Assembly: GCA_020073005.1 (NCBI GenBank)
Contig: JAIQFX010000028.1
Location: 1-51,770, forward strand
Source of the DNA: Terriglobia bacterium
Lineage (GTDB): Bacteria > Acidobacteriota > Vicinamibacteria > Vicinamibacterales > CAVVIG01
DNA: 51,770 nucleotides
Direction of reading: 5' to 3'
Of this stretch, positions 1-51,770 are shown one piece after another. Each line of letters begins with the position of its first letter. Within the stretch, counting starts at the first letter, position 1. The notes below the pieces were generated by a model. It did no database searches, was not told the origin of the DNA, and worked only from the letters and a program-made list of their open reading frames with translations. A program made the translations under genes and the position numbers.

Positions 1-663
1 AGCACCCGCGGGCGCCGCGCCGCCAGCCGCACCGCCAGCTTCCGCTCGACCGCCGCCGCGCCGACCTTCCTGCGCCGCCGCTGCGCCCGCGGCCGGCGCC
101 GCGCCAGCCGCCGGAGCTGCACCCGCCGCCGCACCTGCGGCTGCTGCGCCGGCCGCGCGTCCCGCCGGCGCCGCCGGCGGTGTGGTGGGCCGCATCCAGA
201 CGTTGCCCTGCGTCCGCGCGTTCGCGCCGGTGGGACGCAGCGACTCAATGACGTCGACCGAGAACGGCAGCGGTTCGAACTCGATGTCGATCTTTTCGAT
301 CGCTTCAGCCGCGGTGGCTTCGTCGACGGCCGCGATTGCGAGCACGGGCTCGCCGTAGTAGAGCGGCTCGTTGGTCAGGCCGCGCTCGGCTTGCGCCGTG
401 GCTTGAACGTTCTCGCCGAGCGTCGCGCCGACGGCGGCGCCGGGCATGTCGTCGGCGGTGAGGATCGCTTTCACGCCCGGCATCGCCATCGCCGCGGATG
501 TGTCGAGCCTCTTCACCTTCGCGTGCGGCATCGGGCTCACGAGGAGCTTGCAGAAGAGCATGCCGTCGACGCGGTAGTCCTCGGCATACTTAGCTTTGCC
601 GGTGACCTTGGCGATGAGGTCGGGGGTCGTATAGTTCTGGCCGATCAGCTTGTTGTCAGCCAT
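1..663 (-). CDS. Molybdopterin-binding large subunit, xanthine dehydrogenase/CoxL family (N-terminal part)
   Basis: This is the first 221 codons of a large molybdenum hydroxylase subunit; the rest lies beyond the window edge. It begins MADNKLIGQNYTTPDLIAKV and has the family's N-terminal pattern (TGKAKYAEDY, a VSPMPHAKV-like strand, EPVLAIAA), the a/b hammerhead domain that precedes the Mo-cofactor domains. Its partner is the [2Fe-2S] subunit one base upstream, so the two are cotranscribed. From about residue 165 the normal domain is interrupted by a long stretch made almost only of Ala, Pro and Gly, an unusual linker. The substrate cannot be told from this part; aldehydes, purines and isoquinoline are typical of the family. 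Confidence 0.85.
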   Translation of the reverse strand, partial: MADNKLIGQNYTTPDLIAKVTGKAKYAEDYRVDGMLFCKLLVSPMPHAKVKRLDTSAAMAMPGVKAILTADDMPGAAVGATLGENVQATAQAERGLTNEPLYYGEPVLAIAAVDEATAAEAIEKIDIEFEPLPFSVDVIESLRPTGANARTQGNVWMRPTTPPAAPAGRAAGAAAAGAAAGAAPAAGAAPAAGAAAAQEGRRGGGRAEAGGAAGGAAPAGA

Positions 664-664
664 G

Positions 665-1297
665 TTAGGCGTTCCTCATGTGCTCTGCGCCGCGCATCAT
701 CGCGGTGAGAATCTTGTCGTAGTCCTGGCAGCGGCAGAGATTGCCGGAGATGCCGTGCGCGAGTTCCTGCCGCGTCGGAGTCGGATTCGTCTTCAGGTAG
801 CCGACGGTCGCCATCACGAAGCCGGGCATGCAGAACGCGCACTGGAAGCCCTGCTCGTCGATGACGCCCTGCTGCACGCCGTGCAACTTGCCGGTCGCCG
901 CGTCGGCGAGACCTTCGATCGTGACGATCTTCTGGCCGCGCGTCGTGTGCGTCAGCGTCGAGCACGAGTAGCGCGGCACATCGTCGATGAGGACCGTGCA
1001 CGCGCCGCACTCGGCGCGGTCGCAGCCGATCTTCGTGCCGGTGAGCCCCACCTTGTAGCGGAGCGTCATGGCGAGCGTTTCCTGTTTCATCACGTCGACG
1101 CGACGGTCCTGGCCGTTCACGTTGAGCGTGATCAGGCGCTCGACGGCGCCGGCGGCCGACGGCTGCCCGTGCAGCGTCGCCGTCCGGAACAGGTACGCCG
1201 AGGAGGACGCGACCGCGCCCGCGGCGACGACTCCTTTGATGAAATTGCGTCGGCTTACAGCGTTCGGCACGTCTTCTACGATCTTCTTATCTTCCAT
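665..1297 (-). CDS. (2Fe-2S)-binding small subunit of a molybdenum hydroxylase, Tat-exported
   Basis: Carries electrons from the molybdenum subunit. Two [2Fe-2S] sites are visible: the plant-ferredoxin motif CDRAECGACTVLIDD with a following Cys, and the C-terminal CAFCMPG plus NLCRCQDY motif. The N-terminus has a twin-arginine signal (SRRNFIKG followed by a hydrophobic Ala-rich stretch), so the enzyme probably works in the periplasm. I start at the ATG giving MEDKKIVEDV (210 aa), because AGGTGA lies just upstream and the longer open frame adds only a non-conserved extension. The TAA is one base from the large-subunit ATG. It is transcribed away from the neighbouring metallo-beta-lactamase gene. 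Confidence 0.9.
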   Translation of the reverse strand: MEDKKIVEDVPNAVSRRNFIKGVVAAGAVASSSAYLFRTATLHGQPSAAGAVERLITLNVNGQDRRVDVMKQETLAMTLRYKVGLTGTKIGCDRAECGACTVLIDDVPRYSCSTLTHTTRGQKIVTIEGLADAATGKLHGVQQGVIDEQGFQCAFCMPGFVMATVGYLKTNPTPTRQELAHGISGNLCRCQDYDKILTAMMRGAEHMRNA

Positions 1298-1459
1298 TGC
1301 TGGATCACCTCGTCGGGCCGGAGCTCCGATTCGGAAGGAGAGGAAATGGTCGGGGCAACGATAATCCCGTTCGGCCTCCGGTTTCAACAGTCCATCGTTG
1401 ATTTTGAGGATTCAAAATCACGCATGGGTGAAACGTCAGATATCCTTCTTGGTCACCAG

Positions 1460-2884
1460 ATGTCGTCATCCCTCTCACTGACCTTCCTTGGCGCCGCCGG
1501 CACGGTCACGGGCTCCAAACATCTCCTCGAGGTCGACGGCCACCGGGTCCTTATTGATTGCGGGCTTTTTCAGGGGCTGAAGGCGCTGCGCCTGCGGAAC
1601 TGGGAGCCGTTTCCCATCGATCCCGCCAGCATCGACGCCGTCATCCTGACGCACGCGCACCTCGACCACTGCGGCGACCTGCCGCGGCTGGTCGCCGCCG
1701 GTTTTCGCGGGCGGATTTTCTGCACGCCGGGGACCAAAGACCTGTGTTCGCTGGTGTTACCGGACGCCGCGCACATCCAGGAAGAGGACGCGCGGCAGGC
1801 CAATCGGCACGGCTACACGAAGCACGCGCCGGCCCTGCCGCTCTTCACGTCGGCCGACGCGGCGCGCGCGCTCACGCACCTGCAGCCGGTCGGCTACAAC
1901 CGGCCGATCCCAGTGTGGGGTCCGACCGGGGTCGGACCGGGGTCGGACCCTGCTGCAAAAACTGCCACCGTCGAGTTCATCAACGCCGGGCACCTGCTCG
2001 GTTCCGCGTACGCGCGGGTGCGCGTCGGCGAGCGGACGATTCTTTTCGGCGGCGACCTCGGCCGCTACGGCCGGCCGATCCTTCCGGATCCGTCGCCGGT
2101 TGACGCCGCCGACGTGCTGCTCCTCGAATCGACCTACGGCGATCGTGTCCATGAAGTCGACGACAACGGCGATCGCCTCGCGGCGATCGTCAACGACACG
2201 GCGAGTCGCGGCGGCAGATTGATCATCCCGTCGTTCGCGATCGGTCGCGTGGAAGAGATCGTGTACTGGCTGAAGCGCCTCGAAGAGGAGAAGCGCATTC
2301 CGGTCCTGCCGGTGTTCATCGACAGCCCGATGGCGGCCGCGGCGCTCACGTTCTACTCGAGCCGCATGAACGAGCTCGATCCGCAGCTGACGCCGGGCCA
2401 GCGCCACGTCTGCGCGTTCTGCACGACGCGCATGGTGACGGTCAGCTCGCCGCAGCAGTCGAAAGATCTCACGGCGTCGCGCCAGCCCGCCATCGTCATC
2501 TCGTCGAGCGGCATGGCGACCGGCGGCCGCGTGCTGCATCATCTGGAGGCGGGGATCACGAGCGCGAAAAACACCGTGCTGTTCGTCGGCTACCAGGCGG
2601 CCGGAACGCGCGGCCGGACGCTGGTGGACGGCGGGACGGAGATCAAGCTGCACGGGCGCATCCTGCCGGTGGCGGCGCGCATCGAGCGGATCGATTCGAT
2701 GTCGGCGCACGCCGACGCCGCCGAAATCATGCGCTGGCTGTCGGGTTTCTCGCGTCCGCCGCGCATGACACACCTCGTCCACGGCGAACCGACGGCGCTG
2801 GCGGCCCTCTCGACGCGAATCACGAAAGAGCGCGGCTGGCCCGTCCACATCGCGGCCCACCACGAGCGCGTCGATCTCCCGTAG
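1460..2884 (+). CDS. MBL-fold RNA-processing nuclease (beta-CASP/CPSF family)
   Basis: Predicted zinc-dependent endo/exoribonuclease of the beta-CASP group, 474 aa. The fold starts at once (LSLTFLGAAGTVTGSKH). The zinc motif HAHLDH is at residues 65-70, a later His is in NAGHLLGSA, and the Asp of GGDLGRYGRP follows. The beta-CASP insert includes LIIPSFAIGRVEEI and SSSGMATGGRVLHHL, and MSAHADAAEI holds a late zinc His. No good ribosome site precedes position 1460; an in-frame ATG at 1424 is an alternative. A 51-bp palindromic repeat sits in frame at about residues 153-170, between conserved blocks, adding a GPTGVGPGSDPAAKT segment. RNA is the family's usual substrate; the target here is unknown. 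Confidence 0.88.
   Translation: MSSSLSLTFLGAAGTVTGSKHLLEVDGHRVLIDCGLFQGLKALRLRNWEPFPIDPASIDAVILTHAHLDHCGDLPRLVAAGFRGRIFCTPGTKDLCSLVLPDAAHIQEEDARQANRHGYTKHAPALPLFTSADAARALTHLQPVGYNRPIPVWGPTGVGPGSDPAAKTATVEFINAGHLLGSAYARVRVGERTILFGGDLGRYGRPILPDPSPVDAADVLLLESTYGDRVHEVDDNGDRLAAIVNDTASRGGRLIIPSFAIGRVEEIVYWLKRLEEEKRIPVLPVFIDSPMAAAALTFYSSRMNELDPQLTPGQRHVCAFCTTRMVTVSSPQQSKDLTASRQPAIVISSSGMATGGRVLHHLEAGITSAKNTVLFVGYQAAGTRGRTLVDGGTEIKLHGRILPVAARIERIDSMSAHADAAEIMRWLSGFSRPPRMTHLVHGEPTALAALSTRITKERGWPVHIAAHHERVDLP
1917..1967 (+). repeat. In-gene palindromic 11-bp-unit element, copy 1
   Basis: One GGGGTCCGACC unit is followed by two GGGGTCGGACC units and the tail CTGCTGCAAAAACTGCCA. GGTCCGACC is the reverse complement of GGTCGGACC, so the first unit can pair with the later ones as a hairpin. 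The element is inside the MBL gene and keeps its frame. Copies 2 and 3 lie in a HEAT/cyclophilin gene and in pcnB. Confidence 0.9.
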
Positions 2885-2903
2885 GGGCGGAGTTGCTCCG
2901 CCC
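2885..2903. repeat. Short hairpin repeat after the MBL gene
   Basis: GGGCGGAG and CTCCGCCC form an 8-bp inverted repeat with a three-base loop, immediately after the MBL stop codon. It could act as a weak stem-loop terminator or be a dispersed REP-like unit. No T-run follows, so a classic Rho-independent terminator is not supported. Confidence 0.6.
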
Positions 2904-2933
2904 GGTGCTGGTGTAGGCTTTATCCACCCCCAC

Positions 2934-4916
2934 ATGCCGCGACAGACGCCGGCCCATCCGTCGCTCACAGGCGCGCCCGCCGACCGGAAATATCTGCTCG
3001 AGAGAATCGGCGAAGCCGCCGTCGTGCAGGTGTACGCCGACGGGTTCGGCGCGCTCACGCTCCGCGAGAAAACGCTCGTCTGGCATCTCTACCAGGCGGC
3101 GATCGCGGGCCGCGACATCTTCTACGACCAGCGGTACGCGCACAACCTGGAGATGCGCGACGTCCTCGAGGCTGTCATCGCGCACGCGCGCGCCAGTGAG
3201 ATCGATCCGGACACGCTCGATGCGATCGTCCGCTACACGAAGCTCTTCTGGGTGAACACCGGCCCGTACAACAACCTGACCGCGCGGAAATTCGTCCTGG
3301 CCTGCACGCCCGAGGCGTTCGCGTCCGCCGTGCGCGCCGCGGCCCGCGCGGGCGCGCGCTTCCCGCTGCGCGGCGGCGAAACGCTCGACGCGATGCTCGC
3401 GCGGCTGCGTCCGCTGTTCTTCGATCTCGCGGTCGATCCCACGGTGACGAGCAAGACGCCGCCGGCCGGCCAGGACATCCTCGCCACGAGCGCGAACAAT
3501 CTGTACGTCGGCGTGACGATGAAGGATCTCGAGGGATTCACGGAGCGCCACGCGCTGAACTCGCGGCTCGTGAAGCGCGACGGCCGCCTCGTCGAAGAAG
3601 TCTGCCGCGTCGGCGGGCGCTACGACGCGCCGATCCGCGCGATCGTCGGCCACCTCGAAGCGGCGCTGCCGCAGGCGACCGGGCCGATGGCGGACGCGCT
3701 GCGCGCGCTGATCGCGTTCTACCACAGCGGCGACGACGTCGATCGCCAGGCGTACGACATCGCGTGGGTGACCGACAAATCGTCGCCGGTCGACACCATC
3801 AACGGGTTCGTCGAGGTGTACCTCGACGCGCGCAGCATCAAGGGCGCGTGGGAGGCGCTCGTCTTCTACGTCAATCACGAGAAGACGGAGCAGATCCAGA
3901 CCATCGCCGCGAACGCGCAGTGGTTCGAAGATCGCATGCCGTGGGATCCCAAGTACCGCAAGGACGGCATCCACGCCACCACCGCGAACGCGATCGACAT
4001 CGTCGTCGAGACGGGCGAGTCCGGGCCCATCACGCCGGTCGGCATCAATCTGCCGAACGATCAATCGATCCGCGAACGCTACGGCAGCAAGTCCGTCTCG
4101 CTCTCGAACGTCACCGAGGCGTACGAGCGGTCGACGCTGCCCGAGTTCCGGAGCGAATTCTCCTGGACGCCCGAAGAAGCCGCGCGCGCGACGCAGTGGA
4201 GCGCGTTCGCGAGCGAACTGACCACCAACATGCACGAGGTGATCGGCCACGGCTCCGGCAAGGTGAACGAGACGATAGCCGGGAACCCGCCCATGTGGTT
4301 GAAGGAGCAGTTCTCCGCGATCGAGGAATCGCGCGCCGATCTTGTCGCGCTGTACTTTCTGCCCGATCGGAGACTCGTCGAGCTCGGGCTGGTCGCGGCC
4401 GAGGATCACGCCACGATCGTGCAGACCGAGTACGAGGGCTACACGCGCAACGCGCTCGTGCAGCTGCGCCGCATCCGCGAAGGCACGCAGATCGAAGAAG
4501 ATCACATGCGCAACCGCCAGATGATCGTGCACTGGCTGATGGCGCACACGGACGCGATCGACGTGCGGGTCCGCGACGGCAAGACGTACTACGTGATGAC
4601 GGACGCCGCGGCCTTCCGCGACGGCGTCGGCCGGCTGCTCGCCGAGGTCCAGCGCATCAAAGGCGAGGGCGACTACGAGGCGGCGCGCGCGCTCGTCGAG
4701 GCGTACGGCGTTCATTTCGATCCCGCGCGGCGCGACGAGGTCGTCGCGCGCGTGGATCATCTGCAGCTGCCGTCGTACACGGGGTTCGTGATGCCGCGGC
4801 TCGAGGCCGCGACGAATGCATCTGGCGAGATTACGGACGTGACGATCTCGTATCCGCAGGACCTGACGGCGCAGATGCTCGAGTACTCAGCAGCTACGCG
4901 GCATTTGCGTGTGTGA
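2934..4916 (+). CDS. Dipeptidyl peptidase III-like metallopeptidase (M49)
   Basis: A 660-aa zinc exopeptidase expected to remove dipeptides from the N-terminus of oligopeptides. The M49 six-residue zinc motif is HEVIGH at residues 434-439, and the second motif, EESRAD, is at 464-469, supplying the third ligand. The spacing and length fit M49. No signal peptide is seen (start MPRQTPAHPS), so it is probably cytoplasmic. The stop is three bases before the ATG of the next gene, but that junction also holds an inverted repeat, so coupling is uncertain. Family identification is firm; physiological peptides are unknown. Confidence 0.92.
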   Translation: MPRQTPAHPSLTGAPADRKYLLERIGEAAVVQVYADGFGALTLREKTLVWHLYQAAIAGRDIFYDQRYAHNLEMRDVLEAVIAHARASEIDPDTLDAIVRYTKLFWVNTGPYNNLTARKFVLACTPEAFASAVRAAARAGARFPLRGGETLDAMLARLRPLFFDLAVDPTVTSKTPPAGQDILATSANNLYVGVTMKDLEGFTERHALNSRLVKRDGRLVEEVCRVGGRYDAPIRAIVGHLEAALPQATGPMADALRALIAFYHSGDDVDRQAYDIAWVTDKSSPVDTINGFVEVYLDARSIKGAWEALVFYVNHEKTEQIQTIAANAQWFEDRMPWDPKYRKDGIHATTANAIDIVVETGESGPITPVGINLPNDQSIRERYGSKSVSLSNVTEAYERSTLPEFRSEFSWTPEEAARATQWSAFASELTTNMHEVIGHGSGKVNETIAGNPPMWLKEQFSAIEESRADLVALYFLPDRRLVELGLVAAEDHATIVQTEYEGYTRNALVQLRRIREGTQIEEDHMRNRQMIVHWLMAHTDAIDVRVRDGKTYYVMTDAAAFRDGVGRLLAEVQRIKGEGDYEAARALVEAYGVHFDPARRDEVVARVDHLQLPSYTGFVMPRLEAATNASGEITDVTISYPQDLTAQMLEYSAATRHLRV

Positions 4917-4919
4917 ACG

Positions 4920-7052
4920 ATGATCCGGAAGACATTAACCACGGAGGACACTGAGGACACGGAGGTGAAGACCTGTTTGCTCGTGCATGAGGTACAAACC
5001 GATGTCTCGCTCCGTGTCCTCCGTGTCCTCTGTGGTTCATTCTTCTTCGCCGGCGCGGTCGCGCTCGTGCCGGTTGCGGCGAGCGCGCAGCCCACGCGCC
5101 TCGCGATCCTCCAGGCCGAGGATCGCCGCGCGGCGACGCTGAACGATCTCGCCATCCTTCGATCCGGCGCGCGCAGCGGCGATCCGCAGACCGCGCAGAT
5201 CGGCGTTCGGGCACTGGGCCGGCTGGAGCGCCCGTCGCTCATCCCGGACATCGTGCCCGCGCTGAGACATCCGCTTCCGGAGGTTCGCGCCGAAGCGGCC
5301 AACGCAATCGGCCAGGCCGCGCAAGGCTGGAAGAAGGAAAAGCCGCCGACCGCGGCGGCGATGGACGCGGTGGTCGCGCCGCTCGTCGCGCGGTTGAACG
5401 TCGAAGCCGACGCCGGCGTGCGCGCCGCGATCTGCGAAACGATCGGCCGCCTTCCGTACACGACCGCGGCGCAGGTCGAGACGGCCGAGCGGACGCTCGT
5501 CGACGTGGCGGCGCGCAGTCTCTCGATCGACGATCGCCTCGGCATCGCGCAGGGTCTCGAGGCGCTCGTCCGCCTGCAGCGCACGCTGCGCGCGCCGAGC
5601 GACGAAGCGATCGCGCTGCTGCGCCAGTTCGCGGGGCGGAGCAACGACGGCGCAACGGGCGCGCGCGTGCGGCGGCTGTCGCTCGAAGCCCTGATCACGG
5701 CGAGCGCGACGACCGCCAACGTCCGCCGCGCCGCGTCGCGCGATCCCGACGCGCAGATGCGGCGCCTCGCGATGCGCGCGGCCGCGACGATGCCGCCGCC
5801 GGAGGCGGACGGCGACCTGCTGAAGATCGGTCTCGCCGATCCGTCGCCGCTCGTGCGCATGGAAGCGCTGCGCGGCCTCCAGACGGTCGCGGCCACTCGC
5901 GACGCGGCGTGCACCGCGGCGGCCGCCGCGACCGCCGATCCGGAGACGCAGGTCGCGCTGTTCGCGCTCGATCAACTCGCGCCGTGCCGCGACGCGCCGG
6001 ACGCGATCGCCCGGCTCGTCAGCACCGTGAACGATCTGTCGAACGCGGGCGCGCCGCGATCGTGGCACCGGGCGGCGCACGCGCTCGTGGCGCTGGCGAC
6101 GGCCGACGCCGGGCGCGCCGCGGCGGCGCTGCCGCAGTTCACGGGCTCGCGCATCTGGCAGCTCCGGATGTACGCCGCGCGCGCGGCGGCGACGCTCAAG
6201 AACCGCGACGTGCTCGTCGCGCTCGCGAAAGACGATGACGACAACGTGCGGGAGGCGGCGGTCGAAGGCTTGAGAAAGATCGCCGGACACGACGCGGACG
6301 AGATCTACATTGCCGAACTGGCGAGGCCGGGCAATCAGATCGTGCGCGTCGCCGCGCTGGCGCTCGACGGCACGCCGCAGAAAGATCAGGCGGTCGCGGC
6401 GCTGAAGATGGCGTGGCAGCGGCTCGTGGCGGAAAGCCGGGACAACTCGCACGACGCGCGCGACGCGATCGCGAAGACGCTCGCGTCGCTCGGCATCGCC
6501 CCCGCTGCCGGGCGGGGTCCGACCAGTGTCGGACCGGGGTCGGACCGGGGTCGGACCCTGTTGAAGAATTTGCGTACCTCGCACAACGATCTGACTGCAG
6601 AGGACTTGCGACGGCTTGCGGCGCCGCGCGCGCGCGTGACGATCCGCGGCGCCGGCACGTTCGAGCTCGCGCTGTTCACGATGCAGGCGCCCGCGACCGT
6701 GCTGCGCTTCGTGCACCTCGCCGAGTCCGGCTACTACAACGGCCTCACGTTCCACCGCATCGTGCCGAACTTCGTGATTCAAGGCGGCAGTCCCGGCGCG
6801 AACGAGTACATCGGCGACGTGACGTTCATGCGCGACGAGGTCGGCCTGTGGCCGCACGTGCGCGGCGCCGTCGGCATCTCGACGCGCGGCCGGGATACGG
6901 GCGACGCGCAGATCTTCGTCGACCTGATCGACAACCCGCGCCTCGATCACGAGTACACCGTCTTCGCGCAGGTCCTGAACGGGATGGATGTCGTGGACCA
7001 AGTCCTCGAAGGCGACGTGATCGACAAGATCGAAATCGTGATTGGACAATAG
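4920..7052 (+). CDS. Secreted HEAT-repeat protein fused to a cyclophilin-type peptidyl-prolyl isomerase
   Basis: Up to 710 aa. A hydrophobic segment ending VALVPVAASA before QPTR looks like a signal peptide, so the protein is probably periplasmic. Residues of about 60-520 are helical HEAT/armadillo-type repeats (recurring VRAEAANAIGQAA, VRMEALRGLQ, VREAAVEGLRKIAG), a protein-binding scaffold. The C-terminal part of about 155 residues is a cyclophilin (YYNGLTFHRIVPNFVIQGGS, then GDAQIFVDLIDNPRLDHEYT and VFAQVLNGMDVVD). The domains are joined by a linker containing palindromic element copy 2. The start is uncertain: the ATG at 4920 and a GTG at 4965 both lie in a dispersed inverted repeat, and the repeat encodes the residues before the hydrophobic segment. 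Confidence 0.88.
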   Translation: MIRKTLTTEDTEDTEVKTCLLVHEVQTDVSLRVLRVLCGSFFFAGAVALVPVAASAQPTRLAILQAEDRRAATLNDLAILRSGARSGDPQTAQIGVRALGRLERPSLIPDIVPALRHPLPEVRAEAANAIGQAAQGWKKEKPPTAAAMDAVVAPLVARLNVEADAGVRAAICETIGRLPYTTAAQVETAERTLVDVAARSLSIDDRLGIAQGLEALVRLQRTLRAPSDEAIALLRQFAGRSNDGATGARVRRLSLEALITASATTANVRRAASRDPDAQMRRLAMRAAATMPPPEADGDLLKIGLADPSPLVRMEALRGLQTVAATRDAACTAAAAATADPETQVALFALDQLAPCRDAPDAIARLVSTVNDLSNAGAPRSWHRAAHALVALATADAGRAAAALPQFTGSRIWQLRMYAARAAATLKNRDVLVALAKDDDDNVREAAVEGLRKIAGHDADEIYIAELARPGNQIVRVAALALDGTPQKDQAVAALKMAWQRLVAESRDNSHDARDAIAKTLASLGIAPAAGRGPTSVGPGSDRGRTLLKNLRTSHNDLTAEDLRRLAAPRARVTIRGAGTFELALFTMQAPATVLRFVHLAESGYYNGLTFHRIVPNFVIQGGSPGANEYIGDVTFMRDEVGLWPHVRGAVGISTRGRDTGDAQIFVDLIDNPRLDHEYTVFAQVLNGMDVVDQVLEGDVIDKIEIVIGQ
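4936..5037. repeat. Inverted repeat with CACGGAGGACAC arms, overlapping a signal-peptide region
   Basis: Left arm 4936-4965 (AACCACGGAGGACACTGAGG and onward) and right arm 5010-5037 are inverted copies with about two mismatches over 28 bp, separated by about 45 bp. This resembles a palindromic repeat type that I recall as widespread in several bacterial phyla. It occupies the 5' end of the HEAT/cyclophilin reading frame, so the encoded N-terminus is partly repeat-derived. Confidence 0.85.
6514..6573 (+). repeat. In-gene palindromic 11-bp-unit element, copy 2
   Basis: Four 11-bp units (GGGGTCCGACC, AGTGTCGGACC, then GGGGTCGGACC twice) and the diverged tail CTGTTGAAGAATTTGC. It lies in the HEAT/cyclophilin gene exactly between the two domains and leaves the frame open, encoding a GPTSVGPGSDRGRT linker. 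Confidence 0.9.
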
Positions 7053-7162
7053 TCGTTGGTCATTCGTCGTTGGTCGTGTGTCAGCGCCTGACCGTGACGG
7101 ACTCTTGACGAACGACGAACGACCAACGACCAACGACCAACGACCAACGACCAACGACTACC
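7053..7162 (+). repeat. Tandem ACGACCA heptamers with an inverted half-copy
   Basis: The whole 110-bp gap before the aminotransferase is repeat. About six direct copies of the heptamer ACGACCA run up to the start codon, and TCGTTGGTCATTCGTCGTTG at the other end is the inverted form, so a long stem is possible. No Shine-Dalgarno sequence is left for the downstream ATG. Confidence 0.85.
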
Positions 7163-8335
7163 ATGTTCTCCACCCGCGTGACCGCGCTGCTGGCGCCGAA
7201 TCGCTTCGCAAGGGCGCTCGCCGCCCATCGCGCGGGCGGGCGGCCACTGATCGACCTCACCGAATCCAATCCCACGCGCGCGGGCTTTGACTATCCGCGC
7301 GATCTGCTGGCGCCGCTCGCCGACGCGCGCGCGCTGCGCTACGACCCGCATCCGTTCGGATCGATCGACGCGCGAACGGCGGTCGCGAAAGAGTACGCCC
7401 GGCACGGACTGACGATCGCGCCCCAACGCATCGTCCTGACGGCGAGCACGAGCGACGCCTACTCGATGCTGTTCAAGCTGCTCGCCGACGCCGGCGACGA
7501 GGTCCTCGTCCCGCGGCCGAGCTATCCGCTCTTCGATCACCTGACGCGCCTCGACCTCGCGTCCGCGCGGCCGTACGATCTCGAGTATCACGGCACGTGG
7601 ACGCTCGATCTCGCGAGCGTCGAGCGCGCCCTCACGCCCCGCACGCGCGCCGCGCTCATCGTCAGTCCCAACAATCCGACCGGATCGTTCGTGTCGCGGG
7701 CGGAGATCGACGGCCTCGCCGCGCGCTGCGCGCCGCGAGCGATCGCGATCATCGCCGATGAAGTCTTCGCGGACTACGAGCTGGAAGAGGGAAGCGCCGG
7801 TCGCGCGGGACGCGTGTCCGCGCGACGCGACGTGCTGTCGTTCGCGCTCGGCGGCTTCTCGAAGTCCATCGGTCTGCCGCAGGTCAAGCTTGGATGGATC
7901 GCCGTGACGGGACCGGACCGGCTCGTCGAGTCCGCGCTCGAGCGGCTCGAAGTGATCTGCGACGCCTATCTGGCCGTGTCGACGCCCGTGCAGGTGGCAG
8001 CGGAAGACCTGCTGAACCGGGGCGCCGGCATCCGGCACCAAATCGCTGAGAGAGTGAAGGCGAACTACCGCCATCTGCAGTCGGCGGCCGCGTCCGCGCC
8101 GGCGTGCACGGTCCTTCGCAGTGACGGCGGCTGGTACGCCGTTCTGCAGGTGCCGTCGCTCGAATCGGAGGAAGATCTGGTCGTGGGACTGCTGCAGTCC
8201 GAGAACGTCGTCGTCCATCCCGGATACTTCTTCGACTTCGCGCGCGAGTCCTTCCTCGTCGTCAGCCTGCTGCCGCCGCCCGCCGCGTTCGCCGACGGCA
8301 TCGCGCGCGTCCTGCGCCGGTTCAGGACGCCGTGA
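7163..8335 (+). CDS. PLP-dependent class I/II aminotransferase
   Basis: A 390-aa fold-type I aminotransferase. Visible signatures are TESNPTRAGF near the N-terminus, VSPNNPTGSF for substrate and PLP binding, IADEVFADYEL with the Asp that contacts the pyridine nitrogen, and GGFSKSIGLPQVKLGW with the PLP lysine at K234. The closest function by pattern is an aspartate/alanine-type aminotransferase; exact substrates cannot be read. The start ATG directly follows a heptamer repeat and has no ribosome site. Its stop overlaps the GTG of malQ in a GTGA. Confidence 0.88.
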   Translation: MFSTRVTALLAPNRFARALAAHRAGGRPLIDLTESNPTRAGFDYPRDLLAPLADARALRYDPHPFGSIDARTAVAKEYARHGLTIAPQRIVLTASTSDAYSMLFKLLADAGDEVLVPRPSYPLFDHLTRLDLASARPYDLEYHGTWTLDLASVERALTPRTRAALIVSPNNPTGSFVSRAEIDGLAARCAPRAIAIIADEVFADYELEEGSAGRAGRVSARRDVLSFALGGFSKSIGLPQVKLGWIAVTGPDRLVESALERLEVICDAYLAVSTPVQVAAEDLLNRGAGIRHQIAERVKANYRHLQSAAASAPACTVLRSDGGWYAVLQVPSLESEEDLVVGLLQSENVVVHPGYFFDFARESFLVVSLLPPPAAFADGIARVLRRFRTP

Positions 8336-9900
8336 CTCGTCGCGCCGGGCTGCTGCTGCCGCTGTTCTCCTGCCCGTCGTCGACGGGCTGGGGCATCGGC
8401 GACATCGGCGACATCGCTCCAGTCGCGAGATGGTTGTCGGCGGCCGGTCTCCGCGCGCTGCAGCTGCTTCCGCTCAACGAAATGGCGCCGCGGGGGCAGT
8501 CGCCGTACTCGGCGATCAGCGCGATGGCGATCGATTCCGTCTTCATCTGCATGGCCGACGTGCCGGACTTCGCGGCGATCGGCGGCGAAGCGGCGTTGTC
8601 GCCGGGCGATCGCGCGGCGCTCGCCGCGGTCCGGCGGACCCCGCGCATCGACCTTCGCGCGGTGCGCCGGTTGAAGGACGCCGCGCAGCGCGCGGCGTTC
8701 GCGCATTTCATGGACGCCGAGTGGTCGCGCGATACGGATCGCGCCACAGCGCTGCGGACGTTCGTGAGCGAGCAGGCGTGGTGGGTCGAGGACTACGCGC
8801 TGTTCCGCGCCATTCACGTGAGTGAGGGCGACAACCGGCCGTGGACCGAATGGCCGCCCGCGCTCCGGCATCGCAACCACACGTCGATCGCGCGCGCGCG
8901 CCAGGATCTCGCGCAGGAGGTGCGCTTCCATCAGTACCAGCAGTGGCTGGCGGCGGAGCAGTGGCGGCGGGCGCGTCGCGATGCCAATGGCGTCGCGCTG
9001 CTGGGCGATCTGCCGTTCATGGTCGACGCCGACAGCGCGGACGTGTGGGTGCGGCCGGACCAGTTTCACCTCGACATCACGATCGGCGCGCCGCCCGACG
9101 CGTTCAGCGCCGACGGACAGGACTGGGGCACGCCGCTGTACCGCTGGGACGCGATCGAGCGCGACGAGTTCCGCTGGCTGCGCGCGCGGGCGCGGCGCAA
9201 CGCGGATCTGTTCGACGCGTACCGGATCGATCACGTCGTCGGATTCTTCCGCACGTGGGGCCGGCCGAAGAGCGGCGATCCGCCGTTCTTCACGCCAGCC
9301 GATGAGCCGGCGCAGCGCGCGCTCGGCGAGCGCGTGCTCGACGTGTTCCGCGGCGCGGGCGCCGAAATCATCGCCGAGGATCTCGGGACGATCCCGGACT
9401 TCGTGCGCGCCACACTGGCGTCGCTCCACATCGCGGGGTTCAGGATCTTCCGGTGGGAGCGGCAGTGGAACGACGCGGGCCAGCCGTTTCGCGATCCCGG
9501 CGAGTATCCGCCGCTCTCGGTCGCCGCGTCGGGCACGCACGACACCGAGGCGCTCGCGGAGTGGTGGGATCAGGCGACGACGGAAGAGCGACGTCAGGTG
9601 GGTGAGCTGACGACGATCGCGCGTCTCTCAGGCGGCGCGGATCTCGCAAACGCGCCCTATGACGCGCGGCTCCGCGACGTGCTGCTCGAAGCGCTCTTCG
9701 CCTCGGGATCGGATCTGCTGCTGTTGCCGGTACAGGATGTCTTCGGCTGGAGAGACCGAATCAACGTGCCGTCGACGGTGACCGAGGAGAACTGGACGTT
9801 CCGGCTGCCATGGCCGAGCGACAAGCTGGATGAGATCACCGAGGCGCGCGAGCGTCAGGAAATGCTGCGTCGCTGGTCACATCAGTACGGAAGGGACTGA
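8332..9900 (+). CDS. malQ: 4-alpha-glucanotransferase (amylomaltase)
   Basis: Transfers alpha-1,4-glucan segments between maltodextrins or to glucose (GH77). The 522-aa length is normal. Catalytic signatures are DAYRIDHVVGFFRTW, with the nucleophile at D300, AEDLGTIPD, with the acid/base at E349, and GTHDTEAL, with the transition-state Asp at D404. The N-terminus (LLLPLFSCPSSTGWGIGDIGD) and ALQLLPLNEM are typical of MalQ. It starts at GTG, overlapping the aminotransferase stop, so the pair is translationally coupled. It ends convergently 20 bp from the M28 peptidase gene. Confidence 0.95.
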   Translation: MTRRAGLLLPLFSCPSSTGWGIGDIGDIAPVARWLSAAGLRALQLLPLNEMAPRGQSPYSAISAMAIDSVFICMADVPDFAAIGGEAALSPGDRAALAAVRRTPRIDLRAVRRLKDAAQRAAFAHFMDAEWSRDTDRATALRTFVSEQAWWVEDYALFRAIHVSEGDNRPWTEWPPALRHRNHTSIARARQDLAQEVRFHQYQQWLAAEQWRRARRDANGVALLGDLPFMVDADSADVWVRPDQFHLDITIGAPPDAFSADGQDWGTPLYRWDAIERDEFRWLRARARRNADLFDAYRIDHVVGFFRTWGRPKSGDPPFFTPADEPAQRALGERVLDVFRGAGAEIIAEDLGTIPDFVRATLASLHIAGFRIFRWERQWNDAGQPFRDPGEYPPLSVAASGTHDTEALAEWWDQATTEERRQVGELTTIARLSGGADLANAPYDARLRDVLLEALFASGSDLLLLPVQDVFGWRDRINVPSTVTEENWTFRLPWPSDKLDEITEARERQEMLRRWSHQYGRD

Positions 9901-9920
9901 CGGCGGACGTGCTTCGTCCT

Positions 9921-11495
9921 TCAGTGCTGAGCGGTGCCGCGGCCTCGGCCCGCAGGCTGCGGCTTCGGCAGCGGCTTGCGCGGCAGCTTGTCGTCGCGGT
10001 TCGCCGTGTTGTAGACAAAGCTCGCGACGATGACCGCGTTGCGCATCATGTCGTTCGCCTGGATGCGCTCGTAGACGTCCATGTTCGAGTGGTGCGTCCG
10101 CGAATCGTACTCGACTTCATCCTGGACGAACTGGAAGCCGGGGAGTCCGACCGCGTCGTACGACAGGTGATCCGTCCCGCCCGTGTTCCGGATCGTGAGC
10201 GTCGTCATGCCCATGTTCTTGAACGGCTCCATCCACGCCGAGAAGATCGGCGCGACGGCTTCGTTGCCCTGCAGGTACACGCCGCGAATCAAGCCCGTCC
10301 CGTTGTCGACGTTGAAGTAGCCCGCGAGCTTCGCGTGTTCCGGCTTGAGCTGCATCATCTCTGGATCGGCGAAATGCGCCTTCACGTACTCGCGAGAGCC
10401 GAGCAGGCCTTCTTCTTCGCCGCCCCACAGGCCGATGCGCACCGTCCGGCGCAGCCTGACGCCCGTCGTCTTCAGAATCCGCATCGCCTCCATCATCACC
10501 GCTGATCCCGCCGCGTTGTCCGTCGCGCCCGTGCCCGAGTGCCACGAGTCGAAGTGCGCGCCGATCATCACGAGCTCGTCCGCCTTGTCCGTGCCCGGAA
10601 TCTCGCCGGCGATGTTGTGGGCGTTCTGGTCGGCGTCGTAGAACCTGTTGTCGATGTCCATCTGCAGCGTGACCGGAATCTTCTTGTCCAGCGTCCGCCA
10701 GATGCGGCCGTAGTGCTCGACCTCGAGCGTCACCTGCGCCGGCTGCGCGGGACCTTTGGGATCGCGCGACACGCCCTGCGGTGACTGCACGAAGACGGTG
10801 CCGCCGTCGCCGCGGCTGAAGTCCAGCACCGCCGCGACACCCTCGTCGATCCAGAACTGCGTCTTCTTGCGAGTGAAATCCTGCGCGCCGCCGACATTGC
10901 CGCGGCCGCGGCCGCGTCCCGCCTCCGGCTGCTTCGAGAGATCGGCGAGCTCCGCGTCCGTGTAGCGATGGCCCGGCGCTTCGAAGTGCGCCGGCACGTC
11001 GCGCATCGGCACCGACAGCACGAACTTGCCGCGCAGCTTGCCCTTGAAGGTGGCGAAGTCGCTTTCATTATTGATGATGGCGACGACCGCTTCCCCCGTC
11101 ACCGGCCCGTTGGTGCCGGGCGTCCACGCTTTCGGGTAGCCGATGAGCGGGTACGCGCGCGGCGTCAGCGCGAGCGCGACGAAGCGCTGGTTCTGCCAGC
11201 TGCGGCCGAACGGCCACGCTTCGGTGTGGACGTTGACGAGACCCCACTCCTTCATCGTCTTTTGCGCGTAGTCGGCCGCTTCGTTGTAGTTCGGCGAGCC
11301 GGTGAGCCGCGGGCCGTAGACGTCGGTGAGGTAGCTTTCGATCTCCATCACCTTCGAGCGCTGCAGGCCTTCTTCTTTGATCTTGTAGATCGCGTCGAGG
11401 TCCAGCTTCTCGGTGACCGGCCACTGCGCGGCGAGCGGGAGCCCGACGAGCAGGGACAGGACGAAAGTCAGTGCAAGTGTTCGGTGGATCTTCAT
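9921..11495 (-). CDS. Secreted M28-family zinc aminopeptidase
   Basis: A 524-aa exported peptidase. The N-terminus MKIHRTLALTFVLSLLVGLP ending LAAQ is a Sec signal peptide. A PA-like insert (about residues 120-250) precedes the M28 catalytic domain. The co-catalytic zinc ligands are visible in GAHFDSWHSGTGATDNAAG, the catalytic Glu pair in GLWGGEEEGLLGSREYV, and the last His in GGTDHLSYD. A Gly/Arg-rich patch (GRGRGRGNVGG) and a similar C-terminal tail (PAGRGRGTAQH) are low-complexity additions. I use ATG at 11495 because GGAGG lies about ten bases upstream; the TTG nine bases earlier is too close to it. It is transcribed away from the M23 gene. Confidence 0.92.
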   Translation of the reverse strand: MKIHRTLALTFVLSLLVGLPLAAQWPVTEKLDLDAIYKIKEEGLQRSKVMEIESYLTDVYGPRLTGSPNYNEAADYAQKTMKEWGLVNVHTEAWPFGRSWQNQRFVALALTPRAYPLIGYPKAWTPGTNGPVTGEAVVAIINNESDFATFKGKLRGKFVLSVPMRDVPAHFEAPGHRYTDAELADLSKQPEAGRGRGRGNVGGAQDFTRKKTQFWIDEGVAAVLDFSRGDGGTVFVQSPQGVSRDPKGPAQPAQVTLEVEHYGRIWRTLDKKIPVTLQMDIDNRFYDADQNAHNIAGEIPGTDKADELVMIGAHFDSWHSGTGATDNAAGSAVMMEAMRILKTTGVRLRRTVRIGLWGGEEEGLLGSREYVKAHFADPEMMQLKPEHAKLAGYFNVDNGTGLIRGVYLQGNEAVAPIFSAWMEPFKNMGMTTLTIRNTGGTDHLSYDAVGLPGFQFVQDEVEYDSRTHHSNMDVYERIQANDMMRNAVIVASFVYNTANRDDKLPRKPLPKPQPAGRGRGTAQH

Positions 11496-11597
11496 AGGTG
11501 CCAATCCTCCGCCGGAGAGTCTACTTCACGTGATAGCATGCCGGCTCTTGCACGGGTCTGGCCGTCCAACGCCGTGCAGCCGATAAGAGAGACTTAG

Positions 11598-12872
11598 GTG
11601 CCCCGCAACCTTCTACTAGTACTGTCAGTCCTGTGGGCGACCGGCCTGGCGGCCACGGCGTGCACCGCGAAGCCTGCATTTGGCGGGACGCAGGGCGCGC
11701 CGAGGGGCGACATCGCCCTGGCGCCGGAGACGATGGCCGTGTCCGCGCGCGTGACGCCGGGAGCGACGCTCGCGTCGATTCTGCGCGCGCACAACGTCGT
11801 CGCCGCGGAAGCCACGGAAATCGCCGCCAGAGTCGCGGCCGTGTTCGATCTGCGCAAGGTCCGCGTCAACCAGCCGTATCGAATCACGCAGTCGATGTCC
11901 GGCGCGGTGCGCGCGTTCGAGTACGAAATCGACGGCGACCGGTTTCTGCGCGTCGGCCGATCGAACGACAGCGCGGGCCACGCGCCGGGCGGCCTTGTCG
12001 CGGCCGTCGTGCCGATTCCCAAGACGCGCAGCGTCGAGATCGTGTCGGGACAGATCGATCGGCAGACGCCGTCGCTGGTCGCCGCGCTCGACGCGGCCGG
12101 CGAGACGATCGACCTGACGCTGGCGCTCGCCGAGATCTTCGGCGGCGAAATCGACTTCAACACCGAAGTGCAGCCGGGCGATCGCTTCGAGCTGACCGTC
12201 GAGAAGCAGTACCGCGACGATCATCGCTTCGCCGGCTACGGTCCGGTGCTCGCCGCGGAATTCGTCAACGCCGGCCGCCGCGTCCGCGCCGTGCGGTTCG
12301 CGCCCGAGGGCGGATCGTCCGGCTACTACGACGATCGCGGCGTGTCGATGAAACGGTTCCTGCTCGCGTCGCCGCTGAAGTTCCAGCCGGTCGTGACGTC
12401 GGGCTTCTCGCGCCATCGCATGCATCCGATCCTGCGCGAGGTCCGCGCGCATCTCGGCGTCGACTATCGCGCGCCGGCGGGATCGCCCGTCGTGGCCGTC
12501 GCGGACGGCGTCGTGCTCTCGGCGGGAATGTCGGGCGGCTCCGGACGGCTGGTGCATCTGCGCCACGGCAACGGCCTCGAGTCCGAGTACCTGCACTTGT
12601 CGTCGATCGCCGTGCACGCGGGCGCGCGCGTGAAGCAAGGCGAGCTCATCGGCCGCGTCGGGTCGTCCGGTCTCGCGACGGCGCCGCACCTGGATTTCCG
12701 TCTGAAGAAGAACGGCGCGTTCATCAATCCCGTGACCGCGCATCGCCAGATGCCGCCGTCCGATCCCGTGCCCGCGTCGCAGATGATCGCGTTCACGCTC
12801 GCCCGCGATCAAGCATTCGAACGTCTCGCCAACAGCGCAGCCGCGAGCGCCGCCCGCCGCGCGAATAACTGA
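11598..12872 (+). CDS. M23-family cell-wall metallopeptidase
   Basis: A 424-aa predicted peptidoglycan endopeptidase. A hydrophobic N-terminus ending ATACTAKP acts as a signal, with a weak lipobox-like Cys. The middle (about residues 45-260) resembles the OapA/MepM-type region before the LytM domain. In the M23 domain, HLGVD at 285-289 gives the first His and Asp zinc ligands, and VAVADGVVLSAG and LVHLRHGNGLESEYLHLSS follow. The last motif is HLDFR at 364-368, with Asp366 where most M23 enzymes have the second His of HxH. Asp can bind zinc, so this need not be inactive. The start is a GTG; the M28 gene diverges across a 102-bp gap. Confidence 0.88.
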   Translation: MPRNLLLVLSVLWATGLAATACTAKPAFGGTQGAPRGDIALAPETMAVSARVTPGATLASILRAHNVVAAEATEIAARVAAVFDLRKVRVNQPYRITQSMSGAVRAFEYEIDGDRFLRVGRSNDSAGHAPGGLVAAVVPIPKTRSVEIVSGQIDRQTPSLVAALDAAGETIDLTLALAEIFGGEIDFNTEVQPGDRFELTVEKQYRDDHRFAGYGPVLAAEFVNAGRRVRAVRFAPEGGSSGYYDDRGVSMKRFLLASPLKFQPVVTSGFSRHRMHPILREVRAHLGVDYRAPAGSPVVAVADGVVLSAGMSGGSGRLVHLRHGNGLESEYLHLSSIAVHAGARVKQGELIGRVGSSGLATAPHLDFRLKKNGAFINPVTAHRQMPPSDPVPASQMIAFTLARDQAFERLANSAAASAARRANN

Positions 12873-12880
12873 GTCACCAC

Positions 12881-12930
12881 GTGGCGGCCGGCGTCAGCCG
12901 GCCTGAGGTCCGCCTGAAGGCGGACGCCAC
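12881..12930. repeat. Nested hairpin repeat (REP-like)
   Basis: Two stems in tandem, GGCCGGC/GCCGGCC and GTCCGCC/GGCGGAC, enclosed by an outer GTGGCG/CGCCAC pair. It separates the M23 gene from the DUF1015 promoter and may end the M23 transcript, although no T-run is present. Confidence 0.7.
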
Positions 12931-12952
12931 GGGTCTGCCTTCCGGACCCGGC

Positions 12953-12958
12953 TATAAT
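12953..12958 (+). promoter_or_regulatory. -10 box TATAAT for the DUF1015-serA-serC block
   Basis: A perfect TATAAT ends 11 bases before the ATG at 12970, leaving only about 4-5 bases of predicted leader and no room for a Shine-Dalgarno sequence. The transcript is probably near-leaderless. Confidence 0.7.
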
Positions 12959-12969
12959 TCTTGTTTCCC

Positions 12970-14202
12970 ATGGCCACTCTTCTTCCGTTCCGTGCGCTCC
13001 GTCCCAAACCCGCCGAAGCCGCCCGCATCGCCGCCGTCCCGTACGACGTCGTGAACACCGACGAAGCGCGCGCGCTCGCCGACGGCAACCCGCTGAGCTT
13101 CCTGCGCGTGTCGCGTGCGGAGCTCGAGCTGCCGGCCGGCGCCGATCCGTACGCCGGGACCGTGTATCAGCGCGCGGCGAAGAATTTCGACGCGCTGAAG
13201 CAATCGTCGCTCGTCGTCGAAGACGAGCCGAGCGCATACTTCTACCGGCTGCGCATGGGCGCGCACACGCAGACCGGCCTCGCGGCCTGCTTCTCGATCG
13301 ACGAGTACGACCGCGACATCATCAAGAAGCACGAGCGCACGCGGCGCGACAAGGAAGACGATCGCACGCGTCACATGATCGCGCTCGGCGCGCAGACGGG
13401 TCCCGTCTTCCTGACGTACCGCGCGGCGGATGAAATCGATCGCATCGCCGACCGCGTGACGAAGGGACAGCCGCTGATCGACTTCGACGCGCCCGACGCG
13501 GTGCATCACACGATCTGGCGCGTTGGCGGCGCGGATCGCGATGCGTTGGTCGCGGCCTTCGGCCGCATTCCGTCGCTCTACATCGCCGACGGCCACCATC
13601 GCGCCGCGAGCGCGGCGCGGGCGCGGACCGAGTTCCGGGACCGCGGCCTCAAGGGGACCTCGCTGGGCGACGGTGCCGACTATTCGTCAGTCCTCGCGGT
13701 CGCCTTCCCGCACAACCAGGTGCAAATCCTTTCGTACAACCGGATCGTGAAGGATCTGGGCGGGCTGACCCCGGACGGCTTCTTGCAATCAGTGCGGGAA
13801 CGATTCGACGTGCAGGACGGTCCGGCCGCGCCGGCCAGGCGCGGAGACATCGCGATGTACTTCGGCGGCGCGTGGCGCACGCTCCGATCGAAGAAGCGAC
13901 CGGACCCCGGCGATCCGATTGGTGCGCTCGACGTGAGCGTGCTGCAGGACGGGTTGCTGGCCCCGGTGCTGAAGATCGCCGACGTGCGCACCGACAAGCG
14001 CATCGATTTCGTCGGCGGCGCGCGAGGAACGGCCGAGCTGCGGAAGCTCGTCGACGGCGGGAAGGCCGCGGTCGCGTTTTCGCTGTTTCCGGTGAGCGTG
14101 TCGGATCTGATCGCGGTGTCCGACGCCGGCGCGATCATGCCGCCCAAGTCGACGTGGTTCGAACCAAAGTTGCGGGATGGATTGTTGATACATGTGATTT
14201 GA
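12970..14202 (+). CDS. DUF1015 family protein, possible serine kinase
   Basis: A 410-aa soluble protein. It begins MATLLPFRALRP and then AAVPYDVVNTDEARALADGN, the signature opening of DUF1015. Other conserved blocks are HERTRRDKEDDRTRHM and SLYIADGHHRAASAA. It lies directly before serA and serC, an arrangement I recall from other bacteria. As far as I recall, a family member from Thermotoga was reported to phosphorylate L-serine with pyrophosphate; run in reverse this could finish the phosphorylated serine pathway, for which no phosphatase is present here. That link is memory plus inference. The ATG is chosen because TATAAT is just upstream; a TTG at 12961 is possible. Confidence 0.85.
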   Translation: MATLLPFRALRPKPAEAARIAAVPYDVVNTDEARALADGNPLSFLRVSRAELELPAGADPYAGTVYQRAAKNFDALKQSSLVVEDEPSAYFYRLRMGAHTQTGLAACFSIDEYDRDIIKKHERTRRDKEDDRTRHMIALGAQTGPVFLTYRAADEIDRIADRVTKGQPLIDFDAPDAVHHTIWRVGGADRDALVAAFGRIPSLYIADGHHRAASAARARTEFRDRGLKGTSLGDGADYSSVLAVAFPHNQVQILSYNRIVKDLGGLTPDGFLQSVRERFDVQDGPAAPARRGDIAMYFGGAWRTLRSKKRPDPGDPIGALDVSVLQDGLLAPVLKIADVRTDKRIDFVGGARGTAELRKLVDGGKAAVAFSLFPVSVSDLIAVSDAGAIMPPKSTWFEPKLRDGLLIHVI

Positions 14203-14276
14203 GGATGTGAGGATGTGAGGATCTGAAGAACGGGAGAGTGTGAACGGTTCTTCACTTCCTCACATTCTCATATCCT
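14201..14276. repeat. Imperfect hairpin between DUF1015 and serA
   Basis: Direct GAGGATGT copies at 14201-14220 are mirrored by CCTCACATTCTCATATCC at 14258-14275, with an inner GAAGAAC/GTTCTTC stem. It fills the gap before serA. It could be an attenuator-like structure or a dispersed repeat. Confidence 0.65.
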
Positions 14277-14295
14277 TAGCTCCTCAAATGAATCT

Positions 14296-15510
14296 ATGAA
14301 GGTTCTCATCGCCGACACGTTCGAGCAGAGCGGTCTCGACGGACTGAAGTCGGCCGGCTGCGACGTCGTCTACCAGCCTGATCTCAAGGACGATGCGCTC
14401 GCGTCGGCCATTCGCGACACGGCGGCCGACATTCTGATTGTCCGCAGCACCGCCGTGACCGGCGCCATGCTCGAAGAGGGCGCGCTGTCGCTCGTCGTCC
14501 GCGCCGGCGCGGGCTACAACACGATCGACGTCGCGGCCGCGTCGAAGCGCGGGATCTACGTCTCCAACTGCCCCGGCAAGAACGCCATCGCCGTCGCCGA
14601 GCTCGCCTTCGCGCTGCTCCTCGCGCTCGATCGCCGCGTGCCCGACAACGTCGCCGATCTCCGCGCCGGGAAGTGGAACAAGAAAGAGTACGCGAAGGCC
14701 CGCGGCGTGTTCGGCCGGACCATCGGGCTGCTCGGCTACGGCAACATCGGCCAGGAGATGGCGAAACGCGCGCACGCGTTCGGCATGCCGATTGTCGTAT
14801 GGAGCCGGCGCTTTGCGACGGCGCGCGTGGATCCCGGCGCCGAGCCGATTCCGATCACGGTGGCGTCGTCGCCCGAGGATCTGGCCGCGCGCTGCGACAT
14901 CCTGAGCGTCCACCTCGCGCTGAACGGCGAGACCAAGGGGCTGGTGAACGCCGCGGTCCTCGACAAACTGAAGCCCGGATCGTTTTTCATCAATACTGCG
15001 CGCGCCGAAGTCGTCGATTACGCGGCGCTCGAGAAAATCGCGCGCGAGAAGAACGTCCGCATCGCGCTCGACGTGTTCGCGAGTGAGCCGTCGACCGCGA
15101 CCGGCGAGTTCAAGGATGCGATCGCGTCGCTGCAGAACGTTTACGGCACGCACCACATCGGCGCGTCGACCGATCAGGCGCAGGACGCCATCGCCGCCGA
15201 GACCGTGCGCATCGTCGCTGCGTACAAGGATACGGGCAAGGTGCCGAACGTCGTGAACCTCGCCAAGAAGACGCCCGGGACGCACATGCTCGTCGTCCGG
15301 CACCGCGATCGGCCCGGCGTCCTCGCAAGCGTGTTCGACAGTCTGCGCGACGAGAACATCAACGTGCAGGAAACCGAAAACATTATCTTCGAGGGCGCGC
15401 AGGCCGCCGTCGCCCGGATCAACCTCGACGGCGAACCGTCGAGCGCGCTGCTGAAGACGATCTACCGCGGCAACAGCGACATCCTGGATCTTCATGTTGT
15501 GAAGCTCTAG
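14296..15510 (+). CDS. serA: D-3-phosphoglycerate dehydrogenase
   Basis: First enzyme of serine synthesis: oxidises 3-phosphoglycerate to 3-phosphohydroxypyruvate with NAD. It is 404 aa. The substrate/NAD domains include VRAGAGYNTIDVAAA, the Rossmann motif LLGYGNIGQEMAKRAHAFG, the catalytic Arg block FINTARAEVVD, and THHIGASTDQAQ with the catalytic His. The C-terminal part (from about residue 330) is ACT-like (VVRHRDRPGVLASVFDSL), the usual site of serine feedback. It is followed by serC in the same direction, so both probably form an operon with DUF1015. Confidence 0.93.
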   Translation: MKVLIADTFEQSGLDGLKSAGCDVVYQPDLKDDALASAIRDTAADILIVRSTAVTGAMLEEGALSLVVRAGAGYNTIDVAAASKRGIYVSNCPGKNAIAVAELAFALLLALDRRVPDNVADLRAGKWNKKEYAKARGVFGRTIGLLGYGNIGQEMAKRAHAFGMPIVVWSRRFATARVDPGAEPIPITVASSPEDLAARCDILSVHLALNGETKGLVNAAVLDKLKPGSFFINTARAEVVDYAALEKIAREKNVRIALDVFASEPSTATGEFKDAIASLQNVYGTHHIGASTDQAQDAIAAETVRIVAAYKDTGKVPNVVNLAKKTPGTHMLVVRHRDRPGVLASVFDSLRDENINVQETENIIFEGAQAAVARINLDGEPSSALLKTIYRGNSDILDLHVVKL

Positions 15511-15516
15511 CCGACT

Positions 15517-15548
15517 TTCTTCTTCGCGCCTTCGTGTTTTCGTGGTTG
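15517..15548. repeat. Dispersed repeat half (CTTCGTGTTTTCGTGGTT)
   Basis: The serA-serC gap is largely this sequence, which looks like one arm of a palindromic repeat (the AACCACGAAAACACGAAG form) that I recall from other genomes. The second arm is not present here. Confidence 0.5.
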
Positions 15549-15553
15549 CATTT

Positions 15554-16669
15554 ATGTCCATGACAACGACCGCTCGCATCCATAACTTCTCCGCCGGTCC
15601 GGCCGTCCTTCCGTTGTCCGTGCTCGAAGAGATCCAGCGCGATCTGCTCGCGCTGCCGGGCGCCGGCATGTCGATCCTCGAGATCAGCCATCGCTCGAAA
15701 CAATTCGAGGCGATCCTCGCGCAGGCGGAGGCGGACATCCGCACGCTGGGAAATATTCCAGCGAACTACAACGTGCTCTTCCTGCAGGGCGGCGCCAGCC
15801 TGCAGTTCTCGATGGTGCCGATGAATCTGCTGACGCCCGGCGCGACCGCCGACTACATCGACGGGGGCTCCTGGGCGGACAAGGCGATCAAGGAAGCGAA
15901 GAAGGTCGGCGCCGTCAACGTCGCGGCGAGCACGAAGTCCGAGAACTACGCGCGCATTCCGAAGCAGGCCGAGCTGAAGCTGACGCCGGGCGCGGCGTAC
16001 GTGCACATGACGTCGAACAACACGATCGAGGGCACCGAATACAAAAGTCTGCCGGCGATCGGCCCTGGGAACGATGTTCCGCTCGTGAGCGACACCTCGT
16101 CCGACATGTTCAGCCGTCCGATCGACGTGTCGCGTCACGCGCTGATCTATGCCGGCGCGCAGAAGAACATGGGCCCGGCCGGCGTGACCGTCGTGATCAT
16201 CCGCGAGGACATGCTCGCGCGGTCCCTGGAGAAGAAGTCGACCTTGCCGACCATGCTCAACTACGCGGTGCACGCGGAAAACGGATCGATGTACAACACG
16301 CCGCCCGCGTTCGCCGTCTACACGCTGGGTCTCGTCATGAAGTGGCTGATCGCGCAGGGCGGTCTGGCCGCGATCGCGAAGGTCAACGAGCGCAAGGCGG
16401 CCAGGCTGTACGCGGAGATCGATCGCACCGGCTTCTACCGCGGCACCGCGCAGAAGGACTGCCGGTCGCTCATGAACATCACGTTCCGCCTCGCGACCGA
16501 GGACCTCGAGAAACAGTTCATCAAGGAGTCCACGGCCGCGGGACTCGACGGACTGAAGGGCCACCGATCCGTCGGCGGCATGCGCGCCTCCATCTACAAT
16601 GCCTTTCCGGAAGCGGGCGTCGACGCGCTGGTCGCGTTCATGAAGGAATTCGAGCGCAAGCGCGGGTAA
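15554..16669 (+). CDS. serC: Phosphoserine aminotransferase
   Basis: Second step of serine synthesis: transfers an amino group from glutamate to 3-phosphohydroxypyruvate. It is 371 aa, and also fits the 4-phosphohydroxythreonine step of PLP synthesis. Class V signatures are HNFSAGPAVLP at the N-terminus, NVLFLQGGASLQFSMVP, SDTSSDMFSRPIDVSR, and LIYAGAQKNMGPAG with the PLP lysine at K204. Start: ATG at 15554 or, six bases on, a second ATG (MTTTARIHNF); earlier codons come from a repeat. Confidence 0.95.
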   Translation: MSMTTTARIHNFSAGPAVLPLSVLEEIQRDLLALPGAGMSILEISHRSKQFEAILAQAEADIRTLGNIPANYNVLFLQGGASLQFSMVPMNLLTPGATADYIDGGSWADKAIKEAKKVGAVNVAASTKSENYARIPKQAELKLTPGAAYVHMTSNNTIEGTEYKSLPAIGPGNDVPLVSDTSSDMFSRPIDVSRHALIYAGAQKNMGPAGVTVVIIREDMLARSLEKKSTLPTMLNYAVHAENGSMYNTPPAFAVYTLGLVMKWLIAQGGLAAIAKVNERKAARLYAEIDRTGFYRGTAQKDCRSLMNITFRLATEDLEKQFIKESTAAGLDGLKGHRSVGGMRASIYNAFPEAGVDALVAFMKEFERKRG

Positions 16670-16706
16670 CGCCGTCCGCGATCCATTCGTAGGCGGGGTC
16701 CGGTTC

Positions 16707-16721
16707 CGTGATACGATCACG
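16707..16721 (+). promoter_or_regulatory. Perfect palindrome over a -10 box, upstream of the desaturase
   Basis: CGTGATACGATCACG is a perfect 6-3-6 inverted repeat and contains TACGAT, a good -10 hexamer. A repressor bound here would cover the promoter. The predicted transcript would have a leader of about 68 bases before the GTG start. The binding protein is unknown. Confidence 0.5.
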
Positions 16722-16791
16722 CCTTCACCGCAATCGGACTTCCAAGGTCTTACTGGTCATCATTTACGGCTGGTTCGCGGAGGGTAGTTTA

Positions 16792-17526
16792 GTGCTTGGT
16801 CACCTCATTCTGTCGCTCGTCGCCGCCGTCGCCGTCATTCAAGTGGCGGTCTTCGGCACCACCATTTACTTGCATCGCACCGCGACGCACCGCGCTTTGA
16901 GTTTGCATCCGGCGGTCGAGTGGATGTTCAAGTGTTCGCTGTGGCTGACGACGGGGCAGGTGACGAAGGAATGGGTGGCGGTCCACCGCAAGCATCACGC
17001 GTTCACCGACGAAGAAGGCGATCCGCACAGCCCGAGGCTTGCGGGATTCTGGAATGTGCAGCTCGGCAACGTCTTCCTCTACATTCGCGAGATCAAGAAG
17101 ACCGACGTCGTCGAGCGCTACGCGCGCGACATCAAGGACGGCTGGTGGGATCGGCACGCGTTCCAGTACGGCGGCGCCGGACTGGTGATCGGGACGACGC
17201 TGCTGTGCCTCGTGCTCGGTCTCTGGTGGGGATTGCTCGCGGCCGGCATTCACGCCGTGACGTACGTCTTCTTCCTCACGTCATCGATCAACGGACTCTG
17301 CCATCACACGGGCTACAAGAATTTCGACAACACCGCGACGAACATCCGCTCGCTGGCGCTCATCACCGGCGGCGAAGGCCTGCACAACAATCACCACGGG
17401 TATCCGCGCAGTCCGAAGTTCAGCTTCCGCCCCAGCGAGATCGATCCGGCCTGGCCGATCATCAAGCTGCTCATCGCGCTGAAGCTCGCCAAACCTTACA
17501 AGACGATCGAAGAAGTCGCCGCCTGA
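16792..17526 (+). CDS. Membrane fatty acid (acyl-CoA) desaturase
   Basis: A di-iron desaturase that introduces a double bond into an acyl chain, affecting membrane fluidity. The three His boxes are visible: HRTATHRA, HRKHH (in WVAVHRKHHAFTDEEGDPH) and HNNHH (in GGEGLHNNHHGYPRSP). Hydrophobic segments flank them. I start at GTG 16792 (244 aa), because GGAGGG sits about eight bases upstream; the open frame extends back to 16708, but that would start inside a likely promoter. By pattern it is closest to delta-9 acyl-CoA desaturases. No electron-transfer partner gene is nearby. Confidence 0.88.
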   Translation: MLGHLILSLVAAVAVIQVAVFGTTIYLHRTATHRALSLHPAVEWMFKCSLWLTTGQVTKEWVAVHRKHHAFTDEEGDPHSPRLAGFWNVQLGNVFLYIREIKKTDVVERYARDIKDGWWDRHAFQYGGAGLVIGTTLLCLVLGLWWGLLAAGIHAVTYVFFLTSSINGLCHHTGYKNFDNTATNIRSLALITGGEGLHNNHHGYPRSPKFSFRPSEIDPAWPIIKLLIALKLAKPYKTIEEVAA

Positions 17527-17530
17527 GTTG

Positions 17531-17554
17531 TAGCGCGAGCCTTTCAGGCGAGCG
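17531..17554. repeat. REP-like TAGCGCGAGCCTTTCAGGCG copy
   Basis: A stem unit (CGAGCC, then GGCGAGC) of a family found also near 19.8, 41.05, 44.03 and 47.7 kb. It lies between the convergent desaturase and pcnB stops, eight bases from the latter. Confidence 0.8.
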
Positions 17555-17561
17555 CAAGCGT

Positions 17562-18920
17562 TTAGTGTGGCTGCTGCGGGCCATGACCTCCGTGACCGCG
17601 CCTTCCGCGCCGGCGTCTGCGTCGGCGCCGGCCGCCTGAGGGCGGCGCTTCGCCTGGCTGCGCGTCCGGCGTTGGCGCAGACGACGCGATTTCTGCGGCG
17701 ATCGCCTTCCAGTGTGCAATCAGTTCGGGCGCGCCGCCGTGAATCTCGAGCCACGTCAGCGCTTCACGGAAGATGTGCCGGTGGGCGAGCGCGTGTTGCG
17801 TGCGTGGATTCGCGCCGAGGTCGTGCATGCGGCGCTGCAGTCCGATGATTTGACCCAGCCGCTCGACGTCGCGCCGCGCCAGCGGCAGTTCGCCGAGCTT
17901 CAACCCCGGCGGCCGCCTCGGCATGGCAGTTTTTGCTACAGGGTCCGACCCCGGTCCGACCCCGGTCCGACCCTGGTCGGACCCTGACCTCGGCGGGTGC
18001 AGCGGAATCCCGAGCGGGACGATGAGGCTGCCGAGCAGGATCGCGTTGGTCAGCGTTTCGGGCGTCGACGGAAACTGCCGGCGGTATGCATCCAGCTCGG
18101 CGAGCGATCGCCACAGCGCGGCATTCGCGCCGCGATGCAATTCGGCCGCGATCGGCTCGAGCAGCCCGACCTCCGCAAGCCCGCGGAACGTCTTCTCCGA
18201 CGAGCCTGCGCGCAGGATCTTGTAGTACTCCTCGAGCATGCGCGGCGGCGAGCTCTTCGCGATCTCGTGCCGGTGCGTGCGGATCGCCTGCAGCAGCTCC
18301 GGCTCGATCGTGAAATCCAGGCGCGCCGCGATCGCGATCGCCCGCAGCATGCGGACGGGATCCTCGACGAGCCGCACGCCGGGATCGCCAATCGATCGCA
18401 CGACGCCCGCGCGCAGGTCCTCGAGGCCGCCGACGTAGTCGATGATCGAGAACGTCGCGATGTCGTAGAACAGCGCGTTGATCGTGAAGTCGCGCCGGAG
18501 CGCGTCTTCCTCCGGCGTGCCGAACGTGTTGTCGTGGTGGATGAGGTGCTCGCCCTCGGGCGTCGACGGATCGGGCGCGGGCACGCCGTCCTGGACGACT
18601 TCTTCTCCCGGCGCGACCTGCCGCCGGAACGTCGCGACCTCGATCACTTTCATCCCGAACTTGACGTGCGCCAGACGGAAGCGCCGGCCGATGATCCAGC
18701 AGTTGCGGAAGAGCTTCTTGACCTGCGAGGGATGCGCCGACGTGCCGATGTCGAAATCCTTCGGCCGCCGGCCGAGCAGAAGATCGCGGACGCTGCCGCC
18801 GACGAGATACGCGACGTGATCGCCCTGCCGCAGACGGTAGAGCACTTTCAGCGCGTCAGGATCGATATCGCGGCGCGAGAGCGGGTGCGACTCGCGCGGC
18901 ACGATCCTCGGCTCAACCAT
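17562..18920 (-). CDS. pcnB: Poly(A) polymerase (polynucleotide adenylyltransferase)
   Basis: Class II nucleotidyltransferase of the PAP/CCA group, 452 aa. The catalytic site is AYLVGGSVRDLLLGRRPKDF followed by DIGTSA, the DxD pair binding metal. IIGRRFRLAHVKFG fits the pattern that separates bacterial PcnB from CCA-adding enzymes. RRDFTINALFYD and VRMLRAIAIAARLDF are the later family motifs. PcnB adds 3' A-tails that promote RNA decay. Element copy 3 is in frame near residues 312-333. The C-terminus ends in about nine consecutive Arg, then GRRGHGGHG, probably an RNA-binding tail. The start ATG lies just after a TACAAT box. Confidence 0.88.
   Translation of the reverse strand: MVEPRIVPRESHPLSRRDIDPDALKVLYRLRQGDHVAYLVGGSVRDLLLGRRPKDFDIGTSAHPSQVKKLFRNCWIIGRRFRLAHVKFGMKVIEVATFRRQVAPGEEVVQDGVPAPDPSTPEGEHLIHHDNTFGTPEEDALRRDFTINALFYDIATFSIIDYVGGLEDLRAGVVRSIGDPGVRLVEDPVRMLRAIAIAARLDFTIEPELLQAIRTHRHEIAKSSPPRMLEEYYKILRAGSSEKTFRGLAEVGLLEPIAAELHRGANAALWRSLAELDAYRRQFPSTPETLTNAILLGSLIVPLGIPLHPPRSGSDQGRTGVGPGSDPVAKTAMPRRPPGLKLGELPLARRDVERLGQIIGLQRRMHDLGANPRTQHALAHRHIFREALTWLEIHGGAPELIAHWKAIAAEIASSAPTPDAQPGEAPPSGGRRRRRRRRGRRGHGGHGPQQPH
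17924..17985 (-). repeat. In-gene palindromic 11-bp-unit element, copy 3
   Basis: Read on the minus strand it has four units (AGGGTCCGACC, AGGGTCGGACC, then GGGGTCGGACC twice) and the tail CTGTAGCAAAAACTGCCA, nearly identical to the tail of copy 1. It is in the pcnB coding strand, and the same reading frame as in copy 1 encodes GVGPGSDPVAKTAM. Confidence 0.9.
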
Positions 18921-18928
18921 CGGAGGGC

Positions 18929-18934
18929 ATTGTA
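18929..18934 (-). promoter_or_regulatory. -10 box TACAAT for pcnB
   Basis: TACAAT on the minus strand ends eight bases before the pcnB ATG, so transcription should start at or within about two bases of the start codon. No Shine-Dalgarno sequence is present. Confidence 0.65.
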
Positions 18935-18959
18935 CCAAAGGCGTTGCGGACGCCCGTGC

Positions 18960-18965
18960 TACGAT
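18960..18965 (+). promoter_or_regulatory. -10 box TACGAT for the divergent TPR-like gene
   Basis: TACGAT ends seven bases before the ATG at 18973, which places the predicted transcript start on the A of the ATG, a leaderless arrangement. It is back-to-back with the pcnB promoter. Confidence 0.65.
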
Positions 18966-18972
18966 TCCTCGC

Positions 18973-19770
18973 ATGGGCCGGATGATCTCGGCGCTGATCG
19001 TGACGGCGGTGATGTCCGCGCCTGCCGCCGCTGCCGAAGATCCGCTGGCGCGCGCCCGTCTTCTCTACAACCAGGGGCAGTTCGACGCCGCGCTGCAGGC
19101 CGCGGATCAAGCCCGCCGGACGCCGGCGCTCGCCGACGCCGCCGATCTCGTCGCCGCGCGAGCGTACCTCGAGCGCTTCCGCACAGGCGCCGCGCCTGAG
19201 GACCTGAACGGCGCGCGCGAACGGCTGCGCCGTCTCGATCCACGGCGGTTCCCGGCTCGCGAGCGCGCGGAATTCATCGTCGGCCTCGGCGAAATTCTGT
19301 ACTTCGACGAAGCGTACGGCGCCGCGTCGAGCGTGTTCGAAACCGTCCTGCTCGGCGGCGACGTGCTCGCACCGCTGGACGACATCGCGCGCGGGCGCGT
19401 GGTCGACTGGTGGGCGACGGCGATCGATCGTGACGCGCGGCCGCGGTCCGACGCGGAGCGGCGCGTCGTCTATCAGCGGATCCGGTCGCGGATGATCGAG
19501 GAGCTCGCGTCGCATCCGGCCAGCGGCCCCGCGGCGTACTGGATCGTCGCGGCCGCGCGCGCGGCGGGCGATCTTCAGGCCGCGTGGGATGCCGCGCAGG
19601 CGGGCTGGGTCCGCGCGTCGCTCGCGGGCGACGGCGGCGTCACCCTCCGCGCCGACCTCGATCAGCTCATGCAGCGCGCCATCGTTCCCGAACGGGCGCG
19701 CGTGCTCGCGCAGCCGCCCCAGACGCTCCAGGCGCAGTGGGATCAGTTCAAGGAACGCTGGGCCCGCTAG
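18973..19770 (+). CDS. Exported alpha-helical repeat protein of unknown function
   Basis: 265 aa. The N-terminus MGRMISALIVTAVMSAPAAA is a signal peptide, so the protein is exported. The rest is Ala-rich and helical; ARARLLYNQGQFDAALQAAD and later YGAASSVFETVLLGG look like TPR-type helix pairs, suggesting a protein-interaction role. No enzyme motif is seen. I do not recognise a specific family. It is transcribed away from pcnB from a probable leaderless promoter and is followed by REP-like repeats. Confidence 0.75.
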   Translation: MGRMISALIVTAVMSAPAAAAEDPLARARLLYNQGQFDAALQAADQARRTPALADAADLVAARAYLERFRTGAAPEDLNGARERLRRLDPRRFPARERAEFIVGLGEILYFDEAYGAASSVFETVLLGGDVLAPLDDIARGRVVDWWATAIDRDARPRSDAERRVVYQRIRSRMIEELASHPASGPAAYWIVAAARAAGDLQAAWDAAQAGWVRASLAGDGGVTLRADLDQLMQRAIVPERARVLAQPPQTLQAQWDQFKERWAR

Positions 19771-19773
19771 GAA

Positions 19774-19823
19774 CGTAGCGCGAGGCTTGAGCTGGCAACG
19801 TAGCGCGAGGCGTGGGCCGAGCG
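19774..19823. repeat. Two tandem REP-like GTAGCGCGAGGC copies
   Basis: Two GTAGCGCGAGGC starts 26 bases apart. The second continues GTGGGCCGAGCG, completing a stem. They fill the space between the convergent TPR-like and STAS genes. Confidence 0.75.
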
Positions 19824-19824
19824 T

Positions 19825-20169
19825 CTACGGATGCTTGAAGCTGTTCAGCGCGACTTCCTCCGAGCGAAACGCCTCGAACACCGTCAGCAGCTTCGTGATG
19901 TGGAGCACGTCGTAGCTCCGCGCGTGCAGATTGCAGAGCTTGAGGTGGCCGTTGTGCCGGCAGAGCGTGACGTACTTGCACGCGATCAGGCCGACGCCGG
20001 CGCTGTCGAGATACGTCACGCCGTCCATGTTCAGCAGGATCTTCTTGCGGCCGGCGCCGATCAACCGGTTGAGCGACTCGCGCAGCGGCTCGAACCCATC
20101 GTCGAGGATGAGCCGGCCCGTCAAATCGAGGATCGCGACGTCGCCAACGATGCGCTCGCGAATCTGCAT
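19825..20169 (-). CDS. STAS-domain anti-sigma factor antagonist
   Basis: A 114-aa single-domain protein of the SpoIIAA/RsbV type. The core MQIRERIVGDVAILDLTGRL is followed by KKILLNMDGVTYLDSAGVGL; the Ser in DSAG is the usual phosphorylation site. Such proteins release a sigma factor from its anti-sigma kinase when dephosphorylated. Neither a kinase nor a phosphatase partner is adjacent. It ends with VALNSFKHP, and it lies downstream of polA on the same strand with a short AT-rich repeat between. Confidence 0.9.
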   Translation of the reverse strand: MQIRERIVGDVAILDLTGRLILDDGFEPLRESLNRLIGAGRKKILLNMDGVTYLDSAGVGLIACKYVTLCRHNGHLKLCNLHARSYDVLHITKLLTVFEAFRSEEVALNSFKHP

Positions 20170-20176
20170 GACTCAC

Positions 20177-20219
20177 TCAATTACCCACTTACCCAACTAC
20201 TCAATTACCCAATTCACTA
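20177..20219. repeat. AT-rich short tandem repeat (CAATTACCCA-type)
   Basis: Repeated TCAATTACCC and CTTACCCAACT units fill the polA-STAS gap and include the polA stop codon. This is one of the few low-GC stretches in the window. Confidence 0.6.
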
Positions 20220-22913
20220 ATGCTTTGCGTCGCGCCAATTATCACCGATGCCGACGTCGACGGTGAGCGGGACTTTCAGCGTCGCCGCGGACTGCATCTT
20301 ATCCCGCACGAGCGCGGCCATCTCCTCGGACGCGCCCTTCGGCACCTCGAAGAGCAATTCATCGTGCACCGTCAGAATCATGCGGGCGTCCGGATGCGGG
20401 ACGAGCGCCGCGTGCACGTCGATCATCGCGCGCTTCAGAATGTCCGCCGCCGTGCCCTGAATCGGCAGGTTGACCGCCATCCGCTCGGCGGCTGACCGGA
20501 TCTGAAAATTCTTGCTGTTCAGCTCCGGAAACAGCCGCCGCCGTCCGTACATGGTCTTGACGACGCCCGTCTGCCGGCCTTCTTCGAGCGTGCGATCGAT
20601 GAACTCGCGGACGCGCGGGAAGCCGGCGAAGTACGCGTCGATGAACTCCTGCGCGGCCTGCGGCGTCACGCCGATGTCCTTGGACAGCGTGAACGCCGTC
20701 TTGCCGTAGAGCAGCGCGTAGTTGATCATCTTCGCGATGCTGCGCAGCTCGTGCTTGCTCCTCCCGCTGTTCGGTCCGAAGACTTTCAGCGCGGTCTGAT
20801 CGTGAATGTCGTCGCCGCGCTGGAACGCGGCGATCAATGTCTCGTCGCCGGCGAGATGCGCCAGCACGCGCAGCTCGATCTGCGAGTAGTCGGCGGAGAT
20901 CAACACGTTGCCCGGCTCGGCGATGAACGCCCGCCGGATCTCGCGGCCGAGCTCGGTGCGAATCGGAATGTTCTGCAGGTTCGGATCGCTGCTGCTCAGC
21001 CGTCCCGTCGCGGCCACCGCCTGATTGAACGACGTGTGGACGCGGCCGGTCTCGGGGTTGACGAGCTGCGGCAGCGCGTCGATGTAGGTGCCCTTCAGCT
21101 TCATCAGCGCGCGCCATTCCAGAATCTGACGCGGCAGATCGTGGGCGAGCGCGAGTTCTTCCAGGACTTCAACCGCCGTCGACGGCGCCTTCGACGTCCC
21201 GGTCCGTTTCAGAACCGGGAGCTGCAGCTTGTCGAAGAGAATCTCGGCGAGCTGCTTCGGTGAGTTGATGTTGAACTCGCCGCCGGCCATCGCGTAGATG
21301 GCCACCGTCCGCTGGGCGAGCTCCTGTTCGACCTTCTGCGCCTGCGCGGCCAGCGCCGGACCGTCGACGCGGATGCCCGCGCGCTCGATCGCGACGAGGA
21401 CCGGGACGAGCGGGCGCTCGATCGTGTCGTAGACCTCGGTCAGCGCCTCCTTGTTAATAAGGTCCTGCAGGATGGGCCGCAGCTGGCCGGCGACGTCCGC
21501 GCGCTCGCAGGCGAAGTCGACGACGGCCTCGACGGGCAGGTCGGCGAGCGACAGCGCTTTCGCGCCCCTGCCGCAGACGTCCTCCTCCGACAGCGCCTTG
21601 TAGCGCAGATGCTCGAGCGCGAGATCTTCGAGCCGATGCTCGGAGCGCGTCGCGTCGATCAGATAGCTCGCGAGCATCGTGTCGAGGTCGAGCCCGCGCA
21701 GCGAGACGCCGTGGCGCGCGAGCAGGATGGCGTCGCCTTTCAGATCGTGGCCGGACTTCTCGATGCGTTCATCTTCGAGAATCGGCGCCAGCGCCTGAAG
21801 CGCCGTCGCAAGCGGCATGCACGGCAGGCCGCCGAGCGCGCGATGGCCGATCGGGACGTAGTCGGCGTCGTGCACGCCGGTTGAAAATGCGATTCCGACG
21901 ATCGACGCGCGCATCGTCGCGGCCTGATCGGGCAGGACGTGGAACGCGAACTGCCCTGCCGCGCGCAGTCGAGCGGCGAGCGCGGTCAGATCCTCCGGAG
22001 AGTCGATCGCGCGATACGTTTTCGCGATCGAGCTCGCCGTCGGCGCGAACTCGGCGACGAGCGTGCGAAAGCCCATCTCGTTGAAGATTTCGAAGCACCG
22101 CTCGCGCGAGACGCCGCGGTAGCGCAGCGCCGCGGGATCGAAGTCGACGGGCACGTCGGTCCGGATGCGCGCCAGCTCGCGGCTCTGCCGCGCGGCCTCG
22201 ACGTTGGCGAGGAGCGTCTCGCGCCGCTTGGGCGTCAACTCGGTGGCGTGCGCGAGCAGGTTTTCGAGCGAGCCGTACTTGCCGATCAGCTCCGTCGCGC
22301 CCTTCTCGCCGATGCCGGGGACGCCTTTGATGTTGTCGATCGTGTCGCCCATGAGGGCCATCACGTCGACGACCTGTTCGGGTGCGACGCCCAGCTTCTC
22401 CTTGACGCCGTCCGCGTCGTACCATTTGCCGTCATCGCGCGGATTGAAGACGCGGATGCCGTCGCGCACGAGCTGGAAGAAATCCTTGTCGAGCGTGACG
22501 ATGGCCACGCCGTAACCCGCGGCGGCCGCCTTCTCCGTCAGCGTCCCGATGACATCGTCGGCCTCGAATGTCTCCGACGTCAGGATCGGCACGCCGAGCG
22601 CCTCGCACGCGGCGTGCACCATCGGGATCTGCTGCGCCAGCTCGTCGGGCATTGGCGCGCGATGGGCTTTGTACTCGGCGGAGATGTCGTCGCGAAAGGT
22701 CCGGCCCGGCAGATCGAACGACGCCGCGATGTACTCCGGCTTGTGATCGGTGATCAGCTTGCGGAGCATCGTGACGAAGATGTAGACGGCGTTGGTCGGC
22801 GCGCCCTGGGCGTTGCGCAGCAGCCCGCCTTCCGCGGTGCGGACCGGCGCGTGGTACGCGCGGTACATCTGCGAGCTGCCGTCGATGAGATAGACGATCG
22901 GTTTGGCGGCCAT
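20217..22913 (-). CDS. polA: DNA polymerase I
   Basis: 898 aa with three regions. Residues 1-290 are the 5'-3' exonuclease (YLIDGSSQMYRAYHA, then ETFEADDVIGTL and ALMGDTIDNIKGVPGIGEKG). The middle is the 3'-5' exonuclease fold, but the motif that should read F-D-T-E-T is FHVLP, so the metal-binding Asp and Glu are missing and proofreading is predicted absent. The C-terminus is the family A polymerase (ADYSQIELRVLAHLAGD, RSIAKMINYALLYGKT, LTVHDELLFEVP). The ATG at 22913 is used; a TTG lies one codon upstream. It shares a divergent promoter with a lipoprotein gene. Confidence 0.96.
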   Translation of the reverse strand: MAAKPIVYLIDGSSQMYRAYHAPVRTAEGGLLRNAQGAPTNAVYIFVTMLRKLITDHKPEYIAASFDLPGRTFRDDISAEYKAHRAPMPDELAQQIPMVHAACEALGVPILTSETFEADDVIGTLTEKAAAAGYGVAIVTLDKDFFQLVRDGIRVFNPRDDGKWYDADGVKEKLGVAPEQVVDVMALMGDTIDNIKGVPGIGEKGATELIGKYGSLENLLAHATELTPKRRETLLANVEAARQSRELARIRTDVPVDFDPAALRYRGVSRERCFEIFNEMGFRTLVAEFAPTASSIAKTYRAIDSPEDLTALAARLRAAGQFAFHVLPDQAATMRASIVGIAFSTGVHDADYVPIGHRALGGLPCMPLATALQALAPILEDERIEKSGHDLKGDAILLARHGVSLRGLDLDTMLASYLIDATRSEHRLEDLALEHLRYKALSEEDVCGRGAKALSLADLPVEAVVDFACERADVAGQLRPILQDLINKEALTEVYDTIERPLVPVLVAIERAGIRVDGPALAAQAQKVEQELAQRTVAIYAMAGGEFNINSPKQLAEILFDKLQLPVLKRTGTSKAPSTAVEVLEELALAHDLPRQILEWRALMKLKGTYIDALPQLVNPETGRVHTSFNQAVAATGRLSSSDPNLQNIPIRTELGREIRRAFIAEPGNVLISADYSQIELRVLAHLAGDETLIAAFQRGDDIHDQTALKVFGPNSGRSKHELRSIAKMINYALLYGKTAFTLSKDIGVTPQAAQEFIDAYFAGFPRVREFIDRTLEEGRQTGVVKTMYGRRRLFPELNSKNFQIRSAAERMAVNLPIQGTAADILKRAMIDVHAALVPHPDARMILTVHDELLFEVPKGASEEMAALVRDKMQSAATLKVPLTVDVGIGDNWRDAKH

Positions 22914-22930
22914 CAAGAAGGCGGAATTTT

Positions 22931-22939
22931 TACTATATC
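22931..22939. promoter_or_regulatory. Overlapping divergent -10 boxes (polA and lipoprotein)
   Basis: TACTATATC reads TATAGT on the minus strand (18 bases before the polA ATG) and TATATC on the plus strand (eight bases before the ATG at 22948). The two promoters share the same bases, so use of one should compete with the other. Confidence 0.55.
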
Positions 22940-22947
22940 ATTCGGTC

Positions 22948-23670
22948 ATGCGGACCCGCGCGCTCATCATCGCGCTGATTGCGATGGCCAGCGCGGCGTG
23001 CGGCGGCGGTCAGCGCGGCTCGAGCCTCTTCCGGCAGTACGAATACGAAGAGGAGATGTACCTCTCGCTCGACGGCAGCGCGACGCTGTACGTCAACACG
23101 TCCATCGCGGCGTTGAACGCGCTGCGCGGGACGTCGTTTGACGCCGCGCCCAATGCGCGGACGGATCGCGACGCCTTTCGCGCGTACTTCACGACGCCGG
23201 ACACGCACGTCACGCGCGTCAGCCCGTACCGCCGCAGCGGCCGCCGCTTCGTGAGCGTCCGCATGGATGTCGACGACGTCCGGAAGCTGGGCGAGACGGC
23301 GCCGTTCGCGTGGTCGAAGTATCAGCTCACACGCGACGGCGGCCTCTTCACGTACCGCCAGGACGTCGGGGCCTCCGCGGGGAAGGACGTCGGCGCCGTC
23401 GGCTGGACCGGCCAGGAGATCCTGGCGTTCCGCATGCACATCCCGAGCAAGATCCGGTTCCACAACACGAAGGCCGACGTCGGCCGCGGCAACATCCTCG
23501 CGTGGGAACAACCGCTGACCGAGCGGATGCGCGGGACGCCGATGTCTCTCGAAGCGCGCATGGACGCGCAGTCGATCCTCTATCGCGCGCTGATCCTCTT
23601 CGGATCGATGGCCGCGCTCGTCGCCGTCGCGTTCGTGCTCGTCATCTGGTGGATCCGCCGCAACGCCTGA
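22948..23670 (+). CDS. Putative lipoprotein with a C-terminal membrane segment
   Basis: 240 aa; no family recognised. The N-terminus MRTRALIIALIAMASAACGG has a lipobox-like SAAC, and residues of about 212-235 (ILFGSMAALVAVAFVLVIWW) form a membrane helix followed by the positive RRNA. The middle is a soluble domain with RFVSVRMDVDDVRKL and WTGQEILAFRMHIPSKIRFHN, suggesting a beta-rich periplasmic part. I chose this ATG, not the in-frame one at 22903, because the divergent promoter lies between them. It precedes the ArsR gene by 39 bases. Confidence 0.75.
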   Translation: MRTRALIIALIAMASAACGGGQRGSSLFRQYEYEEEMYLSLDGSATLYVNTSIAALNALRGTSFDAAPNARTDRDAFRAYFTTPDTHVTRVSPYRRSGRRFVSVRMDVDDVRKLGETAPFAWSKYQLTRDGGLFTYRQDVGASAGKDVGAVGWTGQEILAFRMHIPSKIRFHNTKADVGRGNILAWEQPLTERMRGTPMSLEARMDAQSILYRALILFGSMAALVAVAFVLVIWWIRRNA

Positions 23671-23691
23671 CCGCACGGGCAGGACTTTGTT

Positions 23692-23711
23692 ATATAGTAA
23701 TATTGCTATAT
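23692..23711 (+). promoter_or_regulatory. Palindromic operator overlapping the ArsR start
   Basis: ATATAG, eight bases, CTATAT: a perfect inverted repeat of the size bound by ArsR-family dimers. It includes a -10 box TATAGT (23693-23698) and the first two bases of the ArsR ATG at 23710. A bound repressor would block its own transcription and that of the cotranscribed hydrogenase-like genes. Confidence 0.7.
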
Positions 23712-24045
23712 GTTGCGGTCGCTCCAGATCTTCAAGGCGGACTTCTTTCGCGCGCTCGCGCACCCCCTCCGCATCCGCATCCTCGAGGCGCTCGGCTCCG
23801 GCGAGCGCAGCGTCCAGGAGCTCCAGGAGGCCCTCGATCTCGATCAGCCGATCGTCTCCCAGCAGCTCGCCGTCCTGCGCGCCAAGAACATCGTCACGCC
23901 CCGCAAGCTCGGCACGACGACGAAGTACGCGCTGAGCGATCCGCTCGTCACCAAGCTCCTGCTCGTCGCGCGCGACATCTTCAACAACCACCTCGTCGAC
24001 ACCCAGACGATGTTGAAGGAGCTCAAGCGGGAGGGACGCCGGTAG
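23710..24045 (+). CDS. ArsR-family transcriptional regulator
   Basis: A 111-aa winged-helix repressor. FFRALAHPLRIRILEALGSG starts the ArsR fold, SVQELQEALDLDQPIVSQQL is the helix-turn-helix, and TPRKLGTTTKYALSD is the wing. No Cys is present, so the classic metal-thiolate site of arsenic or cadmium sensors is absent; the signal is unknown. Its TAG is directly followed by the ATG of complex 1's small subunit, so it heads the hydrogenase-like operon and probably regulates it and itself through the palindrome over its start. The short leader leaves no room for a ribosome site. Confidence 0.9.
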   Translation: MLRSLQIFKADFFRALAHPLRIRILEALGSGERSVQELQEALDLDQPIVSQQLAVLRAKNIVTPRKLGTTTKYALSDPLVTKLLLVARDIFNNHLVDTQTMLKELKREGRR

Positions 24046-24570
24046 ATGCGTCTGTTCTCGAAAATCTGGAAGACGGGCATCGCCACCGAACTGCTCGAGG
24101 CCGGCGATCCCGAGGCGATCGCGATCGGCCGCGCGCTCGAAGCGCGCATTCAGCGCCTGTTCGGACGGGCGCTCGCCATTCGCATGGTCGACGCGGGCTC
24201 CTGCAACGGCTGCGAGCTCGAGATCACCGGCCTGACGAACCCGATTTACGACATGGAGCGGTTCGGGATGCACTTCGTGGCGTCGCCGCGTCACGCCGAT
24301 CTGCTGCTCGTGACCGGGCCCGTCACGCGGAACATGGAAATCCCGCTGCGCCGGACCTACGAGGCCGCGCCGTCGCCGAAGTTCGTCGTCGCGGTCGGTG
24401 ATTGCGCGAAGACCTGCGGCGTGTTCAAGGACAGCTACGCCGTCATCGGCGCGGTCGATCAGGTCATTCCCGTGGACATTCACGTCACCGGCTGTCCGCC
24501 GGAGCCGACCGATATCCTGCGCGGCATCCTCGAAGGACTGAATCGCTTTCCGGACCGGGCGAGGCGGTGA
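24046..24570 (+). CDS. Complex 1 small subunit (HyfI/NuoB-like, [4Fe-4S])
   Basis: 174 aa. Electron-transfer subunit of a group 4 hydrogenase-related complex. Ligands for the proximal [4Fe-4S] cluster are all present: C53 and C56 (AGSCNGCELE), C120 (GDCAKTCG) and C150 (TGCPPEP). Unlike its paralogue in complex 2 it has no ferredoxin extension. It should sit on the cytoplasmic face, next to the large subunit. It starts right after the ArsR stop and overlaps the next ATG, so it is translationally coupled at both ends. Confidence 0.92.
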   Translation: MRLFSKIWKTGIATELLEAGDPEAIAIGRALEARIQRLFGRALAIRMVDAGSCNGCELEITGLTNPIYDMERFGMHFVASPRHADLLLVTGPVTRNMEIPLRRTYEAAPSPKFVVAVGDCAKTCGVFKDSYAVIGAVDQVIPVDIHVTGCPPEPTDILRGILEGLNRFPDRARR

Positions 24571-26606
24571 TGCCGTCCGGCAACCTCGGCCTCGTCGTGA
24601 TGGTTCTCGGGTACGGCGCCGGGGCCGGCCTGTCGCTCCTCGCGCCGTCGGATCGCGCGGCTCGTGTTCTGACGGCGATCGGCGCAGCCATCGGCTGCAT
24701 CGGAGGACTGATCGCGGCATCGAGCGTGCTCGTGACGCGCGTGCCCGTGGACGCGACGTTCGGATCGCTCGTGTCCGCCGCCGGCGGCGTCGCGATCCAT
24801 CTCGATCCGCTCGGTGCGTTCTTCCTCCTGCTCGTCGCCCTCGTCGGTCTCCCCGCGGCCGTGTACGGCGTGACCTACACCTCGGAGTACGAAGGCCGCC
24901 ATTCGCTTCGCCTCTTCGGGCTGATGTTCAACGGCTTTCTGCTCGGAATGAGCCTCGTGCCGTGCGCCGCCAACATCTTCACGTTCCTGTTCGCATGGGA
25001 ACTGATGGCGATCACGTCGTACTTCCTCGTCATGACCGAGAGCCAGTACGCCGAGACGCGGTACGCCGGGCTCTGGTACGCGGTCATGACGCACTTCGGT
25101 TTTCTTGTCCTCCTGCCGATGTTCCTGATCATGGCGCCGGGCTCCGGCGCGACGGCGTTTGCGGATCTGCGGACGCACGCGGCGCTGATGTCCGGCTCGG
25201 CGAAGAGCGTCGTGTTTCTTCTCGCGATGGTCGCGTTTGGATCGAAGGCCGGCCTCGTGCCGCTGCACGTGTGGCTTCCGCGCGCGCACCCAGCCGCGCC
25301 CTCGCACGTCTCGGCGCTGATGTCGGGCGTGATGATCAAGCTCGGCGTCTACGGCGTGCTGCGGGTCGTGGTCGATTTCCTCGGCGCCGGCCCCGCGTGG
25401 TGGGGCGGACTGGTGCTCGCGGCCGGATCGATCTCGGCGCTCAGCGGCGTGCTGTACGCGCTCACGGAAAACGATCTGAAGCGGCTGCTCGCGTACTCGT
25501 CGGTCGAAAACGTCGGCGTCATCTTTCTCGGCATCGGCGCCGGGCTCGTGCTGCAAAGCTACGGCCTGCACACGCTCGCGCTCGTCGGCTTCGGCGCGGC
25601 CCTGCTGCACACGCTGAACCACGCCTTCTTCAAGGCGCTGCTGTTCCTCGCGACGGGCAACGTCCTGCACGAAGCGCACACGCGCAACATGGAACGGATG
25701 GGCGGCCTGATCAAGGGCATGCCGCAGACCGCGGCGCTGTTCCTGATCGGATCGGCGGCCGCGGCCGCGCTGCCGCCGCTCAACGGCTTCGCGTCGGAGT
25801 GGATGGTGTTCCAGGCGCTGCTCTCCGGCGTGCAGATCCCGCAGCCTGATGTCGCCATTGGCGCGCCGCTCGCGATCGGCGTCCTCGCGCTGACGAGCGG
25901 ACTCGCGGCGGCGTGTTTCGTCAAGGCGTTCGGCATCAGTTTTCTGGCGATGCCGCGATCGGAGGAAGCGGCTCGCGCGCGCGAGTCCCACTGGTCGTCG
26001 CGCGCCGTGATGGGCGTGCTCGCGGCCGGATGCGTGGGTCTCGGTCTCGCGGCGCCGCGCATCTTCGACGGCCTGTTCCGGATCGCCGGCAGCCTGTTCG
26101 CGGCGGGGTCGAGCGCATCGCCGCCCGCGGTCGGACGCCTGTGGCTCGCGGCGCCGAACGGCGTCGCTCAGGTGTCGCCGCTGCTGATCGCCGTGGCGGC
26201 GGCGCTGGCGATCGGCGTGCCGGTCGCGCTCCTGCGCTGGCGCGGTCTCCAGTGGCGGCGCGCGGACACGTGGGGCTGCGGTCGAATCCAGCAGACCGCG
26301 CGCATGGAGTACACCTCGTCGGCGTTCGCCGAACCGCTGCGCCGCGTGTTCTCGGAACTGTATCGCCCGACCGAGGATCTCACCATTAACGTGCATCCCG
26401 ACTCGCGGTATTTCATCCGGTCGATCACGTACACCAGCGCCGTCGTGCCGTGGATCGAGCGCGCGTTCTACGATCCCGTCGCGCGTGGAATGCGCGCCTG
26501 CGCGACGCAGGTCCGCCGGCTGCAGGGCGGTTCCGTCCATCTCTATCTGCTGTACCTCTCCGGTGCGCTGATGGCCGCGCTCGTCGCGGCGTGGTGGTTC
26601 AGATGA
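24570..26606 (+). CDS. Complex 1 antiporter-like membrane subunit (HyfB-like)
   Basis: 678 aa, many hydrophobic helices; related to NuoL/MrpA-type subunits that move protons or sodium. The key residues are kept: E144 in FLFAWELMAITSY, K226 in FGSKAGLVPLHVWLPRAHP, and K355 in HTLNHAFFKALLF. The C-terminal part contains a cytoplasmic-looking WGCGRIQQTARMEYTSSAFA block as in HyfB/HycC. The ATG overlaps the stop of the small subunit, and the TGA overlaps the next ATG. The C-terminal helix may dock on the HyfC-like subunit. It is paralogous to the gene at 31314. Confidence 0.92.
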   Translation: MPSGNLGLVVMVLGYGAGAGLSLLAPSDRAARVLTAIGAAIGCIGGLIAASSVLVTRVPVDATFGSLVSAAGGVAIHLDPLGAFFLLLVALVGLPAAVYGVTYTSEYEGRHSLRLFGLMFNGFLLGMSLVPCAANIFTFLFAWELMAITSYFLVMTESQYAETRYAGLWYAVMTHFGFLVLLPMFLIMAPGSGATAFADLRTHAALMSGSAKSVVFLLAMVAFGSKAGLVPLHVWLPRAHPAAPSHVSALMSGVMIKLGVYGVLRVVVDFLGAGPAWWGGLVLAAGSISALSGVLYALTENDLKRLLAYSSVENVGVIFLGIGAGLVLQSYGLHTLALVGFGAALLHTLNHAFFKALLFLATGNVLHEAHTRNMERMGGLIKGMPQTAALFLIGSAAAAALPPLNGFASEWMVFQALLSGVQIPQPDVAIGAPLAIGVLALTSGLAAACFVKAFGISFLAMPRSEEAARARESHWSSRAVMGVLAAGCVGLGLAAPRIFDGLFRIAGSLFAAGSSASPPAVGRLWLAAPNGVAQVSPLLIAVAAALAIGVPVALLRWRGLQWRRADTWGCGRIQQTARMEYTSSAFAEPLRRVFSELYRPTEDLTINVHPDSRYFIRSITYTSAVVPWIERAFYDPVARGMRACATQVRRLQGGSVHLYLLYLSGALMAALVAAWWFR

Positions 26607-27544
26607 TCAGGTACGTGGCGGTCCTGCTGCAGACGCTCGTGGCGATGGCGCTCGCGCCGGGTCTCGTCGGCTTCATCCGCTGGCTGAAAGCGCGGCTGCA
26701 GGGACGACGAGGGGCGGCGCCGTGGCAGCCGTACTTCGAGCTGCGCAAGCTCTTCGGCAAGGAAGCGGTCATCTCGCACACCGCGTCGTGGATCTTCACC
26801 GCGACGCCGTTCGTGCTCTTCGGCACGAGCGTGCTCGTGGCGTCGGTCGTGCCGCTGATCATCGCACCGGCAGGACGATTCCTCATCGGCGATCTCTTCG
26901 CCACCGTGTACCTGCTGCTGCTCGGCACGTTCTTCCTCGCGCTCGCCGGACTCGACACGGGCTCGCCGTTCGGCGGCATGGGCGCGAGCCGCGAAATGAC
27001 CGTCGTCGCGCTGACCGAGCCGACCGTCGCGCTGTCGATCGTCGCGCTCGCGCTGAACGCGGGGTCGACGAGCTTCTCCCAGATCGTCTCGCACACGCTC
27101 GCGCAGCCGAGCGCGGCGCTTGGGCCCGGGCACCTGCTGGCGTTCGCCGCGCTGTTCATCGTGACGCTCGCCGAAACCGGCCGGCTGCCCGTGGACAACC
27201 CGTCCACGCACCTCGAGCTGACGATGATTCACGAGGCGATGATCCTCGAGTACTCGGGTCCGTACCTCGCGCTGATCGAATGGGGCGCGGCGCTGAAGCT
27301 GCTCGTGTTCCTCGCGCTGGCCGCGAATCTCTTCATGCCGTGGGGCATTGCGCTCTGGCTGTCGCCTGCGGCCATTGCGATCGGCCTGCTGAGTTTCGTC
27401 GCGAAGCTCGGCGTGCTCGCGGTCGCGATCGCGGTGCTCGAGACCCGCGTCGCGAAGCTGCGCCTGTTCAGGGTTCCGGAGCTGTTGAGCGCGTCGTTCG
27501 TGCTCGCGCTCCTCGCGGTCATGTCGACGTTCCTGGTGAGGTAG
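26603..27544 (+). CDS. Complex 1 membrane anchor subunit (HyfC/HycD/NuoH-like)
   Basis: 313 aa, about eight membrane helices. The NuoH-type signature is clear: RLQGRRGAAPWQPYFELRKL near residue 40, FGGMGASREMTVVALTEP, and ETGRLPVDNPSTHLELTMIH with the acidic residues that link the iron-sulfur arm to the pump. This subunit anchors the small and large subunits. The ATG overlaps the HyfB-like stop (ATGA). It is close to the complex 2 paralogue at 33395, which supports duplication. Confidence 0.93.
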   Translation: MIRYVAVLLQTLVAMALAPGLVGFIRWLKARLQGRRGAAPWQPYFELRKLFGKEAVISHTASWIFTATPFVLFGTSVLVASVVPLIIAPAGRFLIGDLFATVYLLLLGTFFLALAGLDTGSPFGGMGASREMTVVALTEPTVALSIVALALNAGSTSFSQIVSHTLAQPSAALGPGHLLAFAALFIVTLAETGRLPVDNPSTHLELTMIHEAMILEYSGPYLALIEWGAALKLLVFLALAANLFMPWGIALWLSPAAIAIGLLSFVAKLGVLAVAIAVLETRVAKLRLFRVPELLSASFVLALLAVMSTFLVR

Positions 27545-27547
27545 CCG

Positions 27548-28207
27548 TTGATAGCCGACCCGCTCTCGCAACTCGTGATGCTCGGCAGCAGCGGCATGCT
27601 GCTGACCGCGCTCATCGTGCTCTGGCGCAAGGGCATTCCCGCGTACGTCACCGCGTACCGCTGGCAGTCGTGGCTGCTGGCCGCCATCACGGCGACGGTG
27701 GGCTACTACGGCCACGACCCGCAGCTGTACTGGGTGGCGGCCGTGCTGCTCGCGCTCAAAGGCATCGCGATCCCGGCGCTGCTGGCGACGATGCAGCGGC
27801 GGTTCGGCGCCGAGCGCGAAGCCACGCCGTACGTGAACACGGAAACCTCGCTGGCGATCGCCGGCGCCCTCGTGCTGTTCGCGTACGTGATCGCCAGGCC
27901 GTGGATGACGATCACGACTCTGCCGACCAGGCAAGGTCTGCCGCTGGCGCTCGCCTTGCTGTTCGTCAGTCTGCTGATCGTCGTGAGCCGGAAGAAGGCG
28001 ATGACGCAGGTGATCGGCTTCCTGATGCTCGAGAACGCGATCGCATTGCTCGCCGCGGTCGGCACGTACGGCGTGCCGCTCCTCGTCGAGTTCGGCGTCT
28101 TCCTCGACGCGCTGATGGGATTCCTGGTGATGCAGATCTTCGTGTACCACATTCACGAGACCTTCGACACGATCGACGTCGAGGAGCTGACGCGGTTGCG
28201 GCATTGA
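27548..28207 (+). CDS. Complex 1 membrane subunit (hydrogenase-4 component E-like)
   Basis: 219 aa, about seven helices. It matches HyfE, which is absent from hydrogenase-3 and corresponds to a NuoK-like part. Visible blocks are LLAMTMQR-like RRFGAEREATPYVNTE after the second helix pair, KKAMTQVIGFLMLENAIALL, and the end MQIFVYHIHETFDTIDVEEL. The start is a TTG three bases after the previous stop; no better start is in frame. Confidence 0.88.
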   Translation: MIADPLSQLVMLGSSGMLLTALIVLWRKGIPAYVTAYRWQSWLLAAITATVGYYGHDPQLYWVAAVLLALKGIAIPALLATMQRRFGAEREATPYVNTETSLAIAGALVLFAYVIARPWMTITTLPTRQGLPLALALLFVSLLIVVSRKKAMTQVIGFLMLENAIALLAAVGTYGVPLLVEFGVFLDALMGFLVMQIFVYHIHETFDTIDVEELTRLRH

Positions 28208-28217
28208 GGACGCGACT

Positions 28218-29681
28218 GTGACCACCAGCCTTTTCTTCCTGCTGATACCGCCGGCGATCGCCGCCGTTCTGGCGATCCTCGTGCGGCCTTACACGCGTCT
28301 GGTCGGATGGGTGAGCGTGGTCTGCGCGGCGATCTCCTTCGCCGCCAGCGTTGCGCTGGGCGCGGCGGTCGTCAATGCCGGCGTGCCGGATGATCTCGTG
28401 GCCTTGTCCGCGCTCTGGCGCGTCGACGCGTTGTCGGCGCTCCTCGCCGTGTGCATCGCGTTCGTGACGCTTCTTGCGTCGGCGCTCGGCCCTGGACTCG
28501 ACGCCGCCGGTGAGGCTCCGGCGCAGAGCCGCCAGTTTCGGATCTTCATGAATGCGTTCGCGTTCACGATGCTCGTCGCGGTGACGATACAGAACGTGGC
28601 GCTCATGTGGGTCGCGATCGAGGCGACGACGATCACGTCGGCGATGGTGATTCCGCTGACTCGCACGAAAGCGTCGGTCGAGGCGTCGTGGAAGTACATC
28701 TTGATCTGTTCGGTCGGCATCGCGCTGGCGTTCGCGGGCACCGTGCTCGCGTACTTCGATTTCGTCGCGACGGCGGGCGAGGTCCCGGGCGCGCTGAACT
28801 GGACCGTGCTCCGCGAATCGGCGCGGTTGCTGCATCCGCAGCTCCTGCAGACGGCGTTCGCGTTCATCCTGATCGGGTACGGCACGAAGGCCGGGCTCGC
28901 GCCGATGCACACCTGGCTGCCCGACGCGCACTCCGAGGCGCCGTCGCCGATCTCCGCGATGATGTCGGGCGTCCTGCTCGCCGTCGCGCTGTACGCGATT
29001 GCGCGCTGGAAGGCCGTCGTCGACGCGGCGGTCAATCCCTGGTTCACCAATAGTCTGCTTCTGGGATTCGGGCTGCTCTCGGTGACGATCGGCGCGTTCA
29101 GCCTCGTCATTCAGCGCCACTACAAACGCATGCTCGCGTACTCGAGCGTGGAGCACATGGGGCTGGTCGCCATCGGCCTCGCGCTCGGTCCGCTCGGAAC
29201 GTTCGCGGCGCTGCTGCACGTCGTCAATCACGCCGTCGCCAAGTCGATGAGCTTTCTGCTGGCGGGGCGCATTCTGCATCGCTACGACACGACGGAGATC
29301 GGCAGGGTCACCGGCCTGCTGCGCGTCATGCCGTGGACGGGATCGCTGTTCGCCGTCGGCATCCTGGCGCTCGTCGGCCTGCCGCCGTTCGGACTCTTCG
29401 TGTCTGAATTCCTCTTGATTCGCGCCGCCATTCTCGCGGGCCGGTTCTGGGTGGCGGGCGTGGTGCTGGTCTTGTTGCTGACCGTCTTCGCGTCCTTGAT
29501 CACGCACTTGAACCGGATGCTGTACGGCGAGATGCCGTCAGGCGTCGAAATCGGCGAAACGCGCAGCTGGCCCGTCGTCGCGCTTGCGCTGTCGGTCGGC
29601 CTGCTGATCGTGCTCGGCGTGACGCTGCCGCAGCCGATCTCGATGCTGATCTCGCAGTCGGTGCGCGGAGTCATCCGATGA
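28218..29681 (+). CDS. Complex 1 antiporter-like membrane subunit (HyfF-like)
   Basis: 487 aa. Second pump-type subunit of complex 1, related to NuoN/NuoM and HyfF. The residues expected for ion transfer are E135 (WVAIEATTITSAM), K224 (YGTKAGLAPMHTWLPDAHSE) and the later Lys in LHVVNHAVAKSMSFLL. The start is GTG at 28218. Its last four bases overlap the ATG of the large subunit. With the HyfB-like subunit it gives complex 1 two pump modules. Confidence 0.92.
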   Translation: MTTSLFFLLIPPAIAAVLAILVRPYTRLVGWVSVVCAAISFAASVALGAAVVNAGVPDDLVALSALWRVDALSALLAVCIAFVTLLASALGPGLDAAGEAPAQSRQFRIFMNAFAFTMLVAVTIQNVALMWVAIEATTITSAMVIPLTRTKASVEASWKYILICSVGIALAFAGTVLAYFDFVATAGEVPGALNWTVLRESARLLHPQLLQTAFAFILIGYGTKAGLAPMHTWLPDAHSEAPSPISAMMSGVLLAVALYAIARWKAVVDAAVNPWFTNSLLLGFGLLSVTIGAFSLVIQRHYKRMLAYSSVEHMGLVAIGLALGPLGTFAALLHVVNHAVAKSMSFLLAGRILHRYDTTEIGRVTGLLRVMPWTGSLFAVGILALVGLPPFGLFVSEFLLIRAAILAGRFWVAGVVLVLLLTVFASLITHLNRMLYGEMPSGVEIGETRSWPVVALALSVGLLIVLGVTLPQPISMLISQSVRGVIR

Positions 29682-31255
29682 CGATGACATTCGACGCCAT
29701 GCGGCGCACGCTGAGCGACGGCCGGGTGCCGGTGAGCGACCTCGTCTTGCCGCGGCCAAACGAGGTGCATTGCCGTGTCGCGGCCGCGGACCTCAAGGAT
29801 CTGAGCGATTGCGTGTGTCGCGACCTCGGCGCGGAACTCGTCTTCATGGGCGCCGACGATCGCCGCGCGGAGGCAGGCGCGTTCTTCGTTCACTACCTGT
29901 TCGCGCACCGGGCGCAGAACTGGTTTCTTCATGCGTCGGCGCGCGTCGACGCCTCACGGCCGGAAGTGCCCTCGCTGGCCGCGTTCCACTATCCCGCCTC
30001 ACGCTTCGAGCGCGAGATCAGAGATATGTTCGGCATCAACGTGACGGGCCATCCGGACCCGCGCCCGCTCGTCAAGCACGCCTTCTGGCCGGAGGATTAC
30101 TTCCCGCTGCGCAAGAACGCGGGCAGCCCCGGCTTCGCCGACGATGGGCGGGCGTTTCCGTTCACGGAAGTGGGCGGAGAAGGCGTCTACGAAATTCCGG
30201 TCGGTCCGGTCCACGCGGGCGTGATCGAGCCTGGACATTTCCGCTTCAGCGTGATGGGCGAGACCATCATCGACATGAAGTCTCGGCTCTACTTCACGCA
30301 CAAGGGTACCGAGAAGCTGTTCGAAGGGCGCGACCCGGCGGATGGCGTCGAGCTCGCCGAACGCGTGTCGGGCGACACGACGGTTGGACACGCGCTGGCG
30401 TACTGCCAGGCGGTCGAAGCCGCGGCGCGCGTCGACGTTCCGCAGAGGGCGGCGTACCTGCGCGTCATTCTTCTCGAGCTCGAGCGTCTGTACAATCACG
30501 TCGCGGACGTCGGCGCGATCGCCAACGACACGGGGTTCGCCGTCGCGCACGCGCACTGTTACCGGATTCGCGAGCAACTTCTCCGCGTGAACGGACAGCT
30601 CACGGGCTCGCGGCTGCTCCGTGGCGTGCTCTGTCCGGGCGGTCTCACGCGCGATCTCGACGTGCCGCGCGATCTCTCCGCGCGCATCGAAGCGCTGGTC
30701 GCCGATTTCGACGAGATCGTCGAGATCTGCCTGGGGAACACGCTCGTGCTCGATCGGCTCGAAGGCACGGGCGTTCTGAAGCCCGAGCTGGCCCGCGATC
30801 ACGGCGTCCTCGGGTATGTCGCGCGCGCGTCGGGGATCGATCTCGACGCGCGGCGCGATCATCCGTTCGCGGCGTACGGCCGGCTGAGATTCGCCGTGCC
30901 GGTCTACGAGAACGGCGACGTGAAGGATCGGCTCCGCGTGCGAACCGACGAAGTGCACGAGGCCGCTGACCTCATCGAGCAGGCGACCGCGAATCTGGCG
31001 ACCGGCCCGGTTCGCGCGAGTCCCGGACGCATCGATGCGTTCGCGCCCGCGTTCGGGATCGTCGAAGGGTGGCGCGGCCGCATCATCCACTGGCTCATGA
31101 CGCGAGAGGATGGCCGGCTGCATCGCGTCAAGATCGTCGATCCGTCGTTCTTCAACTGGTCCGCGCTTTCGCTGGCGCTCGTGGGTAACATCGTTCCCGA
31201 CTTTCCGTTGTGCAACAAGTCGTTCAATCAGTCGTACTCGGGGAATGATCTGTAG
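29678..31255 (+). CDS. Complex 1 large subunit (HyfG/NuoCD-like) lacking all NiFe ligands
   Basis: 525 aa. Residues 1-150 are NuoC-like (SRFEREIRDMFGINVTGHPD); the rest is NuoD/hydrogenase large-subunit-like (IPVGPVHAGVIEPGHFRF, LELERLYNHVADVGAIANDT). In true hydrogenases two CxxC motifs bind NiFe. Here the first is SGDT (Ser231, Thr234) and the second reads SYSGNDL (Ser519, Gly522), so all four Cys are lost, although the surrounding motifs are kept. Hence it is not a hydrogenase but an Ehr-like protein. It ends at the position where mature hydrogenase subunits end. What it reacts with is unknown; quinone or another redox partner is possible by analogy with complex I. Confidence 0.92.
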   Translation: MTMTFDAMRRTLSDGRVPVSDLVLPRPNEVHCRVAAADLKDLSDCVCRDLGAELVFMGADDRRAEAGAFFVHYLFAHRAQNWFLHASARVDASRPEVPSLAAFHYPASRFEREIRDMFGINVTGHPDPRPLVKHAFWPEDYFPLRKNAGSPGFADDGRAFPFTEVGGEGVYEIPVGPVHAGVIEPGHFRFSVMGETIIDMKSRLYFTHKGTEKLFEGRDPADGVELAERVSGDTTVGHALAYCQAVEAAARVDVPQRAAYLRVILLELERLYNHVADVGAIANDTGFAVAHAHCYRIREQLLRVNGQLTGSRLLRGVLCPGGLTRDLDVPRDLSARIEALVADFDEIVEICLGNTLVLDRLEGTGVLKPELARDHGVLGYVARASGIDLDARRDHPFAAYGRLRFAVPVYENGDVKDRLRVRTDEVHEAADLIEQATANLATGPVRASPGRIDAFAPAFGIVEGWRGRIIHWLMTREDGRLHRVKIVDPSFFNWSALSLALVGNIVPDFPLCNKSFNQSYSGNDL

Positions 31256-31306
31256 TGGCTGGTGGCTGGTGGCTGGTGGCTGAGAGCTGACAGCTGAAAG
31301 CTGAAA
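31256..31306. repeat. TGGCTGG tandem repeat between the two complexes
   Basis: Three to four direct copies of TGGCTGG followed by three CAGCTGA-like units (GACAGCTGAAAGCTGAAAG). It is the only sizeable gap in the operon. The same family, inverted, is inside the coding region of the FAD oxidoreductase at 39761. No promoter for complex 2 is seen in it. Confidence 0.75.
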
Positions 31307-31313
31307 GGGCACC

Positions 31314-33395
31314 GTGAACATCGAATCGGGCCCAGGCGTGATGGCGGCGTGCTATGGCGCAGGGGCGCTCTTGTCCTTGCTGCTGGCGCGGTGGTCGGGC
31401 CGCCTCGCGCTCGGCCTGAGTCATCTTGCCGCGGCAGCCGGGGCGGCCGCGGGCCTCGCCCTTTCCCTTGGCCTGCTTCTCGGCGAACCCGGCCGCACGC
31501 TGATCCAGCCGCTCCCAAACATTTTCCCGTTCGCGAAACTCTCGCTCTCGATCGATGGGCTGTCGGCGTACTTTCTGCTCGTCGTTTCCGTCGTCGCCGT
31601 CGCCGCGGCGATCTACGGTCCGGCGTACCTCCGGGCGCACTCGCCCGATGCCGGATCCCCGCGGCAGGCGGCGCAAGGGTTCGCGCTGAACGTGTTCCTG
31701 GGCTGCATGGCGTTCCTCTGCTGCGCCGGCGACGCGTTGACGTTCCTCTTCTGCTGGGAAGGCATGACGCTCGCCAGCTACGTCCTCGTCGTCTCCGACG
31801 ATCGGGATGGCGAGAACGCGCGAGCGGGCCTCCTTTACATGGTGATGGCCCATGGAGGGACGGCCCTGCTGCTCGTGGCGTTTCTTGCGCTCACCGAGCG
31901 GGCCGGGGCGTTCGACTTCGCGGCCCTTCGCGCGGCCGCGACCGGCCTCAACGGTCCGACGCGGACGGCACTCTTTTTTCTGGCGCTCGGCGGCTTCGCC
32001 ACCAAGGCCGGCGTCGTTCCGCTCCACGTGTGGCTTCCGCGCGCGCATCCTGCGGCCCCGAGTCACGTGTCGGCCCTGATGTCGGGCGTGATGCTCAAGG
32101 TCGCGATCTACGGGCTCCTGCGTTTCACGTTCGACCTTCTGGCGCCGGTCGCCGGACCGCTTCCGTTCTCGTGGGGATGGACCGTGCTCTTCGTGGGCAC
32201 GACATCGGCGGTGCTTGGCGTGCTCTACGCGCTCCAGCAGCACGACCTCAAGCGTCTGCTCGCGTTCCACAGCGTCGAGAACATCGGGATCATCCTCATC
32301 GGCGTGGGGCTCGCGATGATTCTGTGGCGCCAGAGTACGGGCGGCGCCCTCGCAACCGTCGCGCTCACGGCGGCGCTTCTTCACACCGTCAACCACGCCG
32401 CCTTCAAAGGCCTGCTCTTCCTCGGGGCGGGCAGCGTGCTCTCCCGCACGCACCTCCGCAACATCGAGGAGCTCGGCGGGCTCGCCCGGCGCATGCCGTG
32501 GACGGCGGGGCTGTTCCTGCTCGGCGCCATCGCCATCTCGGCGCTCCCGCCGCTCAACGGATTCGTCAGCGAGTGGCTCACTTTCCAGGCGCTTCTCGGA
32601 GGCGCGACCCGCTTTCACGGGCCGGCCGGTCTCGTCATTGTTTTTTCCGCGGCGATGCTCGCGCTGACCGGAGGCCTTGCCGCGGCCTGTTTCGCGAAGG
32701 CGTTCGGCGTCACCTTTCTTGGCCGCCCGCGAACATCGCAGGCTGAGCACGCCACCGAGGCGCCGCCGTCGATGATCGCCGGCATGCTGTGGCTCGGCGC
32801 GCTGTGCGTCGCGCTCGGCGTCGCGCCGGGCTATGCGATGCGGCTGCTCGACGCGCCCACGGCGGCGTTGCTCCACGGCCCCGGCGCGAGCGCCGTCGTG
32901 ACGGCCCGGGGACCGCTCGTGCTGTCGACGGCGCTGACGCCGTCAGGCGCGAACGGAACGGCCATTTCGATGACGATGGTCGCCGCGCTCCTCATCGCGC
33001 TCAGCGCGATGGCGCTGGTGCTGCGCCGCGGCGTCCGGCGTGCGCCGCCGCGCGTCGCTCCGACGTGGACGTGCGGGATGACACCCACGGCGCGGTTCGA
33101 CTACACGGCGACCGCGTTCGCCAAGCCGCTCCGGCTCGTGTTCGCGGCGCTCTATCATCCGCGCCGCGAGGTGACCCGCGAGACGGCCGGGACGCCGTAC
33201 GTCGTCCGGCGGATCCACTACGCCGGCGAGATTGTTGACCTCGCGGAGACGCACATTTACCACCGGGTCGAGCGCGAGATCTCGGCGCTCTCGCAGCTCA
33301 TTCGCGCCCGCAGCACCGGCCGCATCTACGGGTACATCGGGTTCGTGCTCGCCGCCCTCTTCGTGGCGCTGCTGCTGCTCGGGGTGGCCTACTGA
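31314..33395 (+). CDS. hyfB: Complex 2 antiporter-like membrane subunit (HyfB-like)
   Basis: 693 aa, the second HyfB-type gene. Pump residues are kept: E149 in FLFCWEGMTLASY, K231 in GGFATKAGVVPLHVWLPRAH, and a Lys in HTVNHAAFKGLLF. The C-terminus has the WTCGMTPTARFDYTATAFA block shared with the complex 1 copy, then a final helix. It starts at GTG with AAAGGG upstream, after a tandem repeat. It differs from the complex 1 copy throughout, so the duplication is old. The stop overlaps the next ATG (TGATG). Confidence 0.92.
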   Translation: MNIESGPGVMAACYGAGALLSLLLARWSGRLALGLSHLAAAAGAAAGLALSLGLLLGEPGRTLIQPLPNIFPFAKLSLSIDGLSAYFLLVVSVVAVAAAIYGPAYLRAHSPDAGSPRQAAQGFALNVFLGCMAFLCCAGDALTFLFCWEGMTLASYVLVVSDDRDGENARAGLLYMVMAHGGTALLLVAFLALTERAGAFDFAALRAAATGLNGPTRTALFFLALGGFATKAGVVPLHVWLPRAHPAAPSHVSALMSGVMLKVAIYGLLRFTFDLLAPVAGPLPFSWGWTVLFVGTTSAVLGVLYALQQHDLKRLLAFHSVENIGIILIGVGLAMILWRQSTGGALATVALTAALLHTVNHAAFKGLLFLGAGSVLSRTHLRNIEELGGLARRMPWTAGLFLLGAIAISALPPLNGFVSEWLTFQALLGGATRFHGPAGLVIVFSAAMLALTGGLAAACFAKAFGVTFLGRPRTSQAEHATEAPPSMIAGMLWLGALCVALGVAPGYAMRLLDAPTAALLHGPGASAVVTARGPLVLSTALTPSGANGTAISMTMVAALLIALSAMALVLRRGVRRAPPRVAPTWTCGMTPTARFDYTATAFAKPLRLVFAALYHPRREVTRETAGTPYVVRRIHYAGEIVDLAETHIYHRVEREISALSQLIRARSTGRIYGYIGFVLAALFVALLLLGVAY

Positions 33396-34333
33396 TGATC
33401 GGCGACAGGCCGCTCGCCCTCGTGCTCGTCGAGATGATCCTGCTCGTGCTGGTGGGGCCGCTCGTGACCGGCACCATCCAGAAGATGAAGGCGCGGCTCC
33501 AGTGCCGCCGGGGCGCCGCGGTGCTTCAGCCGTACCGCGATCTCGCCAAGCTGTTCCGCAAAGGCACGGTGCAGGCCGACACGACATCGGGCTTCTTCTG
33601 GTCGATCCCGATCCTCGTGCTCGCCGCTACCGTGGCCGCGGGCGCGCTCGTGCCGGTCATTCGGGCGGGGCCGCCGGCCTTTCCGTTGGGCGACGCGGTG
33701 ATGCTCCTCGGGCTCCTCGCGCTGGCCCGCTTCCTCACGGCGGTCGGCGCGCTCGACGCCGGCGGCGCTTTCGGCGGCATGGGCGCTTCGCGCGAGATGA
33801 CGATCGCGCCGCTCGTCGAGCCGGTCCTGATGATGGTCGTGTTCTCGACCGCGGTGGCCGCCGGGACGACGGAGCTTGGCGCGCTGGCCGCGCACCGCGG
33901 GACGTCGTGGTTCCTGGCCTGGCGCGCGGCGGACTTCCTCGGCTTCGCGGCCATGCTCGTGCTGCTCCCGGCGGAGACCGGCCGGATCCCCGTCGACAAT
34001 CCGGACACGCATCTCGAGCTCACGATGCTGCACGAAGGAATGCTGCTCGAGCACTCCGGGCCGGGACTCGGCTGCATGGCGCTCGCCTCGCACACACGGC
34101 AGATCGTGACGCTCAGCCTGGTGTCGGCGCTCTTCTTTCCGATCGGACCCGCCGGCGGCGCGTCGGGCCTCGTCCTCGGCGCCGGCGCGTTCGCGGTGAA
34201 GATCCTCGTGCTCGCGACGTTCCTCGCGCTGGTCGAGTCGTCGTACGCCAAGCTCCGGCTGTTCCGCGTGCCGCAGTACCTCGGCGTCGGTTTCGTGTGC
34301 GCCCTGACGGCGCTCGCGCTGAGGATCCTGTGA
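33395..34333 (+). CDS. hyfC: Complex 2 membrane anchor subunit (HyfC/HycD/NuoH-like)
   Basis: 312 aa, about eight helices. It carries the same signature as the complex 1 copy: QCRRGAAVLQPYRDLAKLFR, GGMGASREMTIAPLVEP, and ETGRIPVDNPDTHLELTMLH. It anchors the peripheral arm of the active-site-bearing complex. The stop overlaps the following GTG, showing coupled translation. Confidence 0.93.
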   Translation: MIGDRPLALVLVEMILLVLVGPLVTGTIQKMKARLQCRRGAAVLQPYRDLAKLFRKGTVQADTTSGFFWSIPILVLAATVAAGALVPVIRAGPPAFPLGDAVMLLGLLALARFLTAVGALDAGGAFGGMGASREMTIAPLVEPVLMMVVFSTAVAAGTTELGALAAHRGTSWFLAWRAADFLGFAAMLVLLPAETGRIPVDNPDTHLELTMLHEGMLLEHSGPGLGCMALASHTRQIVTLSLVSALFFPIGPAGGASGLVLGAGAFAVKILVLATFLALVESSYAKLRLFRVPQYLGVGFVCALTALALRIL

Positions 34334-34995
34334 GCCCGCTGAGTCCTGATGCGGTCCACACCGTCATCGACGACCTCGGCGCGCTGCTGCTGTTCACGAT
34401 GATCCTCATCGTCGCGGCAGGGCAGATCTATCGCGCCATCTATTCCGTGGCCGCGCAGTCGCTCCTCATCTCCATCGCCGCCGCCGTCCTCGCGACGTCG
34501 ACCGGGAATCCGGATCTCTGGGTGATTGCCGGCATCACGCTGGCGGTCAAGGCCATCCTGCTGCCGTGGGTGCTGCACCGGGTCGTCCAGCGCATGAACG
34601 TGCGGCGCGAGGTGGAGCCGGTGATCCCCATCGCCGCGACGCTCGCCCTCGCGGTCGCGATCGTCGTGGTGTCGTTTCAGTTGAGCGCGTCGCTCGGCCC
34701 CGTCCGTCAGGCGATCACCGGCAACGCGCTCCCGGTCGGCATCGCCCTCACGCTGACGGGCGTGCTGGTCATGGCGACCCGCAAGACGGCGCTGACCCAG
34801 ATGGTGGGCCTCTTCGCCTCGGAGAACGGCATCTTCTTCACGGCGATGGCCGTCACGCAGGGAATGCCGCTCATCATCGAGATCGGCGTGATCCTCGACG
34901 TGATCCTCGCCGCGCTCGTGATGACGATCATGGTGCTCCGCGTCCGCTCGACGGTCGACGCCGACATCGCCGACCTGGATCGGCTGAGGGGATGA
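34330..34995 (+). CDS. hyfE: Complex 2 membrane subunit (hydrogenase-4 component E)
   Basis: 221 aa, about seven helices; HyfE-like. Visible blocks are RRVVQRMNVRREVEPVIP-type positives after helix three (seen as HRVVQRMNVRREVEP), ATRKTALTQMVGLFASENGI, and the end VLRVRSTVDADIADLDRL. The GTG start overlaps the hyfC stop. Similar length and topology to the complex 1 copy, though sequence identity is modest. Confidence 0.88.
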   Translation: MSPLSPDAVHTVIDDLGALLLFTMILIVAAGQIYRAIYSVAAQSLLISIAAAVLATSTGNPDLWVIAGITLAVKAILLPWVLHRVVQRMNVRREVEPVIPIAATLALAVAIVVVSFQLSASLGPVRQAITGNALPVGIALTLTGVLVMATRKTALTQMVGLFASENGIFFTAMAVTQGMPLIIEIGVILDVILAALVMTIMVLRVRSTVDADIADLDRLRG

Positions 34996-34998
34996 TCG

Positions 34999-36471
34999 GT
35001 GGCTGAGACGCTCCTCTGGGTCCTCCCGGTCGTCCCGACCGTCACCGCGCTGCTCATGCTCACGACGCGCGATCGCCGCGTGCTGTCGGCGATTGACGTC
35101 GCCGGATCGTCGGTGCTTCTCGCGCTCGCGCTGGTCCTCGCGCGCGACGTGGCCGCCGGCGGCCCGCGAGCGCTCGGCGTCTTTCGCGCGGACGCCCTCG
35201 GAGTCGTCTTTCTCCTCCTTGTCGTCGTCCTCACGCTGGCCGTCTCCATCTACACGGTGGGGTGGCTCAGGCAGGCGGTGGCCGTCGGCAACATGAAGGC
35301 CGAGTACTTGCGGTCGTACTTCGCGCTCGTGCACGCCTTCGTGGCGACGATGGTCGTGACGGTCCTCGCCGACAACCTCGGCGTCCTCTGGATCGCGATG
35401 GAAGGGACGACGATCACGTCGGCCGTTCTCATCGGCTACCACGGCCACCATCACGGACTCGAGGCGGCGTGGAAGTACATCATCGTGACGACCATCGGCA
35501 TTTCGTTCGGCCTCTTCGGCACCGTGCTCGTCTACGCCGCGTACGCGGCCGCCGCCGGCGTTCACGGCGGCGCGGGATCGCTGAGCTGGTCGGCGATCAT
35601 GCAGGTCGCGCCCACGCTCGACCCGGGGATCATTCGCATCGGCTTCATCTTCGTCATGGTCGGGTACGGCACCAAGGCGGGTCTCGCGCCCATGCACCTC
35701 TGGCTGCCGGACGCGCACAGCCAGGCGCCCACGCCCGTCTCGGCGCTGCTCTCGGGCGTGCTCATCAAGTGCGCGCTCCTCGGCATCATCCGGTTTCAGA
35801 CGATCGCGGCGGCCGCGTGCGGTCCGGCGTTCCCGGCGCGCGTGCTGATCGTCTTCGGCCTGACGTCGGTCATCGTGGCCACGCCGTTCATCCTGGCGCA
35901 GCACGACATCAAGCGCCTCCTCGGCTACCACAGCGTCGAGCACGTCGGAATCGTCGCGCTCGGTCTCGGCTTCGGCGGCCCCATCGGCACCTACGGCGCG
36001 CTGCTGCACGTGGTGAACCACGGCATCACGAAGGCGCTCGCGTTCTTCGCCGCCGGCAAGGCCATCGCCCGCTACGACTCGCGCGATATGCGTGTGATCC
36101 GGGGCCTCCTCGCCGTCGCGCCGATCGGCGCGACGTTCCTCATGCTCGCGGCGCTGTCGCTCGCCGGCGTGCCGCCGTTCTCGATCTTCGTGAGCGAGCT
36201 GATGGTGCTGCGCGCCGGCATCGGCCACGGTCACTGGGTGGCGATCGCGATCTTTCTCGCGATGGTCGTCGTCATCTTCGCCGGCCTCCTCCATCACGCC
36301 GGCGCCATGGTCTTCGGCGAGCCGCCGGCGACGGCAAGCCGGGAGCCGGAAGCGTGGTCCCCGCTGATCGGCATGCTGCTGCTCGCGGCGATCATGATCC
36401 TGCTCGGACTCACCATTCCCGCGAGCCTCGACCGGCTGCTCCAGCGCGCAACGGAGGTCGTCGTTGGCTGA
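34999..36471 (+). CDS. hyfF: Complex 2 antiporter-like membrane subunit (HyfF-like)
   Basis: 490 aa. Pump subunit with E135 in WIAMEGTTITSAV, K226 in YGTKAGLAPMHLWLPDAHSQ, and a Lys in LHVVNHGITKALAFF. The key Glu has exactly the same number as in the complex 1 copy. It starts at GTG three bases after hyfE and overlaps the TTG start of the large subunit by eight bases. Complex 2 therefore also has two pump modules. Confidence 0.92.
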   Translation: MAETLLWVLPVVPTVTALLMLTTRDRRVLSAIDVAGSSVLLALALVLARDVAAGGPRALGVFRADALGVVFLLLVVVLTLAVSIYTVGWLRQAVAVGNMKAEYLRSYFALVHAFVATMVVTVLADNLGVLWIAMEGTTITSAVLIGYHGHHHGLEAAWKYIIVTTIGISFGLFGTVLVYAAYAAAAGVHGGAGSLSWSAIMQVAPTLDPGIIRIGFIFVMVGYGTKAGLAPMHLWLPDAHSQAPTPVSALLSGVLIKCALLGIIRFQTIAAAACGPAFPARVLIVFGLTSVIVATPFILAQHDIKRLLGYHSVEHVGIVALGLGFGGPIGTYGALLHVVNHGITKALAFFAAGKAIARYDSRDMRVIRGLLAVAPIGATFLMLAALSLAGVPPFSIFVSELMVLRAGIGHGHWVAIAIFLAMVVVIFAGLLHHAGAMVFGEPPATASREPEAWSPLIGMLLLAAIMILLGLTIPASLDRLLQRATEVVVG

Positions 36472-38002
36472 CCGTACCGTGCGCCTCGTTGACGCGGCCG
36501 ATCTCCCTGCGGCGGCCGCCGAGCTGACGGGACCGCACGCGATGGCGCTCGCCACGGTGGTGGCGACGGACGAGACGGCGACGCCGGACGGCGATTTCAA
36601 GGTGCGCTATGTCTTCGAACCCACCGCTCCAGGCGGTCCCGATCGTTTCGTGACGCTTGTGGTCTCCGTCGATGCCGCGCGCCTGGAAGTGCCGTCGCTG
36701 ACGACGATCGTCCCGGCGGCCAACTGGCACGAGCGCGAGATGCGGGATCTCTTCGGCATCGTCCCGGCCGGGCATCCCGATCCCCGCCCGCTCGTGGTCC
36801 ACGACGGGTGGCCGCAGGGCGTCTTCCCGCTGCGCAAGGCGTTCGATGGATCGCGGCGCGTCGCCGTCGAGCCCGCCGCCGAGTTCCCGCACCTCGTCGC
36901 GGAAGGGGAGGGCGTCTTCGAGATCCCGGTCGGTCCGATCCACGCGGGCATCATCGAGCCGGGGCACTTCCGTTTTTCGTCTGTCGGCGAGACCGTGCTC
37001 AATCTCGACGCGCGACTGTTCTACACGCATCGCGGGCTGGAAAAGCGGATGGAGGGACTCTCGCCGCTCGACGCCTTCTACGTCGCCGAACGCATCTGCG
37101 GCGTGTGTTCGGTCGCGCATGGCCTGGGCTACTGCGAAGCCCTCGAGCAGATTGCCGGAGTCGATGCGCCGCCGCGGGCCCGGCTGATCCGGACCATCGC
37201 GCTCGAACTGGAGCGGCTCTACAACCACGTCGGCGACATCGGCAACGTCTGCGCCGGCGCGGCGTTCCACTACGGCACGATGACCGGCAGTCGCTTGAAA
37301 GAGACGCTCCAGCAAGTGAACGAGCGGCTCGCCGGCAATCGGTTCCTTCGAGGCCTCGTGATCCCGGGCGGCGCGCGCCTCGATCTCTCGAGCGACCTGC
37401 TCCGCGTGCTCGCCGATACGCTTCGGGACACGCTCGCGGGGCTCGACACCTTGATGGAACGTATCGAAGCCAATCCGTCGGTCGTCGATCGGCTCGATGA
37501 CACCGGCGTCCTCGACCATCAGGCCGCGCTCGACCTCGCCGTCGCCGGCGTCGCGGCCCGCGCGAGCGGCGTGGATCGCGACGCGCGTCGCGATCATCCG
37601 CACGGCGCGTTCGGGGGCGCCGATCCGCCCGACCTGCGCGTGGTGACGGCGTCCGAAGGGGACGTCATGGCCCGCGTGACCGTGCGCGCCCTCGAGGCCC
37701 GCGAGTCGATCCGGCTCATCGGCGAGCTCGTCCGGCGGCTCGAGCCCGGGCCGCTGCAGATCGCCCTCGCCGATCCGCTGCCGGGCGGACGGATCGGAAT
37801 CTCGGCGATCGAGTCGGCGCGCGGCGAGGCGGTCCACTGGCTTCGCACCGACGCGTCCGGACGCGTGGAGCGATACCACCTCCGGTCGCCGAGCTATCAC
37901 AACTGGCCCGCCGTGGCTCTGGCCGGCCAGACGGCCATCGTTCCGGATTTCCCGCTCGTCAACAAGAGCTTCGAGCTCTGCTATTCGTGCACGGACCGCT
38001 GA
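36464..38002 (+). CDS. hyfG: Complex 2 large subunit: group 4 [NiFe] hydrogenase catalytic subunit
   Basis: 512 aa, NuoC-like domain then hydrogenase domain. Both NiFe motifs are intact: C212 and C215 in ERICGVCSVAHG, C506 and C509 in CYSCTDR. So it should bind the NiFe(CN)2CO centre and produce or oxidise H2, in the hydrogenase-4/FHL group. The protein stops right after CYSCTDR, where E. coli HycE is cut by its protease, so no C-terminal peptide needs removal. It starts at TTG with GGAGG six bases upstream. No formate dehydrogenase or Hyp gene is in the window; maturation proteins must be elsewhere. Confidence 0.93.
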   Translation: MADRTVRLVDAADLPAAAAELTGPHAMALATVVATDETATPDGDFKVRYVFEPTAPGGPDRFVTLVVSVDAARLEVPSLTTIVPAANWHEREMRDLFGIVPAGHPDPRPLVVHDGWPQGVFPLRKAFDGSRRVAVEPAAEFPHLVAEGEGVFEIPVGPIHAGIIEPGHFRFSSVGETVLNLDARLFYTHRGLEKRMEGLSPLDAFYVAERICGVCSVAHGLGYCEALEQIAGVDAPPRARLIRTIALELERLYNHVGDIGNVCAGAAFHYGTMTGSRLKETLQQVNERLAGNRFLRGLVIPGGARLDLSSDLLRVLADTLRDTLAGLDTLMERIEANPSVVDRLDDTGVLDHQAALDLAVAGVAARASGVDRDARRDHPHGAFGGADPPDLRVVTASEGDVMARVTVRALEARESIRLIGELVRRLEPGPLQIALADPLPGGRIGISAIESARGEAVHWLRTDASGRVERYHLRSPSYHNWPAVALAGQTAIVPDFPLVNKSFELCYSCTDR

Positions 38003-38003
38003 C

Positions 38004-38846
38004 ATGCTGCGAATTCTGATCAACGCGCTCCGCACGGGGGTCGTCACGACGCGCTACCCCGCGGAGCCGGGCGTCCCGCCGGATCGCTTTCGCGGCGCGC
38101 CCGTGCTCCGCAGCGGCAGCCGCCTGCCGCCTCCGGACGTGTGTCCCTCGGGCGCGCTCACGGAACGTTTCGATGCGGGCGGTCGCCACGTCGCGCTCGA
38201 TCTCGCGCGATGCGTCTTCTGCGGCCGCTGCGCCGAGGATCCGTGGGAAGGCGCCGTGACCATGGGACGGGACTTCGAGCTCGCCGCACGCAGCCGCGAC
38301 GACCTGCGGATCGAGGTCGTCGCCGACGAGACAATTCACGTCAGCTCGACGGCGGAGCCGGCGCGCGCCTTGTCCGCCGTAGCCTTGGCGGAGGCGGACC
38401 GCGCCTCGTCGGAAATCCGCCGCGTGCTCGGCCGATCGCTGCAGCTGCGTCACCTCGACGCGGGCTCCTGCAACGCCTGCGACTGGGAGCTCGCGGCGCT
38501 GCTGAATCCGGTGTACGACGTGCGTCGCCTCGGCATCGACTTCGTCGCATCGCCGAGACACGCGGATGGCGTCGCGGTCACCGGTTCGGTCACGCGCAAC
38601 CTGGAGACCGCCGTCCGTCGCACGGTCGAGGCCGTTCCGGATCCGCGCATCGTGATCGCCGTCGGCGCGTGCGCCGCCTCCGGCGGCATCGTCGGCGAGG
38701 GATACGCGAGCGCCGGCGGCGTCGATCGGATCCTGCCGGTCGACGTCTACATTCCCGGCTGCCCGCCGCGCCCGGAGGCCATCATCTTCGGCATCCTGGT
38801 TGCGCTCGGGCGTCTCGACGCCCGCCGATCGCGTCGCGGGGAGTGA
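38004..38846 (+). CDS. hyfI: Complex 2 small subunit with fused half-ferredoxin (HyfH-HyfI-like)
   Basis: 280 aa. The C-terminal part is HyfI/NuoB-like with all cluster ligands: C156 and C159 (GSCNACDWE), C223 (GACAASGG) and C253 (PGCPPRP). The first about 95 residues are a ferredoxin domain of the HycF/NuoI type with half its ligands: C47 in CPSGAL and C70, C73, C76 in ARCVFCGRCAEDPW. These are exactly the four for one [4Fe-4S] cluster; the four for the other are absent. Such fusion of two normally separate subunits gives a shortened electron wire. One base separates it from the large-subunit stop. It ends the operon. Confidence 0.9.
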   Translation: MLRILINALRTGVVTTRYPAEPGVPPDRFRGAPVLRSGSRLPPPDVCPSGALTERFDAGGRHVALDLARCVFCGRCAEDPWEGAVTMGRDFELAARSRDDLRIEVVADETIHVSSTAEPARALSAVALAEADRASSEIRRVLGRSLQLRHLDAGSCNACDWELAALLNPVYDVRRLGIDFVASPRHADGVAVTGSVTRNLETAVRRTVEAVPDPRIVIAVGACAASGGIVGEGYASAGGVDRILPVDVYIPGCPPRPEAIIFGILVALGRLDARRSRRGE

Positions 38847-38883
38847 GAAGCGCGAGTGGCGTGACCGAGGCAGGGGTCCGCGC

Positions 38884-38889
38884 TATGCT
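38884..38889 (+). promoter_or_regulatory. -10 box TATGCT for the DUF1223 gene
   Basis: TATGCT ends 14 bases before the ATG at 38904, predicting a leader of about eight bases. It lies after the hydrogenase-like operon and marks a new transcription unit. Confidence 0.5.
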
Positions 38890-38903
38890 GTGTCAGTCCC
38901 TCA

Positions 38904-39710
38904 ATGTCGCGCACCTTGTTGATCGCCGCGCTCGCGCTCACGCTCGCCGGTTCTGCGGCCGCGCCGCGCGCCGCGGCGCCGGCGCCGATTCTGCCCGTGC
39001 TCGTTGAACTGTTCACGTCCGAGGGCTGCGAGGACTGTCCGCCCGCCGACAAGGTGCTCGAACAGTTGATCGCGGCGCAGCCGGTGAGCGGCGGCGAGGT
39101 GATCGGGCTCGGCGAGCACGTCGACTACTGGGATCAGCTCGGCTGGAAGGATCGGTTCTCGTCGCACGCGCTGACGGCGCGGCAGGGCCTCTACGCCGCG
39201 CGCTTCGCCAACGACAGCATCTACACGCCGCAGATGGTCGTCGATGGTCGCAGCGAGTTCGTCGGCAGCGACGCGGCCGCGGCGCGACGCGCGATTGGCA
39301 AGGCGATCGCGCAGCCGCACGGCGTCGTGAGGATAACGTTGAACGATCGCTCGGCTGAAAGCCTCGCGCTACAACCGCCCGCGTTGCGAGTCAACCTCAC
39401 GGTCACCGATCTGCCGAAGATCACGCGCGGCGATCAGGCGGACATCATCGTCGCGATCACCGAGGACGGCCTGCGCACCGACGTCAAGCGCGGCGAAAAC
39501 AAGGGGCGCGTGCTGACGCACGCGGCCGTCGCGCGCTACATGGCGACGATCGGTGACGCGGCGGACGGCTCCGCGTCGGCCAGCGCCGACATCGCGCTCG
39601 CGCCGGACTGGCAGCGCGATCGGCTCAAGGTGATCGCGTTCGTGCAGGAGCGCAAGAGCAGACAGATCCTCGCGTCCGCATCGACAGCGCTCAAGAATAT
39701 CCGCCCGTGA
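38904..39710 (+). CDS. DUF1223 thioredoxin-like exported protein
   Basis: 268 aa. N-terminal signal peptide (MSRTLLIAALALTLAGSAAA). The domain starts VLVELFTSEGCEDCPPADKV, a thioredoxin-like fold with a CEDC pair typical of DUF1223, followed by GEHVDYWDQLGWKDRFSS and YTPQMVVDGRSEFVG. The family is exported and its role is not established; redox or metal-related roles have been suggested by the CxxC. The stop overlaps the GTG of the FAD oxidoreductase, so they are cotranscribed. Confidence 0.88.
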   Translation: MSRTLLIAALALTLAGSAAAPRAAAPAPILPVLVELFTSEGCEDCPPADKVLEQLIAAQPVSGGEVIGLGEHVDYWDQLGWKDRFSSHALTARQGLYAARFANDSIYTPQMVVDGRSEFVGSDAAAARRAIGKAIAQPHGVVRITLNDRSAESLALQPPALRVNLTVTDLPKITRGDQADIIVAITEDGLRTDVKRGENKGRVLTHAAVARYMATIGDAADGSASASADIALAPDWQRDRLKVIAFVQERKSRQILASASTALKNIRP

Positions 39711-41029
39711 ACGAGTACCCGTACTGGTGGGACACGCTGCCGAGCAGGACGCTCGGAAGCGAGAACTCAGAACTTAGAACTGAGAACTCAGCACCAGCCA
39801 CCAGTCACCAGCCACCAGCCACCGGCCGTGTCGACGTCGCCATCATCGGCGCGGGCTACACAGGCCTCGCCGCCGCGCGTCTGCTCGCGAAGTCCGGTGC
39901 GTCGGTCGCCGTGCTCGAACGCGAGCGCGTCGGATGGGGCGCCAGCTCGCGCAACGGCGGTCAGCTGCTCACCGGGCTGAAGCTCGATCCGTCGACGTTG
40001 ATCAAGAAGCACGGCGAGGCGCGGGCACGGCAGCTGTTCGACGTGGCGAAGGAATCGATCGCGCGGCTCGAGTCGCTGGTCGCGCAAGAAACGATCGACT
40101 GCGAGCTGACGCGGACAGGACATCTCCAGGCGGCGTGCAAGCCTTCACACTTCGCCGCGTTCCGCGACGAGCAGGCGCTGCTCGCGCGCGTGTTCAATCA
40201 TCGTGTCGAGCTCGTCTCGCGCGCGGATCAGCGATCTGAGGTCGGCACGGACGGCTATCACGGCCTGATGATCGACGAGCACAGCGGCGCGATCAATCCC
40301 GCGCGCTACGTGCACGGGCTCGCGGCCGCCGCCGTCCGCGCGGGCGCGTCCATCGCGACCGGCGTCGCGGTCACCGGCGTGCAGCGCGCATCGAATGGCT
40401 GGCGCGTCTCGACCGCGGATGGCGCCATCTCCGCGCGCAACGTGTTCGCCGCGACCAACGGCTACACCGGCGGCGCGACGCCGAATCTTCAGCGCCGCTT
40501 CGTGCCCATCGGCAGCTACATCATCGCCACCGAGCCGCTCACGCCGGATCGGGCCGCGGCGATTCTGCCGAAAAAGCGAATGGCGTTCGACTCGAAGAAC
40601 TTTCTTCATTACTTCCGCGTGACGCCGGATCGGCGCCTGGTGTTCGGCGGCCGCGCGGAGTTCACGTCGCCGGACGAGAACACCACGCGGCGTGCGGCGG
40701 CGATTCTGCAACGGGCGATGACAGACCTGTTTCCGGAGCTGGCCGGGACGCGCATCGACTATGCGTGGGGCGGGAACGTCGCGTTCACGCGCGATCAGAT
40801 GCCGCACGCCGGCGTGATCGACGGCGTGTTCTACGCGGGCGGCTACTGCGGACACGGCATCGCGATGGCGACGCACCTGGGCGAAGCGATCGCCGATCGC
40901 ATCTCGGGCGGATCGGCGGTGCATCCGCTGTTCGACGATCGATTTCCAGCGATCCCGTTCTATGACGGCCGGCCGTGGTTCCTGCCACTCGTCGGCGCGT
41001 ATTACCGGTTGATGGATCTGATTTCGTGA
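39707..41029 (+). CDS. FAD-dependent amine/amino acid oxidoreductase (DadA/PuuB type)
   Basis: 440 aa, DAO superfamily. The dinucleotide-binding motif is DVAIIGAGYTGLAAARLLA, followed by ERERVGWGASSRNGGQ, a motif seen in gamma-glutamylputrescine oxidases such as PuuB. A late GGYCGHGIAMATHLGE block closes the FAD site. Putrescine derivatives or amino acids are likely substrates. Residues 19-39 (SENSELRTENS then PATSHQPPAT) are not part of the fold: they are encoded by a dispersed repeat placed in frame between the YWWDTLP motif and the Rossmann strand. The GTG start overlaps the DUF1223 stop. Confidence 0.88.
   Translation: MNEYPYWWDTLPSRTLGSENSELRTENSAPATSHQPPATGRVDVAIIGAGYTGLAAARLLAKSGASVAVLERERVGWGASSRNGGQLLTGLKLDPSTLIKKHGEARARQLFDVAKESIARLESLVAQETIDCELTRTGHLQAACKPSHFAAFRDEQALLARVFNHRVELVSRADQRSEVGTDGYHGLMIDEHSGAINPARYVHGLAAAAVRAGASIATGVAVTGVQRASNGWRVSTADGAISARNVFAATNGYTGGATPNLQRRFVPIGSYIIATEPLTPDRAAAILPKKRMAFDSKNFLHYFRVTPDRRLVFGGRAEFTSPDENTTRRAAAILQRAMTDLFPELAGTRIDYAWGGNVAFTRDQMPHAGVIDGVFYAGGYCGHGIAMATHLGEAIADRISGGSAVHPLFDDRFPAIPFYDGRPWFLPLVGAYYRLMDLIS
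39761..39823 (+). repeat. In-frame GAACTCAG / CCACCAG repeat inside the FAD oxidoreductase
   Basis: Short GAACTCAGAACTTAGAACTG units followed by four CACCAGC units. Its inverted form is the TGGCTGG repeat at 31256. It is read through as protein without a stop. Confidence 0.8.
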
Positions 41030-41032
41030 TTT

Positions 41033-41083
41033 GTAGCGCGAGGCTTTCAGCCGAGCGTCGTTGGCTCGCCTGAAAGGCGCGCC
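41033..41083. repeat. REP-like pair (GTAGCGCGAGGCTTTCAGCC and inverse)
   Basis: One full GTAGCGCGAGGCTTTCAGCC unit ending GAGCG, followed by TTGGCTCGCCTGAAAGGCGC, the complementary form. It fills the gap before the decarboxylase. Confidence 0.8.
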
Positions 41084-41104
41084 CTGCATCTCAAATGGAG
41101 CGAC

Positions 41105-42553
41105 ATGCCAGTCGATCTCGAATTCTCACCCGAACGCATGCGCGCGATGGCCGACGCGGTCGTCGGGCGTTGCATCGATCACGTCGCGACGCTCGACCGC
41201 CAGCCGATCTGCGGTGACGTCGACGCCGCCGCGCTGTGCCGATCGATGCGCGAGCCCGCGCCGGAACACGGCGTCGCGCTCGAATCGCTGCTCGATCCGC
41301 TGTTCCGCGACTGGATCCCGCGGTCGTTCACGGCGCCGGGTCCCGGATATCTCGCGTTCATTCCGGGCGGCGGCGTGTTCCCGGCGGCGCTCGCCGATTT
41401 CATCGCCGACACGACGAACCGCTACACCGGCGTCTGGCAGGCGGCGCCCGCGCTCGTCCAGCTCGAAGCGAACGCGCTCGACTGGCTGCGCGAGTGGATG
41501 GACTTTCCGGCGGCGACGCGCGGCCTGTTCACGGCCGGCGGCTCGATGGCGACGTTCAACGCGATCGTCTGCGCGCGCGAGCGGCATCTCGGCGCCGAGA
41601 TTCGCCGCGGGGTGCTGTACACGTCGGACCAGGCGCATCACTCGATCCTGAAATCCGCAAAGCTCGCTGGCGTGATGCCTGATCGCGTGCGCGCAATCGA
41701 GTCCGACAATCGTTTCCGCCTGCGCGTCGATCGCCTGAACGACGCCATCGCCGCCGATCGGCGTGCCGGTCTCACGCCCTTCGCCGTCGTCTCGAGCGCG
41801 GGGACGACGAACACCGGCGCGGTCGATCCGCTCGACGCGATCGCGGACGTCTGCGCGCGCGAAGGCATCTGGCATCACATCGACGGCGCCTATGGCGCGT
41901 TCTTTTATTCGTGTGACGAGCTGCGTTCGACGCTGGGCGGGCTGCCGCGCGCCGACTCGCTGACGCTCGATCCGCACAAGGGCATGTTCCTTCCGTACGG
42001 CACGGGCGCGTTGCTCGTGCGCGACGGCGCGGCGCTGCGCGCGGCGCACGAGGCGACGGCGGCGTACCTTCCTGCGATGCCACATCCGTCGGACTTCTAC
42101 GATCCGAGCCAGCACGGACCGGAGCTGTCGCGCGGATTTCCCGGGCTGCGCGTCTGGCTGTCGGTGAAGATGTACGGCTCCGCCGCGTTTCGCGCGGCCA
42201 TTGCCGAGAAACGCGCGCTGACGCTCGACGCGGCGCGCCGCGTGGCGGCGCTGCCGGGCATCGTGATGGACTCGGAACCGGAGCTGTCGCTGTTCGCGTT
42301 TCACCTGACGTGGCCGGGCGCGTCGCGCGCCGATGAAGACGCCGCAACGAAAGCGCTGATGGAGCAGACCACAGAGCGCGGGCGCGTGATGGTGACGGGA
42401 TGCACGGCGCACGGCAGATATCTCGGACGCGTGTGCGTGCTCAGCTTCCGCACGCATCAGGAAGAGATCGACGCGCTTGTCGAAGACATGAGCGTGGTGA
42501 TCGAAGAGCTGAAGAGTAGGAAGGTCGAAGGGCAGGAGGGTAGAAAGGCGTGA
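41105..42553 (+). CDS. PLP-dependent group II amino acid decarboxylase
   Basis: 482 aa, related to aromatic-L-amino-acid and tyrosine decarboxylases. It has SFTAPGPGYLAFIPGGGVFP near residue 80, LFTAGGSMATFNAIVCARER, HIDGAYGAFFY with the Asp that binds the PLP ring nitrogen, and DSLTLDPHKGMFLPYGTG with the PLP lysine at K292. An amine product would fit the neighbouring amine oxidoreductase. Its C-terminus (KSRKVEGQEGRKA) is made by a purine-rich repeat that also gives the ribosome site of the next gene. The stop overlaps the GTG of the RNB gene. Confidence 0.9.
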   Translation: MPVDLEFSPERMRAMADAVVGRCIDHVATLDRQPICGDVDAAALCRSMREPAPEHGVALESLLDPLFRDWIPRSFTAPGPGYLAFIPGGGVFPAALADFIADTTNRYTGVWQAAPALVQLEANALDWLREWMDFPAATRGLFTAGGSMATFNAIVCARERHLGAEIRRGVLYTSDQAHHSILKSAKLAGVMPDRVRAIESDNRFRLRVDRLNDAIAADRRAGLTPFAVVSSAGTTNTGAVDPLDAIADVCAREGIWHHIDGAYGAFFYSCDELRSTLGGLPRADSLTLDPHKGMFLPYGTGALLVRDGAALRAAHEATAAYLPAMPHPSDFYDPSQHGPELSRGFPGLRVWLSVKMYGSAAFRAAIAEKRALTLDAARRVAALPGIVMDSEPELSLFAFHLTWPGASRADEDAATKALMEQTTERGRVMVTGCTAHGRYLGRVCVLSFRTHQEEIDALVEDMSVVIEELKSRKVEGQEGRKA

Positions 42554-44013
42554 CCGCTCTGTCACATCGCGCACATCTGCGCGCGATTGCGATCTCCGCG
42601 ATGCGCGCGCGCGGCCTCGATCCCGAGTTTCCGCCGGATGCGCTTGCCGCCGTCGCGACGATGAAGACCGCGCCGAGCGCGACGGAGGAACCCGTGCGCG
42701 ATCTGCGGTCGCTGCTCTGGTGCTCGATCGACAACGACGAGTCGCGCGACCTCGATCAATTGTCCGTCGCCGAGGAGCTGGCGGGCGATGCCGTCACACT
42801 GCTCATCTCGGTCGCCGACGTCGACGCGCTGGTGTCGAAAGGCTCGCCGATCGATCGACACGCGGCGGCGAACACGACCTCGGTCTACACGCCGGCGGCC
42901 ATCTTCCCGATGCTGCCCGAGCGGCTGTCGACCGATCTCACCTCGCTCGCGGATCAGCAGGACCGGCTGTCGGTCGTCATCGAATGCGTAGTCGCGTCCG
43001 ACGGCCGGCTGAAGTCGTCGGACGTGTACGGCGCGGTCGTGCGCAACCGCGCGAAGCTCGCGTACAACGCCGTCGGCGCGTGGCTGACTGGAGACGGTCC
43101 GCTTCCGGACGCCGCGGCGCGTGTGCGCGGCATGGATCGGCAACTGAAGATTCAGGATCGCGTGGCACAGGCGCTCGGCAAGGTACGCCACGAGCACGGC
43201 GCGCTCGAGTTCGCTTCATCCGACGTCGAGCACGTGTTCGACGGCGACACGCTGCAGGAGGTCCGGCCCGGCCTGCCGAATCGGGCCAAGTCGCTGATCG
43301 AGAATCTGATGATCGCCGCCAACGGCGCCGTCGCGCGCTTTCTCGACGGGCGCGGGTTTCCGTCGCTCCGCCGCGTCGTGCGATCGCCGGAGCGGTGGGA
43401 TCGCATTCGCGCGCTGGCCGCGCTGACCGGCGACACGCTGCCGGCGGCGGCGGATTCGGCTGCGCTGGCCGCGTTCCTCGCGCACCGAAAGGAAGTCGCG
43501 CCTGACGCGTTCGGCGATCTGTCGCACACGGTCATCCGCCTGCTCGGTCCCGGCGAGTACGTCGTCGATCCGCCTGGCGCGGAGCCGCCTGGGCATTTTG
43601 GTCTCGCCGTCCGGGACTACACCCACTCGACGGCGCCGAACCGCCGCTATCCGGATCTGATCACGCAGCGCCTGATCAAAGCGGCGCTCGCGGGACATAC
43701 GTCGCCGTACGCGATCGACGAACTGGTGCGGCTGGCGGCGCACTGCACGGCGCAGGAAGACAACGCGAACCGCGTGGAGCGCCAGGTCAGAAAATCGGCG
43801 GCCGCGATGCTCGTCGAGTCGCGCGTCGGCGAGACGTTCGACGCGCTGGTGACGGGCGTGTCGCCGCAGGGCACGTTCGTGCGCGTGGCGACGCCGCCGA
43901 TCGAGGGCAAGCTGATGCGCGGCGAGCACGGCCTCGACGTCGGCGATCGCGTGCGCGTCCGGCTCGTCGAGGTCAACGTCGATCGCGGCTACATCGATTT
44001 CGTCCGCATCTAG
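42550..44013 (+). CDS. RNB-domain exoribonuclease (RNase II/R family)
   Basis: 487 aa, hydrolyses RNA from the 3' end. The RNB catalytic block is CSIDNDESRDLDQLS; the last of the four usual acidic residues (RNase II D210) is Gln here, a variant I recall from shorter RNB proteins, so activity is likely. LTSLADQQDRLSVVIEC and the DYTHSTAPNRRYPDLITQRL block, which holds the catalytic Arg, follow. An S1-like segment (about residues 428-487, VTGVSPQGTFVRV) ends the protein. The N-terminal cold-shock domains of RNase R are missing. GTG start with GGAGGG upstream. Confidence 0.9.
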   Translation: MTALSHRAHLRAIAISAMRARGLDPEFPPDALAAVATMKTAPSATEEPVRDLRSLLWCSIDNDESRDLDQLSVAEELAGDAVTLLISVADVDALVSKGSPIDRHAAANTTSVYTPAAIFPMLPERLSTDLTSLADQQDRLSVVIECVVASDGRLKSSDVYGAVVRNRAKLAYNAVGAWLTGDGPLPDAAARVRGMDRQLKIQDRVAQALGKVRHEHGALEFASSDVEHVFDGDTLQEVRPGLPNRAKSLIENLMIAANGAVARFLDGRGFPSLRRVVRSPERWDRIRALAALTGDTLPAAADSAALAAFLAHRKEVAPDAFGDLSHTVIRLLGPGEYVVDPPGAEPPGHFGLAVRDYTHSTAPNRRYPDLITQRLIKAALAGHTSPYAIDELVRLAAHCTAQEDNANRVERQVRKSAAAMLVESRVGETFDALVTGVSPQGTFVRVATPPIEGKLMRGEHGLDVGDRVRVRLVEVNVDRGYIDFVRI

Positions 44014-44017
44014 ATTT

Positions 44018-44042
44018 GTAGCGCGAGCCTTTCAGGCGAGCG
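44018..44042. repeat. REP-like GTAGCGCGAGCCTTTCAGGC copy
   Basis: Same unit as at 17531, directly after the RNB stop codon. Confidence 0.8.
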
Positions 44043-44076
44043 AGGCCCCTTTATACCGTCCCCGCGGAGGCGACCC

Positions 44077-45234
44077 ATGTCTGCGACCGTGACCAACGCA
44101 CGGGACCGTCTGGTATCCCTCGACGTGATGCGCGGGCTCGTGATGGTCCTGATGGCCATCGACCACGTCCGCGTGTACTCCGGCCTGCCTGCGGGCGGTC
44201 CGACGCCGGGCATCTTTTTCACGCGCTGGGTCACGCATTTCTGCGCGCCGGCCTTCGCCTTCTTCGCGGGCACGAGCGCGTTTGTATCCGGACAAAGACG
44301 GACCACGCCGGATCTGTCCCGGCACCTCCTCACGCGCGGCGCCCTGCTCATCCTGCTCGAACTGACGGTGCTTCGCCTGGCGTGGACGTTCAACGTCGAT
44401 TACGCGGAGTACATGCTCGCCGGCGTCATCTGGATGCTCGGCGTCTGCATGATGCTGATGGCGGCGCTCGTCTATCTCCCGACGCGCGCGATTGCCATCG
44501 TCGGGCTGATCGTGATCTTCGCGCAGAACCTCGTCGGCGCCGTCGCGGGACTGACGCCGAAGTCGTGGGAATGGATCTGGCAGTTCGTGTACTTCGGCGG
44601 CGTGTTCAGAATCGGCGAGAGCGGTCCGTTCGTCGCCGTGCTGTACTCAATCGTGCCGTGGGTCGGCGTGATGGCGACCGGGTACGCCTTCGGCGCGATC
44701 GTGATTCGCGAGCCCGCGGAACGGGACCGGCTCTTCGTGCGGATCGGCGTGCCGGCGACGGCGTTGTTCCTGGCGGTGGGCGGGCTCATGGTCTTCATGA
44801 ACCCGGCGCCCGCCGGTGCGCCGCCCGCGCTGCTGCGGTTACTGAATCAGCAGAAGTACCCCGCGTCGCAGTTGTTCCTGCTGATGACGCTCGGCCCGAC
44901 GATCGCGCTGCTGCCGCTCGCGGAGCGCGCCCGTAGCGCCGTTGGCGAGGCGCTCGCGGTCTTCGGCCGCGTGCCGCTCTTCTATTACTTGCTGCACATC
45001 CCGCTGATTCACTTCGCCGCCGTCGTCGTGTCGCTCGTGCGCGAGGGACACGTCAATCCGTGGCTGTTCGGAAATCACCCGATGATGCCGCCGCCGCTTC
45101 CCGCCGGATACCAATGGGGACTTCCGCTCCTCTATCTGATGTTCGCCATCGTCATCGCGATCCTGTACGTGCCGTGCCGATGGTTTGCGGGCGTCAAGGC
45201 TCGGCATCGCGACGGCTGGGTCCGTTACCTGTAG
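44077..45234 (+). CDS. DUF1624/heparan-acetyltransferase-like membrane protein
   Basis: 385 aa, about ten hydrophobic helices. The N-terminal LVSLDVMRGLVMVLMAIDHV and FFTRWVTHFCAPAFAFFAGT are the typical opening of DUF1624/HGSNAT-like proteins, which may transfer acetyl groups to sugars across the membrane. Catalytic His candidates include H in AIDHVR. A -10 box TATACC at 44052 and a GGAGG at 44066 give it its own promoter and ribosome site, in contrast to most genes here. The substrate is not known. Confidence 0.85.
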   Translation: MSATVTNARDRLVSLDVMRGLVMVLMAIDHVRVYSGLPAGGPTPGIFFTRWVTHFCAPAFAFFAGTSAFVSGQRRTTPDLSRHLLTRGALLILLELTVLRLAWTFNVDYAEYMLAGVIWMLGVCMMLMAALVYLPTRAIAIVGLIVIFAQNLVGAVAGLTPKSWEWIWQFVYFGGVFRIGESGPFVAVLYSIVPWVGVMATGYAFGAIVIREPAERDRLFVRIGVPATALFLAVGGLMVFMNPAPAGAPPALLRLLNQQKYPASQLFLLMTLGPTIALLPLAERARSAVGEALAVFGRVPLFYYLLHIPLIHFAAVVVSLVREGHVNPWLFGNHPMMPPPLPAGYQWGLPLLYLMFAIVIAILYVPCRWFAGVKARHRDGWVRYL

Positions 45235-45235
45235 T

Positions 45236-45253
45236 GTCCGGCTTCAGCCGGAC
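45236..45253. repeat. REP-like GTCCGGCTTCAGCCGGAC palindrome
   Basis: A perfect 7-4-7 stem-loop between convergent genes, identical to a copy at 46104. Its position fits a bidirectional terminator or REP unit. Confidence 0.8.
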
Positions 45254-46042
45254 TTACATCTTGGTTCGGCTCTGCTTGAGGTATTGCGGGCTGTAGGGCA
45301 CGCCGTACGGCGTGTTCTGCTTGAACGCGGCCTTGTCGCGCGCGAATGTGTCCGCCGCCTGTTCGATCGCCTGAATCTCGTCCGGCGTGCAATCGCGCAT
45401 CGTGATTTCCTCGCGCGGCATGAAGAACACCTGTCCGATCGGCATGCTCTGCGTCGCCGTGATGCCTTCTCCCGGCTCCAGGACATAACGGAACTCGGTC
45501 TCGTGCGCATACCAGTCGGTCTCGACGCGGACGACGAGCGCGGGCGCCATCGGACGCTCGATCATGTTGAAGACCGACGTGTAGACCGTGTCCCAGCCGG
45601 ACGATGTCTGGAAGTTCGTCGCGCCGCGCAGCGAGAGTGCGCCGGGCGGCGTGCCGAGATCTTCGGGGACGATGAACGTGCGCGCGACGCGCAGCGCTTC
45701 TTCCTTTGAGATCGGCGGGTTCGGCACCGCGAAGGTGACCTCTTCTTTGATCGCGCCCATGCTGCCGAGCGGCAGCGAGACGACGACGGAGAAGAGCGGA
45801 TCCCATTTGCCGCGCGGACCGCTCAGGAAGTACGTGAACTGATATTTCCCGTCGCCGAGGAACTCGAGATGAAACGATTCGTTCGCTTCGAGCGGCGGGT
45901 AGACGAGAAAGCCGAGCGCGCTGCCGGCCTCGAGCACGGGGCAGTGGCGCGCGTGCTGCGGGAGCAGAGGCCGCTGCGCTTCGCGACGCGGTTTGAGTCC
46001 GACGCCAGGCCGCCGCGAGTTCGGATAGAGCCGTACTTCCAT
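45254..46042 (-). CDS. Conserved-looking hypothetical protein
   Basis: 262 aa; no family recognised with confidence. It starts MEVRLYPNSRRPGVGLKPRR. Motifs are GFLVYPPLEANESFHLEF near residue 46, KEEALRVARTFIVPEDLGTP, and TMRDCTPDEIQAIEQAADTF. No signal peptide or membrane segment. The YPPLEANE part recalls the DUF6065 family, but only weakly. A minus-strand TACGAT ends six bases before the ATG, so it is probably leaderless. The gene stands alone beside a repeat island. Confidence 0.7.
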   Translation of the reverse strand: MEVRLYPNSRRPGVGLKPRREAQRPLLPQHARHCPVLEAGSALGFLVYPPLEANESFHLEFLGDGKYQFTYFLSGPRGKWDPLFSVVVSLPLGSMGAIKEEVTFAVPNPPISKEEALRVARTFIVPEDLGTPPGALSLRGATNFQTSSGWDTVYTSVFNMIERPMAPALVVRVETDWYAHETEFRYVLEPGEGITATQSMPIGQVFFMPREEITMRDCTPDEIQAIEQAADTFARDKAAFKQNTPYGVPYSPQYLKQSRTKM

Positions 46043-46048
46043 CCGCGT

Positions 46049-46054
46049 ATCGTA
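46049..46054 (-). promoter_or_regulatory. -10 box TACGAT, leaderless start
   Basis: TACGAT on the minus strand ends six bases before the ATG at 46042, placing the predicted transcript start on the start codon. Confidence 0.6.
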
Positions 46055-46103
46055 ACGGATTGCCGCGACCGCTCGTCTTGATTCGTGGCGTCCGATTCGT
46101 TGC

Positions 46104-46121
46104 GTCCGGCTTCAGCCGGAC
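46104..46121. repeat. REP-like GTCCGGCTTCAGCCGGAC palindrome
   Basis: Identical to 45236-45253; the two copies flank the hypothetical gene at 45254. Confidence 0.8.
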
Positions 46122-46157
46122 TCAGACTCCGCCGCGCGGCTGGCGGCGCTTCGGGCG

Positions 46158-46302
46158 CGCGGCTCGCCGCTCGAACAACACACGGCGCCAGCGACAAAGT
46201 CTCAACCGCTAACCCACGTACGCGGCACGAAGTCGTGCCGCGTGAGGTGGCTGGCACCGCGTGTTGTGACCTGCCGGTGGTTGACGAGCGGCTCGAACGC
46301 GC
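46158..46302. repeat. Left arm of a 145-bp inverted repeat around the cassette
   Basis: Starts CGCGGCTCGCCGCTCGAACA and ends GCTCGAACGCGC. The reverse complement of 47485-47629 matches it over its whole length at about 90 percent by eye. Inside is a hairpin CGCGGCACGA/TCGTGCCGCG. The two arms enclose the nucleotidyltransferase cassette. The rest of the gene-free stretch 46043-46461 holds a REP palindrome, low-complexity GC sequence and the attC site. Confidence 0.85.
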
Positions 46303-46377
46303 GCCGAATCGCCGCCGGCCGCCCGGCGACGGCAGCCAGGCGGTACTCGGCGGCGCAAGTGAATAGGCGTCTGTAAA

Positions 46378-46451
46378 GGTTAACCGCGCCGCTTCAGCCG
46401 CGGCGGCTCATGATCGCGCCGGCCGCCGTCGGCTGCAAGCGGATGTTGGGC
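46378..46451 (-). other. attC recombination site of an integron-type gene cassette
   Basis: On the minus strand it begins GCCCAAC ten bases after the nucleotidyltransferase stop and ends GTTAACC, 74 bp in all. The inner arms CCGCTTGCAGCCGACGGCGG and CCGCCGCGGCTGAAGCGG pair perfectly except for two unpaired bases (G and A) on the first arm, the hallmark of attC sites. The R' end GTTAACC departs by one base from GTTRRRY. No integrase gene is in the window. Confidence 0.75.
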
Positions 46452-46461
46452 TGCCCGTCAT

Positions 46462-47217
46462 CTACTGAAGTGTCGCTTGGGTAAGCTGTCTGAGTTGCGG
46501 CACCACTTTCCTAGCAAGTTCTTGAACCTCTCCTGTTTCTTCTGCCAACAGGCCAACGGCACAGGTCAGGGCCCGAAGGAGTTCATTCCGGTCGAGCGAT
46601 CGAGTCAATGCGTCCGTCGCGGCGTGCCGCACTTCCGGCGGAAGAAGATCGAAGCCACGGCCGTGAAAAGCCGGAAGGCCCCGCCGGTGGCACGCGAGGC
46701 TCAGTGCGTAGTCTCGCACGCCGCTAACCCAGTACTCTGCCTGCCACAGCCGACCACGTTCGATACAGAACCGGGCCCTCAACGCCTGGTGCGCTGCGTA
46801 GCCGAAAAGCTGCTGCTCCTGCGGGGGCTGCACATGCGCCTGCTCTGCGGCTTCGCCGAAAAGCAGCCTGAACTCTGGGCCGAGTGCGCGAAACTGGGAC
46901 GCCGGTGCAAAGGACAGATCGAACTGAAGGCAGCCTGGCAACAAGAAGACCCGATAGATCGCAGCGCCGCTAGGCAGATCGAAAAGATGAGTTGCGGAGA
47001 ACTCACTACGGAGGTCGTTGGTGAAGTCGTCGAGGACCTCGCCGATTGATATTCCGTCTGAGACGCCGAACGTGAGATCTAGATCTGACCAGCGGTCGCC
47101 TTCGGAGTTCGCCAACGAGCCCACCACAGCTCCGGCCACAACCCGAACGTCGACTCTGGCACGTTCGAGTACGTGGTCGCGCACACGGTTGCGGTCGTCA
47201 ATGGTGAACATGTTCAT
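46462..47217 (-). CDS. Nucleotidyltransferase-domain protein (aminoglycoside adenylyltransferase-like) in a cassette
   Basis: 251 aa. AGAVVGSLANSEGDRWSDLD followed by LTF is the polymerase-beta-type GS...DxD site that binds Mg-ATP. The C-terminal half is helical (FCIERGRLWQAEYWVSGVRD), as in aminoglycoside adenylyltransferases and related enzymes. The substrate is unproven; resistance is only one option. The base composition is clearly lower in GC than the neighbours, pointing to transfer. The ORF starts 18 bases after a GTTGGGC core and ends ten bases before an attC site: a typical integron cassette layout, read on the minus strand. Confidence 0.8.
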   Translation of the reverse strand: MNMFTIDDRNRVRDHVLERARVDVRVVAGAVVGSLANSEGDRWSDLDLTFGVSDGISIGEVLDDFTNDLRSEFSATHLFDLPSGAAIYRVFLLPGCLQFDLSFAPASQFRALGPEFRLLFGEAAEQAHVQPPQEQQLFGYAAHQALRARFCIERGRLWQAEYWVSGVRDYALSLACHRRGLPAFHGRGFDLLPPEVRHAATDALTRSLDRNELLRALTCAVGLLAEETGEVQELARKVVPQLRQLTQATLQ

Positions 47218-47235
47218 TCGTTACGCACCACGTCA

Positions 47236-47242
47236 GCCCAAC
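47236..47242 (-). other. Cassette 5' boundary core site GTTGGGC
   Basis: On the minus strand GTTGGGC fits the GTTRRRY core where integrases cut (between G and TT). It is 18 bases from the start codon, marking the start of the cassette. I see no well-folded attC or attI beside it. The gene-free stretch from here to 47462 shows nothing else I can name. Confidence 0.55.
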
Positions 47243-47462
47243 CAGTAGTAGACCGACCGGCCTATTGCGACACGCCTTGCGCGCCTCGCAGCATAACGCA
47301 AGATTGCCTCCCGCCCATTTCCGAGGAGAGTCACTGCACCCACTGGCGGTTAGAGCACAAGTCGCCACCGAGACCACCAGATTAGGTGGACCTGCATAAC
47401 ATCCGTATCGGCATCGCGTTTCGCAAGCTATCGAGCGCGACCCACGCTGGGAACATCAGCGA

Positions 47463-47652
47463 CACCGACTGATACCGGGCACGAGCGCGTTCGAGCCGCT
47501 CGTCGACAATCGACAGATCACAACACGCGGTGACAGCCACCACACGCGGCACGATTTCGTGCCGCGTACGTGGGTTAGCGGTTGAGACTTTGTTGCTGGC
47601 GCCGCGTGTTGTTCGAGCGGCGAGCCGCGATCGTGCCCGGTATCAGTCGGTG
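47463..47652. mobile_element. MITE-like 190-bp unit with 22-bp terminal inverted repeats
   Basis: The ends CACCGACTGATACCGGGCAC (continuing GA) at 47463-47484 and its reverse complement at 47631-47652 are perfect. They bracket the right arm (47485-47629) of the 145-bp inverted repeat, whose left arm lacks them. No transposase is encoded, and no clear target duplication is seen. Confidence 0.6.
47485..47629. repeat. Right arm of the 145-bp inverted repeat
   Basis: Inverted partner of 46158-46302, with the same internal hairpin CGCGGCACGAT/TCGTGCCGCG. Differences between arms are scattered single bases. Confidence 0.85.
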
Positions 47653-47659
47653 GCGCATC

Positions 47660-47721
47660 CGCTCGGCTGAAGCCTCGCGCTACACGTCCTCAGTGACGCT
47701 CGGCTGAAAGCCTCGCGCTAC
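47660..47721. repeat. Two REP-like CGCTCGGCTGAAAGCCTCGC copies
   Basis: Two copies 37 bases apart, inverted relative to the 41033 unit. The first contains the stop codon of the neighbouring winged-helix gene and the second encodes part of its C-terminus. Confidence 0.85.
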
Positions 47722-48531
47722 ACGTCCGACGCCGTTCGTCAATTCATACGTCCCTGGCGCGAGTCTGCTCGCGTAGCCCTCGTCCACCAGCGCGTGGTTG
47801 CCAAGTCCGGCGTCAGACCGCGACAGACCCGTGACGCGCGCGAGCTCGCCGGGGACCGTCATGCCGGCACTGGCGAGAAAACAGCGGGCGATTTCTCGCA
47901 GCGCGGTTTCTCGATTCACGCGCTTCAGCAACTGATCGGGAAACTTTCCGACGCCGAGCGTCCAGATGTACGTGAACTTCGGCACGTAATAGACCTCGCT
48001 CGGCACGACGATCATCGCGGCCTGAAGCTCATCCATCGCTCGCGTGAACGCCGCGCGATCCTTGACGCCGGATTCGTCGCGCAGATCCGACGTCGCCATC
48101 TCCCATTCGCCGCGCAGCACTTTCAGAACCGCCCGCGCGTTCTTGCTGAGCCGTGTCTTTTCTTCAGCTTTGCGCACGCCCCAGATGGCGTGAAAGTAGG
48201 GAATCATCCGCGGCGCGAGGAACGTCGCTTTGCCGCGGGCGAGCTTCGCGTAGTAAACCTTCCCGCGCTTCACGAGATCATCTTTCAGGAGCCACGTCGA
48301 CGAGGCCTCCGGATCCTTCTGGACGTTGCGCGGCAGCACCGCGTCGCGCCGTCCGCAGACCGCGACGTAGAGCGACGGCCCCGGCCGCCGCGAATCGGTC
48401 AGACAGGCCGCGAAGCCGACGTGTTCGATGAAGCGCTCGGCGTCGAACGCGGTCTCGACCTGTTGCGTCCCCTCGCGGCGCCAGTGATAGTCGCGATAAT
48501 CGTCGATCTCGGCGGGAAGCTGTGCCTTCAC
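47680..48531 (-). CDS. Winged-helix protein, possibly AlkZ/YcaQ-related DNA glycosylase-like
   Basis: 283 aa. No signal or membrane segment. Segments such as [20 protein letters not shown] and [20 protein letters not shown] look like winged-helix domains, and [19 protein letters not shown] resembles AlkZ-related proteins as I recall them; a DNA-repair role is only tentative. I choose the GTG at 48531, which overlaps the preceding TGA in a GTGA like many genes here; an earlier GTG at 48585 is in frame. The last about 12 residues ([12 protein letters not shown]) and the stop are encoded by REP-like repeats, so the original C-terminus has probably been replaced. Confidence 0.7.
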
Positions 48532-48892
48532 CGCCTGCCCGAGAGGAACGTCGCCAGCGGGATCGCGATCGCCAGGAGCAGGCACGATCCGAACGGAACC
48601 ATCAGGAACCAGAAGGCGGGCTGCGGCCTCGGCGGACCCAGCGCGACGTTGCCGTAAATGGCCGGCGACACCACCGCGAGAATCAGCATCACACCATACA
48701 GCGTCGTTCGGGTGAGAACCGGCCTTCGCGTCGACAGGACGTCGGCGAGCACGACGGCTACGAACGGGGCGAGCACCCAGATGGTGAATAGAACCGTCAG
48801 CAGAACCTGACGATGACCGACGAGAAGCATGAAATAGATCGAGCTGGCGGCGCCTGCCGCCACCGCGATGAGAGCCGCCACGCGCAGGAGCC

Positions 48893-48908
<16 letters not shown>
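48528..48908 (-). CDS. Small four-helix membrane protein of unknown function
   Basis: 126 aa, start GTG giving [20 protein letters not shown]. Hydrophobic helices are at about residues 9-28, 35-56, 70-87 and 100-120 ([20 protein letters not shown]). It overlaps the end of the M3 peptidase gene by 16 bases and the start of the winged-helix gene by four, an operon layout that supports it being real. No conserved motif is recognised. Confidence 0.7.
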
Positions 48909-50941
<2,033 letters not shown>

Positions 50942-50956
50942 GAGGAGCCCTAAGGA

Positions 50957-50962
50957 TAAACT
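50957..50962 (+). promoter_or_regulatory. Possible -10 box TAAACT, leaderless start
   Basis: TAAACT ends five bases before the ATG at 50968. It is a weak hexamer, but the spacing fits the leaderless pattern of other genes here. Confidence 0.4.
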
Positions 50963-50967
50963 ATCGA

Positions 50968-51528
50968 ATGGCCTGGTGGCTGAGCCGCGGCCCTGGCGAA
51001 AGGCAGTTCGCCGATCTCCGCGAGCCGCGTTTCACCCGCATGAGCGGGCAGCGGATGCTCGTCGTCGAGGCGACCGGCGACCCGACCGTCGTCAGCGGTG
51101 GCGCCATCAAGCTGCTGTTCAACACGTACTTCAAGCTCAAGGGCGTTTCGAGGGTGGGACGGCCGCCGGCGCCGCGCGCCCGCTGGCGCTTCTCGCTGGA
51201 TACGCCGAGAGAGAAATGGGCCGGGCAGTACGCGCTGCCGGTGCCTGATTCGGTCGCAGAGGTTCCCGCCGAGCCCGCCGGGCCGATGCGCGTCACGATC
51301 GCCACGTGGGAGTACGGCGACGTCGCCGAGGTTCTGCACGTCGGTCCGTACAGCGCGGAGCGTCCCGACATCGACCGCCTGCACGCGTTCATCGCCTCGA
51401 ACGGCTACCGCGCCGTCGGCGATCACGAAGAGGAATACGTGAAGGGGCCGGGGATGATCTTCGCCGGTGATCCCGGCGCCTATCTGACGATCATCCGCCT
51501 GCGCGTCGAGAAATCGCCGGCTCAGTGA
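50968..51528 (+). CDS. GyrI-like small-molecule-binding domain protein
   Basis: 186 aa, single domain. RFTRMSGQRMLVVEATGDPT, then FSLDTPREKWAGQYALPVPD and ATWEYGDVAEVLHVGPYSAE followed by RLHAFIASNGYRAVGDHEEE, form the pattern of GyrI-like/SOUL-type domains, which bind small ligands and are often fused to regulators. No DNA-binding domain is present here. It ends convergently, overlapping the truncated gene at the edge by seven bases. Confidence 0.8.
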   Translation: MAWWLSRGPGERQFADLREPRFTRMSGQRMLVVEATGDPTVVSGGAIKLLFNTYFKLKGVSRVGRPPAPRARWRFSLDTPREKWAGQYALPVPDSVAEVPAEPAGPMRVTIATWEYGDVAEVLHVGPYSAERPDIDRLHAFIASNGYRAVGDHEEEYVKGPGMIFAGDPGAYLTIIRLRVEKSPAQ

Positions 51529-51770
51529 GCGGGGAAGTCGGGCTTCGTATCTCGCAGGATTTCGAGGATGGCCAGCCGATCGTCGGTCTTCAGGCGCGTG
51601 TACGCAGCGCGCGTGTCACGGCCAGACAGGATCTCCAGCATCCGGCCGTAGACTGCAGTCTTCACATCAGGCGTCAATCCGTCGAACGCGTCGGAGTAGA
51701 TCATGTAGCTGCACGGGTACTGCAGCAGGCGCGTCTCGACGTTCAGCTGTCCGAACGAGCGGCCCTTGCG
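51522..51770 (-). CDS. C-terminal end of a larger unidentified protein (cut by the window)
   Basis: The last 82 codons. The frame is open to the window edge without a stop; the internal ATG at 51704 is not the start. The sequence reads FGQLNVETRLLQYPCSYMIY, then DAFDGLTPDVKTAVYGRMLE and ends ILRDTKPDFPAH. It looks soluble and helical. I do not recognise the family from this part. Confidence 0.7.
   Translation of the reverse strand, partial: RKGRSFGQLNVETRLLQYPCSYMIYSDAFDGLTPDVKTAVYGRMLEILSGRDTRAAYTRLKTDDRLAILEILRDTKPDFPAH

What the first reader, a model, noticed from the sequence alone, without database searches (positions are those of the whole stretch)
24046..38846. Two hydrogenase-4-like membrane complexes in tandem, one Ehr-like and one with a NiFe site
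Twelve genes encode two complete sets of small, B, C, E, F and large subunits. Orders are I-B-C-E-F-G and B-C-E-F-G-I. Complex 1 has lost the NiFe ligands, complex 2 keeps them, and both keep pump residues. Genes overlap almost throughout, so both sets are probably made together. A linked pair could pass electrons between an H2-linked site and a non-hydrogenase site, or form one super-complex with four pump subunits. I know of Ehr complexes and group 4 hydrogenases separately; their fixed pairing is what looks new.
Basis: partly seen in the sequence, partly recalled or inferred. Interest (0 to 1): 0.92.

Follow-up and report, generated by a model that had tools for sequence, protein, structure and literature searches.

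The report
Mobile hydrogenase-like complex beside resident look-alike
Two related membrane energy complexes sit side by side in this bacterium; one is a resident non-hydrogenase, the other a six-gene module found little changed in several bacterial phyla, which keeps its metal-site cysteines even in draft genomes where the genes for building a normal hydrogenase centre were not found.

Summary
In detail: twelve genes, two complete B-C-E-F-G-I sets, at 24046-38846. Set 1 has lost the four NiFe cysteines; set 2 keeps them. Fixed adjacency does not hold. In 162 genomes of the order, set 2 occurs in five: tandem with set 1 in two (same genus), on another contig in one, with a different Ehr on another contig in one, alone in one. 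A third genome of the genus has set 1 in the same place without set 2. Set 1 is an Ehr operon behind an Rv0081-like ArsR gene. Set 2 belongs to a separate clade, 87% identical to a same-family copy and equally to Bradyrhizobium and Solirubrobacteraceae copies, so it moves laterally and landed behind set 1. A looser pairing holds: 21 of 25 set-2 hosts carry a second set, ligand-less in 19; in four hosts it is directly adjacent, in two arrangements. Set 2 may not be an ordinary hydrogenase: HypD and HypF were both missing in 11 of 25 hosts, and the canopy Asp-Pro is Glu-Leu in 23 of 23 readable copies, yet the cysteines persist. Best reading: a ferredoxin-fed membrane redox pump with an unusual Cys4 site, working beside Ehr complexes. 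Function is inferred, not measured.

The parts
23710..24045 (+). ArsR-family regulator directly in front of set 1
   Evidence: Pfam HTH_5 3.5e-11; best PDB match is Rv0081 of M. tuberculosis, 6jmi, E 4.1e-17; relatives stand at set-1-type and two-B-type operons of the order
24046..24570 (+). I1, small subunit, NuoB/HyfI-like, no ferredoxin domain
   Evidence: Oxidored_q6 1.1e-32
24570..26606 (+). B1, antiporter-like subunit (HyfB-like)
   Evidence: Proton_antipo_M 1.5e-54; NCBIfam hydrogenase 4 subunit B 661.9 bits, just under its cut-off of 667
26603..27544 (+). C1, NuoH/HyfC-like membrane subunit
   Evidence: NADHdh 6.9e-41
27548..28207 (+). E1, HyfE-like membrane subunit
   Evidence: no Pfam match; 33% identical to E2 over 179 aa; same place between C and F in related loci
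28218..29681 (+). F1, antiporter-like subunit (HyfF-like)
   Evidence: Proton_antipo_M 3e-47
29678..31255 (+). G1, large subunit of set 1, Ehr type, NiFe ligands lost (S, T, S, G)
   Evidence: Complex1_49kDa 5.3e-42; motifs; tree
31256..31313 (.). junction between the sets, heptamer repeats, no sigma-70 promoter-like or terminator-like site
31314..33395 (+). B2, antiporter-like subunit of set 2
   Evidence: Proton_antipo_M 3.4e-55
33395..34333 (+). C2, NuoH/HyfC-like membrane subunit
   Evidence: NADHdh 1.4e-36
34330..34995 (+). E2, HyfE-like membrane subunit (start GTG 34330 proposed)
   Evidence: sequence; no Pfam match for 34345-34992; 33% identical to E1
34999..36471 (+). F2, antiporter-like subunit of set 2
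   Evidence: Proton_antipo_M 1.1e-53
36464..38002 (+). G2, large subunit of set 2, four ligand cysteines kept, ends at the Arg after the last motif (no C-terminal extension)
   Evidence: Complex1_49kDa 9.4e-39; motifs
38004..38846 (+). I2, HyfH/NuoI-like ferredoxin domain fused to NuoB-like small subunit
   Evidence: NCBIfam formate hydrogenlyase iron-sulfur subunit 1.1e-15 over residues 1-103, below its cut-off; Oxidored_q6 over 156-264; cysteines

Best explanation
The block is two independent six-gene complexes of the complex I / hydrogenase-4 superfamily put next to each other. Set 1 is the resident: an Ehr complex without a NiFe site, behind an Rv0081-like ArsR regulator. Set 2 is a laterally mobile six-gene module, a cysteine-keeping sister lineage of Ehr, inserted directly behind set 1 in the ancestor of this genome and its sister species and probably using set 1's transcript. 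Inferred working of set 2: electrons from a soluble low-potential carrier (most likely ferredoxin) enter through the ferredoxin domain of I2, pass the NuoB-type cluster to a Cys4 site in G2, and the reaction there drives ion movement through B2 and F2. The Cys4 site is probably not, or not always, a standard Hyp-built NiFe(CN)2CO centre. Set 2 works alongside an Ehr complex of whatever clade the host owns, most likely through a shared electron pool and not a dedicated super-complex. Shown: gene content, motifs, separate clades, near-identity across phyla, co-occurrence, absence of HypD and HypF from 11 of 25 host assemblies. Inferred: direction of insertion, electron donor, site chemistry, coupling.
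For: Separate clades: 25 set-2 rows (98*) and 49 ligand-less rows (97*). Set 1 in place without set 2 between polA and the DUF1223 gene in same-genus G023. Transfer: concatenated set 2 of the window is as close to Bradyrhizobium (87.7%) and Solirubrobacteraceae (87.1%) as to same-family G001 (87.1%); corrected 4-fold-site distance 0.47 to Solirubrobacteraceae against 0.55 to G059 of the same order; for G000-G059, 4-fold sites agree at 64% in set 2 and 48% in set 1. Pairing: 21 of 25 hosts have a second set against 37 of 157 genomes of the order without set 2. Unusual site: HypD and HypF missing in the same 11 of 25 hosts; in 14 of 14 hosts with HypD it lies on another contig than set 2; canopy Asp to Glu 23 of 23, Pro to Leu 23 of 23, Ser to Asn 25 of 25, while the cysteines are 25 of 25 and 23 of 23. 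Purifying selection where both hosts lack Hyp: median d2/d4 0.126, 21 pairs. ArsR best match Rv0081.
Against: The own genome does have HypD and HypF, near a full-length NiFe large subunit of another type. HypD is commoner in set-2 hosts (14 of 25) than in the rest of the order (42 of 157, p 0.005). Most hosts are MAGs; 5 of the 11 Hyp-less hosts have set 2 on contigs under 15 kb and may be mis-binned. Constraint is a little weaker where both hosts lack Hyp (median 0.126 against 0.095; 0.15-0.21 in the six closest pairs), and in one Hyp-less host, G200 (L128), F2 is split by a frameshift and I2 lies across an N gap with residues missing. Four of 25 hosts show no partner. The co-occurrence background comes from one order and a slightly different search, the hosts from many phyla. 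Neither Acidobacteriota nor family f1 is rejected as a clade in the set-2 tree, so the transfer case rests on distances, not topology. The insertion could instead be a clean loss in G023.
Confidence: 0.55

Rival explanations
1. Set 2 is an ordinary H2-evolving group 4 NiFe hydrogenase, ferredoxin-linked and ion-pumping; the missing Hyp genes are gaps in draft genomes or wrongly binned contigs.
For: All four cysteines, the beta1-beta2 loop Glu, canopy Arg and the proton-path His, Arg and Glu are kept; best PDB match is HycE; 14 of 25 hosts have HypD and HypF; ferredoxin domain in I2; signs of weaker constraint or damage in Hyp-less hosts.
Against: 11 of 25 hosts lack both markers; at a 10% miss rate per genome the chance of 11 or more is 1.2e-5, at 20% 0.006. 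Two of them are 97% and 92% complete. Six of the 11 carry set 2 on contigs of 37-242 kb. The canopy Asp, described as strictly conserved (PMC9474812, passage), is Glu in 23 of 23.
Confidence: 0.35
2. The two sets form one super-complex or pass electrons directly between an H2 site and a non-hydrogenase site.
For: Tandem and probably co-transcribed here and in G022; set 2 directly followed by another Ehr set in two betaproteobacterial genomes; partner in 21 of 25 hosts.
Against: Partners come from different Ehr clades, which leaves little room for a co-evolved interface; partner and set-2 identities are uncorrelated across pairs of hosts (Spearman 0.07, p 0.29, 21 hosts); 4 of 25 hosts have no partner; type-1 Ehr is mostly found without set 2.
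Confidence: 0.07
3. The neighbourhood is passive: set 2 is a mobile cargo that landed behind set 1 by chance, and co-occurrence with Ehr only reflects hosts of similar lifestyle.
For: Set 2 spreads widely without a conserved neighbour gene; integrase-like genes lie in the same locus in G110 and in the Bryobacterales locus L127; adjacency is the exception (5 of 25 on one contig).
Against: Direct adjacency exists in two different arrangements with different Ehr clades; 21 of 25 against 37 of 157 (p 9e-9), although the two samples differ in taxonomy.
Confidence: 0.3
4. Set 2 is a local tandem duplicate of set 1.
For: Same six subunits next to each other.
Against: G 45%, B 45%, F 40%, E 33% identical; two separate clades, each with members in other genomes; different gene order and a fused I2.
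Confidence: 0.01

Closest known systems
Ehr complexes (energy-converting hydrogenase-related; hyfBCEFGI-type clusters of comammox Nitrospira, Acidithiobacillus, Cupriavidus, Geobacter)
   Same: Set 1 has the same kind of subunits and has lost the NiFe ligands; passages in PMC10284858, PMC7735108, PMC5596200, PMC2864759, PMC13194489
   Different: Set 2 keeps all four cysteines and forms the sister clade; for the Cupriavidus and N. nitrosa clusters the passages read do not say that the ligands are missing
M. tuberculosis Rv0081-Rv0087 locus
   Same: regulator Rv0081 (best PDB match of the window's ArsR) controls an operon listed as oxidoreductase, oxidoreductase, hycD, hycP, hycQ, hycE (PMC6901956, passages), which fits the order of set 1
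   Different: no second set behind it as far as recalled; whether Rv0087 has lost its ligands was not checked here
E. coli formate hydrogenlyase (Hyc/Hyf), group 4a
   Same: HycE is the best PDB match of both G2 and G1; four cysteines in common with G2
   Different: no formate dehydrogenase or maturation protease recognised among 25 of 27 picked neighbour frames in the window; canopy Asp-Pro replaced by Glu-Leu; no C-terminal extension
Pyrococcus Mbh and Mbs/Mbx
   Same: one NiFe complex and one ligand-changed relative in the same cell (largely recalled; Mbh is a PDB match of G2)
   Different: other subunit composition, archaeal, not a transferred six-gene module (recalled)

Membership tests
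Ehr (set 1) | large subunit of the hydrogenase family without the NiFe cysteines | tested here: met
   S, T, S, G at the four places
Ehr (set 1) | large subunit groups with other ligand-less sequences | tested here: met
   49-row clade, SH-aLRT 97
Group 4 NiFe hydrogenase (set 2) | four cysteine ligands | tested here: met
   window and the readable copies: 25 of 25 for the first pair, 23 of 23 for the second
Group 4 NiFe hydrogenase (set 2) | canopy Asp and Pro of the DPC motif | tested here: not met
   Glu-Leu in 23 of 23 readable set-2 rows; Asp-Pro in 6 of 6 comparison hydrogenases
Group 4 NiFe hydrogenase (set 2) | Hyp maturation genes in every host | tested here: not met
   HypD and HypF in 14 of 25 hosts, both missing in 11; draft genomes. 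The window's own genome has both
Group 4 NiFe hydrogenase (set 2) | groups with HycE and other NiFe sequences rather than with Ehr | tested here: not met
   set 2 lies in the 77-row branch with Ehr, apart from HycE and four NiFe rows; drawn with a midpoint root, long branches flagged
Group 4 NiFe hydrogenase (set 2) | H2 turnover, Ni content | not testable with these tools
   -
Formate hydrogenlyase (Hyc/Hyf) | formate dehydrogenase, HycB-like, HycH and HycI partners next to it | tested here: not met
   none recognised in the window (25 of 27 picked frames outside the sets scanned) nor among recurring neighbours of other set-2 loci (similarity clusters, not a profile search); present beside the Azospirillum FHL
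   tandem in 2 of 5 set-2 genomes of the order
HydDB group 4f or 4g | classifier call | not tested
   HydDB was not available here; passages of its paper read only (PMC5037454)

The most novel reading that the evidence does not exclude
Set 2 is a new type of complex I-superfamily redox pump: its Cys4 site carries a cofactor that does not need the Hyp pathway (for example an iron-sulphur, mononuclear or other metal centre), it is traded between phyla as a six-gene module, and it functions together with Ehr complexes, so that it shows a living step between hydrogenases and Ehr.
Probability: 0.3. Interest if true: 0.85.

Novelty: new variant of a known kind. Interest (0 to 1): 0.58.

Why it matters
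Ehr complexes are widespread and their reaction is described as unknown (passage, PMC10284858). A sister lineage that keeps the cysteines, mostly lives with an Ehr set and in part without HypD and HypF makes the question testable: purify set 2, ask what sits in the Cys4 site and what it turns over, and compare with the neighbouring Ehr. It also warns that four conserved cysteines in a group-4-like subunit, a usual sign by which genomes are called H2-producing, may mislead when the host has no maturation genes.

Tried and rejected
Local duplication: rejected by identity and tree. Fixed adjacency: rejected by relatives. A shared accessory gene that would name the substrate: an all-against-all comparison of neighbouring reading frames found the ArsR gene (set-1 type and two-B type), genus-level synteny, a histidine kinase / response regulator pair in five loci (L061, L063, L081, L083, L125; domains confirmed in L125 and for the regulator of L063), a frame without Pfam match shared by L126, L127, L129 and L143, and an integrase in L061, L127 and L143. 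Two-component genes are too common to build on. Zinc-type dehydrogenases behind the partner set in two betaproteobacterial loci were judged too few. Window neighbours: 25 of 27 picked frames scanned, housekeeping and peptidase-type genes, no formate dehydrogenase, no Hyp. Plasmids: G2 matches 89 records and G1 110, all under 60% identity; five regions were viewed: four stand-alone six-gene clusters whose large subunits end without cysteines and one formate hydrogenlyase; no set 2 among them. A first topology test that rejected Acidobacteriota as a clade was dropped: it included L143, identical to L127 in the large subunit and of the same isolate series by name ('palsa'), probably mis-binned; without L143, L142, L126 and L124 nothing is rejected. 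A first Fisher test used 38 of 157 as background; the right figure is 37 of 157. The 37 include genomes with only other NiFe-type matches, and that search used G2 at 1e-40 while the partner search used G1 at 1e-36; all counted partners have 5.6e-59 or better except G195's at 2.7e-56. A first rate check used stop-to-stop frames and was redone on trimmed codon alignments of 19 rows. Structure prediction was not run, since by its description it returns no coordinates.

Literature: searches, 85 of the held open library showed no title or passage describing a set-2-like module or its pairing with Ehr; of the papers cited I read only passages found by terms. Marreiros 2013 and Coppi 2005 were seen only in reference lists and not looked up.
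Full report
What is there. The window is contig 95 of a 5.86-Mb draft genome. Twelve genes at 24046-38846 form two complete sets. Six of eleven junctions overlap, four are gaps of 1-10 bases, and 58 bases lie between G1 and B2. That gap consists largely of heptamer repeats and has no sigma-70 promoter-like or terminator-like match; in G022 it is 21 bases. One transcript is plausible, not shown. Around the block, 25 of 27 picked reading frames were scanned: polA, a DUF1223 protein, an FAD oxidoreductase, peptidases, aminotransferases and the like.

The two large subunits. Aligned with E. coli HycE, G1 has S, T, S, G and G2 has C, C, C, C at the ligand places. Set 2 also keeps the beta1-beta2 loop Glu, the canopy Arg and the His, Arg and Glu of the proton path. 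It differs at places discussed in the FHL structure paper (PMC9474812, passages): the canopy Asp, called strictly conserved there, is Glu in 23 of 23 readable set-2 rows, the following Pro is Leu in 23 of 23, and the canopy Ser is Asn in 25 of 25. In six comparison hydrogenases these are Asp, Pro and Ser; in 49 Ehr rows the Asp is Asn in 46, with two gaps and one Asp. G2 ends at the Arg after the last motif, as do the other copies readable to the end.

Set 1. An ArsR gene stands directly in front of it. Its best match among solved structures is Rv0081 of M. tuberculosis (E 4e-17), which regulates rv0082-rv0087 (PMC6901956, passages). All seven genes ArsR, I, B, C, E, F, G of this type were found together in 10 of the 40 loci fetched from the order. 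In the G tree the type-1 clade has 20 rows, all from this order among the rows used.

Is the pair fixed? No. In 162 genomes of the order, 42 have a G-like match at E up to 1e-40, and 5 of them have a set-2 G at 84% or more: G000 and G022 in tandem; G059 with set 2 and set 1 on different contigs; G001 with set 2 at a contig end and another Ehr at the start of a second contig; G110 with set 2 alone. A scan of 193 genomes of the class at 1e-122 found the same five. In G023, of the same genus, set 1 sits in the same place between polA and the DUF1223 gene, with an HD-domain gene and no set 2. G022 has set 1, set 2, a shortened relative of the HD gene, DUF1223; the window lacks the HD gene. Insertion of set 2 behind set 1 in the ancestor of G000 and G022 explains this; a clean loss in G023 is not excluded.

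Where set 2 comes from. One scan of a collection with one genome per species returned 36 loci, of which 23 have G2 at 62% or more: Acidobacteriota, Alpha-, Beta- and Gammaproteobacteria, Actinomycetota, Gemmatimonadota, Nitrospirota, Omnitrophota and one assigned to Dormibacterota. The other 13 are at most 33% identical and were left out. Gene order B-C-E-F-G-I with the fused I2 is kept as far as the contigs reach; in L128 F2 is split by a frameshift and I2 lies across an N gap, in L143 G2 is split at an N gap. Concatenated identity to the window: G022 96.4, G001 87.1, G059 87.0, G110 84.9, Bradyrhizobium 87.7, Solirubrobacteraceae 87.1, a Betaproteobacterium 86.4, Gemmatimonadaceae 83.5, Methylococcaceae 81.8, Nitrospirota 78.3, Omnitrophota 62.3. 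In two cross-phylum comparisons 72 and 77% of 4-fold sites agree, where saturation would give 35 and 37%; on trimmed alignments the corrected 4-fold distance of the window is 0.47 to the Solirubrobacteraceae copy and 0.55 to G059 of its own order. PolA of G000 is 70, 66 and 63% identical to that of G001, G110 and G059, and 4-fold sites between G000 and G059 agree at 64% for set 2 but 48% for set 1. Lateral transfer is the simple reading. Topology alone does not prove it: Acidobacteriota and the window's family are not rejected as clades. Several copies lie on short MAG contigs, and L143 (Dormibacterota) is identical in G to L127 and probably mis-binned.

The looser pairing. With these 23 hosts plus G059 and G000, 25 hosts were searched with G1. 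21 have a second set besides set 2 and complex I; G110, G205, G207 and G215 have none. The partner is ligand-less in 19 and keeps four cysteines in the two Solirubrobacteraceae. Partners fall in different Ehr clades. The sets share a contig in 5 of 25: the window and G022 (set 1 first), G197 and G214 (set 2 first, an Ehr set of another clade directly behind), and G202 (about 13 kb between the G genes). G001's two contigs match the two ends of the G197 tandem at 80-84% DNA identity across phyla (G proteins 86 and 82%), so a linked pair may have moved together; the join in G001 is not seen. Against 37 of 157 genomes of the order without set 2, 21 of 25 gives p 9e-9 and the 19 ligand-less partners p 6e-7. 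The samples differ in taxonomy, the hits are not independent, and thresholds differed slightly.

Is set 2 a hydrogenase? HypD is found in 14 of 25 hosts and HypF in the same 14; in all 14 HypD lies on another contig than set 2. In the window's genome they lie near a full-length NiFe large subunit of another type. Around the Hyp genes of eleven further hosts, a large subunit with classical motifs was seen in four (G195, G199, G205, G210); several contigs were too short to tell. The 11 hosts without either gene are G194, G197, G198, G200, G202, G110, G208, G001, G212, G214 and G215. Two have known completeness, 92 (G110) and 97% (G001); six carry set 2 on contigs of 37 kb or more. If only the 15 hosts with set 2 on contigs over 30 kb are counted, 6 lack Hyp and 13 have a partner (counted). 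Set 2 is under purifying selection where both hosts lack Hyp (median second-position to 4-fold ratio 0.126, 21 pairs) as where both have it (0.095, 66 pairs). The ratio is 0.15-0.21 in the six closest Hyp-less pairs, so some weakening there is possible, and G200, with its split F2, is one of these hosts.

How it most likely works. I2 offers a ferredoxin-type entry, the NuoB-like domain a proximal cluster, G2 a Cys4 site, B2 and F2 antiporter-like pumps with their key motifs. From the superfamily I infer ferredoxin-driven (or reversible) turnover at G2 coupled to ion movement. What G2 turns over is open: protons/H2 if a NiFe centre is built, something else in hosts without Hyp. The varied Ehr partners speak for a shared electron pool more than for a physical super-complex.

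Known and new. Ehr complexes without NiFe ligands are known, with unknown or only suspected function (passages: PMC10284858, PMC6349859, PMC7735108, PMC13194489). Group 4 hydrogenases are known. I found no account of this cysteine-keeping, fused-I, cross-phylum module or of its company with Ehr in the searches, which cover only an open library. I rate it a new variant of a known kind.

Noticed in passing
L067, L070, L071, L074, L078, L094, L206, L207: A further ligand-less Ehr type (motif ESISGD or ESVSGD) with a fused I2-like subunit and in most of these loci two B-type frames, in several behind the same ArsR family.
   Followed up: partly
L203 and L204 (Solirubrobacteraceae): These set-2 hosts carry a second, only 40% identical set whose large subunit also has four cysteines and the same Glu-Leu in place of Asp-Pro; a second cysteine-keeping lineage near Ehr.
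   Followed up: partly
L061:17665-19158 (G110), also L127: Tyrosine integrase near set 2 in G110 and a related frame in the Bryobacterales locus, a possible vehicle of transfer.
   Followed up: partly
L125:2013-4279, also L061, L063, L081, L083: A histidine kinase / OmpR-type response regulator pair directly in front of set 2 in a Betaproteobacterium; related frames lie near sets in four other loci.
   Followed up: partly
window 31255-31307, 39762-39827, 7107-7158: Heptamer tandem repeats of different sequence, between genes or at their starts; those at 39762-39827 lie inside the first codons of the 39707 reading frame, whose true start may be later.
   Followed up: no
window 1917-1949, 6513-6557, 17942-17984: An 11-base unit (GGGGTCGGACC or its complement) in tandem at three distant places.
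   Followed up: no
L066:2349-3683 and the matching DNA in L060: HD-domain phosphohydrolase gene between the hydrogenase-like sets and the DUF1223 gene in G023, a shortened relative in G022, absent from the window.
   Followed up: partly
L143 and L127: A contig assigned to Dormibacterota has a large subunit identical to that of a Bryobacterales MAG with the same isolate series name; probable binning error.
   Followed up: partly
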